64,000 nucleotides of DNA from positions 124,001 to 188,000 of the forward strand of contig JAFQTX010000037.1 of assembly GCA_017408825.1 (NCBI GenBank), read 5' to 3'. Position numbers and translations under genes: made by a program. The notes under the pieces are model-generated. The model was given only the letters and a program-made list of their open reading frames with translations. It was not told where the DNA came from and did no database searches. The DNA comes from Alistipes sp. (lineage in GTDB: Bacteria > Bacteroidota > Bacteroidia > Bacteroidales > Rikenellaceae). Shown here piece after piece: positions 1 to 64,000 of the stretch; positions within the stretch are counted from its first letter, which is position 1; each line of letters opens with the position of its first letter.

Positions 1-447
1 GGCATAGTATTCCAGGACTTTCAGCTACTCACCGACCGCAACGTATTCCTCAACCTATACGACGTGATGCGTGCCACAGGCTGGCGCAAGGAGGAGGATA
101 TACGCAAGCGTATCGACGAGGTACTCACACTCGTAGGCCTCGAGCATAAGAGCTATAAGATGCCCTTCGAGCTCTCGGGAGGCGAGCAGCAGCGACTGAC
201 TATAGCACGTGCCTTGGTAAACAAACCACGCCTAATACTTGCCGACGAGCCCACAGGAAACCTCGACCCAGTAACCGCCGAGGGCATCATGGAGATCTTC
301 CATAAGATTGCTAAGAGCGGCTGCGCCGTGGTGATGTCCACGCACAACATATCGCTCATCGAGCAGTTCCCCTCACGCACCCTGCTATTTGCTAAGGGAG
401 GTATTTCTGAGCAGGATATCAACAAGCTGATATCAATGATGGGATAA
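1..447 (+). CDS. ftsE: Cell-division ABC transporter ATPase FtsE (5' end missing)
   Basis: This is the C-terminal 148 residues of an ABC ATPase; the reading frame is open from base 1, so the Walker A and the first 70-80 residues lie outside the window. Visible motifs are the Q-loop VFQDFQLL at residues 3-10, the signature LSGGEQQR near 58, Walker [13 protein letters not shown] near 80 and the H-loop MSTHN near 117. The wording of these motifs fits FtsE, the cytoplasmic ATPase that works with FtsX to control cell-wall hydrolases at the septum. LolD/MacB-type ATPases are close relatives and the second choice. No ftsX follows on the plus strand within the window. Confidence 0.85.
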
Positions 448-455
448 CATAAAGA

Positions 456-571
456 GGCTGAATAAAAAGTGTATTTTGTCGTTAAGCTCGCCCTCAAAAT
501 GCTCATTTACGCTTAGTAAACTCCGCTTTTTCGGGCTTCGCAGGCCTAAAACTACATCTTTTTATTCAACC
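456..571. repeat. Large imperfect inverted repeat downstream of ftsE
   Basis: GGCTGAATAAAAAG at 456-469 is matched by CTTTTTATTCAACC at 558-571, with further weaker pairing inward (for example the GGCCT/AGGCC-like tip near 541). It starts within 10 bp of the ftsE stop, so it may act as a 3' structure or terminator, or be a REP-like element. There is no coding potential. Confidence 0.45.
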
Positions 572-583
572 TTATAACAAATG

Positions 584-620
584 AAGGAGGTGGCTAATTA
601 ACTTTTTAGTCACCTCCTTT
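584..620. terminator. Bidirectional hairpin terminator
   Basis: A 13-bp stem (AAGGAGGTGGCTA at 584-596 against TAGTCACCTCCTT at 607-619, one G-T pair) with a T-rich flank on the plus strand and an A-rich start. It sits 5 bp beyond the stop of the minus-strand lipoprotein gene and after ftsE, so it can serve both. A near-identical hairpin, including the ATTAAC loop sequence, recurs at 42772-42808. Confidence 0.75.
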
Positions 621-624
621 ATTA

Positions 625-2556
625 TTATCTGGGTCTACCGCCACCACCAGGGCCACCACCCTGTGAGCCTATGGTTGTAACCACACTACTTGGCGTAAAG
701 CTTGTTAGCTGAGTACCAGAACTCCACACTCCACCAGAGTACCAACCATGCCACATATCATCATAGCCTGATAGCGTACCCGAAGACTCTACCCTATAGC
801 TTGAGCCTTGAATAAGCGCTGGTGAGGAGAAGAAGAAATTAGCACCACTTATTTGGAAAGGCACTTCAAAGGTAAGTATTGGCTGCGACTGACCGTCAAG
901 CACAGCAAGCATCTGACCTACTGACACAGACACACCACCATACGACACCGCACATTGTTTACTCTGTGTCGATGGCGTAGACTGCAAAGTGGCGCCGTAA
1001 CCAATCACCGTACCACCATTAATCTTGAAATTGTTGCTATTATCAACATCTATACCGGCCTCGGGAGCGCCCTTGGAGCTAACGCCAATCACAAGGCCAC
1101 CATCAACAGTAAGGGTTCCGTTACAATCTATACCATCATTATTTGAGGAGCGAGCATAGAGACGACCACCAGTAATCGTAAGTGCCGATGCAGCATTTAT
1201 AGCATCGTCGTAAGCATCAATAACAATATCGCCCCCCGAAATGGTGATAGATGACTTGCTCTCGAGTCCCTCCGAACCCTCGCTACGTCCTGTAACCGAG
1301 ATATTCAGTTCTCCTCCTGAGATCACAACATTACCATCTGCCTTAACACCTTTGGGCGAAGAGGTGAGCTGCGACGAGTAGGTATAACGTGTTCCCAACG
1401 TTGTGATTGCGGTAGTACCACCCTTGATATATACATCGGCATCTGCATTTAGTCCCTTACATCCCGAGCCACTCGATGAAAGGATGTGGTTGCCACCCAA
1501 AATCTCGATATTAACATCTGCCTTGAGAGCCGCCGATGAGGATGTATCCATCTGCTCACTATCGTAGTAAGCATTGCCAGAGGTGGCAATATCGAGTATG
1601 CCTCCAGCAACAGTAATGTTCATATCACTTTTAACACCCTTGCCCGCAGTAGCTGCAACACGAGCATAGAGCTTACCGCCGGCGATATAGGCTCCAGTGC
1701 CATCATCCGAGTCACCCTTGACGTGAACACCATTCTTCGCCGCCGACTCCACCACAACGGTAGTTCCTGGACGCTGATAGTAGCAGCCGTCTGTGGCTAT
1801 TGCGTGGTTATACTTACCATTTACCACGATAGCACCGCTACCACTTATAATTATATTACCCTCGGCAAAAAATGCACCTTTACGATCCTCGTTAAATACT
1901 CCCGCAGGGGTATATACATCTTCGCCATAGGTAACACAATCTGTAATACGGTTGGTAGTACCCTCTGCAAGATCGACATAGATACGCTTCTTTGACTGGG
2001 AGTTAATAGCAGGGCCGCGCTGTGAGGTAATGTCTACACCATACAATGAGAGTTTATATTTGTTGTCGCTATAAACCTTAAGACTACCATCTGTTGTTGT
2101 GCCAATGAGGAGTATTTCTACGCCACTAACGCCATTTGATGCAAGGTCAATGGCTACATGTGCACCTTCAACATAGCTTAGCACCCCACTATTCGTACTA
2201 CTTACCGACGCTGTATTACCATCGTAATGCACGACTACAAGGTGTGAAAAAGTATTAAGCTCATAAAAGAAATCAACGTTATCGCCTATAACATCGTATG
2301 TTAAATCATCAGCCCACTCGCCTGTCCACTTATCAATATTAAGGTTAGGCTCAGGGCGTGATTGATTATCGACAACGCCACTATCGTCCGATGGAGTGTC
2401 GGACTCGTTATCCTTAGGCGAGGTGGTGTCGTCTGTTGGGGGAGTCTCTATCTGAGTGGTATCATCATCAGGTGGCGATACAACAATCTCTGGGTCGCAA
2501 GAGGCCGAAATAAGTAGGACCAAGACCATACATACGGGGAAAATAAGTCGCTTCAT
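625..2556 (-). CDS. Carbohydrate-binding beta-helix lipoprotein (DUF4353-like)
   Basis: A 643-residue lipoprotein: signal peptide with lipobox ending at Cys20 (LISASC), then a Thr/Asp/Pro-rich linker (residues 21-75). The body from about 90 to 600 has many short turns of the form ADVNIEILGGNH, GNVVISGGELNIS and SSITISGGDIVIDA, which is the right-handed parallel beta-helix pattern of DUF4353 (Cthe_2159-type, acidic-polysaccharide binding) proteins. The C-terminus is Gly-rich (GGGPGGGGRPR). It probably sits on the outer membrane and binds polysaccharide; I see no catalytic motif. It is a single gene with its own promoter at 2595-2623 and a terminator just after its stop. The family name is from pattern recognition only. 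Confidence 0.75.
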   Translation of the reverse strand: MKRLIFPVCMVLVLLISASCDPEIVVSPPDDDTTQIETPPTDDTTSPKDNESDTPSDDSGVVDNQSRPEPNLNIDKWTGEWADDLTYDVIGDNVDFFYELNTFSHLVVVHYDGNTASVSSTNSGVLSYVEGAHVAIDLASNGVSGVEILLIGTTTDGSLKVYSDNKYKLSLYGVDITSQRGPAINSQSKKRIYVDLAEGTTNRITDCVTYGEDVYTPAGVFNEDRKGAFFAEGNIIISGSGAIVVNGKYNHAIATDGCYYQRPGTTVVVESAAKNGVHVKGDSDDGTGAYIAGGKLYARVAATAGKGVKSDMNITVAGGILDIATSGNAYYDSEQMDTSSSAALKADVNIEILGGNHILSSSGSGCKGLNADADVYIKGGTTAITTLGTRYTYSSQLTSSPKGVKADGNVVISGGELNISVTGRSEGSEGLESKSSITISGGDIVIDAYDDAINAASALTITGGRLYARSSNNDGIDCNGTLTVDGGLVIGVSSKGAPEAGIDVDNSNNFKINGGTVIGYGATLQSTPSTQSKQCAVSYGGVSVSVGQMLAVLDGQSQPILTFEVPFQISGANFFFSSPALIQGSSYRVESSGTLSGYDDMWHGWYSGGVWSSGTQLTSFTPSSVVTTIGSQGGGPGGGGRPR

Positions 2557-2594
2557 AGGCGTGCAATCATTTAGTGAGCAATATGTTACTACTG

Positions 2595-2623
2595 CAAATA
2601 TACTAAATTTTCAAAAATTACAA
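2595..2623 (-). promoter_or_regulatory. Bacteroidota-type promoter for the beta-helix lipoprotein
   Basis: On the minus strand TTG, 18 bp, TATATTTG (the -7 box is CAAATATA at 2595-2602 on plus). Predicted start near 2591 gives a leader of about 35 nt to the ATG at 2556. Confidence 0.6.
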
Positions 2624-2641
2624 CACTTGGTTCTTAATTTT

Positions 2642-2920
2642 TTACTCCTGCGGTTTAGTGCGCTTGAAGTAGCCTTTGATACGTCGCCAGCCCTCGGCGC
2701 CAACGATAAGAAGGCCTGTATACTGAGTGAGCTTAGCCATACCAAAGAGAATAACCCACAACGTGCTCTTAGCCGCCACAGATATAGGGAGTAGTGCCTG
2801 CGCAAACGAGAGAATGTAGAACAGCACGCAGATGATAAGCACTATGACTCCCGTGCGGAACGAGAGGCCAGCGAGGAAGTTCTTAATGGATTGCCATATA
2901 TTCTTAAAAAACTGCTTCAA
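2642..2920 (-). CDS. Small inner-membrane protein, unknown function
   Basis: 92 residues. A basic amphipathic N-terminus (MKQFFKNIWQSIKNFLAG) is followed by two hydrophobic segments at about 24-45 and 50-75, and a basic tail (RRIKGYFKRTKPQE), so both ends are likely cytoplasmic. I do not recognise the family. A textbook promoter lies upstream and supports expression. It is separated by 85 bp from the beta-helix lipoprotein gene, which has its own promoter, so it is probably monocistronic. Confidence 0.65.
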   Translation of the reverse strand: MKQFFKNIWQSIKNFLAGLSFRTGVIVLIICVLFYILSFAQALLPISVAAKSTLWVILFGMAKLTQYTGLLIVGAEGWRRIKGYFKRTKPQE

Positions 2921-2966
2921 TGTCGATTTGTGCCTAATTGGTTATACACTACAAAACTTAACGCCA

Positions 2967-2997
2967 CAAATATAGATATAGTATTGAGATTCGCAAA
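2967..2997 (-). promoter_or_regulatory. Promoter of the small membrane protein gene
   Basis: Minus strand TTTG, 19 bp, TATATTTG; on plus CAAATATA at 2967-2974 and CAAA at 2994-2997. It matches the Bacteroidota consensus exactly. Confidence 0.7.
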
Positions 2998-3062
2998 AAA
3001 ATAGCAATCTGATTACCGCTCGCAGATAGTCTGCAATTAGGCCTAAGATGAGTGCTATACTT

Positions 3063-3494
3063 CTATATCATTATCAGCGCCCAAACGATAAATCGGCCGC
3101 ACTTACCCACCAACATCCATAGTGCCGAGGGCAGAAACTTTGCCTTGTAAAAGCCTAATACCACGGCAAATACATCACCCACGAAGGGGACCCACGTGAG
3201 CAGCGCAAGCGCAGCACCCCACCGCTCGACCTTAGCCTTATGACGCTCGATGGTCTCGGGCTTGACCCTAAACCATCGCTCCAGCCACTCGAGTTTACCG
3301 AGCCATCCCACCCAGTAGGAGGTGAGACCGCCGAGCCAATTTCCCGCCGTAGCCACAGCCACAGTGAGCACCGGATCGCCACCCAAGGCAATCATACCTA
3401 TGAGCAGCACATCGGAGCTAAACGGGAAGATGGTAGCTGCGAGAAACGACCCGATGAAGAGTCCTATATATCCATATTCAAGAAGAGCCTCCAT
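3063..3494 (-). CDS. YqaA-type DedA-like membrane protein (VTT domain)
   Basis: 143 residues. N-terminal EYGYIGLFIGSFLAATIFPFSSDVLL, the motif GNWLGGLTSYWVGWLGK around residues 50-66, and a C-terminal PFVGDVFAVVLGFYK segment match the YqaA branch of the SNARE-associated/VTT (DedA) family, which are inner-membrane proteins linked to phospholipid scrambling or membrane homeostasis. At least three hydrophobic segments are present and the length is normal for the short YqaA branch. A -7 box TACATTTG lies at 3515-3522 on the minus strand without a clear -33. Confidence 0.85.
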   Translation of the reverse strand: MEALLEYGYIGLFIGSFLAATIFPFSSDVLLIGMIALGGDPVLTVAVATAGNWLGGLTSYWVGWLGKLEWLERWFRVKPETIERHKAKVERWGAALALLTWVPFVGDVFAVVLGFYKAKFLPSALWMLVGKCGRFIVWALIMI

Positions 3495-3555
3495 AATATT
3501 TCAATTGCGCAGTGCAAATGTAGTAATTATTTTGTGATGAAAAAAATACAAAACT

Positions 3556-3599
3556 GAGGTGACCCTACAAGATTTTGTCCAAACTTGCGGGGTCACCTC
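3556..3599 (-). terminator. Rho-independent terminator of the 8431-3699 lipoprotein operon
   Basis: GAGGTGACCC (3556-3565) pairs with GGGTCACCTC (3590-3599); CAAG/CTTG extends the stem inward. Read on the minus strand the stem is followed by a T-rich run, as expected for the operon ending at 3699. Confidence 0.7.
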
Positions 3600-3698
3600 T
3601 CTTACTGACTCTTAAATGGGTCTCTACCTTAGAAGCTGTTTTGAATTTTATTGAAAGAGTTTATTCGTTGCTACAAAAGATAGTTTCGGCCTCTTAGA

Positions 3699-4943
3699 TT
3701 ACCACTCCACGAACTTACCCTTACCCTTGAAGACGCCAGAAATCTTATTGCCTAAATCATCGTGGCAGTCGATAGTGAAGATATAGGTCTCGTTATCGAC
3801 CTTCTCAACATTAACACTACCATCGACCAATGGGGCAAAGTCGATATAACCGGCCGTCATATACCAGCTATTCTGCTGCATAAACTGACCTCCGAGGTCC
3901 TCGGCAGAGCCAGGGATAAAGTTACCTTGTCGTGTACCAGGGGTGTAATAGCCCTCTATCTCTGTACCACTCTTCGATAGTTGAAGGTCTATCTGGAACT
4001 CATCGCCTCTCTCCTCGCCAGTAACAGGGTCGAGATACTCAAACAGGTATACCTGGCAGGTGTTACAACCCGTGTTCATCAAGTCACCAACATAGGCGCC
4101 CACAAAGACTCCATCTTCGATATTAAAGTGGTGGTCGCTGCGAAGCGTGCTGAGACCCTCGGTAACGGTCGAAGAGTAGATATCAATATCCAACGAGCCC
4201 TCGTATATAATATGGTGTACCTCGTTATTATCGAGAGTAACAAAGGCCTCTATACCATTCTCGGTAACATTGACGCGAGCATCTATAAACACCTCGGTAA
4301 TAATTTTATCGCTCGTAAGCGTGAGGTTGCTATATCCATTATAGAGTGTATTAGGTGTGGTATCGAAACCAAACTGATACTCACCAACAGGAATGGTAGC
4401 CACCTCCTCACCCTCGGCAGCCGTAGCCGAGTAGAGGTCGAGAATATAGTATGTCGAGTTGCCATACATATTGCCACCACTGCTTACGCCTACCTCTGAG
4501 AGCATGACGCGATAGTTGTAGCTCTCCTGCGAACGGTTGCCATAGTAGAGGCTGCCATCGAGAGTCGTGGCATAGAAAGTAGTAGTGATATTCTGCTCGG
4601 TACGCTGCATTACGGCTATCGACTCACTATGTTTACCGTATGAGAGTGTAACCGTGCCTCGGCGCTCCTCCTTGGTATCGTTCTCCTTGACGCTATATTC
4701 AACGATGTCGCCTATGCTTATTATCTCAATCCACTCGACATTGCTCGTAGCATCGAGCGTGGTCGCCTTATCGCCATTTTCTACTATGTAGGTGATGCTA
4801 CCTGTACCACCCTCAGCCTCAAACCACACCCCACTATTAGAGATGATTTTCAGCGTGGGCTCTTCGGTATTCGAATTTGCAGGGTCATCGTTGCAAGCAA
4901 AGAGGCCAAGCGCAAGAGTGCAAATAAGAAGTATTCTTTTCAT
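3699..4943 (-). CDS. BACON-domain lipoprotein
   Basis: 414 residues; lipoprotein signal (LALGLFAC, Cys17) followed by acidic NDDP, a pattern compatible with surface export of Bacteroidota lipoproteins. Residues about 32-115 form a BACON-like domain (FEAEGGTGSITYIVENGD, then VEWIEI and GTVTLSYGKHSESIAVMQ). The remaining 300 residues are beta-rich and contain a CxxC (NTGCNTCQVYLFEY) near residue 290; I do not recognise this domain. It is the last gene of a three-gene lipoprotein operon, 18 bp after its upstream neighbour. Confidence 0.75.
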   Translation of the reverse strand: MKRILLICTLALGLFACNDDPANSNTEEPTLKIISNSGVWFEAEGGTGSITYIVENGDKATTLDATSNVEWIEIISIGDIVEYSVKENDTKEERRGTVTLSYGKHSESIAVMQRTEQNITTTFYATTLDGSLYYGNRSQESYNYRVMLSEVGVSSGGNMYGNSTYYILDLYSATAAEGEEVATIPVGEYQFGFDTTPNTLYNGYSNLTLTSDKIITEVFIDARVNVTENGIEAFVTLDNNEVHHIIYEGSLDIDIYSSTVTEGLSTLRSDHHFNIEDGVFVGAYVGDLMNTGCNTCQVYLFEYLDPVTGEERGDEFQIDLQLSKSGTEIEGYYTPGTRQGNFIPGSAEDLGGQFMQQNSWYMTAGYIDFAPLVDGSVNVEKVDNETYIFTIDCHDDLGNKISGVFKGKGKFVEW

Positions 4944-4961
4944 TGTCTAAATCGTTTTAAA

Positions 4962-7148
4962 CTACTCTGGGTCTGCTGGGAGGAATGGCTCCGACATAAA
5001 GACTGTGGTAGTTGGGCCATTATCGAAGCCCCAAACAACAATCTGATATTCAGAGAAACCATTAACCGTCTTGCTTAAATCGGAATTGCTAATTGTCTGC
5101 TCACCTGTAAAGAGGCGGGGGTTCAACTGGGTCTCATACTCTGGCAATAGATTATCAATAAGGTCGTCATAAGACTTATCCTCGCCAGGACCATAACCAC
5201 TCAAAGTGCCTACCTTCTCAACCGTTACGTAGTATTGGTCGTTGGTAGTAGGAGTTACGGTGAAGTTGACCGAAGAGCGCGTCATCGAGTTGATTGTAAT
5301 AGTAAACTCGTTAGATGATTGCTGAGGAGTAAGTGTGGTGAACTCCTTAACTACGACATCTGTTGCAAGTGAGCCATCAGCATTAACACCGAAGACAAAG
5401 AAAACATATTCGGTACTCCAGCGGAGTGCACCAATATCGGCAACACGATAACCATCATTTGTATACCAACCCATTACCGTAAGCCAGTCATAGCCATACG
5501 ACGAGCCCTCACTCTGCCAACTTGCTACAACGCTGTCGTAGATGCCATCAACCGAGCCATAACGCTCCTCAAACTTTGCACGTGTGCAGCACTCATAGTA
5601 GTACTTGAAGTCGCCATTGGGAGTTAGATATATGTCAGCACCATTCCAAGCGAGGTTGGTCACCTCAACCTCAATAGTAGGCTTTGCATCTGGCACGGCA
5701 GGGGTAGTAATGATATCGCTAAGGAATACCTCAGAGGTCATTGTCGAGGTGTTGCCATCATAGCCAAATACCACTACATAGTACTGCTTCTCAGGCTCTA
5801 CAACAACCTCATTCTGCACAGGGCCGCTCGAAAGACGCTGATAGAACTTCTCCTCGGCAATAAGCGACTCGGCCAATGCCTTGCCACCATCGGTGCCAAC
5901 CTCCTCGGCAGTAAATAGCGAGTGGAAGTAGGTAACAGAGTAGCTATTAGGAACAACACTATACGTCACCTTGTCATGGCTAAGCTCGTCAATAGTGATA
6001 TTAACCGAGAGGTCAATAACAGGGTCGGTAGGCTTGAACTCCTCCGAGTAGAAGACCTTGGTAGTAGGGCCATTCTCGAAGCCCCAAACCACAACCTTAT
6101 AGCTCTTAAAGCCGTTGACCGACTTACCGAGGTCGCTGTTGGTGATTGTCTTAGTACCGGTGAACGTGCGCTGCTCAATCTGGTTGTTATATTGAGGCAA
6201 GAGGTAGCGAATAAGCTCCTCGTCGCTCTTGTCGGCATAGGGTGCCAACACATCAGTAGTCTCCAATGTTACGTAGTATGGATCATTGGTAGTGGTTGTA
6301 ACTGTGAACTCAACAGACGACTTGGTCATCGCATCAATCGAAATAGTGATGTCGTTCTCCGAAGCTACTGGTGCTACGGTCGCAAACTCTGCGGTAGCGA
6401 CACTCGATGTGACGTTACCCTCATCGTCGATACCGAAGCAATAGGCTACGTAGTCGCTACCCCAGCTGAGGTTGGCGATATCGCTATCCTTGATGTTGTA
6501 GGTGCGCTCGCCCTCGCGCTGCTCAAGCTGCATGTAGTACTGCCATGGGTCGTCGTAGCCCATATCCTCATACATCTTGGCGGTAGACTCCCACTCTGCA
6601 ATGCGGTCGGCGATGATAGCCTCGCTATTCTCGGCATACTTCTCCGCAAAGAGCTCTGCACCCATAACGCCAAGCACATACTCGATATCCTCCGAAGGTG
6701 TCACTGCAATATCGGCATTGTTCCACTCGATATTGCTTACCTCGAGTTCGATAGTGGCCAGCGTAGGCTGAGGCTCAGGCTCCTCGCTCTTGGCAGCCTG
6801 ATTAATGGTAATAGTGCGTGGTTCAGTCTGAGGATACTCTACGCTAAGCTCTGCCTCACGGGCCTCAGGTGACTCGTTAGGCTCTACCACAAAGGCGATA
6901 TTATTTGGCTCCACGGTGATGTCTACAATCCACTCGGCATCATTTACAATGTTTAGCTCTACACCCTCTATCGCATTCTCGATGGTGTAGCTAACACTAT
7001 AATTACCACCCTCGGCCTTAACCGAGATGCTCTGCTTATCGAGAGCTACAATAGGCGTCGCCTCAGGCTGAGGTTCTGGTTCAGGGTTTTTATCGCAACT
7101 TGTCAGCGCAAGTGCCACAATTGTCAAAAGTGCAAATATCTTTTTCAT
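4962..7148 (-). CDS. BACON lipoprotein with a duplicated two-domain repeat
   Basis: 728 residues; lipobox at Cys18 (LALTSC) then DKNPEPEPQPE. A BACON-like domain spans about 32-120. Two further domain types then appear twice in the same order: one starting IELEVSNIEWNNADIAVTP (about 127) and IEVEVTNLAWNGADIYLTP (about 490), and a second starting ITISIDAMTKSSVEFTV (about 262) and ITINSMTRSSVNFTVTP (about 613). Both second-type copies end with VVWGFENGPTT or VVWGFDNGPTT. The folds look fibronectin III-like. There is no catalytic motif; a surface binding role is inferred. It is the middle gene of the operon. Confidence 0.75.
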   Translation of the reverse strand: MKKIFALLTIVALALTSCDKNPEPEPQPEATPIVALDKQSISVKAEGGNYSVSYTIENAIEGVELNIVNDAEWIVDITVEPNNIAFVVEPNESPEAREAELSVEYPQTEPRTITINQAAKSEEPEPQPTLATIELEVSNIEWNNADIAVTPSEDIEYVLGVMGAELFAEKYAENSEAIIADRIAEWESTAKMYEDMGYDDPWQYYMQLEQREGERTYNIKDSDIANLSWGSDYVAYCFGIDDEGNVTSSVATAEFATVAPVASENDITISIDAMTKSSVEFTVTTTTNDPYYVTLETTDVLAPYADKSDEELIRYLLPQYNNQIEQRTFTGTKTITNSDLGKSVNGFKSYKVVVWGFENGPTTKVFYSEEFKPTDPVIDLSVNITIDELSHDKVTYSVVPNSYSVTYFHSLFTAEEVGTDGGKALAESLIAEEKFYQRLSSGPVQNEVVVEPEKQYYVVVFGYDGNTSTMTSEVFLSDIITTPAVPDAKPTIEVEVTNLAWNGADIYLTPNGDFKYYYECCTRAKFEERYGSVDGIYDSVVASWQSEGSSYGYDWLTVMGWYTNDGYRVADIGALRWSTEYVFFVFGVNADGSLATDVVVKEFTTLTPQQSSNEFTITINSMTRSSVNFTVTPTTNDQYYVTVEKVGTLSGYGPGEDKSYDDLIDNLLPEYETQLNPRLFTGEQTISNSDLSKTVNGFSEYQIVVWGFDNGPTTTVFMSEPFLPADPE

Positions 7149-7180
7149 ATCTCTAATTATTTTTTGCTAACATTATAATA

Positions 7181-8431
7181 TTACTCCTCCTTTGGGAGGT
7201 CAGGCGTTGTAAACTCCTCAACAAACAGAGGCGTTGTTGGACCATCCTCCGACATACCAAAGATGAAGACGCCGTAACGCTTATTTGGCATGAAGTTCTG
7301 TGAACGAAGCTCGAATGGCTTGTACACATCCTCACCTACAAGGCAATAGAGGCGAACAATATCACACGATGGACGAGAGGTATTTTTAAGAATCTCGTAC
7401 TGAATAAATGCATCATCCTTACGACCGGTGTGGTTTGGCGTGAAGTACCACTCATACCAATCCATATTGGTGATTGTAATGAAGTATACAGCATCGGGAT
7501 CCGAAGGCGTAACGTGCGCCTCAAGGATATACTTGTTGAATGACACATCCCACTCACACTTAGTAACTTCCACATCGAAAGTCGTATCCTCGGTCTCAGG
7601 CTTCTTTGTTGTGAACTTACGCTTAGTCATCTGGGTTGTAATATTACCCTCCTCATCTAAGCCATAAGCATACGCCATGTATTCGGTATCCCACTCAAGA
7701 ATATTATATAGGTTGTCCGATGACTCTTCGAGGTCGCCAGAGCGAAGGTCCTGACGCATAAGCTCCTTCCAGTCTACACCCTCGTAAAGAGAGGCCGTAT
7801 ACTGCCAGAAGGCATAGTCGTGTTGCATTAATACATTGTCACTATTCTCGAATGTTGTCTCATAGTCGCTAACCTCGTCCAACCAGAAATAGTATGACGC
7901 ACTCTTGTCGTTAGGCTCAATAGTGAAATTTGCCGAAAGACCCGTGATGTCGGTAACATCAATATTTATGCTCTCCTCGCCATCGGGCGTAGTAATGCGC
8001 TCCGAACGATGAAGTTTGCCAAAGATTTGCTTCTTCTCGCTGTCGTACTGGAAGTATAGCAGACGATAGTTCGAATGACCAATAAGACCGCTAAATGTCA
8101 AGCTCTGCTCACCTCGGAAAATCATACTCTCTGCATTAGGATTACTAAGCTGGTCCATAACAATAACCTCATCCTCACCGCCAAGATACTTATTCGTATC
8201 CGACGCTAAACAAGCATAGTAGTAGTCAACCTCCTCCGATGGTGTTATGGTGATTGTCACAGAGTCTGCCGACAACTCATCGACATTCACCTCAAACGTA
8301 CCCTCCACCAAAGGCTTAGCATCTGGCTCATCGGGGCCAGGTTCCGGAGTAGGTTTCTGCTCACAACTTACTGTTGTCAATGCAACAAACACTGAGCACA
8401 CAAATAGTGTAGCCTTAGTAATAATTCTCAT
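7181..8431 (-). CDS. Fibronectin-like surface lipoprotein, first gene of operon
   Basis: 416 residues; signal peptide with lipobox (LTTVSC, Cys24) and a Pro/Glu/Asp linker EQKPTPEPGPDEPD. Three beta-rich repeats follow (starting near 47, 152 and 283), each of the form FEVNVDELSADSVTITITPS and ending with phrases such as RYGVFIFGMSEDGPTTPLFVEEF, related to the domains of the next protein. I see no enzyme motif. The 32-bp gap to the 4962-7148 gene and the single promoter upstream suggest one mRNA for the three lipoproteins. Confidence 0.75.
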   Translation of the reverse strand: MRIITKATLFVCSVFVALTTVSCEQKPTPEPGPDEPDAKPLVEGTFEVNVDELSADSVTITITPSEEVDYYYACLASDTNKYLGGEDEVIVMDQLSNPNAESMIFRGEQSLTFSGLIGHSNYRLLYFQYDSEKKQIFGKLHRSERITTPDGEESINIDVTDITGLSANFTIEPNDKSASYYFWLDEVSDYETTFENSDNVLMQHDYAFWQYTASLYEGVDWKELMRQDLRSGDLEESSDNLYNILEWDTEYMAYAYGLDEEGNITTQMTKRKFTTKKPETEDTTFDVEVTKCEWDVSFNKYILEAHVTPSDPDAVYFITITNMDWYEWYFTPNHTGRKDDAFIQYEILKNTSRPSCDIVRLYCLVGEDVYKPFELRSQNFMPNKRYGVFIFGMSEDGPTTPLFVEEFTTPDLPKEE

Positions 8432-8495
8432 CCCTTTAGTTTTTAAAAAATTAAATAAATTAACTGTGATTAATTGTGTTATTCAAATAACAATG

Positions 8496-8525
8496 CAAAT
8501 ATAAAGAAAAATTTTATTTTCCAAA
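8496..8525 (-). promoter_or_regulatory. Promoter of the three-gene lipoprotein operon
   Basis: Minus strand TTTG, 18 bp, TATATTTG (plus: CAAATATA at 8496-8503, CAAA at 8522-8525). Predicted leader is about 60 nt. Confidence 0.6.
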
Positions 8526-8576
8526 TATTTTTACGAAAAAATGCAATTTGGTGAACATATTTTATTAAAAAATATT

Positions 8577-8584
8577 TACCTTTG
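8577..8584 (+). promoter_or_regulatory. -7 box of the threonine dehydrogenase gene
   Basis: TACCTTTG; no convincing -33 TTTG at the usual spacing, so only the -7 element is claimed. It would give a leader of about 80 nt to the ATG at 8667. Confidence 0.4.
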
Positions 8585-8666
8585 CGATAAATTTTAGGGG
8601 TGTGTAGCACACCAGCATATAGAATTATAGTAAACCTAAAACATATAACTAACGTTAAACAAGCAA

Positions 8667-9614
8667 ATGAAGCGCATTTTGGTTTTGGGTGCCGGTGGTC
8701 AGATTGGATCTGAGTTGGTACCATATCTTCGCTCAATCTATGGTGCATCGAATGTCGTTGCTACCGATGTAAAACACAATGCTACGTTGGCTGAGGCAGG
8801 CCCATTTGAGGCTCTCGACGCTCTCGATGCTAAGCAGTATGCCGAGCTTGTAGATAAGTACAAGATCGACTCTATCTTCAACCTCGTGGCACTCCTTTCG
8901 GCTACTGGTGAGAAGAATCCTCAGCTGGCCATGCGCATCAATATGGGTGCGTTGGAGAACTCTTTGGAGATCGCTCGCGAGAAGAATTGCGCTGTGTTTA
9001 CCCCAAGTTCTATCGGTGCTTTCGGTGGTGACTTCCCACGTGACAAGACGCCTCAGGACACCGTGATGCAGCCTAACACAATCTACGGCGTATGTAAGGT
9101 AACAGGCGAGTTGCTCTCGAACTACTACCACACACGCTTCGGTGTTGATACCCGTTCGGTACGTTTCCCAGGTATCATCTCTAACGTAACACTTCCTGGT
9201 GGCGGCACTACCGACTACGCAGTGGAGATCTACTACGAGGCTGCCAAGGGCAACAAGTTCACTTGTAACATCGCTCCAGACGTATATATGGATATGATGT
9301 ATATGCCCGATGCATTGCGTGCTACCGTAGAGCTTATGGAGGCTGACCCATCGAAACTTAAGCACCGCAACTCGTTCAACATCGCAGCTATGAGCTTCAC
9401 CCCAGAGATCATCCGCGAGGTTGTTGAGCGCCACGTGCCTGGTTTCCAGATGGACTACAACGTAGACCCTGTTAAGGATGTAATCTCACGCAGCTGGCCT
9501 AACTCTTTGGACGACACATGCGCACGTGAGGAGTGGGGCTGGAAGCCTGAGTGGGACCTCGAGTCAATGACCAAGGATATGTTGGAGAAGGTACGCATCA
9601 AGCTCGGCCTATAA
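8667..9614 (+). CDS. L-threonine 3-dehydrogenase, SDR type (NAD-dependent)
   Basis: 315 residues of an extended short-chain dehydrogenase. The nucleotide-binding GAGGQIG is at residues 8-14; the catalytic Ser (TPSSIGAFG, about 115) and YGVCK (Tyr140, Lys144) are present. The phrase FPGIIS followed by PGGGTTDYAVEIYYEA is typical of the epimerase-like threonine dehydrogenases that oxidise L-threonine to 2-amino-3-oxobutyrate in the cytoplasm, a step to glycine and acetyl-CoA. Length is normal. No 2-amino-3-oxobutyrate CoA-ligase gene is adjacent. It is monocistronic with a strong terminator behind it. Confidence 0.85.
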   Translation: MKRILVLGAGGQIGSELVPYLRSIYGASNVVATDVKHNATLAEAGPFEALDALDAKQYAELVDKYKIDSIFNLVALLSATGEKNPQLAMRINMGALENSLEIAREKNCAVFTPSSIGAFGGDFPRDKTPQDTVMQPNTIYGVCKVTGELLSNYYHTRFGVDTRSVRFPGIISNVTLPGGGTTDYAVEIYYEAAKGNKFTCNIAPDVYMDMMYMPDALRATVELMEADPSKLKHRNSFNIAAMSFTPEIIREVVERHVPGFQMDYNVDPVKDVISRSWPNSLDDTCAREEWGWKPEWDLESMTKDMLEKVRIKLGL

Positions 9615-9633
9615 TCTAACAGAGATAAACAAC

Positions 9634-9669
9634 AAAAGGACCAAGGAGCGAGGGCTCTTTGGTCCTTTT
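9634..9669 (+). terminator. Rho-independent terminator of the threonine dehydrogenase gene
   Basis: AAAAGGACCA pairs with TGGTCCTTTT with a GAGCGAGGGCTC-like inner part, followed by TTTTTG. It starts 20 bp after the stop codon. Confidence 0.85.
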
Positions 9670-9754
9670 TGTCTGTGCGAGGTGGGGAGGGGTTCAGAGG
9701 GAGTTCAGAGAGTTCATGGAGGATGCACTAAATTCTGGCTTATTGTCCCAATGG

Positions 9755-10351
<597 letters not shown>

Positions 10352-10356
<5 letters not shown>

Positions 10357-10480
10357 TTTGATTAGAAGGCCGTAGATGTGGCCTCGATTAAGAGATTGGG
10401 CTGGATAGGACATACTAAACGTATTTCCTATTCAGCCCAATGATTGAGAGGTCACAGATGCGGCCTTATAATCGAAAATC
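10352..10480. repeat. 129-bp palindromic element, copy P2, abutting the DUF4294 stop
   Basis: Same outer arms as P1, sharing a few bases with it. The inner hairpin (10395-10441) is ATTGGGCTGGATAGG against CCTATTCAGCCCAAT, and the apical core is CATAC-TAAA-CGTAT. Its right end overlaps the TGA stop (10479-10481) of the minus-strand gene. Confidence 0.75.
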
Positions 10481-11075
10481 ACAGTAGGCCGGCCTTATAA
10501 TAGAGCACAATCTGCTCAAGCATAGCATCTTCACCCTTGGGGTCGTAATGGAGTTTGAGGTTGTTGCCAAAGAGGCGGGCTAAGGCTTGATAGAAGCCTG
10601 CGGTAAATCCCGAGCGGAAATCTTTGATGATGTTGAACACCGTGTGGTTGGTCTCTCGGTCGATAAGTTTAAGCAGGATCATACCCTCAAAGCGTGTCAT
10701 CTTCCAGAGCATAGGCGTTATCTCCTCCTTCAGAGCATCCTCAATAGCCTTGGTGTAGCCACGTTGATCCTTACGACGCTCATACTCCGCAAGGCGCTCA
10801 TCGAGGTTCTCCATACGCTTTGCTGCCTCAAGAGCCAAGGGGTAGACCTTTTTCACGGCATTTACCATACGTTGATACTTGCGTATATCACGATTACGCT
10901 TGTATATTGGCACGGTCATCACCGTGACGTGCAGTGTCGAGTCGCCGGTGATGCTACGCTCCCAACGCACAGATGTTGCGCCACGCACACGCTGACGTCG
11001 TGACTGCGCCGTAACATCGGTCACAGCAATAAGCACAACAACGAGCAGTAGTAATATATGGCGCAGACGCATCAT
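10479..11075 (-). CDS. DUF4294 family exported protein
   Basis: 198 residues. An N-terminal signal peptide (LLLLVVVLIAVTDVTAQS) predicts export to the periplasm. The central part, IRKYQRMVNAVKKVYPLALEAAKRMENLDERLA, and the helical stretch ending LKEEITPMLWKMTRFEGMILLKLIDRETN match the Bacteroidota-specific DUF4294 family of unknown function. Length is normal. A -7 box TATCTTTG lies at 11092-11099 (minus), back-to-back with the thioesterase promoter. Two palindromic elements form its 3' region. Confidence 0.8.
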   Translation of the reverse strand: MMRLRHILLLLVVVLIAVTDVTAQSRRQRVRGATSVRWERSITGDSTLHVTVMTVPIYKRNRDIRKYQRMVNAVKKVYPLALEAAKRMENLDERLAEYERRKDQRGYTKAIEDALKEEITPMLWKMTRFEGMILLKLIDRETNHTVFNIIKDFRSGFTAGFYQALARLFGNNLKLHYDPKGEDAMLEQIVLYYKAGLL

Positions 11076-11120
11076 ACAGAGGTATTTTTTACAAAGATAA
11101 CGATTTAGAACGATATAGAG

Positions 11121-11151
11121 TTGTGTTTGTGAAATAATTTTCGTACATTTG
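11121..11151 (+). promoter_or_regulatory. Promoter of the thioesterase gene
   Basis: TTG (11121-11123), 20 bp, TACATTTG (11144-11151). The start codon chosen for the gene is at 11185, leaving a leader of about 30 nt. Confidence 0.55.
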
Positions 11152-11184
11152 CTTTATGTAACACTTAAACACAGAGGTATAACA

Positions 11185-11556
11185 ATGGTAGAAAAGGGAC
11201 TGAAACACAACAGCATAATGCGTGTCGAGGAGGGTAACACAGCCGAGTTTATCGGCTCGGGCGATATGGCTGTGCTGGCAACACCAGCAATGGTGGCACT
11301 TATGGAGAATGCCGCAATGCTTGCCGTGGCACTACACCTGGACGAGGGCGAGACCACCGTGGGCTCAATGATCTCGACATCACACCTTAAGCCATCGAAG
11401 GTGGGTAACATCATCGAGGCACGTGCCGAGCTCATAGAGGTAGATGGTCGCAGACTGGAGTTTAAGATCGAGGCATACGATGGCCAGAGGCTTATCGGCG
11501 AGGGTACACACACACGCTTTGTGGTAAACCGTGAGAAGTTTCTCTCAAAGCTATAA
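11185..11556 (+). CDS. Hotdog-fold thioesterase, FlK-like
   Basis: 123 residues from ATG 11185; an upstream in-frame start at 11149 lies in the predicted -7 box and is not used. The protein matches FlK-type hotdog thioesterases: ATPAMVALMENAA carries the catalytic Thr33 and Glu41, and SHLKPS carries His67. FlK hydrolyses fluoroacetyl-CoA, but homologues of this size are widespread in gut bacteria, so a general small acyl-CoA thioesterase role is more likely. It is cytoplasmic and monocistronic, followed by a long stem-loop and then a divergent-function AraC gene on the same strand. Confidence 0.8.
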   Translation: MVEKGLKHNSIMRVEEGNTAEFIGSGDMAVLATPAMVALMENAAMLAVALHLDEGETTVGSMISTSHLKPSKVGNIIEARAELIEVDGRRLEFKIEAYDGQRLIGEGTHTRFVVNREKFLSKL

Positions 11557-11597
11557 GATTGATTGATGGCCGATAGCTGAGATCAAAAGAGAAAAAG

Positions 11598-11684
11598 GCT
11601 GGTGTGCACTTCCCCCAAAACATCCAACCTTTAATACCCAAATGAAAGCTTATAACCCCGATTGGATGTATTATGCACACCAGC
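11598..11684. other. Long stem-loop between thioesterase and AraC genes
   Basis: GCTGGTGTGCA (11598-11608) pairs perfectly with TGCACACCAGC (11674-11684); inside, CATCCAA (11621-11627) pairs with TTGGATG (11662-11668). The loop is not T-rich, so this may be a structured 3' end of the thioesterase mRNA, or a leader element of the AraC gene starting at 11835. Confidence 0.5.
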
Positions 11685-11834
11685 ACTAATACACTCCGTT
11701 GAGTCGTGTGACTTAACGATGATGCAAAGGTAATGTGGTTCACGTAGTTACACAATATACGGATTACGGAACATATAACCAAAATTACTTTTTCGCATAT
11801 AAATATTGCCATTATTTCAATAAAAACGGGGAAA

Positions 11835-12716
11835 ATGGGTAGTAATAAGAGTATCAAGCGGGTTGAGACCATAGCTGATGTAAGCAAATATTTCGGTGTC
11901 AGCGCATCTAACGAGTGGACCTGTGTTGTAGATCTATCTCAGATGGCAAAGATTGATCCTCAGCCTATATACATCAACCTATACTGCGTGGTGTGCGTTG
12001 CCGAGGATAGTAACAAACAGCAACAACCACGCATAGTATTTATGCCTCCAGACCACTTCCGTGATATATTTCCCAACGGATACACAACATTTGATGGGTG
12101 GATGCTATGCTTCAATCAATCGTTGATTGAGGGCACTATACTGGAGAATCGTATGGGCGAGTATGCATTCTTCCACGACGGCTCATTGGCACAGCTGAGC
12201 ATCAGCCCTACAGAGTATGAGATGATAGTAAATTGTATGTTCTCGCTGAGGTCGGAGCAGGATAATATCCCTGATAGATATACTAAGCGAATATTGGCTG
12301 CGGGTATTGCAGTGCTACTCACGCAGTGTCTACGCTACTACGAGCGCCAGTCACCACGCAACTACACACGCAATGCCGACATCGTTAAGCAGATGGATTT
12401 ACTGCTCAACAACCACTTTGCATCACCCTACCCTCACCGTGCACTACCTACCGTGGCGTGGTGCGCCAAGCAGCTACACATCACACCCAACTATCTTGGC
12501 GACCTTATGCGCAAGTATGGCGAGTGCTCGGCGCAGGAGTTTATCCACCAACGCATAATTGATGAGATCAAGGCACGCCTTGAGTTGGACAGCAGCTCGA
12601 TAAGTCAGATTGCATACGACCTCGGCTTCAAATATCCGCACCACCTATCACGCCTATTTACGAAGATCGAGGGGTGCTCGCCTCACGACTACCGCACATC
12701 CCTTGCTACAAAGTAG
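11835..12716 (+). CDS. AraC-family transcriptional regulator
   Basis: 293 residues. The C-terminal 100 residues hold two helix-turn-helix motifs: LPTVAWCAKQLHITPNYLGDLMRKYG and SSISQIAYDLGFKYPHHLSRLFTKIEGCSPHDYR, which is the AraC/XylS DNA-binding fold with its usual F-K-P-H-L-R-F pattern. The N-terminal 180 residues are a cupin-like effector domain. Bacteroidota proteins of this organisation usually regulate a neighbouring gene; here the nearest targets would be the thioesterase or genes beyond the window. No ligand can be inferred. The next feature, tRNA-Gln, has its own promoter. Confidence 0.85.
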   Translation: MGSNKSIKRVETIADVSKYFGVSASNEWTCVVDLSQMAKIDPQPIYINLYCVVCVAEDSNKQQQPRIVFMPPDHFRDIFPNGYTTFDGWMLCFNQSLIEGTILENRMGEYAFFHDGSLAQLSISPTEYEMIVNCMFSLRSEQDNIPDRYTKRILAAGIAVLLTQCLRYYERQSPRNYTRNADIVKQMDLLLNNHFASPYPHRALPTVAWCAKQLHITPNYLGDLMRKYGECSAQEFIHQRIIDEIKARLELDSSSISQIAYDLGFKYPHHLSRLFTKIEGCSPHDYRTSLATK

Positions 12717-12752
12717 ATATAGGCTCAATGCAGCTCAATTTGCAATCTATAT

Positions 12753-12783
12753 TTTGCAGATTAAAATATTTACACTATCTTTG
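12753..12783 (+). promoter_or_regulatory. Promoter of tRNA-Gln
   Basis: TTTG (12753-12756), 19 bp, TATCTTTG (12776-12783), an exact consensus match 21 bp ahead of the mature tRNA. Confidence 0.75.
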
Positions 12784-12804
12784 CCGACGCTTACGAGCAA
12801 CGAT

Positions 12805-12875
12805 TGAGCTATGGTGTAATGGTAACACAGCAGATTTTGGTTCTGTTATTCTGAGTTCGAATCTCGGTAGCTCAA
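12805..12875 (+). tRNA. tRNA-Gln (anticodon TTG)
   Basis: A 71-nt cloverleaf: acceptor TGAGCTA/TAGCTCA (7 perfect pairs), D-arm with AATGGTAA loop, anticodon stem GCAGA/TCTGT with the 7-base loop TTTTGGT (anticodon TTG), T-arm CTGAG-TTCGAAT-CTCGG, discriminator A. CCA is not encoded. Confidence 0.95.
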
Positions 12876-12882
12876 CTCACAG

Positions 12883-12926
12883 ATGAGGCCTGCACGCTGA
12901 AGTGCGGGCCTCATATGTGTTTTTTT
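12883..12926 (+). terminator. Rho-independent terminator of tRNA-Gln
   Basis: ATGAGGCCTGCAC pairs with GTGCGGGCCTCAT (12 of 13 positions), then a run of seven or more T. It begins 8 nt after the tRNA. Confidence 0.9.
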
Positions 12927-12992
12927 CCTAAGGTAGATCACCAATGGCCGATATTTGAGAATAGATAGTTCGCAAATATATGCCGAAAATAG

Positions 12993-13023
12993 TTTGAGTA
13001 TTGCATTTTTATTCGTATCTTTG
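12993..13023 (+). promoter_or_regulatory. Promoter of the candidate 6S-like RNA
   Basis: TTTG (12993-12996), 19 bp, TATCTTTG (13016-13023), identical in form and spacing to the tRNA-Gln promoter. No reading frame starts behind it. Confidence 0.7.
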
Positions 13024-13026
13024 CAC

Positions 13027-13215
13027 CACGAGCCATACCCCAAGCTTAAGATCATAGCAAGCAATGCCGAGGCCTCATACCTTTACCTCGAATAGCCATA
13101 ACCCCTGGTTGAGATTGCTTTGCTCCTTAAGAGGCTTTTTCTCATAATGAAACTTAATTCAAAATGTGTTATTCGCAGAGGCATCATCCTTGGGGTTGGT
13201 GCCTCATTCTTTGTG
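13027..13215 (+). ncRNA. Candidate small structured RNA, possibly 6S-like
   Basis: A consensus promoter ends at 13023 and no ORF follows, yet about 185 nt form one long hairpin. ACCCCAAG (13037-13044) pairs with CTTGGGGT (13189-13196). An inner arm pairs 13042-13065 (around CTTAAG, then GCAAGCAAT) with 13111-13137 (ATTGCTTTGC, then CCTTAAG). The 3' end could be the hairpin GAGGCA...TGCCTC at 13178-13205 followed by ATTCTTT, or the T-run at 13136-13140, which would give about 112 nt. Size, an unpaired centre and end-to-end pairing resemble bacterial 6S RNA; the 6S-Flavo family is the first candidate. The sequence is not recognisable as SRP, RNase P or tmRNA. Confidence 0.45.
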
Positions 13216-13228
13216 ATGGTAGGAAGCA

Positions 13229-13618
13229 AAGCGATTAAGACGGGACAGCAAGACAACTAAGAGGGTTGCGGCTGGCCGCACCAGCGACCACAGCCCCAGC
13301 GGCCAAAACAACAGCCTGATACCCGACCTCGTAATGGTCTTAATGGTCTTAATGGTCCTAACGGTCCTAAAAAAAATTAAGACAATTGAGACCTTTGAGA
13401 CCTTTAAGACAATTAAGAGGGTTGCGGACAACGCAGTGATGCCCGACCTCGTAATGATCTTATGGTCTTAATGGTCCTAACGGTCTTAAAAAAATTAAGA
13501 CAATTAAGACCTTTGAGACCTTTAAGACAATTAAGATGGCTGCGGACAACGCTGCGATACCCGACCTCGCAATGGTCCTAATGGTCTTAATGGTCCTAAC
13601 GGTCCTAAAAAAATAAAA
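13229..13618. repeat. Repeat array R2: three tandem copies of an approximately 117-bp unit
   Basis: Units are marked by CCCGACCTCGTAATGG at about 13326, 13442 and 13561 (the last reads CTCGCAATGG). Each continues into (GGTCTTAAT)n, a run of A, and an AAGACAATTAAGACC-type block ending in GGTTGCGGACAACGC. No coding sense. It lies directly beyond palindromic element P3. Confidence 0.75.
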
Positions 13619-13650
13619 AAGAATACTTAGCAGCCCTAATCACCACGCCC

Positions 13651-13779
13651 ACAATTTGTTGTCAGAGTGGCGTAGTAGTGGCGCTGACACGAGAAAGGGC
13701 GGATGGGACATACTTGACGTATTTCCCATTCGCCCTTTGGACTGAAGCGTCGCTAATGCGCCACTATCACAATAAATTA
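13651..13779. repeat. 129-bp palindromic element, copy P3, abutting the nucleotidyltransferase stop
   Basis: Outer arms AATTTGTTGT and ACAATAAATT, middle stem GTGGCGC/GCGCCAC, inner hairpin AAAGGGCGGATGGG to CCCATTCGCCCTTT (13694-13738), apical core CATAC-TTGA-CGTAT. The arm sequences differ from P1 and P2 but the layout, length and core are kept. It ends on the TAA (13777-13779) of the minus-strand gene. Confidence 0.7.
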
Positions 13780-14682
13780 CCAGAGGTTGCGAGGATACTC
13801 ACCCGCAGCAATCAACTCCTCGATCTTCTGCATAAGCTGAGGCTTATCCTCCTTATATGTTACGCCAAACCACTTAGACGACGTCTCGAGAACACGCATA
13901 GTGGCCGTACCCTCGCTGATCATCTTATTGACCATCAGCGGGATGAAAAACTCAGACTTGAGGTTGTCGATATTCTCCTTAAGGAAGACCTTGAAGTACT
14001 CCTCCGAGTGTGTGAAGTAGTCGGGGGTGAAGCCAAAGAGGTTCATCGACACAGGGGTATTCTCGGCCAAAGGCTCGTCGGTGCCGAGGTCGTGGAAGAC
14101 GATAGTACCATCGACACGCTCAATCTTGGTGCGCTCGACCATACCCTGGAGGTTACCCTCCGAGTCTACGGTACACACGCCACGTGACACTGTGCCATTC
14201 TCCGAGAGGGTCTTGCTCACCTCATAGCCCACCATACAGTACTTACCCTCGGAGCCTTCGAGCTGTGAGAGGTAGTTGCCGATAACAGCGTAAGCATCAC
14301 GGCCATAGAAGTCGTCGGCATTGATTACAGCAAATGGTGTGTCGATAACCTTAGCACCCATCATCACTGCGTGGTTAGTACCCCAAGGCTTAACACGCTC
14401 TGCGGGGAGAGTAAAGCCCTCGGGGAGCATATCGAGTTCCTGAAACACATACTCCACCTCGATACGATGGCCAAAGCGCTCGGCATTGAACACCTCGCAG
14501 AAATCGTCGGCAAAGCTGTGGCGAATGACGAATACCACCTTACCAAAGCCAGCACGTATAGCGTCGTATACCGAGTAGTCGATGATAGCCTCGCCGTTAG
14601 GACCTACGCCATCCATCTGCTTAAGCGAGCCGTAGCGAGAGCCCATACCCGCAGCAAGAACTAAAAGAGTTGGTTTTATCAT
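13777..14682 (-). CDS. Sugar-phosphate nucleotidyltransferase
   Basis: 301 residues. The N-terminus LLVLAAGMGSRYGSLKQMDGVGPNGEAIIDYSVYDAI is the NTP-transferase signature (GXGXRXGXXKQ), and VINADDFYGRDAY near residue 118 supplies the metal-binding Asp. The family activates sugar 1-phosphates with NTP in the cytoplasm to give nucleotide sugars; UDP-glucose pyrophosphorylase-like or a related activity is possible but the substrate cannot be read. It is monocistronic. A minus-strand -7 box TACCTTTG lies at 14728-14735, divergent from the next operon. Confidence 0.8.
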   Translation of the reverse strand: MIKPTLLVLAAGMGSRYGSLKQMDGVGPNGEAIIDYSVYDAIRAGFGKVVFVIRHSFADDFCEVFNAERFGHRIEVEYVFQELDMLPEGFTLPAERVKPWGTNHAVMMGAKVIDTPFAVINADDFYGRDAYAVIGNYLSQLEGSEGKYCMVGYEVSKTLSENGTVSRGVCTVDSEGNLQGMVERTKIERVDGTIVFHDLGTDEPLAENTPVSMNLFGFTPDYFTHSEEYFKVFLKENIDNLKSEFFIPLMVNKMISEGTATMRVLETSSKWFGVTYKEDKPQLMQKIEELIAAGEYPRNLW

Positions 14683-14776
14683 AATCGTTTTGTGTAATTA
14701 GTTGTCGATATTGGCAAAATTGCTCGACAAAGGTAAAAATTTTTGAATAAAGTACCAAGTATCCACCCTTTTTCGT

Positions 14777-14784
14777 TATCTTTG
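14777..14784 (+). promoter_or_regulatory. -7 box of the M23-dxr-rseP-radA operon
   Basis: TATCTTTG, 20 bp ahead of the ATG at 14805; no clear -33 element. Confidence 0.45.
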
Positions 14785-14804
14785 CCGTAAATATATATTT
14801 AGGT

Positions 14805-15671
14805 ATGGAGGGAAACTTCTTTAAGCGTCTTTGGACAAGACTTACGGACAAGCGACAGCTATCGATGCGTGACCGCACAAGCGACGAGCCACACTGGAAA
14901 GTGAACCTAACACCCATAGGTGTTGTGAGCGGCATCACAGCATTTGTTGTCATCATATTCGCCATTGTGATGCTGCTGGTGGCCTATACACCTATTCTCG
15001 AGATATTCCCTGGCTACAAGAGACAATCCGAGGCTATGCACGACCGTCTGGTCGAGAGCATCATGCGCATCGACTCGATGGAGCACACGATGGGTCGTAT
15101 GCTCGAGTATAACAGCGCTGTGACAGAGATACTCAATGGCGGCACACCAACGCTACGCTCAACGATTAAGACCGATAGCACACAGCTGGAGAAGAGAAGC
15201 GTTCTTCCTTCGCGTGCCGACTCGCTACTACGCAACATCCTCGAGCGTGAGGAGGGTGTGTACTCGCTCTCTAACTCCAAGCAGGTGACTCCCGTGGCAG
15301 CGATGTTCAGCGCCCCCATCTATGGCACAATAGTACGTGGGTTCGATGCTCCCGACTCGAGCTTCGACATCACAATTATGGGTATCGACTCGGAGCGCAC
15401 GGTGATGGCCATAGAGAATGGCACCGTGGTAGGCGTAACACCAGGATCGGCGGAAAATACGTCGATAATCATTCAGCACGGCAACGGCTACGTATCAATC
15501 TACAAGCAGCTCGGCGAGGCCCTTGTGCGCAAGGGTGAGATGATACATAGTGGCGCTGTGATTGGTCGTCAGGCCGTGACCGAGGATGGTAAGGCCATAG
15601 ACCTTGGCTTCGAGCTATGGCGCAACGGAACGGCCGTAGACCCCGAGCGATATATATTGTTTAAGAAGTAG
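14805..15671 (+). CDS. Membrane-anchored degenerate M23 (LytM) protein
   Basis: 288 residues: cytoplasmic N-terminus, one membrane segment (about 47-68, GVVSGITAFVVIIFAIVMLL), a helical region, and a C-terminal LytM-like domain (about 170-288). The zinc ligands appear lost: the HxGxD position reads IMGID, the HGNGYxxxYxHL motif ends YKQL, and HLHFEL is replaced by DLGFEL. It is therefore probably not a peptidase but a periplasmic regulator or scaffold, as for LytM factors that activate amidases. It opens an operon with dxr (16 bp downstream), rseP and radA. Confidence 0.75.
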   Translation: MEGNFFKRLWTRLTDKRQLSMRDRTSDEPHWKVNLTPIGVVSGITAFVVIIFAIVMLLVAYTPILEIFPGYKRQSEAMHDRLVESIMRIDSMEHTMGRMLEYNSAVTEILNGGTPTLRSTIKTDSTQLEKRSVLPSRADSLLRNILEREEGVYSLSNSKQVTPVAAMFSAPIYGTIVRGFDAPDSSFDITIMGIDSERTVMAIENGTVVGVTPGSAENTSIIIQHGNGYVSIYKQLGEALVRKGEMIHSGAVIGRQAVTEDGKAIDLGFELWRNGTAVDPERYILFKK

Positions 15672-15687
15672 AAACCGACGATTACGA

Positions 15688-16845
15688 ATGAGTATTGAGA
15701 GAGTAACAATCCTTGGCTCGACAGGCTCGATAGGCGTTCAAACACTCGACATCATACGTCGTAACCCCGAGCGCTTTCAGGTATCGTCGCTGGTGGCACA
15801 TAGCCGCTGGGAGGAGCTTGCACGCCAGGCCCGAGAGTTTAATGCCGAGAGTGTGGTGATTGGCGACAAGAGCCTATACCCTCAGCTCAAGGAGGCTTTA
15901 GCGGACACCCCCACGAAGGTGCTTGCCGGAGAAGAGGATATCAACTTTGTGGCCGAGAGCTACCGTAGCGATACGGTGGTGAATGCTCTGGTGGGCTACG
16001 CAGGACTACACCCCACGGCACTCGCCATCGAGAGTGGCAAGCGCATAGCACTGGCCAACAAGGAGACCTTGGTGGTGGGTGGCGACATCATTATGGCGGC
16101 CGCACGACGCAAGGGTGTGGAGATTATGCCTATCGACTCGGAGCACTCGGCGATAATGCAGTGTCTCGAGGGTGAGAGGCGTGAGGCGATACGCAACCTC
16201 ATAATCACGTGTAGCGGAGGGGCACTACGTCACCTCTCGATCGAGGAGCTTGAGGGCGTAACCCCCGAGATGGCACTTAAACACCCCCAGTGGTCGATGG
16301 GTGCAAAGATCACTATCGACTCGGCAACGCTGGTAAACAAGGGCTTCGAGGTTATCGAGGCTCGCTGGCTCTTCGACATTGAGGCTGAGAGAATTAAGGT
16401 GGTGATACACCCACAATCTATCGTGCACTCGATGGTGGAGTTCACAGATGGCTCGGTGAAGGCACAACTCGGAAATGCCGATATGCACACACCAATAAGC
16501 TACGCCCTGTTATACCCCGAGCGTGCTACGAGGGCCGTAGAGCACTTCTCGATATTGGACTACCCCACGCTCTCGTTTGCAGAGGTAGACAGAGTGAAAT
16601 ACCCAGCACTCGACATTGCGTATGAGTGTCTAAGGCGTGGTGGCACGGCAGCCTGCACGATGAATGGCGCTAACGAGGTGGCCGTAGCAGCATTCCTTAA
16701 TCACAAGTGTCGTTACCACGACATCGTGGGTGCTATACGCTATGCTCTCGACAACGCCTCGTTCGAGGCACACCCCACGCTCGACGACTACGATGCAGCA
16801 AACCGTGAGTCACGTGAGCTGGCACGCAGATATATTAAAATGTAA
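15688..16845 (+). CDS. dxr: 1-deoxy-D-xylulose 5-phosphate reductoisomerase
   Basis: 385 residues, normal length. It converts DXP to 2-C-methyl-D-erythritol 4-phosphate with NADPH in the MEP isoprenoid pathway. Visible are the NADPH-binding GSTGSIG (10-16), ALANKETLVVGG, the metal/substrate motif MPIDSEHSA, the flexible-loop region KHPQWSMGAKITIDSATLVNKGFEVIEA (cited in parts) and the C-terminal NGANEVAVAAFL. It is the second gene of the operon; rseP starts 15 bp after its stop. Alternative symbol ispC. Confidence 0.97.
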   Translation: MSIERVTILGSTGSIGVQTLDIIRRNPERFQVSSLVAHSRWEELARQAREFNAESVVIGDKSLYPQLKEALADTPTKVLAGEEDINFVAESYRSDTVVNALVGYAGLHPTALAIESGKRIALANKETLVVGGDIIMAAARRKGVEIMPIDSEHSAIMQCLEGERREAIRNLIITCSGGALRHLSIEELEGVTPEMALKHPQWSMGAKITIDSATLVNKGFEVIEARWLFDIEAERIKVVIHPQSIVHSMVEFTDGSVKAQLGNADMHTPISYALLYPERATRAVEHFSILDYPTLSFAEVDRVKYPALDIAYECLRRGGTAACTMNGANEVAVAAFLNHKCRYHDIVGAIRYALDNASFEAHPTLDDYDAANRESRELARRYIKM

Positions 16846-16860
16846 AACATAAAACATCAT

Positions 16861-18180
16861 ATGGAGGCTATACTAATCAAAGCATTACAATTCTTCGCAT
16901 CACTATCGCTGTTGGTGCTTATCCACGAGTTTGGACACTACATCACGGCACGCATATTCAAGATCCGTGTCGAGAAGTTCTACCTATTCTTCAACCCTTG
17001 GTTTACGCTCTACAAGCGTAAGATCGGCGAGACGGAGTATGGCATCGGCTGGTTGCCTATGGGTGGCTACGTATCGTTGGCAGGTATGATTGATGAGTCG
17101 GTGAGCAGCAACGACCTATCCTCAGAGCCACAGCCCTGGGAGTTCCGCACAAAGCCAGCGTGGCAGCGTCTAATAGTGATGCTCGCAGGCGTGTTTATGA
17201 ACGTGATACTCGCCATGGCGATATACTCTATGATGCTCTTCACGTGGGGTGAGCAGTATATCCACAACGACGACATCAAGCATGGCTACGCCTTCACAGA
17301 GGTTGGCGAGGCTCTCGGCTTCCAGGATGGCGATAAGATTGTAGCTATCGATGGCCAGAAGATTGGCAACATCAAGGATATCACCAAGCACCTCGTAATC
17401 GCCGACCAAGACCGCACAGTCTCCGTAGAGCGTGGTGGAGAGATGGTAGATATAACAATACCGCTGCAAACACTCGTTCAGATGCGTGAGGATGAGACCA
17501 TCTTAGGCTTCTACGACATAATAGTACCCTTTGAGATTGAGGAGGTTAAGTCAGAGAGCGCAGCGAGTGCAGGCCTTATGGCTGGCGATAAGGTTGTGGC
17601 CATAGATGGTAGCCCAGTACGTGACTTCGTGCAGGGCAAGGAGCTTTTGGCCTTAGCCAAGGAGCGCAATGCCGAGATTGACATTGTGCGCAACGCTTGC
17701 GACACCCTACGTCTTAGCGTGCCGGTGAATGGTGAGGCACAGCTCGGCGTGATGATCAAGCTGCCACAGCCCCGCACCGTAGAGTACGGCTTCTGGGAGT
17801 CTATACCCGCAGGCATCAAGCGTGGTGGCGAGCAGCTAAAGTCATACTGGGATCAGCTTAAGATGATTGTTAATCCCGAGACCAAGAGCTATAAGGAGGT
17901 GGGTGGTTTCATCGCCATCGGCAACATCTTCCCCGATGAGTGGAACTGGCAGAGCTTCTGGTCGCTTACGGCATTTATCTCGGTGGCTTTGGCCATAATG
18001 AACCTACTCCCAATCCCAGGTCTTGATGGTGGCCACGCACTATTCACCCTATGGGAGATTATCACACGTCGTAAGCCCAGCGAGCGATTTCTCGAGATTA
18101 CGCAGTACATCGGCATGGGACTCCTCATACTGCTGATGCTATATGCCAACGGCAACGACATCATACGACTATTTAAGTAA
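16861..18180 (+). CDS. rseP: Site-2 intramembrane metalloprotease RseP
   Basis: 439 residues. The zinc-binding HEFGH is at residues 22-26 in the first membrane segment, and the third ligand motif GLDGGH is near 390 in the C-terminal membrane block (MNLLPIPGLDGGHALF). Two PDZ domains lie between, marked by GFQDGDKIVAIDG and GLMAGDKVVAIDG. The family cleaves membrane-bound anti-sigma factors or residual signal peptides. Context with dxr and an envelope protein is the common dxr-rseP arrangement. The gap to radA is 6 bp, so they are cotranscribed. Confidence 0.95.
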   Translation: MEAILIKALQFFASLSLLVLIHEFGHYITARIFKIRVEKFYLFFNPWFTLYKRKIGETEYGIGWLPMGGYVSLAGMIDESVSSNDLSSEPQPWEFRTKPAWQRLIVMLAGVFMNVILAMAIYSMMLFTWGEQYIHNDDIKHGYAFTEVGEALGFQDGDKIVAIDGQKIGNIKDITKHLVIADQDRTVSVERGGEMVDITIPLQTLVQMREDETILGFYDIIVPFEIEEVKSESAASAGLMAGDKVVAIDGSPVRDFVQGKELLALAKERNAEIDIVRNACDTLRLSVPVNGEAQLGVMIKLPQPRTVEYGFWESIPAGIKRGGEQLKSYWDQLKMIVNPETKSYKEVGGFIAIGNIFPDEWNWQSFWSLTAFISVALAIMNLLPIPGLDGGHALFTLWEIITRRKPSERFLEITQYIGMGLLILLMLYANGNDIIRLFK

Positions 18181-18186
18181 ACGACA

Positions 18187-19545
18187 ATGGCAGCCAAACT
18201 TAAGCGCACGTTCTTCTGCACGGCGTGCGGCTACGAGACACCCAAGTGGCTGGGTAAGTGCCCCTCGTGTGGCGAGTGGAACACTATAACCGAGCACGTT
18301 GTGGCTAAGGAGTCGTCGCAGTCGGCACGCCTTAGGTCAGTACCAAAGCCACAGCCACAGCTTGTTCAGGATATCACGGAGCAGACAACACGCCGCATAG
18401 ATACAGGCATTGGCGAGCTTAACAGAGTGTTGGGCGGAGGCCTTGTGCCGGGCTCACTCATACTCCTTGGTGGCGAGCCAGGCATAGGCAAGTCTACCCT
18501 ATCGCTGCAAATTGCCCTCACGGCAAATGGCCTACGCACACTATATGTCTCGGGCGAGGAGTCTGCCGAGCAGATTAAGATGCGTGCCTTGCGTCTTGGC
18601 ATCGGCAATGAGCAGTGTACGGTGTATACCGAGACGCTACTCGAAAACATTGTGTCGCAGATTGAGGAGCTTCGCCCCGATATGGTTATCATCGACTCGA
18701 TACAGACAATGTCTACCGATGCAATAGAGTCGTCGGCAGGCAGCGTGCCACAAATACGTGAGTGCGCAGCAACACTGCTGCGTGTGGCCAAGAGCATGGG
18801 TACGGCGATATTTATCATCGGCCATATCACCAAGGATGGCACTATTGCAGGCCCAAAGATATTGGAGCATATCGTGGACGTGGTACTTCAGTTTGAGGGC
18901 GATGGAAACCACACATATCGCATACTGCGTGGCGTGAAAAACCGCTTTGGAGCGACCTCCGAGATTGGTCTGTTTGAGATGCGTGAGGCGGGACTACGCC
19001 AGGTGGATAACCCCTCGGAGATACTCATCACGCACTACGACGAGCCACTGTCGGGTTGCTCGATAGGCGCTGCCGTAGATGGCATACGCCCCTACGTTAT
19101 CGAGGTGCAGGCACTTGTGAGCAGCGCAGCCTATGGCACACCCCAGCGCTCGACGACAGGCTTCGACCAGCGACGACTAAATATGCTTATCGCCGTACTT
19201 GAGAAGCGTGTGGGTATGAAGATGTACCAGAAGGATGTCTTCCTCAACTTCGCCGGTGGATTTAAGATTTCGGATACGGGTATGGACCTCGCCGTTGTCG
19301 CTGCTATCATATCGTCGTACTACGACCGTGCGCTCAACGATAAGAGCTGCTGCGCAGGTGAGATAGGACTCTCGGGAGAGGTGCGCCCAGCACCACGTAC
19401 CGAGCAACGCATTGCCGAGGCAGCACGCTTAGGCTTCAAGCGCATCGTGGTGTCGAGCTTCGTGGAGCGCTCGATAAAGGCACCCAAAGGCATTGAGGTG
19501 GTCTATATCTCAAGCATCGAGCAACTCCCCAAGGCGATGTTCTAA
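18187..19545 (+). CDS. radA: DNA repair protein RadA
   Basis: 452 residues. An N-terminal zinc finger uses Cys11, Cys14, Cys25 and Cys28; the RecA-like core has Walker A GGEPGIGKST (95-104), the RadA-specific KNRFG motif near 255, and a C-terminal Lon-like domain (VFLNFAGGFKISDTGMDLAVVAAI). RadA is a DnaB-type helicase that promotes branch migration in recombination. It is the last gene of the operon; beyond it lie repeat array R3 and palindrome P4, which can serve as a shared 3' end with the convergent gene. Confidence 0.96.
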   Translation: MAAKLKRTFFCTACGYETPKWLGKCPSCGEWNTITEHVVAKESSQSARLRSVPKPQPQLVQDITEQTTRRIDTGIGELNRVLGGGLVPGSLILLGGEPGIGKSTLSLQIALTANGLRTLYVSGEESAEQIKMRALRLGIGNEQCTVYTETLLENIVSQIEELRPDMVIIDSIQTMSTDAIESSAGSVPQIRECAATLLRVAKSMGTAIFIIGHITKDGTIAGPKILEHIVDVVLQFEGDGNHTYRILRGVKNRFGATSEIGLFEMREAGLRQVDNPSEILITHYDEPLSGCSIGAAVDGIRPYVIEVQALVSSAAYGTPQRSTTGFDQRRLNMLIAVLEKRVGMKMYQKDVFLNFAGGFKISDTGMDLAVVAAIISSYYDRALNDKSCCAGEIGLSGEVRPAPRTEQRIAEAARLGFKRIVVSSFVERSIKAPKGIEVVYISSIEQLPKAMF

Positions 19546-19561
19546 GGAGTAAGAGAGGATG

Positions 19562-19712
19562 CTGAGAAAATAGGACCATTAGGACCATTAGGACAATTAA
19601 GATGGTTGCGACCAAGAGTACAAACAGCCAACGCCCCAACCGAAACAACAGCGTGATACCCGACCTCGTAATGGTCCTAATGGTCTTAATAGTCCTAATG
19701 GTCCTAAAAAAA
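19562..19712. repeat. 9-bp tandem-repeat array R3
   Basis: AGGACCATTAGGACCATTAGG, a GGTTGCGACCAAG block, a CCAACGCCCCAACCG block, CCCGACCTCGTAATGGTC and (GGTCCTAAT)n. Between convergent radA and the MORN-like gene, adjoining palindrome P4. No coding sense. Confidence 0.7.
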
Positions 19713-19723
19713 ATCCACAACCC

Positions 19724-19855
19724 AATTTCTTGAGAGAAGGGGTTAGGCTTGGTCTATCGCAAAAGAGACTACCGCAGGATAGTACTGTATCGTACAGCCT
19801 GCGGTAGTCTACTTTTGGGATGGACCGAGAATGACCCCTTATCTCGAGAAATTTA
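19724..19855. repeat. Palindromic element, copy P4, abutting the MORN-like gene stop
   Basis: Nested pairing over 132 bp: AATTTCTTGAGA with TCTCGAGAAATTT, AAGGGGTTA with TGACCCCTT, GGTC with GACC, and the inner hairpin AAAAGAGACTACCGCAGG to CCTGCGGTAGTCTACTTTT. The apical core is GTAC-TGTATC-GTAC. The sequence is diverged from P1-P3 at nearly every stem position but the pairing is kept. It ends on the TAA of the minus-strand gene. Confidence 0.7.
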
Positions 19856-22492
19856 GTAGGCTCTACTATGCTCCACAATCATTCCCTTACTATCAACAGC
19901 TATATGACGGCCGAGACCTGTATATGCCCTATACTCATGGCCATCGTCATACCAGCCACTCGCCTTAATCTTGCTACTACCGTGATACTCGACAAGGAGC
20001 TTGATAGGCGCACCAATAGGTATATAACCATCGACAACCTGCTCTACATGGTATTGATTGTAGCCCTTAGCGACAAACTTATCAATCTTCTCACGACGTG
20101 CACGCTTCTGCTTATACTGCGACTCAAGGCGAATGGTCTCCGAGGTACTTAGCTTATTACCATTTTGATAAATCTCGATGACTTTGCCCTGAGCGTCGAA
20201 GAGTGCACCATCGTAAAACTCAACACCCACAATAGCCTCTGGTGAGGAGTTAAGCTTAATCTTACGTATCTTAAGACGCTGTTCATCGTTGAGAGGATTA
20301 ACAATAGTCTTATCGAACTGTAACCTATACTCACCATCGAACAATCGGCCATCGGCAAACTTGATATAGTTCTGATTATAGGTCACACCATCCTTCGCAT
20401 AATCTACTTTCTTAAGAGTCAGCCCCTCATCACGATAGTTTGTCGAATAATATGCATGGCCCAATGGCGTTGAAGTAATCAACTCTGAGCCTTTGATAGT
20501 TAAGCCATCATTATACATCACTTGTATAACATCTATATCCCTTGATATAAAAGAGTTGATATGTGGAGGTAGAGCATTCGTGTCATCTCTAAACTTCTCT
20601 AATGTTGAATATGATGACATACGAAGTATTACACGATCGCCATTGGCATAGTTGAAATATAAGTAATCTTCGCCACTATCTTTATTATACTCGACATACG
20701 AAAGGTCCAAATATGTATGACGCATATAGCTTATACGCTTACCATAATAGTAGTTGTGGTAATACCTTGTCACATCCCTCTTCTTTGCCTGCTCCCATCG
20801 TTGTTTCTGAGCTGCCAGCTTGGACTTCTCAATACTAAACTCATATGATTTTTTCGTTCCATCTGACAAAGTAAGGACACCGGTATTAACGTGTTGATTG
20901 AAATCCTCCCATTTCCAGCCATCATAATCAATCAACATCTGAGGTGTAACAACTATTCCTCGTGTTGTGCCACTATAGTGATTGCCATTGGCAAAGGTAT
21001 ACGATATAGAATTATTTGAGATATAGCCATTCTCGTAGACAATCTTGTAATCACCTTCAATCTCTGAGTATCCGTAGTATGATTCTAATTGAAAGAACGT
21101 GCCATCGGCGAATTTTGCATTACCGCTTAAACCATACTTTAGACACCACTTATAGTCGATACACTTCTCGAGATTGATAATCTCATTAAGCGTAGGGCTC
21201 CAGCCACCGAACGACATATATATGCTGGTATCTTCAGTTTTAACATCAATCAAGCTATAGTTGAATTGTCTCTTGGGATCTCGAATGATTAGTTTAATAT
21301 CGCCAACATTAATCACGTCGGGCAACTCAATAGGTTTTCCCTGTGCAACAGTTAGACATATGCCATTGGCCAGCGTAAGCTTACCAAGCACAATCCAATC
21401 ATCAAGAGACTCAACCTGTAGTTCAAGATCTTCGGGATAGAGTAGCGCCTGATGCTGTTCCAAAACAACATTTCTATTGTAGTCACCCTCATATTTCACT
21501 CCATTGGGGAAGGTGTAGTACATCTTATGAGGCGTTATACGACCATACTTACACTTTAGGTTGAAATCAAGTGAGGAGTTAATCACACTTAATGTACTGC
21601 CATTAGCATAGACAAGCTCTCCGTTATCCATATGGGTAAATAGAGTGTCGTCCCACTCCCACTCTATGCTCTTAAGGTCGATAAGTTCATCAATGGTTGT
21701 GGGTGCAAGATTACGATACGAGCCATTGTACTTAGCACCATTTGCAAAGCTATACCAGATATTATCATGGCATATCCTACCCTCTTTGATAGCGATGCTA
21801 AACTCCAAAATCTTATCTTTGCTACACTTAATAACATCACCATTAGTGCGTGTAATGGTCATATTACCACTCTTATCAATCAACGCAGTGGCCTTGTTCG
21901 AGAAGCTAAGCGTAGCTGTGGTAATCTTATCCCAGCCCGATACCTCGACACCCATAGCGGTAGAGGCTGTAAGCGTAACGACACCACCACAGTTGGTGTA
22001 ACTATCGCAATCCACAGCTCTCTTTGCCAACGCTATATACTTCTCATCAACACTACATTCTACCTCTATAGTAGATTGACCTGTAAGCTCTGTGCACTTC
22101 GTAGGAATGGTCAGCGCAAAGGTCTCGTCGCCATTAAGCACAGCAATACTTTCGCTACCACGTCTAATCTCACCATTACGCAGTGTCACGATTGTTGCCT
22201 TGAGCTTTTTATCGACAACGTAGCTAACATCACCTGAGAATGTAACACCCTGGCGCTCCATCGTAAATATCGCATCGCTAACACTGCCATCCGTAAACCT
22301 ACCTTGCAGCGTATATAGATATTCGTTGGTATCATCGCCATTCTTGATTGTCATAATACCCTCGCCGGCAGGTAGCTTGTCTACAACAGCACCAACATAG
22401 CGAACACTCTTACCAAGAAGATTAATAGGCTTCTGAGCACTTACCGAGGCAAACGTTAGTAGTCCAGCAAGTAGTAGCAATAGTCGTCTCAT
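19853..22492 (-). CDS. Exported 879-residue protein with MORN-like repeats
   Basis: Signal peptide LLLLLAGLLTFASVSAQ (cleavage about residue 19) predicts a periplasmic or outer-membrane location. Throughout the protein short motifs of the form Y-x-F-A-N-G-x-x-Y-x-G recur, for example YSFANGAKYNGSYRN (about 265), YYTFPNGVKYEGDYN (about 325), YTFANGNHYSGT (about 505) and IKFADGRLFDGEYRL (about 725), as in MORN repeats. The spacing is irregular and the intervals long, so this is a diverged or extended MORN protein of unknown function. It is monocistronic with a -7 box TATCTTTG at 22525-22532 (minus). Confidence 0.7.
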   Translation of the reverse strand: MRRLLLLLAGLLTFASVSAQKPINLLGKSVRYVGAVVDKLPAGEGIMTIKNGDDTNEYLYTLQGRFTDGSVSDAIFTMERQGVTFSGDVSYVVDKKLKATIVTLRNGEIRRGSESIAVLNGDETFALTIPTKCTELTGQSTIEVECSVDEKYIALAKRAVDCDSYTNCGGVVTLTASTAMGVEVSGWDKITTATLSFSNKATALIDKSGNMTITRTNGDVIKCSKDKILEFSIAIKEGRICHDNIWYSFANGAKYNGSYRNLAPTTIDELIDLKSIEWEWDDTLFTHMDNGELVYANGSTLSVINSSLDFNLKCKYGRITPHKMYYTFPNGVKYEGDYNRNVVLEQHQALLYPEDLELQVESLDDWIVLGKLTLANGICLTVAQGKPIELPDVINVGDIKLIIRDPKRQFNYSLIDVKTEDTSIYMSFGGWSPTLNEIINLEKCIDYKWCLKYGLSGNAKFADGTFFQLESYYGYSEIEGDYKIVYENGYISNNSISYTFANGNHYSGTTRGIVVTPQMLIDYDGWKWEDFNQHVNTGVLTLSDGTKKSYEFSIEKSKLAAQKQRWEQAKKRDVTRYYHNYYYGKRISYMRHTYLDLSYVEYNKDSGEDYLYFNYANGDRVILRMSSYSTLEKFRDDTNALPPHINSFISRDIDVIQVMYNDGLTIKGSELITSTPLGHAYYSTNYRDEGLTLKKVDYAKDGVTYNQNYIKFADGRLFDGEYRLQFDKTIVNPLNDEQRLKIRKIKLNSSPEAIVGVEFYDGALFDAQGKVIEIYQNGNKLSTSETIRLESQYKQKRARREKIDKFVAKGYNQYHVEQVVDGYIPIGAPIKLLVEYHGSSKIKASGWYDDGHEYRAYTGLGRHIAVDSKGMIVEHSRAY

Positions 22493-22633
22493 ATATGAAA
22501 GTTGTTTATGGTGTATCGGTTTAGCAAAGATACTATATTTTGATGAGAGAGTGAACTTTTTTTTGTATCACATTATGCCAAAGAGGGTGTTCGGTATAGG
22601 ATTTGTCCTACGGAGGTTAAAAAGAGTAGTGTT

Positions 22634-22957
22634 ATGAGGATTTCGGATTTTGACAGCATCATACGCTCGGAGCGGCTGATGCTCATAGATTTTTATGCTA
22701 CGTGGTGCGGGGCGTGTAGTGCTATGGACCAAACACTTGACCGTGTAGCCTTGGCTCTCAGCGACTTAGTTACGGTGGTGCGCATCGACACCTCAACCCC
22801 GAGTAGCCGTGAGTTGGTACGTCGCTATAATATCGTTGCGGTGCCCACGCTGATACTCTTCTCGCACGGCGACAGGCTGTGGCGTGAGAGTGGCATCGTG
22901 TCGTTCGACAGACTATGTAGCACCATACGGTGCTTCCGACGCCTGACGATCTTCTGA
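22634..22957 (+). CDS. Thioredoxin-like protein
   Basis: 107 residues, the length of a single thioredoxin domain. The redox motif WCGAC is at 24-28 (thioredoxin has WCGPC) and the cis-proline is in VAVPTLIL. There is no signal peptide, so it is cytoplasmic. The Ala in the motif and the lack of an adjacent reductase leave the substrate open. It is a single gene divergent from the MORN-like gene; no clear promoter was found. Confidence 0.85.
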   Translation: MRISDFDSIIRSERLMLIDFYATWCGACSAMDQTLDRVALALSDLVTVVRIDTSTPSSRELVRRYNIVAVPTLILFSHGDRLWRESGIVSFDRLCSTIRCFRRLTIF

Positions 22958-22984
22958 TCGAGCAGTGAGCGTCGAGGTGATAGC

Positions 22985-23110
22985 AAGAGATTAGAGGAGA
23001 TTGGGGAGATTAGGGAGATTGGGGTGATTTGGAAGATTGGGGAGATTAAGGAGATTAAGGAGTTTAGTGAAATTAAGGATAATCCCTAAGTTCCCTAAAC
23101 TCCCTAACCT
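22985..23110. repeat. Low-complexity GGAGATTGG tandem repeat
   Basis: About a dozen imperfect copies of a GAGATTGGG/GAGATTAAG nonamer, then CCCTAAACTCCCTAAC. It resembles the 9-bp arrays elsewhere but lacks their other blocks. Intergenic between convergent genes. Confidence 0.5.
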
Positions 23111-23155
23111 ACCACGACTAGATATTTGCAGCATCTACTGCCTTATCTCAGGAAA

Positions 23156-24145
23156 TTATTTTTTGAGATCAACCGTAACGTGAGGAAACGGAAACTCAAT
23201 ACCGTGCTTAGGCAGCTCGGTATAGATACGCTCGTTGAAGTCTAACTTAACGCCCCAATAATCCCCGTTGCGTACCCACACACGCAGCGAGAAGTTCACT
23301 GAGCTATCGGCAAGCTCGGTGAGGAATACCACAGGAGCTGGGTCAGCGGCAACACGCTTGTCGGCACGTGCAATGGCAAGCAACACCTCACGAACCTTCT
23401 CGATGTCAGAGCCATACTCCACACTAACAGTCCAATCTACACGACGCATCTCGCCCTTAGAGTAGTTGTCGATAACAGCGGTAGAGATGGTGCTGTTGGG
23501 GATATAGATAACACGGTTGTCTACGGTGCGAATCTCGGTAGAGAAGAGGCCAATCTTCTCTACAGTACCCTCCTCGCCCTGAGCGTCGATATAGTCACCC
23601 ACACGATAGGGCTTGAGGAAGAGGATCATAACTCCACCGGCAAAATTCTGGAGTGTGCCGCTAAGAGCCATACCTACAGCCAAACCAGCAGATGCGAGCA
23701 TCGCCACGATAGAGGCTGTGTTGATGCCCAAGACCTGAATTACGATGAGGATGATGAGCGTGTAGAGCAACACCTTGATAACGCCAGAGAGGAACGAGCG
23801 CAACGATATCTCCACGTTGCGGCGCTCGTAGATACGATCCATAAAGCGCAGCACACGGCGGATAATCCAACGACCCAAGTAGTAGATTACAAGGGCAGCG
23901 ATAATCTTAAGGCCAAGATTAACAGCGCCATCAACAATAATGTTTACAAGTTCACCAAAGTCGTACGAGAGTAGCTTATCGACACTCTCCTTGATATTCT
24001 CAGGATTGGTAATCTGCTCGATAACCTGCTCAGGAGAAGCAGTTTCAGCCACCTCGACACCACTCTCAGTAGCCTCGACAACAGTCTCAGCGGCGGGAGC
24101 CTGAGCAGCAGCCTCCTCACCCTCGATAAAGAAAAGATGTTTCAT
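23156..24145 (-). CDS. Small-conductance mechanosensitive channel (MscS family)
   Basis: 329 residues. An acidic, Ala/Glu-rich N-terminal 50 residues is followed by membrane segments (about 75-95 and 125-150), the pore-lining helix AGLAVGMALSGTLQNFAGGVMIL with the family's Gly/Ala packing pattern, and the beta domain beginning KPYRVGDYIDAQGEEGTVEKIGLFST. MscS channels release osmolytes on hypo-osmotic shock. It is the third gene of an operon with the DUF4831 and AlkD-like genes (gap 42 bp). Confidence 0.93.
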   Translation of the reverse strand: MKHLFFIEGEEAAAQAPAAETVVEATESGVEVAETASPEQVIEQITNPENIKESVDKLLSYDFGELVNIIVDGAVNLGLKIIAALVIYYLGRWIIRRVLRFMDRIYERRNVEISLRSFLSGVIKVLLYTLIILIVIQVLGINTASIVAMLASAGLAVGMALSGTLQNFAGGVMILFLKPYRVGDYIDAQGEEGTVEKIGLFSTEIRTVDNRVIYIPNSTISTAVIDNYSKGEMRRVDWTVSVEYGSDIEKVREVLLAIARADKRVAADPAPVVFLTELADSSVNFSLRVWVRNGDYWGVKLDFNERIYTELPKHGIEFPFPHVTVDLKK

Positions 24146-24187
24146 CGTTAGATAAATTTGTGTTATTGAGTTACTGTAATTGTTCCA

Positions 24188-24832
24188 CTACACATACTCC
24201 AACCTCCAGGCCAGCTCCTCCTCGATAAGTTGCTTTGTACGGGAGTCGGCAAGGCGCTCGAGGAGCACTGGTATGCCCACCTTTGCCGAGCGGTCACGTG
24301 ATGCCACGTAGCACAACAGTGCCACAACACCCTGAGCGATATAGTGCGACTCGGGGTTTGCACGCACAGCATTCTCCACAGCGATAAAGGCCACCTCCGT
24401 TGTAGTGCGCTCGTTGCGTGATGCCGCCATAAGCGCTGCATAGGCTACATACTCGTTGCTCTCGGTGGTCCAGATGCCCATCAGCGAGTTGATATCGTAG
24501 ATCTTCGAGAGGAGTGCAAAGGCGAGCTCCTCGCTAAGCTCGGCATTGACGATGCCACGTGACCAGAAGGGGAACTCGTTGATATCGACACTCTTGGCCG
24601 TAGCCAGATGACAGGCAGCGAGCTTTAATTCACGCACCTGCTGCTTGTAGAGATACTTGGCAAACTCGTAGTCGGGACTCTCCTCGGCGACAATCTCTCG
24701 CACTGTGGCGATGCTCACGCCATAGTTTAGGCCATACCTCTGGCCATCACGTGCCATACTCTCCGACACTGCGCCATTCATCTGCTTGCGTAGGCGGCCA
24801 AGCAGCGATATCATTCTTTGCGTATTGTCCAT
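24188..24832 (-). CDS. AlkD-like DNA alkylation repair/HEAT-repeat protein
   Basis: 214 residues, predicted all-helical. The N-terminal block YGLNYGVSIATVREIVAEESPDYEFAKYLYKQQVRELKLAA (given in part: YGVSIATVREIV, QQVRELKLAACHLA) matches the start of the AlkD-type DNA alkylation family, HEAT-like glycosylases for N3- and N7-alkyl purines. Catalytic Asp/Trp residues of AlkD cannot be assigned with certainty, so glycosylase activity is unproven. Its start is 1 bp after the DUF4831 stop, implying translational coupling. Confidence 0.65.
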   Translation of the reverse strand: MDNTQRMISLLGRLRKQMNGAVSESMARDGQRYGLNYGVSIATVREIVAEESPDYEFAKYLYKQQVRELKLAACHLATAKSVDINEFPFWSRGIVNAELSEELAFALLSKIYDINSLMGIWTTESNEYVAYAALMAASRNERTTTEVAFIAVENAVRANPESHYIAQGVVALLCYVASRDRSAKVGIPVLLERLADSRTKQLIEEELAWRLEYV

Positions 24833-24833
24833 A

Positions 24834-25781
24834 CTACTTCGTTGGAGCCAAAATCTTCACGGTCTTGCCATACTCATATATAGGCAGTATGCGCTCAACG
24901 AGCACGTCACCAACAAGGCTTAGGGTGATCTCCGAGTTGTTGGCATAGCGATACTCGGCCTTACCCTTGATGTTGCTCTCGGGGTAGGTGGTATCTGTTG
25001 GGTTGATTGTCACAAGGAGAATGTCGCCACGCTGGTCTTTTGTAGAGAGCATACCGATATTGTCGTTGAAACGTGCCACGATATGGCTCTGTGGCAACGC
25101 CTTAGGCTCTGGCATAGCTACCGTTTCGGGGTCTACGCCCTCGGCCACTGCGGGAGCTTCAACCTTCTCGTACTCGGGTGCCGACACAGGGACAAAGTAG
25201 CGATACTTAAGCGTCGTTGAGCTTCTCTTACCTAAGAATAACTCGGTGTACTCACGCTCAAGGCGCTCAATCTCACGCAGTGCACTCTCGAGACCTGCGC
25301 CATAGACACCATCACCAAGCTCGGCAGTGATAAGCTCAAGACGTGCGGTGCGCAGTGCGAAAATCTGGTCGGCAGTGCTCTTAGCGCTCTTCTCCGCATC
25401 GCCAGCTGTGGCACTCATACGGTCGGGCAACAGGACTGGGAAGGGCTCCTCGTCGATGATCTCAACCCTGCAAGGCTCGGCAGCAAGATAGGCGTCGTTA
25501 TCGACAACCGAGACATTGGCCTCGACGATGGTATATAGCTTACTATCCACCTTTCGTGCCTGACATCCCAACATTCGCTCGGCATACTTGGCATAGGGGC
25601 CAGCGACGTAGTTATCTACCTGAATGGTAAGGTCCACGGCAAGCATCGTATGAGCCTCAGCAACAGTGACATTGCCATTCTCGATGAAAGTGCCGATACG
25701 CTTCTTCACGACGAGCTGTGCTGCTGCATCGAACGAGGTTATCGTTCCGAGCAAGAGTAGTGCTATGATAAATCTCTTCAT
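24834..25781 (-). CDS. DUF4831 family exported protein
   Basis: 315 residues with a signal peptide (FIIALLLLGTITSFDAAAQ). The body, with VAEAHTMLAVDLTIQVDNYVAGPYAKYAERMLG and DQIFALRTARLELITAELGDG (each quoted in part as AEAHTMLAVDL and IFALRTARLELITAE), matches DUF4831, a Bacteroidota family of unknown function. It is probably periplasmic. It is the first gene of the operon with the AlkD-like protein and MscS; beyond its start lies repeat array R4. Confidence 0.75.
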   Translation of the reverse strand: MKRFIIALLLLGTITSFDAAAQLVVKKRIGTFIENGNVTVAEAHTMLAVDLTIQVDNYVAGPYAKYAERMLGCQARKVDSKLYTIVEANVSVVDNDAYLAAEPCRVEIIDEEPFPVLLPDRMSATAGDAEKSAKSTADQIFALRTARLELITAELGDGVYGAGLESALREIERLEREYTELFLGKRSSTTLKYRYFVPVSAPEYEKVEAPAVAEGVDPETVAMPEPKALPQSHIVARFNDNIGMLSTKDQRGDILLVTINPTDTTYPESNIKGKAEYRYANNSEITLSLVGDVLVERILPIYEYGKTVKILAPTK

Positions 25782-25865
25782 AATGGTACGATTAAATTTG
25801 CGAATAACTCAACAAAGATATGAAAAAAAAGATTAAAGCACAAAAAAGTGAAGGATAATTGCTTT

Positions 25866-26160
<295 letters not shown>

Positions 26161-26166
26161 CAACCC

Positions 26167-26294
26167 AATTTTTGATTAGAAGGCTGCAGATGTGGCCTCG
26201 ATTAAGAGATTGCCCCGGATGGGACATACTTGGCGTATTTCCCATTCGGGGCAATGATTGAGAGGTCACAGATGCGGCCTTATGGTCGAAAATT
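26167..26294. repeat. 128-bp palindromic element, copy P5
   Basis: Outer arms as in P2 (AATTTTTGATTAGAAGG / TATGGTCGAAAATT), middle stem TGGCCTC/GAGGTCA, inner hairpin ATTGCCCCGGATGGG to CCCATTCGGGGCAAT (26209-26255), core CATAC-TTGG-CGTAT. Compared with P2, GGGC/GCCC has become CCCC/GGGG and GATAGG/CCTATT has become GATGGG/CCCATT: paired changes. Confidence 0.75.
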
Positions 26295-26424
26295 AGATTT
26301 TTGATTAGAGGGCTGCAGATACAACGCTCGGCAAAAATGCCACCGATGGGTAGTACTTAACGTACGTCCCATTGGTGGCATTTTTTGTTAGCGGAAGTAG
26401 ATGCGGCCTTATAATCGAAAATTA
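26291..26424. repeat. Palindromic element, copy P6, abutting the AspT-like gene stop
   Basis: Same arms; inner hairpin AAAAATGCCACCGATGGG to CCCATTGGTGGCATTTTTT (26333-26386), core GTAC-TTAAC-GTAC. It ends on the TAA (26422-26424) of the minus-strand transporter gene. The uridine-rich flank on the minus strand makes the inner hairpin a good terminator. Confidence 0.75.
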
Positions 26425-28128
26425 CAGTGCCATGAGCATAAGTAGCTGCGCCGTAAGCACCCTTAGGAACATAACTACAGGATAGACCGTGGCATAGCTC
26501 ACTGCGGGCATATCGTTACCCGACGACGAGCTGGCAAAGCCGAGAGCTGGAGGATCTGTCATAGCGCCCGCCATAAGGCCCATAAGCGTATAGTAGTTGA
26601 TCTTGAACTTTAGGCGTGCTATGAGCGCCACGACGATGAGCGGCAGCACGGTGATGATCACGCCATAGCCAATCCACTTATAACCGCCACCCACGATAGC
26701 GTCGATAAAGCCATCACCAGCGCCGATACCTACGGCAGCGAGGAACATTGCAAGGCCTATCTCTCGGAGCATAAGGTTAGCACTCATCGTGGTGTAGGTG
26801 ACAAGGCCGAAGTGAGGGCCAAACCTACCAAGCAAGATAGCGATGATAAGTGGGCCTCCTGCCAAGCCGAGCTTCACGGGCTGTGGGATGTTCATAAGGG
26901 GCAACGAGCCGAGGAGCACACCAAGGGCGATGCCGAGGAAGATAGGCAAGAGGTTTGGGTGGTCGAGCTTCTTAAGCGAATTACCGAGCACCTTCTCGGC
27001 AGCGGCAACAGCAGCCTCAGGGCCGACAACCATAACCTTATCGCCCACCTGAAGCTCCATACCCTGATATGGGATAAGATCGACACCGGCACGATGTACT
27101 CGTGTGATGTTGATGCCGTAGCGTGTACGTAGGCGGAGGTCTGAGAACTTCTTGCCGTTGATATTCTCGTGCGTGATGAGTATTCGGCGTGACACAAGAG
27201 GTGTAGACTGCATTGCCGTAGCACCCCACTCGTCGGCAGTCATCTCCACAGGCTTGCCGAAGAATGCCAAGATAGCCTCGCTATCCTCCTCCGAGCAGAT
27301 GATGCGCAGACGGTCGCCAATAGTGAGCTGCGAGTTGCCATCGGCCATAACAATCTCTCCCGAGGAGTGCATTATGCGTGACACGACAAACTGACGGCCG
27401 ATGAGCATATGCGCAATGGCGATGGTCTTACCCTCGAGCATCTGGTTGGTAAACTCCACAGAGTAGCGGTGAGGCAGATGTGTCTCGTTGTTCATAGCTG
27501 CCAGTCCCTCGTCCTCCTTCTTAAAGTCTACACGCATAGCGTAGCGCATAAATATCATCGTGAGGATGATGCCTATAACACCCAGCGGATAGGCCACGGC
27601 ATAGCCCAACGATATAGAGTCGGCAATATCGGGATCTGCCATTCCCGAGTCGGCATATGCCTGCTGTGCAGCACCAAGACCTGGGGTGTTGGTCACAGCA
27701 CCCGACATCACACCCACCATCGTGGGGAGTGGCTCGCCAGTGACAAGGTGTATGACATATGTTGTCACAGCGCCAAGGAGGATCACCGAGGCAGCGAGCA
27801 CTATGAGCTTGATACCACCACTCTTGAGCGATGAGAAGAAGCCGGGGCCCACCTGAAGTCCGATGAAGAAGACAAAGAGTATCAGACCGAACTCCTTGAT
27901 AAAGTGGAGGGTATCGGGATGCAACGAGCCAGCATCGAGGAAGTGTCCCGCGACGATGCCCGTAAACAGAATCCACGTCATACCGAATGATACGCCCTTG
28001 ATCTTAATCCTGCTCAGCGCAATACCCGAGGCGATGACCAAGGCGAGAATAAATATGGTGTGAGCAATAGAGGGATGTGCCACATCGCCACTGCCCACAA
28101 CAACGGTTTTTAGCCAATCTAAATTCAT
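26422..28128 (-). CDS. AspT/YidE-type putative transporter
   Basis: 568 residues in the typical layout of the AAE (aspartate:alanine exchanger) family: about five membrane segments (23-190), a cytoplasmic block with two RCK/TrkA-C domains (about 210-380, with MLEGKTIAIAHMLIGRQF and MELQVGDKVMVVGPE), then about five more segments. Duplicated motifs GVMSGAVTNTPGLGAAQ and GLMAGAMTDPPALGFA mark the two pseudo-symmetric halves. The substrate is unknown; amino or dicarboxylic acids are likely. It is monocistronic with its own promoter and palindromes at its 3' end. Confidence 0.88.
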   Translation of the reverse strand: MNLDWLKTVVVGSGDVAHPSIAHTIFILALVIASGIALSRIKIKGVSFGMTWILFTGIVAGHFLDAGSLHPDTLHFIKEFGLILFVFFIGLQVGPGFFSSLKSGGIKLIVLAASVILLGAVTTYVIHLVTGEPLPTMVGVMSGAVTNTPGLGAAQQAYADSGMADPDIADSISLGYAVAYPLGVIGIILTMIFMRYAMRVDFKKEDEGLAAMNNETHLPHRYSVEFTNQMLEGKTIAIAHMLIGRQFVVSRIMHSSGEIVMADGNSQLTIGDRLRIICSEEDSEAILAFFGKPVEMTADEWGATAMQSTPLVSRRILITHENINGKKFSDLRLRTRYGINITRVHRAGVDLIPYQGMELQVGDKVMVVGPEAAVAAAEKVLGNSLKKLDHPNLLPIFLGIALGVLLGSLPLMNIPQPVKLGLAGGPLIIAILLGRFGPHFGLVTYTTMSANLMLREIGLAMFLAAVGIGAGDGFIDAIVGGGYKWIGYGVIITVLPLIVVALIARLKFKINYYTLMGLMAGAMTDPPALGFASSSSGNDMPAVSYATVYPVVMFLRVLTAQLLMLMAL

Positions 28129-28158
28129 TATTTGTCTCTAATGGGTTAGTTTCGGCGG

Positions 28159-28189
28159 CAAATATACACAATATATATTATATAAGCAA
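28159..28189 (-). promoter_or_regulatory. Promoter of the AspT-like transporter gene
   Basis: Minus strand TTG, 20 bp, TATATTTG (plus: CAAATATA at 28159-28166, CAA at 28187-28189). It lies between the hairpin array and the gene, so the array is not in this mRNA's leader. Confidence 0.6.
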
Positions 28190-28190
28190 G

Positions 28191-28502
28191 TTGAAAGGGT
28201 TGTTCGCCCGCTTGTGGCGGGCTAAAGGGGGCTGAAAGAGTAGTTCGCCCGCTGAAGCGGGCTAAAGGGTAGTTCGTGCCTTGCGGCACTAAAGAGTAGT
28301 AGAAAGGGTTTTCCCTTTAGCAAGCGTCAGCTTGCGAACTACCCTTTAGCTGCGAAGCAGCGCTCTACCCTTTAGCTGCGATAGCAGCGCCCTACCCTTT
28401 AGCTGCGATAGCAGCGAGCCACCCTTTAGCTGCGATAGCAGCGCTCTACCCTTTAGCAAGCGCCAGCTTGCGAACCACCCTTCAGCCCGCTCCGCTTGCG
28501 CC
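28191..28502. repeat. CTAAAGGG hairpin array A1
   Basis: About ten units of roughly 30 bp: a linker CTAAAGGGT(A/T)G plus a short perfect hairpin. Left of centre the linkers read CTAAAGGG, right of centre the complement CCCTTTAG. The centre near 28300-28320 is GTAGTAGAAAGGG-TTTT-CCCTTTAGC. Stem types include CCCGCTGAAGCGGG, GTGCCTTGCGGCAC, GCTGCGATAGCAGC and CAAGCGTCAGCTTG. It starts at the stop codon of the LytTR regulator gene, forming its 3' region. Confidence 0.85.
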
Positions 28503-29234
28503 CTACGCCTTGAAGTGCTCGAAGAAGCGCTCTTTATAGTTCTCGCCAAGAGGGATATACTCGCCATTGTCGAGGAAGATACGTCCCTTGGTGTAGCTCG
28601 AGATGCGCTTGAGGTTCACGATATAGGAGCGGTGCACACGCAAGAAGAGGTTGGCGGGCAATGTGGTCTCCATATTCTTAAGCCTAAAGAGCGTAGTGAT
28701 CGTTGGACCTCCCTCGATATGCAGACGCACATACTCGCCAGCGCTCTCGAGGTAGACGATGTCGGCAATCTTGACAAGTTGCGTCTTATAATCAGCCTTG
28801 ACCGATATATAGTCCTGGTCGGCACTCTCGGCCTCGTTCTGCGCCACAACACTCTCGGCAGCACGGCACCTATCCACGAGGTCTACGAGCGAGATAGCCT
28901 TCTGCGACGCCTTCATAAACTCATCATAGCTGAAGGGCTTAAGCAGATAGTCGATGGCATTGAGCTTGAAGCCCTCGAGGGCAAACTCCGAGTGCGCCGT
29001 GGTGAATACTATATAGTGGGTCGAGGTGAGACTACGCACAAACTCAAGACCATTCATATCGGGCATATTGATATCGACAAAAATAAGGTCTACGCTCTCA
29101 CGAGCAAGCACCTCTTGTGCCTCGTGTGCACTGCGACACGTGGCCACAAGGTGTAGCTGCTCGGTACGCTCGATATAGCTACGTATCTGTCGTAGAGCCA
29201 GAGGCTCGTCATCAATTGCAATACATCTTACCAT
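28503..29234 (-). CDS. LytTR-type response regulator
   Basis: 243 residues: receiver domain (1-120) with DDEP near residue 8, the phospho-acceptor Asp in VDLIFVDINMPDMNGLEF (about 55) and a conserved KPFSYDEF, followed by a LytTR DNA-binding domain (about 145-240, with DIVYLESAGEYVRLH and FLRVHRSYIVNL). It probably binds DNA after phosphorylation by the kinase encoded 3 bp upstream. Regulators of this family control cell-wall, adhesion or nutrient genes; the target is not visible. The gene ends in hairpin array A1. Confidence 0.93.
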   Translation of the reverse strand: MVRCIAIDDEPLALRQIRSYIERTEQLHLVATCRSAHEAQEVLARESVDLIFVDINMPDMNGLEFVRSLTSTHYIVFTTAHSEFALEGFKLNAIDYLLKPFSYDEFMKASQKAISLVDLVDRCRAAESVVAQNEAESADQDYISVKADYKTQLVKIADIVYLESAGEYVRLHIEGGPTITTLFRLKNMETTLPANLFLRVHRSYIVNLKRISSYTKGRIFLDNGEYIPLGENYKERFFEHFKA

Positions 29235-29237
29235 ATG

Positions 29238-30287
29238 CTAATGTGTTACAGGGATTACAAGTTTTACAATATATCGTTGTGGGTCGCCATCCTCCTTATC
29301 GAGTTGGTAGCGACTATCGAAAAGTAGGTCGAGACGCTTGGTGATATTGTTAAGGCCTATGCCACTATGCTCCGTGGAGTGCGACATAGAGCGGCTGTTG
29401 GCCACAACACACGTAAGCTCGTCGTCATCGACATATATGTTGATATGTATGAACGACTCTTGGTTATAGCTTATGCCGTGCTTAAAGGCGTTCTCCACAA
29501 GCACGATGAGTAGCAGCGGTGGTAGCGACACTCGGCGACAGGTATTCATATCGGGGTGCGTAAACTCGATATCGACGTCGTCGGCAAAGCGTATGCGCAT
29601 AAGCTCGATATAGTTGGTGATAAACTCCACCTCCTTATCCAGCGAGGTATAACTCTCACCCGAGTCGTAGAGCACGTGGCGCATCATACGTGAGAGGTCC
29701 ATAACGCTCTTGCGTGCCATCTCGCTATCGAAGTCGATCATAGCGTGGATGTTGTTGAGAGTGTTCATCAGAAAGTGGGGATTTATCTGATACTTCAAAT
29801 ACTGCATCTGTATCTCGATATTCTGTCTCTGCAACTGCGCCATATGCTGCTCGGTGATTATTGAGCGGTAGTAGAGCTTTATCATCGAGTTAGCCCCCGC
29901 CATCAAGATGCCAAACAGCACGTTCCAATACCAGGCCAACTCCGTTAGCGAGGCCTTATCACGGAGGTCTACGTTGCTCTGCCAGTAGCGGAAGTCGAGC
30001 ACCTCGATAGTACCAAACACCGAGGCTACGAGCGTAATGAGCAGCACGATATACCAGCCATACCTATTGCGCATAAGCAGCGGCGTGAGCAGGTAGTTGT
30101 GCACCAGAAAGATAAAGAAATAGGGCAAAATCTTAACCCACGAGATGATCACCTTGCCAAAGTCGATAGCCTCCTCCGACATCAGGTGAGCATTCATAAA
30201 TGGGATAAGGAAGATGGCAGCCCATACGCAGGCGTAGAGCATATTCTCGCCGATCCACAGATTTCTGATTGCACCCTTAATGTTCAT
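29238..30287 (-). CDS. LytS/YehU-type sensor histidine kinase
   Basis: 349 residues from ATG 30287; a longer frame runs to 30410 but the upstream part has no membrane or domain sense and overlaps the promoter. Four hydrophobic segments span residues about 16-150. The His-kinase domain has the phospho-acceptor in YQINPHFLMNTLNNIHAMID and an ATPase domain with LLLIVLVENAFKHGI (N-box) and GIGLNNITKRLDLLF (G-box). It forms a two-component pair with the adjacent LytTR regulator. Confidence 0.9.
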   Translation of the reverse strand: MNIKGAIRNLWIGENMLYACVWAAIFLIPFMNAHLMSEEAIDFGKVIISWVKILPYFFIFLVHNYLLTPLLMRNRYGWYIVLLITLVASVFGTIEVLDFRYWQSNVDLRDKASLTELAWYWNVLFGILMAGANSMIKLYYRSIITEQHMAQLQRQNIEIQMQYLKYQINPHFLMNTLNNIHAMIDFDSEMARKSVMDLSRMMRHVLYDSGESYTSLDKEVEFITNYIELMRIRFADDVDIEFTHPDMNTCRRVSLPPLLLIVLVENAFKHGISYNQESFIHINIYVDDDELTCVVANSRSMSHSTEHSGIGLNNITKRLDLLFDSRYQLDKEDGDPQRYIVKLVIPVTH

Positions 30288-30293
30288 ACCCCG

Positions 30294-30324
30294 CAAATTT
30301 AACATATTTGTGCCAAACATCAAA
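30294..30324 (-). promoter_or_regulatory. Promoter of the two-component operon, nearly leaderless
   Basis: Minus strand TTTG, 19 bp, TAAATTTG (plus: CAAATTTA at 30294-30301, CAAA at 30321-30324). With usual spacing transcription starts about 30290, only 3 nt before the ATG at 30287. Confidence 0.5.
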
Positions 30325-30398
30325 GCAAATTGCTCAATTATAAACGACAGCGTGGTTTTGTTCAACGAGTGTTCGTTGGAAGCACTTTGATTTTTGGG

Positions 30399-30809
30399 GG
30401 TAGGGCGCAAGCTGGCGCTTGCTAAAGGGTGGGGCGCTCGCCTGTGGCGAGCTAAAGGGTGGCTCGCAAGCAGAGCTTGCTAAAGGGTAGGGCGCTGCTG
30501 GCGCAGCTAAAGAGTAGAGCGCTGCTGCGCAGCTAAAGGGAAAAAACTCCCTTTCTACTACTCTTTAGTGCCGCAAGGCACGAACTACCCTTTAGCCCGC
30601 CTTAGCGGGCGAACTACCCTTTCAGCCACCCTTTAGCCCGCCTCAGCGGGCGAACAACCCTTTCAGCTACCCTTTAGCCCGCTTCAGCGGGCGAACAACC
30701 CTTTCAACTACCCTTTAGCCCGCTTCAGCGGGCGAACAACCCTTTCAACTACCCTTTAGCCCGCTTCAGCGGGCGAACAACCCTTTCAGCAACCCTTTAG
30801 CCCGCCACT
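30399..30809. repeat. CTAAAGGG hairpin array A2
   Basis: About 13 units of the same design as A1, in opposite polarity about the centre at about 30530-30565 (GCTAAAGGG-AAAAAA-CTCCCTTTCTAC, then the GTGCCGCAAGGCAC stem). The right half holds five near-identical units with the CCCGCTTCAGCGGG stem. It lies between the stop of the SDR gene and the kinase promoter. Confidence 0.85.
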
Positions 30810-31601
30810 CTACACCCGTTGCAGCAGGCGCTTGACTGGTGGTAGCAGTAGAAACAGATCGAGAACACGTGCGGGGAGTATGGCGCAGAGGGCCACGACA
30901 AGTTTAGTAAAAAGGCCCGGGGTGACACGTCTACGGCCACGGAACATAGCCCTCACACCACGACGTGCTATGCGCTCGGGGCGCATCATAACACCCAGCA
31001 GCACAAACTTTCGACGCAGCTTGTCGCTGAGATTATAGAACGGCGTGTCTACCGCCCCGGGGAAGAGCAGCGTGACACTAACACCCGAGCGGTGCAGCTC
31101 GTACCACAGGGCCGAGCCGAAGCTCTTGAGGTAGGCCTTCGTGGCGCTATAGTGCGAGATTGTGGGATAGGGCAACCACGCCGTAGATGACGACATTATG
31201 AGTATACGTCCACGACGTAGCTCCTTCATACGCTGGCCATAGTAGCGGCATAGTAGCGTTGTGGTGGTGCAGTGCAGGGTGATAATCTTCGTCAGAGACT
31301 CTGGGGCGGTGTTCACCAACGTAGAGAAGAGCAGCATACCTGCATTGCAGATAAGTATCTCCACCTCAAGACCTTGACTACGTGTGTAGTTATATATCTC
31401 GAGTGCTGCATCCTCGCGCGCAAGGTCGCAACATAGTGAACGAGCCTCAACACCATACTCACGACGAAGCTCCTCTGCGGTGGCATCGAGCTCCTGAGGC
31501 TGATTGCTCACTGCGATGATATTATAGCCACGTGCGGCCATCTCTGTGGCGTAGTGGCGACCAATGCCCGACGAGGCACCTGTGATTAATGCATAGTTCA
31601 T
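30810..31601 (-). CDS. Short-chain dehydrogenase/reductase
   Basis: 263 residues. Classical SDR signature: cofactor motif TGASSGIGRHYA at 7-18, CNAGM near 87, catalytic Ser in MSSSTAWLPYP and YSATKAYLKSFG (Tyr and Lys of YxxxK) near 155. The C-terminal tail is hydrophobic and basic, as in membrane-associated SDRs such as DltE-like or 3-ketoacyl reductases. Substrate unknown. A -7 box TAACTTTG at 31606-31613 (minus) would leave almost no leader. The gene ends in hairpin array A2. Confidence 0.88.
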   Translation of the reverse strand: MNYALITGASSGIGRHYATEMAARGYNIIAVSNQPQELDATAEELRREYGVEARSLCCDLAREDAALEIYNYTRSQGLEVEILICNAGMLLFSTLVNTAPESLTKIITLHCTTTTLLCRYYGQRMKELRRGRILIMSSSTAWLPYPTISHYSATKAYLKSFGSALWYELHRSGVSVTLLFPGAVDTPFYNLSDKLRRKFVLLGVMMRPERIARRGVRAMFRGRRRVTPGLFTKLVVALCAILPARVLDLFLLLPPVKRLLQRV

Positions 31602-31690
31602 AGTGCAAAGTTAGCGAAATTTTGCTACCTTTGTATCATCTAAGAAGTCGAAATAAAATTCAAACAGCTTCTAAAAGTCGAAAAAAGAGT

Positions 31691-32182
31691 ATGGCCAAGC
31701 GCATAGAGAAGACAAACGCCGCACGACTGCTCGACAGAGCAAAGATAGAGTACGAGTTAGTACCCTACGCCGTAGACGAGAGTAACCTCGCCGCAACACA
31801 CGTTGCCGAAGAGCTGGGCGAAGATATAGCCACAGTATTCAAGACCCTTGTGCTGCGTGGCGACCGCCAAGGGCTGTTCGTATGCGTGATACCGGGCGAT
31901 AAGGAGGTAGACCTAAAGGCCGCAGCACGTGTGTCGGGGAATAAACGAGCCGAGATGTTAGCTATGAAGGAGCTGCTACCCACCACAGGGTATATTCGTG
32001 GCGGATGCTCACCCATAGGGATGAAGAGACCCCTGCCCACCTACGTTCACTCCTCGGCATTGGAGCACGAGCGCATCTACATAAGTGCTGGCGTGCGTGG
32101 TATGCAGATAGCCATAAATCCAAACGACCTCATTGCCTTTGTTGGCGCCGAGGTCGAGGATATCATTGTTGAGAGAGAGTAG
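31691..32182 (+). CDS. ybaK: Cys-tRNA(Pro)/aminoacyl-tRNA deacylase YbaK/EbsC
   Basis: 163 residues from ATG 31691 (preceded by AAGAG; an earlier in-frame start at 31622 overlaps the -7 box TACCTTTG at 31626-31633). The phrases KTNAARLLDRAKIEYEL, VFKTLVLRGD, VCVIPGDKEVDLKAAA and GYIRGGCSPIGMKRPLPTYV (quoted in pieces) are those of YbaK, which hydrolyses mischarged Cys-tRNA(Pro) in the cytoplasm. Length normal. The convergent kinase gene ends 8 bp after its stop. Confidence 0.92.
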   Translation: MAKRIEKTNAARLLDRAKIEYELVPYAVDESNLAATHVAEELGEDIATVFKTLVLRGDRQGLFVCVIPGDKEVDLKAAARVSGNKRAEMLAMKELLPTTGYIRGGCSPIGMKRPLPTYVHSSALEHERIYISAGVRGMQIAINPNDLIAFVGAEVEDIIVERE

Positions 32183-32190
32183 AGCTGTCA

Positions 32191-33177
32191 TCAACCGAGC
32201 GTGGCTAAGAACGAGCGATTGACAACAACTCGCACCTTGCGGTGTACGTTGTGTAGCTCAACAGGGGTGACACCAAAGAGCTCACCGTCGATCTCGAGCA
32301 TAGTCTCGGGAGAGGACTCTATGCGTATCTTACGCCCCTGAGCGTGTATCACGTGGCCGATGGTGTAGATGCTACCATTGAAGAAGCGCTTGAGACGGAA
32401 GATAATATTCCACCAGTGCATAGGACGTATTATCGTAATATCCAACAATCCATCGTCGGCAACAGCCTCGGGGAGCTGCTGGATACCTCCACCGTTATAC
32501 TTACCTACGCCGATGGCGATACTAAAGAGCAGGTTGTTGTAGACAAGTCTATCGTCGATCCACACCTTGACACCCGTAGGCTTATATCTGAAGAAGGTGT
32601 TTACCAGCGCACGTATATAGAGGCTACGTCCTCGAGCCCCTCGAGAGCGCATCTGCATACCTCGCTCGATGACCGCTGCATCGAAGCCCAAGCCCGCAAC
32701 ATTGGCCATATAACGCACCTGACGGTAGCGTGACTCCTCATACTCCACCGTGGCAACATCCTGCAAGAAGGTATACCCCTCCTTAATGGCACGTATAGCC
32801 TCGGAGTAGCGCTTCGGGATGCCGAACATACGTATCCAGTCGTTGCCCGTACCCACGGCAATAACGCCAATGGTAACTGCCTCAGGCTCTACGACCTGCT
32901 GTATAAAGAGGCCATTGACGACCTCGTGCAGTGTGCCATCGCCACCCACGACGATGATACAGCGGTAGCCCGAGTTGATGGCCGACACCGTAAGCTCCGT
33001 GGCGTGGCACCTATGCTCGGTGAAGACCGCCTCCGAGCGAATACCATTATCACGCAGCAGCTTTGATATAAGCGGAAAGTCGTCGAGCCCCTTACCCGAG
33101 CCGGATATGGGGTTCACGACGACAAACCAGCGAACATCAGCCTCAAGCGTAGCTCTATCAATAGCCTGCTCGTTCAT
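32191..33177 (-). CDS. Diacylglycerol/lipid kinase (YegS/DagK family)
   Basis: 328 residues. VVVNPISGSGKG near residue 18 and the nucleotide-binding VVGGDGTLHEVVNGL near 77 define the DAGK catalytic domain; VIAVGTGNDWIRMFGIP follows. The C-terminal half with GGGIQQLPEAVADDGLLDITII and the ESSPETMLEIDGE segment matches the beta-sandwich domain (EIDGE motif) of soluble bacterial lipid kinases. It phosphorylates diacylglycerol or another lipid at the inner membrane. It is 20 bp downstream of pepD and may be cotranscribed. Confidence 0.92.
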   Translation of the reverse strand: MNEQAIDRATLEADVRWFVVVNPISGSGKGLDDFPLISKLLRDNGIRSEAVFTEHRCHATELTVSAINSGYRCIIVVGGDGTLHEVVNGLFIQQVVEPEAVTIGVIAVGTGNDWIRMFGIPKRYSEAIRAIKEGYTFLQDVATVEYEESRYRQVRYMANVAGLGFDAAVIERGMQMRSRGARGRSLYIRALVNTFFRYKPTGVKVWIDDRLVYNNLLFSIAIGVGKYNGGGIQQLPEAVADDGLLDITIIRPMHWWNIIFRLKRFFNGSIYTIGHVIHAQGRKIRIESSPETMLEIDGELFGVTPVELHNVHRKVRVVVNRSFLATLG

Positions 33178-33197
33178 AGCTGAGTATCATAGCATTA

Positions 33198-34658
33198 CTA
33201 CTTGCGAGGTGCGTTACGCAACGTGTTGAGCAAGAAGTCGTAGAACTTCTCGACAGATGCGATGTTCACCTTCTCGTCTGGAGAGTGTGGATAGCAGATT
33301 GTAGGACCAAACGAGATCATATCCATACCGGGATACTTAGCACCGATGATACCGCACTCCAAGCCTGCGTGGATAGCCGTAACGGCTGGCTTCACGCCGT
33401 AGAGCTTCTCGTACGACTCAAGCATAGTGTGAAGAATAGGCGACTTCATATTTGGGTTCCAGCCGCTATACGAGCCTGTGAGCTCAACATCGGCACCTGC
33501 AAGCTCGAATACCGATGAGATAGCACCTGCCAACTCGCCCTTCTCGGTATCTACCGACGAGCGCAACAAGCACTGTACCTTGATAGTAGTGCCATCCGAC
33601 ACCACGATAGCGAGGTTAGAGGATGTCTGCACAAGACCCTCCATAGCAATAGACATACGCTGAACACCATTAGGACAGCCACATACCGCACGAATCAATG
33701 AGTGCGACTCGAGGTGTGGGATGATAGCCTTAGGACACTCAACCTCCTCGGCAAAGATCTCGATAGAGTCCTCGATGCCCTCGAACTCCTTAATGATCAC
33801 CTTCTCGTAAGACTTCACGTTAGCCTCGAAGATAGCCTTCTCAGCCTCACGAACAACAACCACTGCCCAAGCCTCACGTGGGATAGCATTACGCATATTA
33901 CCACCCTCAACGGCTGCAAGCTCCAAGCCGTAAGACTCGGTCTCCTGACGCAAGAGGCGGAAGAGCACCTTATTAGCATTAGCACGCTGAGTGCCAATCT
34001 GGATACCTGAGTGGCCACCCTTCAAGCCCTTTACAGTGACCTTATAGGCAGCAAACTTACCCTCCAAGGGCTGCTCACGATACTTAAACGTAACATTCAC
34101 ATCCATACCACCAGCGCAACCTACATACAACTCGCCCTCAGTCTCTGAGTCGAGGTTAAGCAGGATATCGCCCTTGAGCATACCGCTCTTAAGGCCGAAA
34201 GCACCATCCATACCTGTCTCCTCGGTAGCCGTAAACAAGCACTCGAGAGGACCGTGCTGAAGCTCAGCATCCTCCATAGCGGCCATAGCAGCAGCCAAGC
34301 CGATACCGTTGTCAGCACCAAGAGTAGTGCCATTGGCTGTCACCCACTCGCCGTCGATATATGCCTCGATAGGGTCTGTCGAGAAGTTAAACTCCTTGTC
34401 GTTGTTCTTCTGTGGCACCATATCGGTATGCGCCTGAAGGATGATACCCTTGCGATCCTCCATACCTGGTGTTGCAGGCTTATAAACATATACGTTCTGC
34501 GCCTCATCGACCTTATGCTCGAGGCCAAGCTCCTCGGCCCACTTAACGATATAAGCGCGAATAGCATCCTCCTCGTGTGAAGGGTGAGGGATGTTACAAA
34601 TCTCAGCAAAGTGCTTCCATACCAATGCTGGCTTCAAACCTTTCAAATTCTTGTCCAT
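33198..34658 (-). CDS. pepD: Aminoacyl-histidine dipeptidase (M20 family)
   Basis: 486 residues, the usual length of PepD. Metal-binding motifs of the M20 family are visible: ILQAHTDMVPQK (first His and Asp, about 78), GTTLGADNGIGLAAAMA (bridging Asp) and FTATEETGMDGAFGL (catalytic Glu pair); further ligands are in LLNLDSETEG and near the C-terminus HAGLECGII. It hydrolyses Xaa-His and other dipeptides in the cytoplasm. Upstream is repeat array R5, which leaves only about 30 bp for promoter elements; none was recognised. Confidence 0.95.
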   Translation of the reverse strand: MDKNLKGLKPALVWKHFAEICNIPHPSHEEDAIRAYIVKWAEELGLEHKVDEAQNVYVYKPATPGMEDRKGIILQAHTDMVPQKNNDKEFNFSTDPIEAYIDGEWVTANGTTLGADNGIGLAAAMAAMEDAELQHGPLECLFTATEETGMDGAFGLKSGMLKGDILLNLDSETEGELYVGCAGGMDVNVTFKYREQPLEGKFAAYKVTVKGLKGGHSGIQIGTQRANANKVLFRLLRQETESYGLELAAVEGGNMRNAIPREAWAVVVVREAEKAIFEANVKSYEKVIIKEFEGIEDSIEIFAEEVECPKAIIPHLESHSLIRAVCGCPNGVQRMSIAMEGLVQTSSNLAIVVSDGTTIKVQCLLRSSVDTEKGELAGAISSVFELAGADVELTGSYSGWNPNMKSPILHTMLESYEKLYGVKPAVTAIHAGLECGIIGAKYPGMDMISFGPTICYPHSPDEKVNIASVEKFYDFLLNTLRNAPRK

Positions 34659-34689
34659 AATTAAATTAAATATTTAGTTGTTAGTTGTT

Positions 34690-34975
<286 letters not shown>

Positions 34976-34981
34976 TTCTCT

Positions 34982-35977
34982 CTACTCCTTTGGTTTTAGG
35001 CCATTTTCAAGGGCCTCACGCCTGTCGAAAGCATCGACGATATACTTCACAAGCTGGTGGCGCACAATATCTCGCTTGTCGAACTCCACCTGACCTATGC
35101 CGTCGATACCTCGCAGTGTCTCCATAGCACGAGTAAGGCCACTATCCGAGCGGCGTGGGAGGTCGATCTGCGTGACATCGCCCGTGACGATAAACTTGGC
35201 ATTGCGGCCCATACGCGTAAGAAACATCTTTATCTGCGAGAGCGTGGTGTTCTGCGCCTCATCCAAGATTACAAAGGCGTTGTCCAGCGTGCGGCCACGC
35301 ATATAGGCCAACGGGGCAATCTGTATCGTCCCCTCCTCGATATACTTCTGGAGCTTGGCCGAGGGTATCATATCGCCCAGCGCATCGTAGAGAGGTTGTA
35401 GATAGGGGTCGAGCTTCTCCTTCATATCGCCAGGCAGGAAGCCGAGCTTCTCGCCAGCCTCCACAGCGGGGCGGGTCAATATTATGCGACGCACCTCACG
35501 CTCCTTTAAGGCACGTACCGCAAGGGCGATAGCCGTATAGGTCTTACCCGAGCCAGCAGGGCCTACGGCAAAGAGCAGGTCGTTACGCTCGGCGAGCTTC
35601 ACGAGGCGTTGCTGGTTGATTGTGCGGGCACGTATTATAGCGCCATTGTTGCCATAGACTATCACATCCTTATCTACGGCTGGGGGCTCTGCCGAAAGCT
35701 CCTCGAGGCTCGAGGAGAAGGCCTGAGAGACCACCTCCGACGATATATGGCCATACTTGATATAGTAGGCCACAAGGGCATTCATCCTACGCTCAAAGGC
35801 CGTCACATCGCTCTTAGCACCAAGAGCCTTGATGGTGTCGCCACGTGCCACAATCTTCAGCTTGGGACTTAGCTCACGCATCTGCTCGAGGTAGGCATTC
35901 TGCGCTCCGTAAAGCTCTCGGGCATCGACGCCCTCTATGAGTATCTCTTTCTGAATCTCTTCGCTCATACTCTTCAT
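34982..35977 (-). CDS. phoH: PhoH family ATPase
   Basis: 331 residues. Walker A GPAGSGKT at 139-146, Walker B in NAFVILDEAQNTT near 225 and MFLTRMGRNAKFIVTGDVTQIDLP (in parts) match the PhoH-like/YbeZ family of cytoplasmic ATPases linked to RNA and ribosome metabolism. An N-terminal KH-like region precedes the ATPase. The true start may be Met4. It is 1 bp downstream of the outer-membrane protein gene, so the pair is coupled. Confidence 0.93.
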   Translation of the reverse strand: MKSMSEEIQKEILIEGVDARELYGAQNAYLEQMRELSPKLKIVARGDTIKALGAKSDVTAFERRMNALVAYYIKYGHISSEVVSQAFSSSLEELSAEPPAVDKDVIVYGNNGAIIRARTINQQRLVKLAERNDLLFAVGPAGSGKTYTAIALAVRALKEREVRRIILTRPAVEAGEKLGFLPGDMKEKLDPYLQPLYDALGDMIPSAKLQKYIEEGTIQIAPLAYMRGRTLDNAFVILDEAQNTTLSQIKMFLTRMGRNAKFIVTGDVTQIDLPRRSDSGLTRAMETLRGIDGIGQVEFDKRDIVRHQLVKYIVDAFDRREALENGLKPKE

Positions 35978-35978
35978 A

Positions 35979-36641
35979 TCAAAACATAAGTGTCACTCCA
36001 CCCGTTACCCTCGACGTGCGCATCGAAAACTCGTTACCCTCAAACTGGTTGCTGGTTGCTGCCAGCGGGTAGATGTAGCGCACATCGAGCATCAGGTTGC
36101 GGAAAAGTCGTATGCCAACACCCGCTGCGAGGTTCCACGTAGGGTATGTCGGACCAAAGAACTTAGTCTCCGAGTCCAACGTATACTCGGCACTGCTGCG
36201 CACCGTGAAGACTGGGCCAAGGTCGAGCTGCAAACGGCTGTTAAGCATCCTAAACGACAAGAGCACAGGAACATCAATGGTCGTAAGGCGTATCTTACGC
36301 TCAAGGCCCAGCTGCTCGGCACGTATGGAGCTTCCCGAGTAGCACAACTCCACCTCGAGGGCGAAGTGACGGCCAACGAGCAGGCCCATATGCAGATGTC
36401 CCTGGTAGCCTATGCGGTGGTTGAGCGCCGCAGGGCCCGAGTCGGTGTCGAGCATAGTGTACACACCACCGATACCCACACCCCACTCTGTGCCGAGGCG
36501 TGGACCTCTATCCTCGGCGTGTATGGTGTGAGTATGGTTGTGCGAATGGGCACTCTGCGCCATCGCTCCCTGAGCCATAATTGCAGCCATCAAGACCAAA
36601 ACCACACGTCGCATCACTACGTTAATCTTTGCAAACTCCAT
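35979..36641 (-). CDS. Outer-membrane beta-barrel protein (porin-like)
   Basis: About 220 residues. The frame is open to 36668, but the predicted transcription start is near 36672; I chose ATG 36641, and ATG 36614 (MRRVVLVLMAAIMAQGAMAQ), which begins an ideal signal peptide, is equally possible. A His-rich stretch SAHSHNHTHTIHAE follows cleavage. The rest alternates polar and aromatic residues and ends RTSRVTGGVTLMF, a typical C-terminal barrel strand with terminal Phe. Predicted eight-strand barrel of unknown function. The His-rich start might bind metal (inference). Confidence 0.75.
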   Translation of the reverse strand: MEFAKINVVMRRVVLVLMAAIMAQGAMAQSAHSHNHTHTIHAEDRGPRLGTEWGVGIGGVYTMLDTDSGPAALNHRIGYQGHLHMGLLVGRHFALEVELCYSGSSIRAEQLGLERKIRLTTIDVPVLLSFRMLNSRLQLDLGPVFTVRSSAEYTLDSETKFFGPTYPTWNLAAGVGIRLFRNLMLDVRYIYPLAATSNQFEGNEFSMRTSRVTGGVTLMF

Positions 36642-36675
36642 ACTATTAAAAATAGCGATACCTCGCAATATCTTC

Positions 36676-36706
36676 CAAAGGTACGATTTTTATTACAACA
36701 AACAAA
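36676..36706 (-). promoter_or_regulatory. Promoter of the outer-membrane protein/phoH operon
   Basis: Minus strand TTTG, 19 bp, TACCTTTG (plus: CAAAGGTA at 36676-36683, CAAA at 36703-36706). Consensus match; rules out the longest start at 36668 unless the mRNA is leaderless. Confidence 0.65.
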
Positions 36707-36755
36707 AATATCGGCTAATTATTTTATAAAGTTTTAATTATTCAACGATTTCGAT

Positions 36756-36763
36756 TATCTTTG
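36756..36763 (+). promoter_or_regulatory. -7 box upstream of hairpin array A3 and der
   Basis: TATCTTTG with only a T-rich -33 region. No other -7 box is seen before der, so the der mRNA would carry the whole array A3 in a leader of about 400 nt. Confidence 0.4.
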
Positions 36764-36779
36764 TGGCGTGGTATGCCCA

Positions 36780-37128
36780 CAAAGGGCAGAGGGGCAACCT
36801 CGGAGGGTGGCTCGCAAGCGGACGTTTGCTGAAGGGTAGAGCGAGCCTGCGGCTCTGAAGGGTGGCTCGCAAGCGGACGTTTGCTGAAGGGTAGGACGAG
36901 CCTGCGGCTCTAAAGGGTAGAGCGCAAGCTGGCGCTTGCTAAAGGGTAGGGCGCAAGCAGAGCTTGCTAAAGGGAAAAGACCCTTTCTACTACTCTTTAG
37001 TGCCGCAAGGCACGAACAACCCTTTAGCCCGCAATAGGCGGGCGAACAACCCTTTCAACAACCCTTTAGCCCGCATTAGCGGGCGAACAACCCTTTCGTA
37101 ACCCTTGAGGGCAGAGGGGGCGGGCGAA
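36780..37128. repeat. CTAAAGGG hairpin array A3, in the probable der leader
   Basis: About eleven units. Left stems include GCAAGCGGACGTTTGC (twice), GAGCCTGCGGCTC (twice), CAAGCTGGCGCTTG and CAAGCAGAGCTTG; the centre at about 36968-36990 is CTAAAGGG-AAAAGA-CCCTTTCTAC followed by GTGCCGCAAGGCAC; right stems are CCCGCAATAGGCGGG and CCCGCATTAGCGGG. Polarity is as in A2. Confidence 0.85.
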
Positions 37129-37164
37129 CAACCCACTAAAAAAAACTAAAACTAAAAACAACAT

Positions 37165-38469
37165 ATGAGTCTTGTAGCAATCGTAGGTCGCCCAAACGTG
37201 GGCAAATCGACACTTTTCAACCGCCTTGTGGGCCAGCGTCAGGCTATCGTGGATGAGACAGCCGGCACAACACGTGACCGCCACTATGGCAAAACAGACT
37301 GGAACGGTAAGGAGTTCTCGGTAATCGACACTGGTGGTTACACCGTAAACTCGGAGGATATCTTCGAGGATGAAATTCGCCGCCAGGTGATGCTCGCAAT
37401 CGACGAGGCCGACCTAATACTCTTCCTTGTGGAGGTGCGCACAGGCATCACCGACCTCGATATGATGATGGCCGACATACTACGTCGCTCAGGAAAGAAG
37501 GTGATGCTCGTATGCAACAAGGTGGATACCTACGACCTCATCTACTTCTCGCACGAGTTCCACGCCTTAGGCCTCGGCGAGCCATTCTGCATAAGCTCGA
37601 TGTCGGGTAGCGGCACTGGCGATATGATGGATGCCATACTCGCCAACCTCCCCGAGGATACCACTGCCGAGTACGACGCAACACTTCCTCGCATAGCCAT
37701 TGTAGGTCGCCCAAACGTCGGAAAGTCGTCTATGACAAATGCCTTGTTGGGACAAGAGCGTAATATCGTGACCAACGTAGCAGGCACCACACGTGACTCG
37801 ATACACACCCGCTACAACATGTACGGTATGGACTTCTACCTTATCGACACTGCGGGTATGCGCAAGAAGGGAAAGGTCACCGAAGACCTCGAGTTCTACT
37901 CCGTTATGCGCTCGATACGTGCCATCGAGAATGCCGACGTTTGTGTGCTTATGCTCGACGCCGAGCAGGGCATAGAGTCGCAAGACCTCAACATCCACAA
38001 CCTCATAGTGCGCAACCGCAAAGGGTGTGTCATCGTGGTGAACAAGTGGGACTTGGTAGAGAAAGATAGCAACACGATGAAGGTATGGCGTGAGTTCCTC
38101 GAGAAGAAGCTCGCACCATTTAGCGACATACCTATCATCTTCACCTCGGTGATCAACAAGCAGCGAATACTCGATGTGCTCCAGGCAGCCATACGTGTCT
38201 ACCAGTCACGCAAGCGCCGTATCTCGACCTCGGAGCTCAACGACTTCTTCCTGCCACTCATCGAGAACTACCCTCCTGCCGCAACCAAGGGTAAGTACAT
38301 CAAGATCAAGTACGTAACACAGCTGCCTACGCCTACACCGCAGTTTGCATTCTTCGTGAACCTGCCACAATATATCAAAGAGTCGTATCGCCGCTTCCTC
38401 GAGAACAAGCTACGTGAGGAGTGGGACTTCTCGGGCGTACCTATACAGATCTACTTCCGCCAGAAGTAA
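37165..38469 (+). CDS. der: Ribosome-assembly GTPase Der (EngA)
   Basis: 434 residues. Two tandem GTPase domains: GRPNVGKST at 8-16 with DTGG and NKVD, and GRPNVGKSS near 178 with DTAG and NKWD, followed by a C-terminal KH-like domain. Der acts in maturation of the large ribosomal subunit in the cytoplasm. Length is normal. The hairpin array upstream probably lies in its leader; array R6 follows its stop. Confidence 0.97.
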
Positions 38470-38655
38470 AAGGTCTTAATTTTTTAGGACCTTTAGGACC
38501 TTTAGGACTATAAGACCATTAGGACCATTAGGACCATTGGGACCATTACGAGGTCGGGTATCGGCTGTGGTCTCGGCCGTTGGCTGTTGGTGCTGCCTGC
38601 CGCAACCATCTTAATTGTCTTAAAGGTCTTAATCGTCTTAATTGTCTTATTTTTT
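38470..38655. repeat. 9-bp tandem-repeat array R6 (inverted orientation)
   Basis: (TTAGGACCT)n, (AGGACCATT)n, CCATTACGAGGTCGGGTAT, a TGTGGTCTCGGCCGTTGG block, TGCCGCAACCATCTTAATTG and (GTCTTAAAG)n. Starts directly after the der stop codon. It lacks the CTGGGGATA and CCCCATAAT parts. Confidence 0.7.
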
Positions 38656-38987
38656 TTCATCCAAGCGATAAATATATTTGTCGTTTGGATTTTTTTTACT
38701 AATTTCGCCGCCGAATATGCCTTAATAAGGCATAGTAAGGAGTGGTGTGAAACAACCGAAAAACAAATTTTAGGTAGGTTCTATAAATTAGGTCGAGTTG
38801 ATTTTGAAGATTATTGTGAGGATATTTCTTATTTATTATGATGGCGCAATGCGAGCATTGTAACTGAGGAAAAATCAGAAATATACCACAATAAATTCAA
38901 AAGCGACCGAAAAAGAGTCTGCCGAAAGCGTATAACATATTTACTAATTTATAGAACATACCTATAAACCTAATAAACTTTATAACC
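38656..38987 (+). other. AT-rich intergenic stretch before the IdeS-like operon
   Basis: Contains a -7-like TATATTTG at 38673-38680 and two short perfect inverted repeats: TATGCCTTAATAAGGCATA (about 38714-38732) and CAATGCGAGCATTG (about 38848-38861). A frame of 84 codons (38587-38841) starts inside R6 and is not credible as a gene. The region may be a long leader for the lipoprotein operon at 38988, or a decayed gene. Confidence 0.4.
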
Positions 38988-41024
38988 ATGAGAAAACTTT
39001 TCAACATTTGGGCAGTTATCCTCTGCGCTCTCGCAGTAGTTGGGTGCGAGAAGAGTCCTGTGGATGACGGCACAGGCACAGGTAACCAACCGACACCAGG
39101 CGCTACCCCTGAGATCACTCTTGAGCAGACAGCCATCGACTTCAACTCGTTTACGTTCAAGGTGACAACAAACGTCGAGGGTGAGCTTGGCTATGCAGTA
39201 GTTGCTGAGGGCAACTCAACACCTAAAATCGACGAGCTTTTTGCTCTCAACAGCGCCGAGATAAAGGATACGGCTACACTTACGGTATCGGACCTCAACG
39301 ACAATACGGCGTACACGCTCGTGGCAATACTTCGTGCAAAGGAGGATGGCACACTCAGCGAGCCTGCAAAGTTGGAGTTCACAACACCTGATGACGGTGT
39401 AGAGAACCCTATCGAGATTGAGGAGGTGACATACAGCAGCGTGACATTCACCATCAACATCGCTGGCAACTACCTCTTCCAGTGCATCGACAAGGCATAC
39501 TTGGAGCTTAACTCTCAGACCCCCGAGTCGTATATCAGCACTATGGGTATCGGCATCCCTGAGAAGGGTGTGCAGACTTTCGAGTGGGTTAATGGCTCGA
39601 AATATGGCAGCTACGATATGCGTCTTCGTGAGGATAGCGACTACTACATCATCGTAGCTATGAGCGACGGCAAGCAGAACGTAACGGGAGAGATCTTCGT
39701 AAAGCCTTTCCACACGCCTAAGCGCCCAGTATCGGAGGCAGGTATGACCATCGAGCTGAAGAACCCTTCATCTCATTCGATTACCATTGCAACAACTCCT
39801 GAAAGCTCTGTTGCCGAGTACTACGTATGGGTGGAGACCAAGGCAAACATTGAGTATTACGTCAAAGTTGGTGAAGGCGAGGCCATCTTGAACTCACTTA
39901 TCAAGAATACTAACTCTGGCTCTTGGCACCTCACCACGGCTAACGAGCAGACCTGGGAGCGTCTTACGCCTGATACCGACTACTACTGCTTGGTATATCT
40001 TATCGACAACAAGGGCAGCGAACTGATGCAGAAGGTTGAGTTCCGCACCTTGGGAAAGACCCTCGACGCACCTAAGGGCGAGATTAGCGTGACCCCAGCA
40101 GCGGAGAACCCTCATAAGACCCTCAACATTAACCTCTACTCGAAGGATGCTACGTCGGTAAAGGTAGCGTTCAACACAGCTGCCGACATTCAGGAGCAGC
40201 GCAACTCGGATAAGACAGATAGTGACATCGCAAGACAATATGGTATCGAGCTCAATGCCGAGCAGGTAGAGGCTGTTCGCACCACAGGTCTATCACTCAT
40301 CAACGAGGAGCTCTGGCCCGATACTGAGTATATTGCCGTGGTAAGCATCAAGAACATCGAGCAGACCGAGACTATCATCTGCTCAACAGGAACAACTCCT
40401 AAGAAGGCAGTGCCAGCACGTGTTGAGTCAGACCTCTTCGAGACATTGCAGGGTAAGTGGCTCGTATCATACGACCTTGTACAGGTAAATGGTGTGAACG
40501 TTTCTATCACCAACCAGGAGGTAACCATCGCAGCTGGTGCCGACGACAAGAGCGCCAAGGAGTACCGTGACCATAACCGCCTTGTGGTCCTCGGCTGGCC
40601 ATTCGACGTATCAGCAAAGGGCGAATTTAAGGAGGTACCATATATGTCTCCTGAGGACCTTGTTGAAGCATCGAGCTACTGGCGCAACTACGAGTCGTTG
40701 GTATATCGTGACTACGGTCCTAAGGTATTCTTCGAGATTGGCGAGGGTGATGTTATCACAATGCCTTCGGAGAGAAACCACTACCTCTATAACTGGGCCT
40801 CTGATGGCTACACACTCTACTTCTATGGCGCAGACTACGACGCTAAGCAGTCGGCACCTGCAACATTCCCTGTAACACTATCGGAGGATGGCAACACACT
40901 CACAATCGGTGCACACCACTCTGGCGCAGAGTTTAGCTTTGGCGTATATCGTCCATCGGTATTCCGTGATAATGAGATGTGGTCGGTTGCAACATCTGAC
41001 ATCATACTTAAGCGTGTTGAGTAA
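38988..41024 (+). CDS. Fibronectin-like surface lipoprotein, partner of the IdeS-like protease
   Basis: 678 residues. Lipobox Cys20 (LAVVGC) followed by EKSPVDDG. Four beta-rich repeats follow, the first two or three resembling fibronectin III domains (SDLNDNTAYTLVAILRA, ERLTPDTDYYCLVYLIDNKG, NEELWPDTEYIAVVSIKN). The last 200 residues (from LFETLQGKWLVSYDLVQVNG) look like a lipocalin-like or calycin barrel. There is no catalytic motif. It is 17 bp upstream of the protease gene, so the two are cotranscribed and may act together at the cell surface, for example as binding partner (inference). Confidence 0.75.
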   Translation: MRKLFNIWAVILCALAVVGCEKSPVDDGTGTGNQPTPGATPEITLEQTAIDFNSFTFKVTTNVEGELGYAVVAEGNSTPKIDELFALNSAEIKDTATLTVSDLNDNTAYTLVAILRAKEDGTLSEPAKLEFTTPDDGVENPIEIEEVTYSSVTFTINIAGNYLFQCIDKAYLELNSQTPESYISTMGIGIPEKGVQTFEWVNGSKYGSYDMRLREDSDYYIIVAMSDGKQNVTGEIFVKPFHTPKRPVSEAGMTIELKNPSSHSITIATTPESSVAEYYVWVETKANIEYYVKVGEGEAILNSLIKNTNSGSWHLTTANEQTWERLTPDTDYYCLVYLIDNKGSELMQKVEFRTLGKTLDAPKGEISVTPAAENPHKTLNINLYSKDATSVKVAFNTAADIQEQRNSDKTDSDIARQYGIELNAEQVEAVRTTGLSLINEELWPDTEYIAVVSIKNIEQTETIICSTGTTPKKAVPARVESDLFETLQGKWLVSYDLVQVNGVNVSITNQEVTIAAGADDKSAKEYRDHNRLVVLGWPFDVSAKGEFKEVPYMSPEDLVEASSYWRNYESLVYRDYGPKVFFEIGEGDVITMPSERNHYLYNWASDGYTLYFYGADYDAKQSAPATFPVTLSEDGNTLTIGAHHSGAEFSFGVYRPSVFRDNEMWSVATSDIILKRVE

Positions 41025-41041
41025 AACTATATATTGATAAT

Positions 41042-42754
41042 ATGAAGAAGATTTTATTTGTTATATTAGCTATCGCAGGCCTTGTGGCTTGCGATAGCAA
41101 AGAGCCATCTGTCGAGCTTAAGCCACAGCTTTTAGTCGATAAGGCTGAGATTATTGCTAATGGCGAGGACTTCGTAACATTCTTGGTAAAGTTTGATGGC
41201 AAGGATGTGACTGCAGATGCGACAATACACTATGCCGACAGCCACGAGGCATTGGAGGGTAATACCTTTAAGACCAAGTATGCTGGCGAGTATGAGTTCT
41301 ATGCGCAATATGGCTCGGCAAAGTCTGAGGTTTTGCAGGTCTATGCTAAGGAGGATAACGACACCCCTGGTCCAGAGCCTCAAGAGAAGGAGCTTAAGCT
41401 CTCGGTAGAGCCCGACACGATCTATGTTGATGAGAGCGCAACATTCAAAGTGGAGCTCGAGGGTAATGATGTTACCTCGGAGGCTACAATCTACCTCAAG
41501 GAGGGCGACGTGGCACTCGAGGGTGCTACCTACACCGCCACTGCCGAGGGTGTATATGCCTTCTACGCCAAGTATGAGGATGCAACATCGAACACCGTAG
41601 AGCTTAACGTGCGTATGAAGATTGTCGAGGAGGAGAAGCCTATCAAGATTACTGCCACCGAGACCACCATCAAGGCTAATGGCGTAGACTCTACAAAGTT
41701 CACCGTAACGCAGGATGGCGCTAACGTAACCGACAAATCGACCATCTATGTCAATGAGAGCATCCTCAATGGCAACCGCTTTATCACTACCACCCCTGGC
41801 ACATACATCGTATATGCCGTAAAGGGCGAGCAGCGCTCTAACGAGCTGACAATCACCGCTGAGGAGGTTAGCTCTACGGGCAAGACCATCGTCTTTGCTG
41901 AGGGCGTAACGCTTAGCTCGGGTTGGTACGATGTGAATAAGAAGGGTCAGGGCGACAATGGCGATATGAATATGTGCTGGGCTGCCACCTCATCGAATAT
42001 GATTCAGTGGTTCCAGGATCGCTACAAGGCTGCGGGCAAGACTCTACCAGCCGAAGCTACTGACGGCCCTGGTGTTACCTCATACACCAACTATGGCCCT
42101 TACGAGTTGGAGCTTATGAACGTATTCCACTCAGAGTGGGACAACTCACGTGGCGGTCATATGCAGGAGGCTATTCCTTGGTACTTCGAGGGTAAGCTCA
42201 ATGGTGGCGAGTTTGCTTCGGCAGGCTCTCAGGCAGTGCCTAAGACCGCTGGTGGCTACTGGAAGAGCATCTGGGATAGCGAGGTATATCCAAATATCTA
42301 CCACGGATACGAGAATGTCATCGTTCCAGGTGTTGCGGGTCTCGACCTTAAGGACCTCTATATCACCATCTTCAACAACTACTACCTCTGGGGTAATGGT
42401 ACTGATTTGTTGGGCGCAGAGCGCTTGGCAAAGTTCTCTGAGCTTATTGTCGAGTCGTTCAAGTATGGTCTGGCAGGTCTTACAGTCAATCTCGGCGCTA
42501 ACCTCAACGCCATAAGCCACGCTGTTACGCTGTGGGGCTACGAGATTGACAACAGCACAGGCCTCGTAACACGTCTTTGGATCACCGACTCTGACGACCT
42601 GATGTCAGAGCCTAAGACCCCTCTACTCAACGAGTATAGCGTATCTATCGACGAGGGTAAGGCGAATATCAAACTTACGGGTAATACTCGCTACGGCGCC
42701 TGCTATGTGGTATCTATTCATCCATTCGCAGGATACGGTATTGGTATCGACTAA
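41042..42754 (+). CDS. IdeS/Mac-type cysteine endopeptidase lipoprotein
   Basis: 570 residues. Lipobox Cys17 (IAGLVAC) then DSKEP. Three Ig-like repeats of about 85 residues follow (starting near 26, 115 and 198; each has DATIHY/EATIYL/KSTIYV and a YEFYAQYG-like end). From about 283 comes a papain-fold domain of the Mac/IdeS family: SGWYDVNKKGQGDNGDMNMC with Lys near 302, nucleophile Cys312 in MCWAATSSNMIQWF, His493 in AISHAVTLWGYEID, and Asp516/Asp518 in WITDSDD. The order and spacing agree with streptococcal IdeS (Cys, His, then Asp about 22 residues on). IdeS cleaves the IgG hinge; the substrate here is unknown. It is exported and probably surface-anchored. Confidence 0.85.
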   Translation: MKKILFVILAIAGLVACDSKEPSVELKPQLLVDKAEIIANGEDFVTFLVKFDGKDVTADATIHYADSHEALEGNTFKTKYAGEYEFYAQYGSAKSEVLQVYAKEDNDTPGPEPQEKELKLSVEPDTIYVDESATFKVELEGNDVTSEATIYLKEGDVALEGATYTATAEGVYAFYAKYEDATSNTVELNVRMKIVEEEKPIKITATETTIKANGVDSTKFTVTQDGANVTDKSTIYVNESILNGNRFITTTPGTYIVYAVKGEQRSNELTITAEEVSSTGKTIVFAEGVTLSSGWYDVNKKGQGDNGDMNMCWAATSSNMIQWFQDRYKAAGKTLPAEATDGPGVTSYTNYGPYELELMNVFHSEWDNSRGGHMQEAIPWYFEGKLNGGEFASAGSQAVPKTAGGYWKSIWDSEVYPNIYHGYENVIVPGVAGLDLKDLYITIFNNYYLWGNGTDLLGAERLAKFSELIVESFKYGLAGLTVNLGANLNAISHAVTLWGYEIDNSTGLVTRLWITDSDDLMSEPKTPLLNEYSVSIDEGKANIKLTGNTRYGACYVVSIHPFAGYGIGID

Positions 42755-42771
42755 TCACAGGAAATGACAAA

Positions 42772-42808
42772 AAGGAGGTGGCTAATTAACGTTTAGCCAC
42801 CTCCTTTT
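42772..42808 (+). terminator. Terminator of the IdeS-like operon
   Basis: AAGGAGGTGGCTA pairs perfectly with TAGCCACCTCCTT around an ATTAACGTT loop, then TTTTC. It is the same hairpin as at 584-620. Confidence 0.85.
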
Positions 42809-42810
42809 TC

Positions 42811-43112
42811 GCACCTAAAGGTGCTAAAGGGTAGAGCGCTGCTACGCAGCTAAAGGGTAGGGCGCAAGCTGGCGCTTGCTAAAGGGTAGAGCGCTCGCCT
42901 GCGGCGAGCTAAAGGGTTGCTCGCCCGCTGAAGCGGGCTAAAGGGTTGTTCGTGCCTTACGGCACTAAAGGGTAGTAGAAAGGGAGTTTTTCCCTTTAGC
43001 TGCGTAGCAGCGCCCTACTCTTTAGCTGCGTAGCAGCGCCCTACCCTTTAGCAAGCGCCAGCTTGCGCACTACTCTTTAGCAAGCGCCAGCTTGCGAACA
43101 ACCCTTTCAACC
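42811..43112. repeat. CTAAAGGG hairpin array A4
   Basis: About ten units. Left stems GCACCTAAAGGTGC, GCTGCTACGCAGC, CAAGCTGGCGCTTG, CTCGCCTGCGGCGAG, CCCGCTGAAGCGGG and GTGCCTTACGGCAC; centre at about 42975-43000 GTAGAAAGGG-AGTTTTT-CCCTTTAGC; right stems GCTGCGTAGCAGC (twice) and CAAGCGCCAGCTTG (twice). It fills the gap between convergent genes and reaches the stop of the permease gene. Confidence 0.85.
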
Positions 43113-43117
43113 TCATA

Positions 43118-44563
43118 TCAGTCAAATGGCTCTATATCTGCATCAGCGGCCTTCCACGATGGCTTACGCAGTGCATATATAATAATAGGTATAATCACCA
43201 CGATGACCTCGCCAGCGATAAGCACACCATACCACACAGCCTTGCTACCCACGGCAATCTGCGACGGAGGGATGAAGCTAAGAACAAAGGCGAGTAGCGA
43301 CCCCGCAAAGCCCAAACCCGCAAGCAGCCACATAACGCCATTGCCACGACCAAGACGGAAGGGGCGCTCCACATCGGGCTTACGATAGCGTAGCACGATA
43401 GCCGCCGAGAACATCAGCATATACATCGTAAGGTACAACAGCACGGTAAGCTGCGAGAGGATCTGGTAGAAGGACTGCACCGAGGGCATAACGACAAACA
43501 GAGCGCTCACAACCGTGACGATACACCCCTGCACAAGGAGGATGTTACGCTGCACACCACGAGAGTTTGCCTTCTGGAAGAATGGTGGCAGGTAGCCCGC
43601 ACGACCCACCGCATAGATACCCTTCGACGGTCCAGAGACCCACGTAAGCACGCCTGCAAGCACGCCAAAGACCAACGCAATGGCGATGATAGGGCCGAGC
43701 CACGACATACGTAGGAAGGCAAAGTAGCGATCAAAGCCGATAAGAAGCGTCTGCGTGAGGCTTATATCCTTCTCGGGAACAATGATACCAAGGGCAAAGG
43801 TGCCGAGGATGAAGATAACTACCGTGACCAACGAGCCGAGGATGATGGCACGTGGGTAGTTGCGCTTGGGGTTCTCCACCTCCATAACGTGGATACCCAT
43901 CATCTCCATACCGGCATAGAAGAGGAAGATGCTCGAGGCTAAGACAAGATTTGAGAAGTTCGAGAGGTCGGGGAAGAAGCTGCGGTGCATATCGAGGTTG
44001 TTATGGCCACCCTTCGAGAGATAGACCACAGCGAGGAGTATGAGCAACGCCGCAGGGATTATCGTGCCGATGATACCACCCCACTTACTCACCTTGCCTA
44101 CCCAATCCAAGCCTCTGAGAGCAATTATCGTGGCTAACCAATAGATTGCCAACACCACTATGAGCGTGAAGACGCGGTTTGAGGCAAGTGCCGCATCGGC
44201 CGTGGGGTCTGTGCCGATAAATGCGATGCTCACAGCACCAAAGGTAAGTACCGTAGGATACCACACCGTAGATTGTATCCACTGCAACCATATAGCCACA
44301 AAGCCTATACGTGGGCCAAAGGCCTCGCCCACCCAGCGAAAGACACCACCCTGCTTGTTTGAGAACATCGCCGCAAGCTCGGCAGCGACCAGTGCCGTAG
44401 GGACGAGGAATACAATGGCCGCAAAGAGGTAGTAGAAGGCCGACTGAAGGCCATAAACCGCCTCGGAGGCGAGTCCTCGTAGGCTCACAACGGCCGTCAC
44501 GTTCATCACCACAAGGGTGAGCACGCTGAGCCTAAAACCATTAGTTTGTTTTGCTTTATCCAT
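43118..44563 (-). CDS. APC-family amino-acid antiporter, GadC-like
   Basis: 481 residues from ATG 44563 (MDKAKQTNGF); the frame extends ten codons further but that start is poor. About twelve hydrophobic segments are present. The N-terminal LRGLASEAVYGLQSAFYYL and WVGEAFGPRIGFVAIWLQWIQSTVWYPTVL (in part) resemble the glutamate/GABA antiporter branch of AA_permease_2 proteins; exact substrates cannot be read. No glutamate decarboxylase gene is adjacent. Inner membrane. Hairpin array A4 lies at its 3' end. Confidence 0.85.
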   Translation of the reverse strand: MDKAKQTNGFRLSVLTLVVMNVTAVVSLRGLASEAVYGLQSAFYYLFAAIVFLVPTALVAAELAAMFSNKQGGVFRWVGEAFGPRIGFVAIWLQWIQSTVWYPTVLTFGAVSIAFIGTDPTADAALASNRVFTLIVVLAIYWLATIIALRGLDWVGKVSKWGGIIGTIIPAALLILLAVVYLSKGGHNNLDMHRSFFPDLSNFSNLVLASSIFLFYAGMEMMGIHVMEVENPKRNYPRAIILGSLVTVVIFILGTFALGIIVPEKDISLTQTLLIGFDRYFAFLRMSWLGPIIAIALVFGVLAGVLTWVSGPSKGIYAVGRAGYLPPFFQKANSRGVQRNILLVQGCIVTVVSALFVVMPSVQSFYQILSQLTVLLYLTMYMLMFSAAIVLRYRKPDVERPFRLGRGNGVMWLLAGLGFAGSLLAFVLSFIPPSQIAVGSKAVWYGVLIAGEVIVVIIPIIIYALRKPSWKAADADIEPFD

Positions 44564-44626
44564 AACAGTAAATTTAAGTGTTACTCGCCACACGATGCAA
44601 TTATAGTACCTAATGAGTTCATATCT

Positions 44627-45808
44627 CTAAAACGGACAATCGTCATCATCTGTCACATTTGTCACATCCGTCACACTTGTCACATCCGTCACATCCGTCA
44701 CATTAGGGCACACCCCTGTGACAGTGTGACAGCGTGACAGCGTGACAAAAGCATCATCAGAGGTAGCGACCTCAGCCGTAGGGGTGCATACAAGGTTATC
44801 GTTGGCAACGAGCAAGCCCCTATCTATGAGGCGCTTAATCTGCATAGAGGCCGTGGAGCGCTTTAGGCCCTTGGTCTCGATAAGCCTATTCACAAGCGTC
44901 GTGCGCTCGATAGCGCCACCATAGACCTCATCGACAATGGAGACTATGTCGTTACGCTCGCCCTCATTTCGTGGCAGGTCGCAGAGCTCGGGGATGCCCT
45001 CAGCGTTAATCGCGAAGGCAAAACGCTCGAAGGGCTCGTTGCGACAGAACTGCGGCTCGACAACCGACCTTTCACCCACACGGTGTACGAAGAGCACGCT
45101 CTCGGACTTGCGCTGCAACGACGAGCCGAGGTGGCCACGTGCCTTGTCGCTACCAGGATTGGTATGCAACACACATATTATATGTGTATTGGTACGTGTC
45201 GATAGCGCCATAAGCTCCGCAACCAGCGCATCGCTCTCCTCCAAGTCGTTGGTATTGCGTTGTAGGTCGGCGATGCCATCAATGACTATGATGTCGTAGA
45301 CACCTACACGCAGAGCATCGTACAACATAGCCTTGCGGTCGTGCGGAGCAAGCTCACGTAGGGCAAGGGTCGTGAGTCGTGGCTCGCACCTTAGCCCCGT
45401 GACGGCTGCTCCTGTCATCGTAGCGATGCGTGAGATAACCTTGCGCACGTGACGCTCACCCTGCTCGGTATCAACCCACAGAACATTCAAATACATATTA
45501 TTATCTATGTTTTTGAAGTTGTTGATACACCTTGCAGGTAGCGATATGGCTGAGGCTACAAGCGCCGAGGTTAGGAATGTCTTGCGAGACTTTGCCTCGC
45601 CACATATGGCCGAGATATTACCTCGAGAGCATACACACGCACCATTAATACTTATTAATGGCTCGATGTCGGGTAGCTCCTTCGACATATCTACGACGTA
45701 GGGTACTACACGCTCACGTGCCATATCCTCCTCGAGGAGCTGCTCAGGCGTGGGAGCGTTGATGATGCGGTCGATAACCGCTGCATTGAGATTGGAGTTG
45801 TCAGACAT
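44627..45808 (-). CDS. RepA-like AAA ATPase with a repetitive C-terminal tail
   Basis: 393 residues. The ATPase core of the hexameric-helicase RepA/AAA_25 type has Walker A CGEAKSRKTF near residue 69 (a variant P-loop), LWVDTEQGERHVRKV near 108, Walker B DIIVIDGIADL near 173 and CVLHTNPGSDKARGHLGSS near 215. A winged-helix-like segment follows (TLVNRLIETKGLKRSTASMQIKRLIDRGLL, in part). The tail from about 370 consists of VTDVTD-type repeats encoded by a 9-bp DNA repeat, ending DDDDCPF. Such ATPases usually belong to plasmids or mobile elements, but no integrase or relaxase is near. Its 5' leader likely includes hairpin array A5. Confidence 0.8.
   Translation of the reverse strand: MSDNSNLNAAVIDRIINAPTPEQLLEEDMARERVVPYVVDMSKELPDIEPLISINGACVCSRGNISAICGEAKSRKTFLTSALVASAISLPARCINNFKNIDNNMYLNVLWVDTEQGERHVRKVISRIATMTGAAVTGLRCEPRLTTLALRELAPHDRKAMLYDALRVGVYDIIVIDGIADLQRNTNDLEESDALVAELMALSTRTNTHIICVLHTNPGSDKARGHLGSSLQRKSESVLFVHRVGERSVVEPQFCRNEPFERFAFAINAEGIPELCDLPRNEGERNDIVSIVDEVYGGAIERTTLVNRLIETKGLKRSTASMQIKRLIDRGLLVANDNLVCTPTAEVATSDDAFVTLSRCHTVTGVCPNVTDVTDVTSVTDVTNVTDDDDCPF
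44640..44745. repeat. TGTGACGGA-type nonamer repeat, inverted partner of 46211-46255
   Basis: Within the 3' end of the ATPase gene: six or more copies of GTCACATCC, then GGGCACACCCCTGTGACAGT and GACAGCGTGACAGCGTGAC. The second part is repeated in inverted orientation about 1.5 kb away. Confidence 0.75.
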
Positions 45809-45835
45809 AGAGATTAAATTATAAATTGGTGATTA

Positions 45836-46085
45836 GAGAGGGTTGGGCGAGCCTGCGGCTCTAAAGGGTTGTTCGCCCGCTGAAGCGGGCTAAAGAGTAG
45901 TTCGCACCTAAAGGTGCTAAAGGGTAATTGAAGGGAGTTTTTTCCCTTTAGCTGCGTAGCAGCGCACAACTCTTTAGCTGCGTAGCAGCGCACAACTCTT
46001 TAGCTGCGAAGCAGCGCACTACCCTTTAGCTGCGAAGCAGCGCACTACCCTTTAGCTGCGTAGCAGCGCTCAACCCTTTCGTTCA
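45836..46085. repeat. CTAAAGGG hairpin array A5, in the probable ATPase leader
   Basis: About eight units: left stems GAGCCTGCGGCTC, CCCGCTGAAGCGGG and GCACCTAAAGGTGC; centre at about 45928-45955 GAAGGGAG-TTTTTT-CCCTTTAGC; then five units of GCTGCGTAGCAGC or GCTGCGAAGCAGC. A minus-strand promoter lies beyond it at 46106-46136. Confidence 0.85.
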
Positions 46086-46105
46086 ATCGCTGAACATTTG
46101 CAGTG

Positions 46106-46136
46106 CAAATATACAACATCAGAACAGCGAAGTCAA
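46106..46136 (-). promoter_or_regulatory. Promoter reading through array A5 into the ATPase gene
   Basis: Minus strand TTG, 20 bp, TATATTTG (plus: CAAATATA at 46106-46113, CAA at 46134-46136). Predicted leader of about 295 nt that includes all of A5. Confidence 0.5.
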
Positions 46137-46189
46137 GTATTTTAACAAATATTTTATTCTAAACTTTTTGGAAACGTCGCCACCGAGGG

Positions 46190-46340
46190 CCACACGTAGT
46201 CACATAGTCACGTTGTCACGTTGTCACGTTGTCACACTGTCACAGGGGTGTGCCCATATGTGACAGATGTGACAGATGTGACTCTTGTGACAAGCACCAC
46301 CGCTGATGTGACTCGAGCGACTCTTGTGACTAATGATGTT
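46190..46340. repeat. GTCACGTTG and TGTGACAGA nonamer repeats
   Basis: Four GTCACGTTG-like units, GTCACACTGTCACAGGGGTG, then several TGTGACAGA/TGTGACTCT units. The segment 46211-46255 is an inverted near-copy of 44706-44745. No credible gene is encoded. Confidence 0.7.
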
Positions 46341-46467
46341 GATTACACGTGTTAATAGTCGATAGGTTAGGTCGATAGGCTCATAGAGAGTCATCCTAAC
46401 CCTCGAGTCTAACAACCAACCATAGTTTATGCTTATAGAAAAATAAAATAATATAATAAAAAAGCTA

Positions 46468-46498
46468 TTGCAGATTGAAAATAATCTACTATCTTTGC
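46468..46498 (+). promoter_or_regulatory. Promoter of rubrerythrin
   Basis: TTG (46469-46471), 19 bp, TATCTTTG (46491-46498); leader about 48 nt. Confidence 0.7.
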
Positions 46499-46549
46499 AT
46501 CAAGAAAAGAGAAGATAACTAAATTACAAACCTATAAACACTAAAGAGT

Positions 46550-47086
46550 ATGAAAGATTTGAAAGGAACTAAGACCGAGAAAAACTTGTGGGAGGCATTT
46601 GCAGGCGAGAGCCAGGCACGCAACAAGTACACATATTTTGCATCAAAGGCTAAGAAGGATGGCTACGTACAGATAGCTAAGATCTTCGAGGAGACAGCGG
46701 CTAACGAGAAGGAGCACGCTGAGATTTGGTTCAAGCTATTGCAGGGCATCGGCTCGACTGCCGAGAACCTTAAGTCGGCTGCCGAGGGCGAGAACTACGA
46801 GTGGACTGATATGTATTTCCAGATGGCTAAGGATGCTCGTGAGGAGGGCTTCGACCACATCGCATTCCTCTTTGACGAGGTGGGTAAGATCGAGCGTGAG
46901 CACGAGGAGCGCTACCGCAAGCTGTTGGCTAACGTTGAGGGTGGCTTGGTATTCTCACGTGACGGCGATATGATCTGGCAGTGCTCTAACTGTGGCCACA
47001 TCCACGTAGGCAAGGATGCTCCTAAGATGTGCCCTGTATGTACTCACCCACAGGATTACTTCCAGCTTAAGGCTGAGAACTATTAG
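46550..47086 (+). CDS. Rubrerythrin
   Basis: 178 residues. Di-iron four-helix domain with [20 protein letters not shown] (first Glu near 20), [16 protein letters not shown] (ExxH) and [15 protein letters not shown] (second ExxH), and a C-terminal rubredoxin domain with CSNCGH and CPVCTHP. It reduces hydrogen peroxide in the cytoplasm of anaerobes. Length slightly short of the 190-residue norm but complete. It is monocistronic with a consensus promoter. Confidence 0.96.
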
Positions 47087-47204
47087 TAGATACTGGTAGT
47101 TTCGCAAGAGACTTTCGAAGTTTTGGGGGCTTAGTGAAGATAGAGAGTGCGTTATATTCTCTACTCTCTCTAAGCTCCCTAAATTCATTAACACACACCA
47201 ACGT

Positions 47205-47981
47205 ATGACAACGCTACTTATCATCCTCGCACCATTTGTCGGCACCGTAGTTGGTGCTTCGGCAGTGATGTTTGCACGACAGAGTGTTGCACCTCGCATC
47301 ACCAAGGCGCTGCTGGGCTTTGCCGCCGGCGTGATGGTTGCCGCATCGGTATGGTCGCTATTAATACCATCGTTGGAGCTCTCCGAAGATCTCGGAGGAT
47401 TGAGTTGGATGCCCGCAGCCGTAGGCTTTATGCTCGGAATACTCTTCCTGCTGGGTCTCGACAGCCTCGTGCCACACCTCCACCCTGGAGGCACACAGCC
47501 CGAGGGACTAAGCTCTAAATTGGGACGTAGACCTATGCTTCTTATGGCCGTGACGCTACACAACATCCCTGAGGGTATGGCCGTGGGTGCTGTTGTTGCG
47601 GGGGCGATGGCGGGAGATGGTGCTGTGACGCTGAGTGCTGCAATGGCGCTGGCCGCAGGTATGGCCATACAGAATATCCCCGAGGGTGCTATAATCTCGC
47701 TGCCGCTACGCTCGGATGGCCTATCACGTGGTCGTGCGTGGTTGCTGGGAGGTCTCTCGGGAGTTGTCGAGCCATTAGCGGCAATAGCTATGATAGTGCT
47801 CTACGACCAAATTGCGGGGGCACTACCCTATCTGCTTGCCTTCTCGGCGGGCGCAATGCTCTATGTTGTTGTCGAGGAGCTTATCCCCGAGACGCAGCAG
47901 GGCAAACACTCCGACACGGGCACTGTGGCCTTTGCCATAGGCTTTGTCGTGATGATGATACTCGATGTGGCGATAGGATAG
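47205..47981 (+). CDS. ZIP family divalent-metal transporter
   Basis: 258 residues with about eight hydrophobic segments. The ZIP metal-path motifs are HNIPEGMAVG near residue 125 and QNIPEGAIISLPL near 155 (the second has Gln for His), and EPLAAIAM follows. ZupT-like transporters bring zinc, iron or manganese across the inner membrane. A variable cytoplasmic loop (residues about 85-110) includes HLHPGGTQP. No promoter was recognised in the 118-bp gap after rubrerythrin; cotranscription is possible. Confidence 0.92.
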   Translation: MTTLLIILAPFVGTVVGASAVMFARQSVAPRITKALLGFAAGVMVAASVWSLLIPSLELSEDLGGLSWMPAAVGFMLGILFLLGLDSLVPHLHPGGTQPEGLSSKLGRRPMLLMAVTLHNIPEGMAVGAVVAGAMAGDGAVTLSAAMALAAGMAIQNIPEGAIISLPLRSDGLSRGRAWLLGGLSGVVEPLAAIAMIVLYDQIAGALPYLLAFSAGAMLYVVVEELIPETQQGKHSDTGTVAFAIGFVVMMILDVAIG

Positions 47982-47984
47982 CCT

Positions 47985-48626
47985 CTACTTCACACGTATA
48001 AGGTTGATGCCATCACGTATAGGCACGATGACATTATCGACCCTCTCGTCCTCCCTGACCATACGGTTGAACTCAACGATAGCCTCCGTATGGCGGTCGT
48101 TACGTGCGATAGGCTCTGCGACCTTACCATACCACAAAATATTGTCGGCTAACATCACCGAGCCGCTACGCACATATCCACCATCCATCAACATACGGTA
48201 GTAGTCGGGATACTCACGCTTGTCGCCATCAATAAATACCATATCGTAGACCTCGCCAAGGCGTGGCACAACCTCGAGTGCCGAGCCAATATGGTGACGT
48301 ATGCGCGAGCCATACTCCGACTCGGCAAAATACTTTGCGGCGATATCCTCAAGCTCGTCATCAACCTCGATAGTGTCGATAAAAGCACCCTCGTCAAGGC
48401 CACGTGCAAGGCTTAGGGCCGAGTAACCCGTGAAGGTGCCTATCTCGAGTATTCGCCGTGGGCGCATCATACGCACAAGCATCTCGAGGAGCTTGCCCTG
48501 AAGGTGTCCCGAGATCATTCGTGGGTTGATAACACGCAGATATGTCTCACGCTCAAGGCGGTGAAGCAGTGCCTCCTCGGGCTTGGTGTTATCCAAGATA
48601 TATTGTTCAAGTCTATCCATCGTCAC
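47985..48626 (-). CDS. Class I SAM-dependent O-methyltransferase
   Basis: 213 residues. Motif I ILEIGTFTGYSALSLARGL near 60, the acidic IDTIEVDDELEDIA, and MVFIDGDKREYPDYY near 130 (metal-binding Asp) match the catechol/caffeoyl-CoA-type O-methyltransferase family (Methyltransf_3). The substrate is unknown. Its start is 1 bp after the M16 peptidase stop, placing it last in the dapB-lepB-YigZ-uvrA-M16 run. It converges on the ZIP gene with only 3 bp between. Confidence 0.92.
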   Translation of the reverse strand: MTMDRLEQYILDNTKPEEALLHRLERETYLRVINPRMISGHLQGKLLEMLVRMMRPRRILEIGTFTGYSALSLARGLDEGAFIDTIEVDDELEDIAAKYFAESEYGSRIRHHIGSALEVVPRLGEVYDMVFIDGDKREYPDYYRMLMDGGYVRSGSVMLADNILWYGKVAEPIARNDRHTEAIVEFNRMVREDERVDNVIVPIRDGINLIRVK

Positions 48627-48627
48627 A

Positions 48628-49845
48628 CTATTTATATATCAACTGCGACAGCTGCGAGAAGCAGTCGTTGGCCACGTCGCATATCTGCTCTACGGTGATT
48701 GCCATAACCTTCTTATATGCCTCCTCGAGCGTATCTATATCCTTATATAGCAAGTAGCTCTTGCCCGCACCGAGCATATACCCCTCGTTAGACTCCATCG
48801 ACACAGCCATCTGGGCGATAAACTGACGCTTGGCAACACCGAGTCGGCGTGGCGTAAGGCGCTGGGAGCGTAGAGCCTCAATCTGCTTGGCGATAAGCTC
48901 TAAGCAGTGGTCCGAGTGGCAGTGGTCCGACGAGAAGTAGATGGCCACAATGCCACTATCCGAATAGGGGGTATAGCTTGCCTCGACGTTGTACGTAAGG
49001 CCGTGTTTCTCACGTAGCTCGATATTAAGCAGCGAGTTGGCAAAGGGGCCTCCGAGCACGTTACACAGCAGCGCCAAGGGCAGACGTCGCTCATCCGAAA
49101 TGCCGTAGCCACGTGTGCCCACAATGCCGTGCGACTGATGTGTATGGCGATGCTGCACAACACTAAAGGGCACATATACATCGGGCGTCACACGCTTGTA
49201 GCCACGCTCGGTAGGCTCATAACCGCCCAAATAGCGCTCGGCGACACTACGTGCCGTCGAAGCCGAGAAGTTGCCGATAGAGGAGAAGACCATCTGGTCG
49301 GTGGTATATGTGCGCTCGACAAAGCTACGCAGCTCGTTGGTCGATAGCCTCTCGAGTGTCGTCTTCTTGCCGAGGATGTTGTGGCCGAGCTCCGAGCCAC
49401 GGAATATCATATCCTCGAAGTCGTCATAGATGCGCTCCGAGGGTGAGTCCTTATAGGAGTTTATCTCGTCGGCGATCACCTCACGCTCCTTGCGCAGCTC
49501 GCTCTCTGGGAACGTGGAGTGGAACATAACATCCGATATAAGCTCTACCGAACGGCGAAAATCACGGCGCAGCGACGTGGCGTGCAGCGTGGTATCCTCC
49601 TTTGTGGTGTAGGCATTGAGCTCGCCACCGAGGTTTTCGAGTCGGCAGTTCACCTGATAGGCCCGACGACGCTCCGTACCCTTAAAGAGTGCGTGCTCGG
49701 TAAAGTGGGCGATGCCATACTCCCCTTTAAGCTCATCACGGCTGCCAGCATTTACCACTAAGGCGCAGTGCGACACGCCACTTGCCACCTGACGATGTAT
49801 GCCACGAATGCCGTTAGGCAGTATATATGTTTCAAACTCTCTCAT
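48628..49845 (-). CDS. M16 family zinc peptidase
   Basis: 405 residues from ATG 49845 ([12 protein letters not shown]). The frame runs back to 49974 but that part overlaps uvrA and has no M16 sense. The inverted zinc motif HFTEH (HxxEH) is in GIAHFTEHALFKGTERR near residue 46, and the distal Glu is in EREVIADEINSYKDSP near 120; the second half has the R/Y motif region LREKHGLTYNVEASYTPY (in part). It resembles processing-peptidase-like M16B proteins, cytoplasmic or periplasmic; no signal peptide is seen. It overlaps the end of uvrA by 14 bp. Confidence 0.92.
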   Translation of the reverse strand: MREFETYILPNGIRGIHRQVASGVSHCALVVNAGSRDELKGEYGIAHFTEHALFKGTERRRAYQVNCRLENLGGELNAYTTKEDTTLHATSLRRDFRRSVELISDVMFHSTFPESELRKEREVIADEINSYKDSPSERIYDDFEDMIFRGSELGHNILGKKTTLERLSTNELRSFVERTYTTDQMVFSSIGNFSASTARSVAERYLGGYEPTERGYKRVTPDVYVPFSVVQHRHTHQSHGIVGTRGYGISDERRLPLALLCNVLGGPFANSLLNIELREKHGLTYNVEASYTPYSDSGIVAIYFSSDHCHSDHCLELIAKQIEALRSQRLTPRRLGVAKRQFIAQMAVSMESNEGYMLGAGKSYLLYKDIDTLEEAYKKVMAITVEQICDVANDCFSQLSQLIYK

Positions 49846-52612
49846 CTCTCTTACGTAAAAACTCTCCTGTGTAGCTCTCGGCACACTCTGCCACCTGGTC
49901 GGGAGTGCCCGCAACAACCACACGACCACCATCAACACCCGCCTCAGGGCCGAGGTCGATAACCCAGTCGGCACACTTGATGACCTCCATATTATGCTCT
50001 ACGACAACAACGCTATGGCCACGCTCGATAAGCGCATCAAAGGCCGACAACAGACGACCTATATCGTGGAAGTGGAGTCCCGTTGTAGGCTCATCAAATA
50101 TAAACATCACACGCTCCGACGAGCGCTCCTTAGTAAGGAACGAGGCAAGCTTCACACGCTGCGACTCTCCTCCCGATAGCGTCGAGGAGCTTTGACCCAG
50201 CTTGACATAGCCGAGGCCCACACGTTGCAGGGGCACGATGCGCTCCACGATACGCCTGCACGTACTATTTGTCTTATCCTCCGAGAAGAACTCTACGGCC
50301 TCATCTACCGACATCTCGAGGATGTCGTATATCGACTTATCACGATACTTAACCTCAAGTATCTCGGGCTTAAATCTCTTTCCTCCGCACGCCTCGCACT
50401 GAAGCTCCACGTCGGCCATAAACTGCATCGACACCTTGATAACACCCTCGCCCTCGCACTCCTCGCACCTACCACCAGGCATATTAAACGAGAATGCCGT
50501 GGCCGGTACTCCCGTATGCTTGGCATAGGGCTGGTCGGCAAACAGACGACGTATCTCGTCGTAGGCCTTGATATAGGTCACGGGGTTCGAACGTGTAGAC
50601 TTGCCGATAGGCTGCTGCGACACCATCTCCACACCGTTCAGCAGGCGTGTATCGACATCTATGCCGTCGTGATCGCCTGGCGTGAGCGTGGTCTCGGAGA
50701 GCCTGCGCTTAAGTGCGGGGAACAACACATCGTCGGCCAGCGACGACTTTCCCGAGCCCGAGACTCCAGTGATGCAGGTAAGCACGCCAAGGGGTATCTC
50801 CACGTCGATATTCTTTAGGTTGTTATGGCGCACGCCACGTAGCCGCACACTTCCAGCGGCAGCACGACGACGCTCCGGCGTAGCAATGCTCCTACGTCCC
50901 GCAAGATAGTCGGCCGTAAGTGTCGAGGCACTCTCAATCTCGCTTGCAGGGCCGTTATATACCACCTCGCCACCACACACTCCCGCCTCAGGGCCGAGGT
51001 CCACGATCCAGTCGGCAGCACGCATAACCTCCTCCTCGTGCTCAACGACAATAACCGTATTATCGAGGTCACGCAGCTCCTTGAGCACACCTATAAGGCG
51101 CTGAGTATCACGGGGATGAAGACCTATGCTTGGCTCATCGAGGATATACATCGAGCCTACAAGGTTGCTGCCCAACGACGTAGATAGGTTGATGCGCTGC
51201 GACTCTCCGCCCGACAACGTGGAGGATAGACGGTCGAGCGTGAGGTAGTGTAGTCCTACATCCATAAGGTATCCCAGACGGTTGCGAATTTCGAGCAGCA
51301 CACGCTCTGCCGCCGCCGCATCACGCTCATCGAGCTCGAGTGTAGAGAAGAACTTCGCCAGCTCACCAATGGTCATACGCACCAGCTCGGCAATGTTACG
51401 CCCTCCAACACGCACATACAGCGCCTCGGGGCGCAGACGTGCGCCGTGACACTGCGGGCAGAGCCTCTTACCCACGTAGCGAGCCTTAAGTGCACGATAC
51501 TGCACCTTATGGCGCTGAGTATCGACATAGGCAAAGAAGTCGTCGATACCGTGAAAATATTCGTTGCCACGCCACAGCAACTCACGCTCCGCATCGCTCA
51601 GCGCATAGTAGGGCGTGTGTATCGGGAAACCAAAGCGTGACGAGCTAAGGATAAGCTCCTGCCTCCAGCGACTCATCGAAGCGCCATTCCAGCAGGCCAC
51701 AGCACCATCGTAGACGCTCTTCGACTTATCGGGCACCACAAGGTTTTCGTCGATGCCGAGCACCTTGCCATAGCCCTCACATACCGGACAAGCGCCTATC
51801 GGGTTATTAAACGAGAAGAGGTGCTCGGTAGGTCGCTCAAAGCTGATACCCCCCTCGTCGAAGTGTGTCGAGTAGCTCTCGAGGGTGTCGGTCTGCAAGA
51901 ACATCTGCCCCGAGCCATAGCCCATAGCTCTGGCCACAGAGTCCGACATACGTGATACGCTATCTTGGTCGTGGGCCACCTTAATACGGTCTACCACCAC
52001 CAACACATCATCTATCGAGAGCTCGGCACTAATCTGCGGCATAAACTCCTCGACGAGCATCACCTCGCCACGATATATCACCCTGTTTACGCCATCTTCG
52101 ATGAGCGTGAGCATACGTTCAACGATACCCTCCGACTGCTTCAGCAGCAACGGTGCTGCTATGAGAACCCTCTCACCATCCTCGAGTTGCAACACTCTAT
52201 CCACCACATCATCGACCTCGTAGCAACGTATCTCAGCACCCGTTAGGGGCGAGTATGTGCGGCCAATGCGGGCGAAGAGCAACTTCAAGTAGTCGTATAT
52301 CTCTGTGGTTGTGCCCACCGTAGAGCGAGGATTGCGTGACGACACCTTCTGCTCGATGGCGATGGCAGGCGCTATACCCTCAATAAGATCGACATCGGGT
52401 TTTTCAACACGCCCCAAGAACTGACGGGCATAGGCCGAGAGGCTCTCCACATAGCGGCGTTGTCCCTCGGCAAAGATAGTATCGAATGCCAACGTAGACT
52501 TTCCCGAACCCGACAGGCCAGTCACCACGACGAGCTTCGAGTGCGGAATCTCCACATCGACATTTTTGAGGTTGTGCACCCTCGCACCCTTTATGACTAT
52601 CTTCGACTCCAA
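49832..52612 (-). CDS. uvrA: Excinuclease ABC subunit A
   Basis: 926 residues. Two ABC ATPase halves: Walker [10 protein letters not shown] at 32-40 and GVSGSGKSS near 620, ABC signatures LSGGESQRI and LSGGESQRV, and zinc modules with CPVC, CPQC and CEEC/CEAC pairs. UvrA recognises damage in nucleotide-excision repair and loads UvrB. Length and domain order are normal for the housekeeping protein. It is transcribed in the dapB-to-methyltransferase run. Confidence 0.97.
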
Positions 52613-52688
52613 AACTACTCTGCAATTAGAAATGAGAACTTATAATTTAGGCTAAGTCCACTCCGAGCCCAAACATCTATGTCTATGA

Positions 52689-53291
52689 TTAATCCACACT
52701 TATCGTTGCACCCTCGACCTTCTCAAGGCGGCCGATAAGTTGCTCTGACTCCGACTCACGTATCGAGAGTGTCATCACACAGAGGTTATCGAAGGTCTGC
52801 TCCACGATGCGGGGTTGCATCTCCTTCACGATGCGCATCACGTCGTTCATCGCCACGTAGGAGAACTCCACCCTCACCACCACATCTACCGTGCGCTCCA
52901 CAATCTCGCACTCGGCCAACACCTGTGCCGTAGACTCCTTATATGCCGCAATAAGCCCCGGAACGCCGAGCTTCGTGCCACCAAAGTAGCGCACCACCAC
53001 AACAAGGCAGTTGGTCACCTCCTGCGATAGCAGCTGGCCAAGGATAGGCTTACCCGCCGTAGAGGAGGGCTCGCCATCGTCGTTGGCACGAAACTGCTCG
53101 CCGTGAGGTCCTAAGCGCCAAGCATAGCAGTGGTGAGTGGCATCGTACCAGCGCTTACGCAACGCGTCGAGCCGCTCCTTAATCTCTGCCTCGCTCTCCA
53201 CAGGGTAGGCATAAGTAAGAAACTTGCTGCTCAGCTGACGATAGGTCGTCTCGGCAGGTCGGGCAATGGTCTTATATGAGTCGGCAGCCAC
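52689..53291 (-). CDS. YigZ/IMPACT family protein
   Basis: 200 residues. The signature DDGEPSSTAGKPILGQL near 72 and VVVVRYFGGTKLGVPGL near 95 define the UPF0029/IMPACT N-terminal domain, and the C-terminal 70 residues (VRVEFSYVAMNDVMRIV) are the ferredoxin-like YigZ C-terminal domain. The bacterial function is not firmly known; a role linked to translation or nucleic acid is inferred from the eukaryotic homologue. It follows lepB by 10 bp. Confidence 0.92.
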   Translation of the reverse strand: MAADSYKTIARPAETTYRQLSSKFLTYAYPVESEAEIKERLDALRKRWYDATHHCYAWRLGPHGEQFRANDDGEPSSTAGKPILGQLLSQEVTNCLVVVVRYFGGTKLGVPGLIAAYKESTAQVLAECEIVERTVDVVVRVEFSYVAMNDVMRIVKEMQPRIVEQTFDNLCVMTLSIRESESEQLIGRLEKVEGATISVD

Positions 53292-53301
53292 TACTTTAGC
53301 T

Positions 53302-54765
53302 CTACTTTATCGACTTAAACATTCTATCCCAGCGTATGCCGCCGTGGTGTGGGTCCACCGAGAACCATACGTACGACGCCTTGCCCACGATGTGGTCCTC
53401 AGGGACAAAGCCCCAGAAGCGTGAGTCGAGCGATCCGTGACGGTTGTCGCCCATCATAAAGTAGTAGTCCTGCTCGAAGCAGTAGTCGGCACTCTCCACG
53501 CCATCGACAAGATAGCCGTCGCCACGACGCTCAAGAGAGTGACCCTCGTATACCTCGATTATACGGCCATAGAGTGCCACGTTATAGTCGTTAAGCTCAA
53601 CCTTAGCCCCAGCCTTAGGTATCCAGAGTGGACCAAAGTCATCAAGAGTCCACCCCGTGGCCACCGTATGAGGCACAAGGCGCTCACCAGCAAAGCCCTG
53701 CGACTTGCTGAGCTTATAGATGGTGGTATCGGCATATGAGTGCAACTCCTTGTCACGTAGCAGCACGTTGGTCTGCACACGTCCTGTCTTGCGGTTGTAG
53801 ATGTCGTAGAAATACTGCTTATTAGGGATCATCGGCTCGGGGTTATTGTTGTTGTGAACAACACCCTCGACAATACGCAGTGTATCGCCAGGTATGGCCA
53901 CACAGCGCTTTATATAGTTCTCCTTCTTATCCAGCGGACGTACGGCGATGGTATACTCCTCGGCTATCTTCTTACGACGCTCCTCGGTGATAGGCCCAAA
54001 CTCCGAGCTTAGCAACATCTGGTAGTAGCTCTCGGCAGCACGCTCCAAGACTACGGTGTCACCCTCGGGGAAGTTGAATACAACCACATCGCCACGCTTC
54101 ACCTCATCGCACCCCTTCAGGCGGCGGTAGTCTCGCTGCCACAAGGTAGAGAACGAGGCCTTAAGGTCGTTGCGTGGCATAGTGTTATGCACAAAGGGGA
54201 ACGACAGCGGCGTCATAGGCACACGTGGACCATACGAGGTCTTGTTCACAAGGATATAGTCACCCGCCATCAGCGTGCTCTCCATCGAGCCTGTGGGGAT
54301 GACAAACATCTGAAACCAGTAGAGCTGGATGATGGTGGCCACGACGGTAGCAAAGATTATGGCGTGCACCCAGCCATAGAGCCATACATATATCTTGCTA
54401 TTCGACTTAAGCTCCTCCCACAGCGCATAGGCAAACACCACGGCGAGCGTGAGGAGGAATACCCCCTCCCAGCGGAAGATGAACATATGGAGTATCACGC
54501 CTACAACAACGGCAAACACCAGCGCACACCATACAGCATAGAGCACCCTATACCAGCCATACTTCTCCATAAGGCGGGCGTGTAGCTTGGCACAATGGTG
54601 GCCGATGTAGTAGTCATAAATTATGGGGAGTGCTATGATGAGCGACCACGCCGCACCATACCATATGGCAAAGGCCACAACAATAATCGCCACTAAAATA
54701 GCCATAAGCCATGGACTACGAACAACACGGCCCACAGCAGCAAAAATATCCTTCAGCTTCTGCAT
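53302..54765 (-). CDS. lepB: Signal peptidase I
   Basis: 487 residues, the long form usual in Bacteroidota. About four membrane segments precede and surround a catalytic periplasmic domain: VIPTGSMESTLMAGDYILVN carries the nucleophile Ser160, NYIKRCVAIPGD carries the general base Lys286, and FMMGDNRHGSLDSRFWGFVP near 445 is the SDSR-type box E. It removes signal peptides of exported proteins. The long insertion between the Ser and Lys boxes is a family feature. Part of the dapB-lepB-YigZ-uvrA run. Confidence 0.96.
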   Translation of the reverse strand: MQKLKDIFAAVGRVVRSPWLMAILVAIIVVAFAIWYGAAWSLIIALPIIYDYYIGHHCAKLHARLMEKYGWYRVLYAVWCALVFAVVVGVILHMFIFRWEGVFLLTLAVVFAYALWEELKSNSKIYVWLYGWVHAIIFATVVATIIQLYWFQMFVIPTGSMESTLMAGDYILVNKTSYGPRVPMTPLSFPFVHNTMPRNDLKASFSTLWQRDYRRLKGCDEVKRGDVVVFNFPEGDTVVLERAAESYYQMLLSSEFGPITEERRKKIAEEYTIAVRPLDKKENYIKRCVAIPGDTLRIVEGVVHNNNNPEPMIPNKQYFYDIYNRKTGRVQTNVLLRDKELHSYADTTIYKLSKSQGFAGERLVPHTVATGWTLDDFGPLWIPKAGAKVELNDYNVALYGRIIEVYEGHSLERRGDGYLVDGVESADYCFEQDYYFMMGDNRHGSLDSRFWGFVPEDHIVGKASYVWFSVDPHHGGIRWDRMFKSIK

Positions 54766-54819
54766 AGATTTTCGATATTAGAGCATCGGCGAGCACACTC
54801 TACCGACACCTGTAAACAT

Positions 54820-55530
54820 TTAGAGGAGGTTATCCATAGTGTGAACACCGCTCTTATCGGCAAGGTACTCACCAGCAACAACCGCTCCAAGAGCCAACGC
54901 ACGACGGTTGATGATATTGTGCGTGAGCGTGAGCTGGTCATCTACCGATGCGTAGGTGATGGTATGAATACCTGTCACCATACCCTCACGGTGCGACTCA
55001 ATCTCAATCTCCTCGGCCTTACCCTTACGGTTATTCACCCACGAGCACTTGCGATCAAGGCCCTCAATAATGCCCTCGGCAAGGGTAATCGCCGTGCCAC
55101 TGGGGGCATCCTTCTTCCACATATGGTGAGTCTCCTCGATACGCACGTTGTACTCTGCGTGAGGGTTCATCAACTCGGCCAAGCGGCGGTTGATGCGGAA
55201 CATAATGTTTACGCCGATAGAGAAGTTCGAAGCGTAGAACAGAGCGCCACCACGCTCCTCGGCCAAGGCCTCCATAGCCTTGAGCTCCTTGAGCCAGCCA
55301 GTGGTGCCACACACCACCCTGCCACCAGCCTCAAGCACCGTGCGCACATTAGCGGCAGCAGTGTCGGGCGTGGTAAACTCAAAAGCCACGTCCACGGTCT
55401 GGAGATTTTCGGCAGTAAGGTCCGCAGTGTTATTCTCGTCGATAACGAGCACAACCTCGTGGCCGCGCTCAGCCAAAATTCGCTCAATCTCACGGCCCAT
55501 CTTACCGTGGCCTATAATTGCACATTTCAT
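54820..55530 (-). CDS. dapB: 4-hydroxy-tetrahydrodipicolinate reductase
   Basis: 236 residues. NAD(P)-binding IIGHGKMGREIE at the N-terminus, VCGTTGW near 93, ASNFSIGVNIMF near 120 and the signature EETHHMWKKDAPSGTA near 152 identify DapB, which makes tetrahydrodipicolinate in lysine/meso-diaminopimelate synthesis for peptidoglycan. Length is at the short end of normal, as common in Bacteroidota. It is first in the run; lepB follows after 54 bp. Confidence 0.96.
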   Translation of the reverse strand: MKCAIIGHGKMGREIERILAERGHEVVLVIDENNTADLTAENLQTVDVAFEFTTPDTAAANVRTVLEAGGRVVCGTTGWLKELKAMEALAEERGGALFYASNFSIGVNIMFRINRRLAELMNPHAEYNVRIEETHHMWKKDAPSGTAITLAEGIIEGLDRKCSWVNNRKGKAEEIEIESHREGMVTGIHTITYASVDDQLTLTHNIINRRALALGAVVAGEYLADKSGVHTMDNLL

Positions 55531-55571
55531 ATTTGGTAGGAATGATTATAATTATTCATAATTATTGCGTG

Positions 55572-55602
55572 CAAAGATACGAAAAATTATCCTTACACGC
55601 AA
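55572..55602 (-). promoter_or_regulatory. Promoter of the dapB-lepB-YigZ-uvrA run
   Basis: Minus strand TTG, 20 bp, TATCTTTG (plus: CAAAGATA at 55572-55579, CAA at 55600-55602); leader about 38 nt. Confidence 0.55.
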
Positions 55603-55624
55603 CAACTTTTTTCGCCGTCGAGGG

Positions 55625-56353
55625 CTAATATTTCACATCCGAGAGAAATAGACCACAGGCAGCCGCCCCAGCAGAGGAGCGTGAGAGGTCACGGCTACGT
55701 ATTATATCGTCAAACTCCTCTACCGTATAGCGACCTCGCCCCACATCGACAAGAGTGCCTACTATGGCACGCACCATATTGCGCAAAAACCTGTCGGCAC
55801 GAATGGTAAAACGCAGCGTACCGTCGGCCTCTTGCGACCAGCGTGCATAGGCTATATGACAGATGTTTGTCTTGTTGTTGGAGTTGAGCTTGGCAAACGA
55901 CGTAAAATCCTCATACTCAAGCAGCTTTTCTGCCGCTAAGTTCATCCGTTCGACATCGAGATTTACGGCATAATGCCACGCTGAGAAGCGTCTAAAAGGT
56001 GACTTCTGGGGCGTAAGAAAGTAGGTATATTCACGCTCTCGGGCATCAAACCTTGCGTGCTTATCTGAGGCCACCTCATAGATGCGCAAAATGGCTATGT
56101 CGGGAGGCAAAACTCTGTTTAGCTTGTAGGCCAACTGCGCACAATCTACCGCTGCATCAGCATCGAAATGGGCCACGTAGAACGAGGCATTTACACCTGT
56201 GTCGGTACGCCCCGCCCCCACTATCTCGGTAGGCACGCCACGAAGCATCGAGAGCCTCTGCTCGATAGTCCCCTGCACGGTTGCCACATCGGGCTGTCGC
56301 TGCCAGCCGAAGTATGCCGCACCGTCGTATTGTAGCTCGATAAAGTATCGCAT
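55625..56353 (-). CDS. truA: tRNA pseudouridine(38-40) synthase
   Basis: 242 residues. The catalytic motif GAGRTDTGVNA holds Asp51; the N-terminal RYFIELQYDGAAYFGWQRQP and RADRFLRNMVRAIVGTLVDVGRG (each in part) are typical of TruA, which makes pseudouridine in the tRNA anticodon stem-loop. Length normal. A -7 box TATCTTTG lies at 56373-56380 (minus). It is separated from dapB by 94 bp with the dapB promoter in between. Confidence 0.95.
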   Translation of the reverse strand: MRYFIELQYDGAAYFGWQRQPDVATVQGTIEQRLSMLRGVPTEIVGAGRTDTGVNASFYVAHFDADAAVDCAQLAYKLNRVLPPDIAILRIYEVASDKHARFDAREREYTYFLTPQKSPFRRFSAWHYAVNLDVERMNLAAEKLLEYEDFTSFAKLNSNNKTNICHIAYARWSQEADGTLRFTIRADRFLRNMVRAIVGTLVDVGRGRYTVEEFDDIIRSRDLSRSSAGAAACGLFLSDVKY

Positions 56354-56454
56354 AGCACTTTTAATTACTCGGCAAAGATAGGAAAAAAGTTGCGACTTTT
56401 CATCACGTGACGCCCACTTTGGTGCAAAAGAGTGTCAAAGATAGGAGATAAGAG

Positions 56455-56670
56455 CAGTGTGATACCCGACCTCGTAATGGTCTTAATGGTCTTAATGGTC
56501 TTAATGGTCTTAAACTGGGGATACTGGGGATACTGGGGATACTGGGGATGCTGGGGATACTGGGGATGCTGGGGAATTTAAGGTTAATAATACCCATCGT
56601 CCCCATAATCCCCATAATCCCCATAATCCCCAAAATCCCCAAAATCCCCAAAATCCCTGAAACCCACTCC
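56455..56670. repeat. Composite 9-bp tandem-repeat array R7
   Basis: CCCGACCTCGTAATGGTC, four (GGTCTTAAT), about seven CTGGGGATA or CTGGGGATG, AATTTAAGGTTAATAATA, (CCCCATAAT)n changing to (CCCCAAAAT)n, CCTGAAACC. Same block order as R1 and R4, followed by palindromes P8 and P7. Confidence 0.8.
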
Positions 56671-56675
56671 GCCCC

Positions 56676-56722
56676 AATTTTTGATTAGAAGGTCGCAGAT
56701 GCGGCCTTATAAACGAAAATTT
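56676..56722. repeat. Centre-deleted palindromic element, copy P8
   Basis: AATTTTTGATTAGAAGG is followed after 12 bp by the opposite arm CCTTATAAACGAAAATT; the middle stem and apical core of the 129-bp elements are missing. It shares its right edge with P7. Confidence 0.65.
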
Positions 56723-56848
56723 TTGATTAGAAGGCTGCAGATACAACGCTCGGCAAAAATGCCACCGATGGGTAGTACTTGGGCGTACGTCCCATTGGTG
56801 GCATCTTTTGTTAGCGGCAGTAGATGTCTGCCTTATAATCGAAAATTA
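56718..56848. repeat. Palindromic element, copy P7, abutting the lpdA stop
   Basis: Arms as in P1 and P6; inner hairpin AAAAATGCCACCGATGGG to CCCATTGGTGGCAT (56755-56809), core GTAC-TTGGGC-GTAC. Ends on the TAA (56846-56848) of lpdA. Confidence 0.75.
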
Positions 56849-58225
56849 CATGTGGATGGCACACCCAAGCGCATCCTCAGCCGCCTCCATCACCGCCTCG
56901 TGCATAGATGGATGTGCGTGAATGGTGCGAGCAATGCGGTGAGCATTGACACCCAAGACCTTAGCAAGTGTTGGCTCGCCAATCATCTCGGTGACATTGT
57001 GTCCCACGAAGTGTGCGCCAAGCAGCCTCTCCTCAGCATCGAAGATAAGCTTCACGAAGCCATCACGCTCGCCAGCAGCAGTAGCCTTGCCAGAGGCGGT
57101 ATATGGGAACTTACCAACCTTATACTCGATGCCCTGAGCCTTAACCTGAGCCTCAGTAAGACCTACTGATGCCACCTCGGGTGAGGTAAAGATGCACGAT
57201 GGGATTGTCGAGTAATCAACTGCATCAGCCTCAAGGCCGCAGATATGTTCCACGCAGTGGATAGCCTCAGCCGAGGCAACGTGTGCAAGGGCCGGTGTAG
57301 CGATGATATCACCGATAGCATATACGCCATCTACCGATGTCTTATAGTGCTCATCGACCTTGATCTTATCACGCTCAATCTCGATGCCGAGCTCCTCGAG
57401 ACCCATATCCTCGATATTCGACTTGATGCCTACGGCCGAGAGTACTATGTCGGCCTCAAGTGTCTGCTCACCCTTCTTACCCTCGATCACGACGTCACAC
57501 TTGCCATCCTCACGAACAGCAACCGACTTAACGGTCGTTGAGGTCATCACGGTAGCACGTAGCTTGCGGAAGGCACGCTCCATAGCCTTGGCGGTATCCT
57601 CATCCTCCAAAGGCATAATCTGTGGCATATACTCTACGATGGTCACCTTAACGCCCAAAGTAGCGTAGATGTAGGCAAACTCCGAGCCGATAGCACCCGA
57701 GCCTACAACAACCATAGTCTCAGGGAGCTTAGGCAGCACAAGAGCCTCCTTCGATGAGATGATATGCTCGCCGTCGATAGGCATAAAAGGCATAACACGT
57801 GGACGTGCGCCCGTAGCAAGGATGATGTGGTCAGCCTCGTAGTCTACGCCCTCAACCTCTACGGTGTCGGCAGCCTTGAGACGGCCGAAGCCAGCGATAA
57901 CGTCGATATTATTCTTCTTGAGGAGGAACTGAACGCCCTTGTTCATGGTTGTTGCCACCATACGCTCACGCTCCACCATCTTTGTCCAATCTGGCTTCAC
58001 CTCGCCCTCGATTGCTACGCCATAGGTAGCAGCAGCCTTACAGTCGGCATATACCTGTGCTGAGCGCACAAGGGCCTTGGTGGGGATACAACCCCAGTTA
58101 AGACATACGCCACCGGCATCTGCCTTCTCAACGATAGCTACACGCTTGCCACACTGCGCAGCACGAATAGCCGCCACATAGCCACCAGGGCCTGAGCCTA
58201 TAACAATGATATCGTATCTTTCCAT
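56846..58225 (-). CDS. lpdA: Dihydrolipoyl dehydrogenase
   Basis: 459 residues. FAD-binding GSGPGGYVAAIRAAQ at 10-24, redox disulphide in GGVCLNWGCIPTK (Cys41, Cys46), NAD-binding VVGSGAIGSEFAY near 175, the second FAD motif VYAIGDI near 308 and the C-terminal HAHPSMHEAVMEAA with the catalytic His-Glu pair. It reoxidises lipoamide in 2-oxoacid dehydrogenase or glycine-cleavage complexes. No E1/E2 gene is adjacent. It follows the C69 peptidase by 22 bp and shares its mRNA. Confidence 0.96.
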   Translation of the reverse strand: MERYDIIVIGSGPGGYVAAIRAAQCGKRVAIVEKADAGGVCLNWGCIPTKALVRSAQVYADCKAAATYGVAIEGEVKPDWTKMVERERMVATTMNKGVQFLLKKNNIDVIAGFGRLKAADTVEVEGVDYEADHIILATGARPRVMPFMPIDGEHIISSKEALVLPKLPETMVVVGSGAIGSEFAYIYATLGVKVTIVEYMPQIMPLEDEDTAKAMERAFRKLRATVMTSTTVKSVAVREDGKCDVVIEGKKGEQTLEADIVLSAVGIKSNIEDMGLEELGIEIERDKIKVDEHYKTSVDGVYAIGDIIATPALAHVASAEAIHCVEHICGLEADAVDYSTIPSCIFTSPEVASVGLTEAQVKAQGIEYKVGKFPYTASGKATAAGERDGFVKLIFDAEERLLGAHFVGHNVTEMIGEPTLAKVLGVNAHRIARTIHAHPSMHEAVMEAAEDALGCAIHM

Positions 58226-58247
58226 AGTATTGTCTGCTTGTTTTAGT

Positions 58248-59876
58248 TTACCACGTTACAACCTTCAAAATCTCGCCCTTATCCTCGGCTACGGCACGCT
58301 TCCACTTCTCAGTGTAGCCTGGCTGGGTAATCTTACCAGGGATATCCTTGCCATTGCCATTGTCGATAAAGCCATTCTCATCCTCGCCCTTTACGTTGCC
58401 GTCGATATACTTGATCATAAGGTACTTGTCGAGCTCTACCCACTTAGCGAAGAGCTCCTCAGCCGTAGCAACAGTAAACTCGGTAGCAAGCTGCGTAGCC
58501 TTCTTTGGCTTAAGCTCTGCAAGCTGAGCATCAACATCAGCAACCTTGGCAAGCATCATAGTCTCCCACTGATTAACCACATCACGCACGTGCTTACCTA
58601 TAATATTATAGCGTAGGTATGCAAACTGAGCCACACGATTGGTCACCCAGAACATAGATGTGTCAGAGTACTCAAGCATAGAGCCGTTGCCCTCACGCAA
58701 GCACTCAGGAACCTCAGTGGCTGTCACGTATACAGGGGTAAGTGGTGATGTAGCAGCATCATCCGTACCAAACCAGAGGATACCCACCTTCTCGGGACGT
58801 GCCTGGCCTACAAGCCAGAAGCCTGTCTGCTGAGTAGCGGTAGCACGCTCGTTGCAGTACTGAACACCATCAACCTCGAAGAACATAGGACGCCAACGGT
58901 AAGGGCACTCCTCGCCACCAGCACCAATATCGTTTGTCATATCCATCTTAGTACCCTCGTAGTGGTCACGCATACAGTCCATAAGCAGCTTTGGAGAGAT
59001 CTTCTGCGAAGGCTTAACCCACAAAGGCATACGGTTCTCGGGGTTGTGACCCATAGCGTAGTCCTCATACTGATCCATGCCATCGGCTACTGTGCGGAAG
59101 AACGACCATACACGAGCCTCGCAGCCACGCAATGCACTGAAATCGGCAGGAGCATAAGCCTCAGCAAAGCTGAAATCCTTGTTCTCGCCCTTGAACCAGC
59201 CAAACTTACGAGCTACATCTGCCACATCGGGAGCATACTTACAGTTCTCAGGATCGTCCCAAGGGAAGGTGGTTATACGTGCCTGGTTAGCGTGTGCCGA
59301 AACATAGCCATCAGGGATGCGGCGAGCCACCCATACGATACCCTTATCCTCTGGGCCCTTGCCGATAAGCTCCATAATCCACGCCTCCTCGGTGTCGATA
59401 AGCGAGAATGACTCGCCCGAAGAGCAGTAGCCATAGGTGTTGGCCAGGTCTACGATGATGTCGATAGCCTCACGAGCGGTCTTGGCACGCTGCAAGGTGA
59501 TGTAGATGAGTGAGCCATAGTCGATGCCACCCTTAGGGTCCTCCAACTCGGGACGGCCACCAAACGTAGTCTCGGTGATAAACAACGAGTGCTCGTTAGA
59601 GTTGCCGAGTGTGCGATAGGTAACCTCGGCCTGAGCAATCTGACCGATATAGCGGCCAGTGTCCCACTCGGTGACATCCATCAGCTTTGTGAACTTACCA
59701 GGGACATACTGATACAACGCACCATATAGCTGGTGAGAGTCAGCAGCATAGGTCACCATATTAGAGCCATCGGTCGATGCTCCACGAGTGACGATAAAGT
59801 TTGTACAAGCATCAGCCGTATATACCGAGCCGATGAATGCGCCAACAAGCGCGACAAGCTTAAAGAATCTTTTCAT
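58248..59876 (-). CDS. C69 family dipeptidase, exported
   Basis: 542 residues. A signal-like N-terminus (FFKLVALVGAFIGSVYTADA) ends just before Cys24 of CTNFIVTRGASTDGSNMV, the N-terminal nucleophile of the C69 (PepD of lactobacilli/U34) family, exposed by cleavage. Further family phrases are YGYCSSGESFSLIDTEEAWIMELIGKG and RRIPDGYVSAHANQARI (in parts). It hydrolyses dipeptides, probably in the periplasm. A -7 box TATCTTTG lies at 59936-59943 (minus). First gene of a two-gene operon with lpdA. Confidence 0.93.
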   Translation of the reverse strand: MKRFFKLVALVGAFIGSVYTADACTNFIVTRGASTDGSNMVTYAADSHQLYGALYQYVPGKFTKLMDVTEWDTGRYIGQIAQAEVTYRTLGNSNEHSLFITETTFGGRPELEDPKGGIDYGSLIYITLQRAKTAREAIDIIVDLANTYGYCSSGESFSLIDTEEAWIMELIGKGPEDKGIVWVARRIPDGYVSAHANQARITTFPWDDPENCKYAPDVADVARKFGWFKGENKDFSFAEAYAPADFSALRGCEARVWSFFRTVADGMDQYEDYAMGHNPENRMPLWVKPSQKISPKLLMDCMRDHYEGTKMDMTNDIGAGGEECPYRWRPMFFEVDGVQYCNERATATQQTGFWLVGQARPEKVGILWFGTDDAATSPLTPVYVTATEVPECLREGNGSMLEYSDTSMFWVTNRVAQFAYLRYNIIGKHVRDVVNQWETMMLAKVADVDAQLAELKPKKATQLATEFTVATAEELFAKWVELDKYLMIKYIDGNVKGEDENGFIDNGNGKDIPGKITQPGYTEKWKRAVAEDKGEILKVVTW

Positions 59877-59962
59877 ACTTTAGTTTTAGGTTATTATTTG
59901 TTTAATTGTTCGTTTGCTTTTGGCATATTAACCTCCAAAGATACAAATTTATTTTGAAATAG

Positions 59963-59993
59963 TTGTTGTGTTGCCTAATATTTTATACATTTG
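59963..59993 (+). promoter_or_regulatory. Promoter of the YggS gene
   Basis: TTG (59963-59965), 20 bp, TACATTTG (59986-59993). It overlaps the longest frame of the gene and so supports the start at 60017. Confidence 0.5.
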
Positions 59994-60016
59994 TGGTCGA
60001 AAAACGTAGCGAAACA

Positions 60017-60676
60017 ATGAATATCAAGGAGCGTTTACAACGAATTTGGGGCACACTACCCGAGGGTGTGAGCCTTGTGGCTGTATCGAAGTTTCACCCC
60101 GCAGAGCGCATCGCTGAGGCATACGATGCTGGCCAGCGCATCTTTGGCGAGAGCCGCCCGCAGGAGATGGCCGCCAAGCAAGCGGTACTCCCCACCGACA
60201 TAGAGTGGCATATGATTGGCCACCTCCAGACCAACAAGGTGAAGTATATTGCGCCCTTTGTTTCGATGATCTCTTCGGTGGACTCCGACCGTCTCATTGC
60301 CGAGATCGAGAAGCAGGCAGCAAAGTGCGACCGCATCATAGATATACTCCTCGAGGTGCACGTGGCACAGGAGCAGACAAAGTCGGGCTGGTCGTGGGAG
60401 GAGCTTAACGACTACCTACTTTCGGGTGAGCTTCAGAGTATGACGCATCTGCGTGTGCGTGGTGTGATGACCATAGCCTCAAACACCGACGACGAGACGA
60501 TTGTTCGCAATGATTTCCAGCGTATTAAGGATATTTTCGAAGAGCTTAAACCACAATTTGGCGAGGCCTTCGACACCCTCTCTATCGGTATGTCCGACGA
60601 CTACCCTATTGCCCTCGAGTACGGCTCTACGATGGTCCGCATAGGCACAGCGATATTCGGAGCAAGAGAGTACTAA
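60017..60676 (+). CDS. PLP homeostasis protein, YggS/PLPBP family
   Basis: 219 residues from ATG 60017 (MNIKERL); an upstream start at 59963 lies within the promoter. The PLP-binding lysine is Lys25 in SLVAVSKFHPAERI; FGESRPQEM, IEWHMIGHLQTNKVKYI (in part) and LSIGMSDDYPIALEYGSTMVRIG (in part) are the family hallmarks. The protein binds pyridoxal 5'-phosphate without catalysis and buffers B6 vitamers in the cytoplasm. Monocistronic; array R8 follows its stop codon directly. Confidence 0.95.
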   Translation: MNIKERLQRIWGTLPEGVSLVAVSKFHPAERIAEAYDAGQRIFGESRPQEMAAKQAVLPTDIEWHMIGHLQTNKVKYIAPFVSMISSVDSDRLIAEIEKQAAKCDRIIDILLEVHVAQEQTKSGWSWEELNDYLLSGELQSMTHLRVRGVMTIASNTDDETIVRNDFQRIKDIFEELKPQFGEAFDTLSIGMSDDYPIALEYGSTMVRIGTAIFGAREY

Positions 60677-60905
60677 CGTCCGAGACCACAGCCGATACCC
60701 GACATCGTAATGGTCTTAATGGTCCTACTGGTCCTAAAAAAAATAAAGACAATTAAGACAATTAAGATGGTTGCGGCCAAGAGCGCAAACAGCCAACGTC
60801 CGAGACAACAGCCGATACCCGACATCGTAATGGTCTTAATGGTCTTAATGGTCCTAATGGTCTTAACGGTCCTAAAAAAATCCTAACGATCCTAATACTC
60901 CTAAA
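60676..60905. repeat. 9-bp tandem-repeat array R8
   Basis: Two copies of a unit CGTCCGAGACCACAGCCGAT, CCCGACATCGTAATGGTC, (GGTCTTAAT)n, A-run, with GGTTGCGGCCAAGAGCGC between them; the first copy begins at the YggS stop. The spelling GACATCG replaces the usual GACCTCG in both copies. Confidence 0.75.
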
Positions 60906-60984
60906 ATAATTGAGCTACCCACCGGGTTTTCAGACTGAGCCGTTACTTCATATTAAGCAGGTCTGCCATTTTGTCAGTCGCTGA

Positions 60985-61035
60985 TGTCACTTTGCGACAT
61001 TTTTGTCACTCCAGGCCACCTTTCTGCGACACTTT
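60985..61035. promoter_or_regulatory. Possible operator region upstream of dnaK
   Basis: TGTCACTTTGCGACA (60985-60999) is an inverted repeat (TGTC/GACA); TTTGTCACT and CTGCGACACTTT follow with the same half-sites. It lies 120-170 bp ahead of dnaK. No CIRCE element and no clear TAnnTTTG box were found in 60906-61154, so heat control by another factor is possible. Confidence 0.3.
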
Positions 61036-61154
61036 CCCCAAGTTTTACTGTTTGGTACACCATTTGCCTACTCCTATTTCGTCAAGCGAGAACAAGTCTT
61101 GACGCAAAAACGAGTGCAAAAAAAGTAACAAACAAATAAAAACAAACTAAGATT

Positions 61155-63053
61155 ATGAGCAAGATTATTGGTATTGATTTAGGTACAACCAACTCGTGTG
61201 TGGCTGTAATGGAGGGTAACGAGCCCGTAGTTATTCCTAACGCCGAGGGTCATCGCACCACCCCATCAGTGGTAGCATTCACCGAGGGTGGCGAGCGCAA
61301 GGTGGGCGACCCAGCAAAGCGTCAGGCTATCACCAACCCTAAGCGCACGGTGTTCTCTATCAAGCGCTTTATGGGTGAGCGTTACGACAAGGTGGCTGCC
61401 GACATTGCACGTGCGCCATACTCTATCGTCAAGGGCGACAACAACACCCCACGTGTGGACATCGACGGCCGTCAGTACACTCCACAGGAGATCTCGGCAA
61501 TCACTCTTCAGAAGATGAAGAAGACCGCTGAGGACTACCTTGGTCAGGAGGTTACCGAGGCAGTGATCACCGTTCCAGCATACTTCTCTGACTCACAGCG
61601 TCAGGCAACAAAGGAGGCTGGCGAGATTGCAGGTCTTAAGGTGCGCCGTATCATCAACGAGCCTACGGCAGCAGCGCTTGCATACGGTCTTGACAAGAAG
61701 CAGGACGAGATGAAGATTGCCGTATACGACCTTGGTGGTGGTACATTCGATATCTCAATCCTCGAGCTTGGCGACGGCGTATTCGAGGTTAAGTCTACAA
61801 ATGGCGATACCCACCTTGGTGGTGACGACTTCGACCACGTGCTTATCGACTATATGGCTGAGGCTTTCAAGGCTGAGCATCAGATCGACCTTCGTCAGGA
61901 TCCTATGGCCTTGCAGCGCTTGAAGGAGGCTGCCGAGAAGGCAAAGATTGAGCTCTCGTCGGCAACAACTACCGACATCAACCTCCCATACATCATGCCC
62001 GTAAACGGCATCCCACAGCACCTTGTGATGTCACTCACACGTGCTAAGTTTGAGCAGCTCTGCGACCACCTCATACAGAAGACCATCGAGCCTTGCCGCA
62101 TCGCCTTGCGTGACGCAGGCCTTCAGGCATCGCAGATCGACGAGGTTATCCTCGTAGGTGGCTCGACACGTATCCCAGCAATCCAGAAGGTTGTTGAGGA
62201 GTTCTTCGGCAAGACACCTAACCGCTCGGTAAACCCTGATGAGGTTGTTGCCGTAGGTGCTGCTATCCAGGGTGGTGTTCTCACCGGCGAGGTTAAGGAT
62301 GTATTGCTCCTCGACGTTACCCCACTTTCACTCGGTATCGAGACTTTGGGTGGCGTATTTACCAAGCTTATCGAGGCTAACACCACTATCCCTACACGCA
62401 AGAGCGAGGTGTTCTCGACTGCTGCCGACAACCAGCCATCAGTAGAGATCAACGTATGTCAGGGTGAGCGTCCTATGGCTCGTGACAACAAGTCTATCGG
62501 CCGTTTCCACCTCGATGGCATCCCAGCAGCGCCACGTGGCGTACCTCAGATCGAGGTAACGTTCGACATCGACGCTAACGGTATCCTCAACGTATCGGCT
62601 AAGGATAAGGGCACAGGCAAGGAGCAGAAGATCCGTATCGAGGCATCGAGCGGTTTGACAGATGCCGAGATCCAGCGTATGCGTGACGAGGCTAAGGCCA
62701 ACGAGGAGAAGGATAAGGCCGAGAAGGAGCGCGTGGATAAGGTGAACGCCGCCGACTCTAACATCTTCGCTACCGAGAAGCAGCTCAAGGAGTATGGCGA
62801 TAAGATTCCTGCCGATAAGAAGTCTGCTATCGAGGATGCTCTTGGCAAGCTCAAGGAGGCTCATAAGGCTCAGGATTTGGCAGCCATCGACTCATCTATC
62901 GAGGCTCTCAACGCCGCTTGGCAGGCTGCATCGCAGGATATCTACGCACAGCAGCAGGCCGAGCAGGCTCAGGGTCAGCCTAACGCTGGCTCTCAGCAGG
63001 GCGGCGAGCAGAAGGCACAGCCTGAGGATGTAGACTTCGAGGAGGTTAAGTAA
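61155..63053 (+). CDS. dnaK: Chaperone DnaK (Hsp70)
   Basis: 632 residues. N-terminal ATPase with [34 protein letters not shown] (in part) and [19 protein letters not shown] (in part); substrate-binding domain with [20 protein letters not shown] (in part) and a helical lid ending in a Gln/Gly-rich tail with [10 protein letters not shown]. It folds and protects cytoplasmic proteins with DnaJ and GrpE, whose genes are not adjacent. Codon use is strongly biased, as for a highly expressed gene. Monocistronic with a strong terminator. Confidence 0.98.
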
Positions 63054-63077
63054 TTTCCAAAACATACTTCATAGAGT

Positions 63078-63112
63078 AGTCCGCAGCCCACGTGGTTGCG
63101 GACTTTTTTTTT
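63078..63112 (+). terminator. Rho-independent terminator of dnaK
   Basis: AGTCCGCA (63078-63085) pairs with TGCGGACT (63097-63104), followed by nine T. Confidence 0.9.
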
Positions 63113-63313
63113 GCATAGGAATTAGTGATGGGGCGATGGGTAACGCTTCGCTTAATGGGAGAGAGGGGAATTTAGGGAAGATAGAGAATTTAGGGATAAG
63201 ATTAGCGGTTAGGGTTTGCAGATAAATGTCGAGAGCGCCTCACTAAACTCCTTAAACTCCCTATCCTCCCTATAACTCTCATACGAAACCAACCTCACTT
63301 TTCACCTCTCGGT
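63113..63313. other. Non-coding gap with low-complexity GGGAATTTAG/CTCCCTA repeats
   Basis: No gene. Short imperfect copies of TTTAGGGAAGATAGAGAA and AAACTCCTTAAACTCCC, reminiscent of 22985-23110 and 47130-47180. Confidence 0.4.
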
Positions 63314-63343
63314 TTTGCATTTTCACTTTTTTTGTTATCTTTG
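63314..63343 (+). promoter_or_regulatory. Promoter of the BspA-like gene
   Basis: TTTG (63314-63317), 18 bp, TATCTTTG (63336-63343); leader about 36 nt to the ATG at 63383. Confidence 0.65.
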
Positions 63344-63382
63344 TAAAAATCTTTCCGAAATTAACAAAAAACACTCAAAAAT

Positions 63383-64000
63383 ATGCTACGCAAACTGTTT
63401 ACTTTTATTTTGTGCCTTATGGCAACTATTGCTACCGTCTCAGCGCAAACACCACCCAATAATGAGATTTGGTACACTACTACCAATGGTAAAAAGTTAG
63501 ATGTCTACTTTTCCAACATGGTTTCAAATAGCTATAATAATGGTCGAGGAGTACTAAAATTTCAGAATTGCATAACAAGCATTGGTGATTATGCATTCGA
63601 GAACTGCAGCAGCCTAAAAAGCATTACTATTCCTAATAGCGTAAAAAGCATTGGAAGTAGTGCATTCGCTGGTTGCAGCAGCCTAACTAGCATTACTATT
63701 CCTAACAGCGTAACTAGCATTGAATGGAATGCATTCGGTGGTTGCAGCAGCCTAACAAGCATTAATATTCCCGATAGCGTAACTAGCATTGAAAGTGGTG
63801 CATTCTGGGATTGCTGCAGCCTAACTAGCATTACTATTCCCGAGAGCGTAACTATCATTGGAGATGAGATATTCAAAGGTTGCAGCAGCCTAAAAAGCAT
63901 TACTATTCCTAATAGCGTAATATACATTGGAGAGGATGCATTCGCTGGTTGCAGCAGCCTAAAAAGCATCACTATTGGCAATAGCGTAACACACATTGGA
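63383..64000 (+). CDS. BspA-like leucine-rich repeat surface protein (3' end missing)
   Basis: 206 codons are visible and the frame is open at the window edge. Signal peptide [18 protein letters not shown], a short N-terminal region ([16 protein letters not shown]), then from about residue 68 six LRR_5 (BspA/TpLRR) repeats of 23 residues, each like [17 protein letters not shown]-x-x-AF. The DNA repeats have a 69-bp period and are near-identical, as expected from recent duplication. Such proteins mediate adhesion or coaggregation at the cell surface. A long C-terminus with sorting signal would be expected beyond the window. Confidence 0.88.

Follow-up and report, generated by a model that had tools for sequence, protein, structure and literature searches.

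The five hairpin arrays of the 64-kb window (the whole stretch of DNA analysed, 64,000 nucleotides of the Alistipes draft genome G000) probably belong, as dispersed and non-autonomous elements, to a mobile repeat family whose gene-bearing member is a 4helix_suffix gene (TIGR04258) situated between two inverted arrays. The arrays move, and sites empty of them occur in relatives; they are dispersed and their architecture is convergent. The association of gene and repeat is strong, and we infer the driving role of the protein, the target it binds and the biochemical step. Our proposal is that the system resembles REPtrons but has a partner other than a RAYT; the array-enclosed helix-bundle gene, whose relatives mostly have surrounding repeats of a different kind, each its own, suggests a mobile repeat system of a type not yet described. 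All genomes compared in this study are drafts.

All five arrays described in the original prediction were found in place, each of them intergenic and none with an assigned strand. They are repetitive as claimed, the size being 8–11 instead of 8–13 units per array when read by eye (given here as left arm plus right arm). Array 1 (28191–28502, 3+7 units) is bounded by a permease gene (26422–28128, minus strand) on the promoter side of that gene and by a LytTR response regulator (28503–29234, minus strand) at its stop codon. Array 2 (30399–30809) comprises 5+6 units and one partial unit, the right arm including 41-bp double-linker units, and abuts a short-chain dehydrogenase gene (30810–31601, minus strand) at the stop codon. 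Array 3 (36780–37128, 6+3 units) is located in the der leader, with der promoter-like sequence on one side and the der start codon (37165, plus strand) on the other. Array 4 (42811–43112, 6+4 units) is flanked by convergent genes and directly preceded by a hairpin that resembles a terminator and carries a T run. Array 5 (45836–46085, 3+5 units) lies upstream of an AAA-domain protein gene (44627–45808, minus strand), between its start codon and a sequence which, going by the Bacteroidetes consensus, we take to be promoter-like.

In all five, CTAAAGGG-type constant linkers with the core TAAAG[AG]GT[AGT]GNNC converge on a centre of the form AAAGGG-(A/T run)-CCCTTT, and the GTGCC stem adjoins this centre in four of the five, as predicted. 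In array 3, two units are of the GCAAGCGGACGTTTGC type and there are linkers diverged to TGAAGGG. The window contains five clusters of at least four hairpins with stems of at least 5 bp, every one at an array. At gathering score, Rfam detects only a tRNA in the window and no known structured RNA at the arrays.

The pattern extends genome-wide. The 1.89-Mb genome has 54+48 matches to CTAAAGGGNNG, far above chance (2+1 for the reversed control pattern), and at least 22 arrays were counted in G000, requiring at least two linkers and callable neighbours. The claim that linkers point towards a central hairpin is borne out by all 43 orientation changes, which are convergent. Subfamilies of arrays with a common unit order are found; within a subfamily, the arrays occupy unlinked places, are oriented either way and show scarcely any homology, or none, beyond the array.

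A perfect stem of at least 5 bp precedes 83% of the 159 linker matches in G000, compared with 11% after half-swapping between units. The predicted short perfect hairpin per unit thus holds for most units, exceptions including hairpin-less units (11–12 bp spacing, GGGTAGTTGAA(A)) and the imperfect hairpins of array 3. Stems differ by array and species yet remain paired (78–84% perfect versus 11–22% with arms swapped). In G000, 132 stems are perfect, five have one mismatch (one of these outside arrays) and 22 have more mismatches or no stem; the loops vary freely, unlike the stems. Pair-preserving change of the stems is thereby supported. Unit duplication, as suggested beforehand, is likewise supported: identical units follow one another in runs, blocks of several units are duplicated, and subfamilies have their unit order in common. 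Selection for hairpins, in contrast, is unproven, because template-switch correction of palindromes could give the same perfect stems without selection. The mutual information between stem and spacer dinucleotide is raised both for the dinucleotide of the same unit and for that of the next, and therefore leaves the boundaries of an exchanged unit undefined. Inspection of two arrays by eye showed no cross-arm pairing of the NN dinucleotides.

Perfectly kept stems would also be expected if the arrays were RNA elements of untranslated regions, such as transcript ends, stabilisers or leaders, with hairpins selected as RNA and a spread for which the helix-bundle gene is not needed. The 76 arrays of three genomes are indeed intergenic (four overlap a short open frame), many lie near stop codons, and in raw counts 13 of the 76 lie between divergent genes, as compared with 34 of 130 array-free intergenic gaps. 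However, two of the five window arrays are positioned between promoter-like sequence and start codon, the mismatches in G000 stems are too few for wobble pairs to reveal a strand preference, and nearly all species of the genus are without these arrays at the corresponding genes, so that we regard this explanation as quite improbable. The der-leader array is missing in all 19 other species (20 loci), an empty site is found in G076 at the position of array 1, and at the position of array 2 four other species carry an open frame between the same two neighbouring genes instead.

The suggested search for a protein restricted to array-bearing genomes was productive and gave a partner gene outside the window. 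Instead of units exchanged locally, the result favours mobile repeats that form a family together with this gene. This 4helix_suffix gene is enclosed by two complete inverted arrays in G000, G060, G076 and G105, and homologs of at least 86% identity occur only in these four among 180 genomes of the genus, all four being array-bearing. It encodes a four-helix-bundle protein of about 183 amino acids resembling 23S rRNA IVPs. Four of four proteins score 60.2–70.1 bits with TIGR04258 (curated cut-off 40), and all 13 members match PF05635 (23S_rRNA_IVP) at E-values up to 0.01, two family-1 proteins (25.9 and 27.7) remaining below its gathering score of 33.8. Family copies show dN/dS values of 0.07–0.12, i.e. 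purifying selection. No recognised catalytic domain is present in the partner protein, and PADLOC gave no match for the 13 members. A viral origin was considered and rejected: the two-unit array pattern is without match in viral_contigs, the protein profile finding one relative at 40% identity. In the literature covered, which leaves aside preprints and most subscription journals, neither a paper with TIGR02436, TIGR04258 or 'four helix bundle suffix' nor, judged by listed titles and abstract openings, one on the association was found.

Of the Alistipes 4helix_suffix loci that could be tested, 32 of 38 have similar repeats in both flanks, versus none of 219 control genes; in other genera the association is less marked (6 of 21 loci versus 3 of 109 controls). 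Tandem repeats of at least 60 bp occur within 600 bp upstream of 65% of 43 4helix_suffix genes, compared with 3% of 226. Each gene has flank repeats of its own, which diverge along with the protein: their sharing correlates with protein identity to a degree matched in none of 500 permutations, also when the CTAAAGGG clade is left out. The repeats of the genes at G000:C25, G000:C38 and G060:C16 are commonest in other loci of their own genome. Furthermore, there are signs in the sequences that the gene-bearing unit has recently been exchanged between species. The synonymous difference between G000 and G105 is 23% for the partner gene versus 62% for the neighbouring bamD and 59% for der, and homology around three gene pairs is centred on the gene plus 44–181 bp.

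Part of the evidence is compatible with self-driven satellites, arising and spreading by replication slippage, palindrome template switching and host recombination, among which the helix-bundle gene would be a passenger that lives there or is tolerated. The identical-unit runs, duplicated blocks and hairpin-less units fit such a process, as do the 4helix_suffix loci without flank signal (6 of 38 in Alistipes, 15 of 21 outside the genus) and the arrays without an intact cognate gene in G096, which has the highest linker count (115) yet only a 61% homolog, in pieces and beside a different repeat. The G096 case and the loci without flank signal also count against the proposed gene-driven system, as does the scarcity of linkers in two genomes that carry the gene, G076 (9) and G105 (4). 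G111 has seven linkers and no homolog, although one of its contigs begins inside an array beside bamD. A ranking by cognate repeats in 20-kb der loci, a sample of about 1% of a genome, could be made in 24 cases; it puts the gene's own species at the top in only 6 of them and at the bottom in 8. A passenger gene is nevertheless unlikely in view of the control genes devoid of flank-shared repeats, the co-divergence of protein and repeat, the purifying selection on the gene and the scatter of one subfamily over unlinked places, oriented either way and with scarcely any homology, or none, outside the array.

For RAYTs, it is known that dispersed extragenic repeats can have a partner gene dedicated to them, and PMC2817692 gives as marks of RAYT REPtrons a gene flanked by cognate repeats, gene-repeat co-divergence and species-specific bursts. 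The same marks are found here with a different protein family, along with small intergenic palindromes in many copies (102 linker matches in G000) and inverted mosaic arrays. REPs have a GTAG or CGTC tag at the foot of a conserved stem; here GTAG (also GTTG or GTGG) precedes the stem by three bases, but the stems are not conserved. That the arrays are classical REP/BIMEs moved by a RAYT (Y1 HUH) transposase is very improbable, however: Y1_Tnp was detected in none of 26 Alistipes drafts, including G000, G060, G096, G076 and G105, while the same search was positive for 8 of 9 genomes from outside the genus and for 5 of 14 controls. Moreover, the partner here is a four-helix-bundle protein, the linkers are conserved and the stems variable, the reverse of REPs, and the strictly convergent arms and hairpin-less units set the arrays apart.

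The partner gene shares its protein family with the IVP proteins (PF05635/TIGR02436) of 23S rRNA intervening sequences, which are hairpin-forming inserts, as are the arrays. Unlike these, the family-1 gene adjoins bamD and is not inside a 23S rRNA gene, the other loci likewise adjoin protein genes, the protein has the TIGR04258 suffix domain and the repeats are dispersed. A structure predicted from one sequence (mean pLDDT 61.5; best Foldseek E-value 0.15) suggests, by a weak match to 8ub7_B, a fold possibly related to Avd of diversity-generating retroelements. In contrast to those elements, reverse transcriptase PF00078 is absent from 9 of 12 genomes, including G060, G076, G105 and G096; G000 carries one, at C8. 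Bacterial short tandem repeats and satellites have similar 9–12 bp tandem units, whereas here the arms are inverted about a centre and a gene lies between arrays.

According to the proposed mobile repeat system, the protein, probably as an oligomer, would recognise the conserved short repeat and not the variable stems. For the arrays described here this would be GGGTAG(NN)..AAA, at a spacing of about 11–13 nt after hairpin extrusion. With its help, arrays would be copied or exchanged into intergenic sites that had none, and linker-linker recombination could then expand, shrink and shuffle the units. If this is true, a second, unrelated protein family bears the RAYT signature of flanking cognate repeats, co-divergence and exchange between species, and systems of this type would have arisen repeatedly in evolution. 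The finding would also give proteins of unknown function a testable role and may bear on the origin of rRNA intervening sequences. Repeats even in the der leader may also affect expression, and the repeats break assemblies. More generally, and with somewhat less than an even chance of being right, 4helix_suffix proteins could drive widespread mobile extragenic repeats in Bacteroidales, each recognising its own 9–12-nt repeat and spreading inverted arrays of it without a reverse transcriptase or RAYT-type transposase. For rRNA insertions, the same might be done by those relatives whose genes lie in 23S rRNA intervening sequences.

G000 has three 4helix_suffix genes, and the repeats of two of them are dispersed through the window. 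The second repeat family, which also flanks the gene at C38, consists of 9-bp GGTC/ACTGGGGAT units with the centre GATRCCCGACCTCG and is found, again without assigned strand, at 9775–10181, 13230–13614 (with three centres), 25864–26149, 34724–34966, 38474–38649 and 56461–56657. Of 180 genomes, 13 contain its centre; a homolog is present in 11 of these 13, compared with 46 of the 167 others.

Re-reading of the window sequence locates the five predicted hairpin arrays at 28191-28502, 30399-30809, 36780-37128, 42811-43112 and 45836-46085, all with the layout [hairpin-CTAAAGGG-TAG..]n - centre - [..CTA-CCCTTTAG-hairpin]n and with 3+7, 5+6, 6+3, 6+4 and 3+5 units in the left and right arms of arrays 1 to 5, respectively. 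The linkers, i.e. the constant parts of the units, point towards the centre as originally predicted: the orientation changes in the sense '><' in 43 of 43 cases within arrays of three genomes, a slightly redundant set, as loci L080 and L081 of the relative G096 overlap in content. In the genome of the window (G000; 1.89 Mb, 44 contigs, 83% complete) CTAAAGGGNNG occurs 54+48 times and the reversed control pattern 2+1 times. Perfect stems of at least 5 bp directly precede 83% of the 159 linker hits in fetched loci of G000, 78% of 102 in G060 and 84% of 153 in G096, compared with 11%, 17% and 22% when arms are swapped between units; in G000 the stem is perfect in 132 hits, has one mismatch in 5 and more than one in 22, and the loops vary. 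The linker is common to the three genomes while the stem repertoire is species-dependent, with GCCCGC, GCAAGC, GCTGC, GTGCC and GCACC common in G000, GCAAGC, GCAGGC and GCTCGC in G060, and GCGCC, GCAGGC and GCTCGC in G096. The spacing of GGGTAG-type motifs is bimodal, namely 26-30 bp, or 11-12 bp where the hairpin is absent; hairpin extrusion would leave about the spacing of a hairpin-less unit. Four of 76 arrays (at least two linkers, callable neighbours) overlap a short open frame, and 13 of 76 lie between divergent genes versus 34 of 130 array-free gaps.

Among 180 genus genomes, linkers number 115 in G096, 78 in G060, 71 in G000, 9 in G076, 7 in G111 and 4 in G105, and 0-3 in every other. 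A two-unit pattern search of GTDB genomes returned 51 stretches, a count that may exclude the window's own record; 50 belong to MAGs with the title Alistipes sp. or Rikenellaceae, among them several from the gut of roe deer, sheep or cattle, and the remaining one to a MAG with the title Prevotella sp. Judging by its relatives, the window probably belongs to Alistipes. The G000 arrays group into subfamilies, mostly of 78-91% identity and on either strand, whose homology stops about 50 bp or less beyond the array among the pairs listed, the exceptions being duplicates at contig ends and stretches that overlap. None of 19 other species has the array found in the der leader of G000 (20 loci compared, with G096 represented by two); at this position G096 carries a different repeat, and the gap is longer in G097 and G056. 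The site of array 1 is empty in G076, sister of G000 on the der tree, in which G000+G076 and G060+G096 form separate pairs and deeper nodes are weakly supported.

Comparison of open frames near arrays, within and between genomes, yielded one recurrent set, adjoining a bamD-like gene and containing a 183-codon gene (G000 contig C25:93911-94459, outside the window). Its product is a 4helix_suffix protein (TIGR04258, 69.7 bits, NCBIfam cut-off 40) that also matches TIGR02436 (26.4, cut-off 24); PF05635 is matched in 13 of 13 relatives, the two scores given for the window's array family both lying below the gathering score. In G000, G060, G076 and G105 the gene sits between two complete convergent arrays. 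Homologs are present in 57 of the 180 genus genomes, those of at least 86% identity being limited to these four (next best 59%). The proposed search for a protein restricted to array genomes was productive, all four genomes with close homologs being array-bearing. Against a driving role of the protein, G096, with the most linkers of all, has no intact cognate gene, and G111 has no 4helix_suffix homolog. One G111 contig begins inside an array beside bamD, likely an assembly break; all but a few of the genomes compared are drafts.

Repeats also flank other 4helix_suffix genes. The Alistipes sample comprises 43 loci, 30 from the homolog search and 13 of 20 additionally fetched; the remaining 7 of those 20 duplicate loci of the set. 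At 40 of 43, a 600-bp flank gives at least one hit in a tandem-repeat finder; tandem repeats of at least 60 bp occur upstream at 65% and downstream at 49%, versus 3% and 8% of 226 control genes. The longest array has period 9 in 24 and period 10 in 12 of the 70 flanks with an array, and inverted repeats are found in 42 of 82 gene flanks versus 99 of 452 control flanks. The two flanks are alike (E at most 1e-4) at 32 of 38 Alistipes loci versus 0 of 219 control genes, with five loci of short flanks or partial genes set aside; no likeness was found at L213, L216, L231, L238, L245 and L247. Within a sample of 198 genomes of the order, 20 carry TIGR04258, G000 among them. In other genera 6 of 21 testable loci have like flanks, compared with 3 of 109 controls (neighbouring genes; p = 0.0005); this count excludes G000's loci, one duplicate, two partial genes and a locus that gave no tblastn hit. 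The association of gene and repeat is therefore strong within Alistipes and weaker in other genera.

The flank repeats vary from gene to gene, and protein identity correlates with common flank repeats (Spearman 0.33, 41 proteins), also with the CTAAAGGG clade removed (0.35, 37 proteins), values reached in 0 of 500 permutations each. A second 4helix_suffix gene of G000, on contig C38, is flanked by a 9-bp GGTC family with centre GATACCCGACCTCG. This second family, built of GGTC/AAGACC and ACTGGGGAT/ATCCCC units in inverted arms about a centre that is often GATACCCGACCTCG, is intergenic and dispersed in the window (9775-10181, 13230-13614, 19571-19707, 25864-26149, 34724-34966, 38474-38649, 56461-56657 and 60694-60875), where it is commonest among loci of 20 species. 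Its centre (GATACCCGACYTCGT) occurs in 13 of the 180 genomes, led by G074 (90), G000 (67) and G096 (21); 11 of these 13 carry a 4helix_suffix homolog versus 46 of 167 others (p = 7e-5). For most other genes, dispersal of the cognate repeat was not seen in 20-kb samples, the own species ranking first in 6 of 24.

Sequence comparison suggests that the gene-bearing unit moves. In the locus pairs L232/L244, L210/L243 and L215/L220 the main homology block consists of the gene and 44-181 bp of either flank, and the first eight matches per comparison include shorter ones; the L215 contig ends near the gene. Between G000 (C32) and G068 (C10) an 891-bp block containing the gene is 98.8% identical, the next block downstream 90.9%. 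Between G000 and G105, 23% of the gene's synonymous sites differ, compared with 62% in the adjoining bamD and 59% in der; dN/dS is 0.07-0.12 for the four copies associated with the window's array family (own Nei-Gojobori script).

According to PMC2817692, RAYTs are marked by inverted REPs on their flanks, co-evolution with these and correlation with the abundance of cognate REPs. Here another protein family shows the first two marks and the third in part, and no RAYT was found in 26 Alistipes drafts. As the partner family is unrelated to RAYT, we propose a new category, a system that would work like the REPtron without being a member. The 4helix_suffix gene could be a passenger, and the arrays alone would then constitute a new form of REP-like repeats. 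In our view the protein most likely binds the conserved short repeat, since linkers are conserved and stems free in species with 84-93% identical proteins; once bound, it would help arrays to spread and recombine. A reverse transcriptase seems not to be required, as 9 of 12 drafts lack one, G000, G129 and G068 being the three that carry it.

A single-sequence structure model of the partner protein is all-helical and of low confidence (pLDDT 61.5). Foldseek gave no match at 0.001 or better for it; the top two come from 2rld, two chains of a Bacteroides protein of the S23 family (E 0.15 and 0.21), and rank 17 is 8ub7_B from a DGR ribonucleoprotein (E 0.94). Avd is a nucleic-acid-binding pentamer. 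In a profile search 2gsc (Xcc0516) ranks fourth (E 0.17), a protein that assembles five bundles according to the title of a reference in PMC3936711.

Several further features were noticed. In several species, large lipoprotein-like DUF6562 proteins are encoded next to arrays and to 4helix_suffix genes (L103:4406-8008, L099:1-2832), and the sole viral-collection contig found with a 4helix_suffix relative (40% identity) is IMGVR_UViG_3300014039_000053. At the place of array 2 (30289-30809) four relatives have an open frame, HAD-phosphatase-like by eye, which seems lost or moved in G000. Array 5 together with its gene is bracketed by tandem 8-9-bp GTCACA-type repeats (44641-44747, 46193-46282). 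The 41042-42754 protein partially matches Pfam Mac-1 (E 3.6e-13, 49.7 bits, residues 281-327); several relatives have variable homologs of it close to der. A 69-bp tandem coding-like repeat at the window edge (63605-64000) perhaps belongs to a leucine-rich-repeat gene, by eye. A third dispersed hairpin (10281, 13705, 26221, 56771 and 59701) is constant inside (GGATGGGACATACTTGGCGTATTTCCCATTC or the related GGTAGTACTTGGGCGTAC form), and its outer stems differ yet pair.
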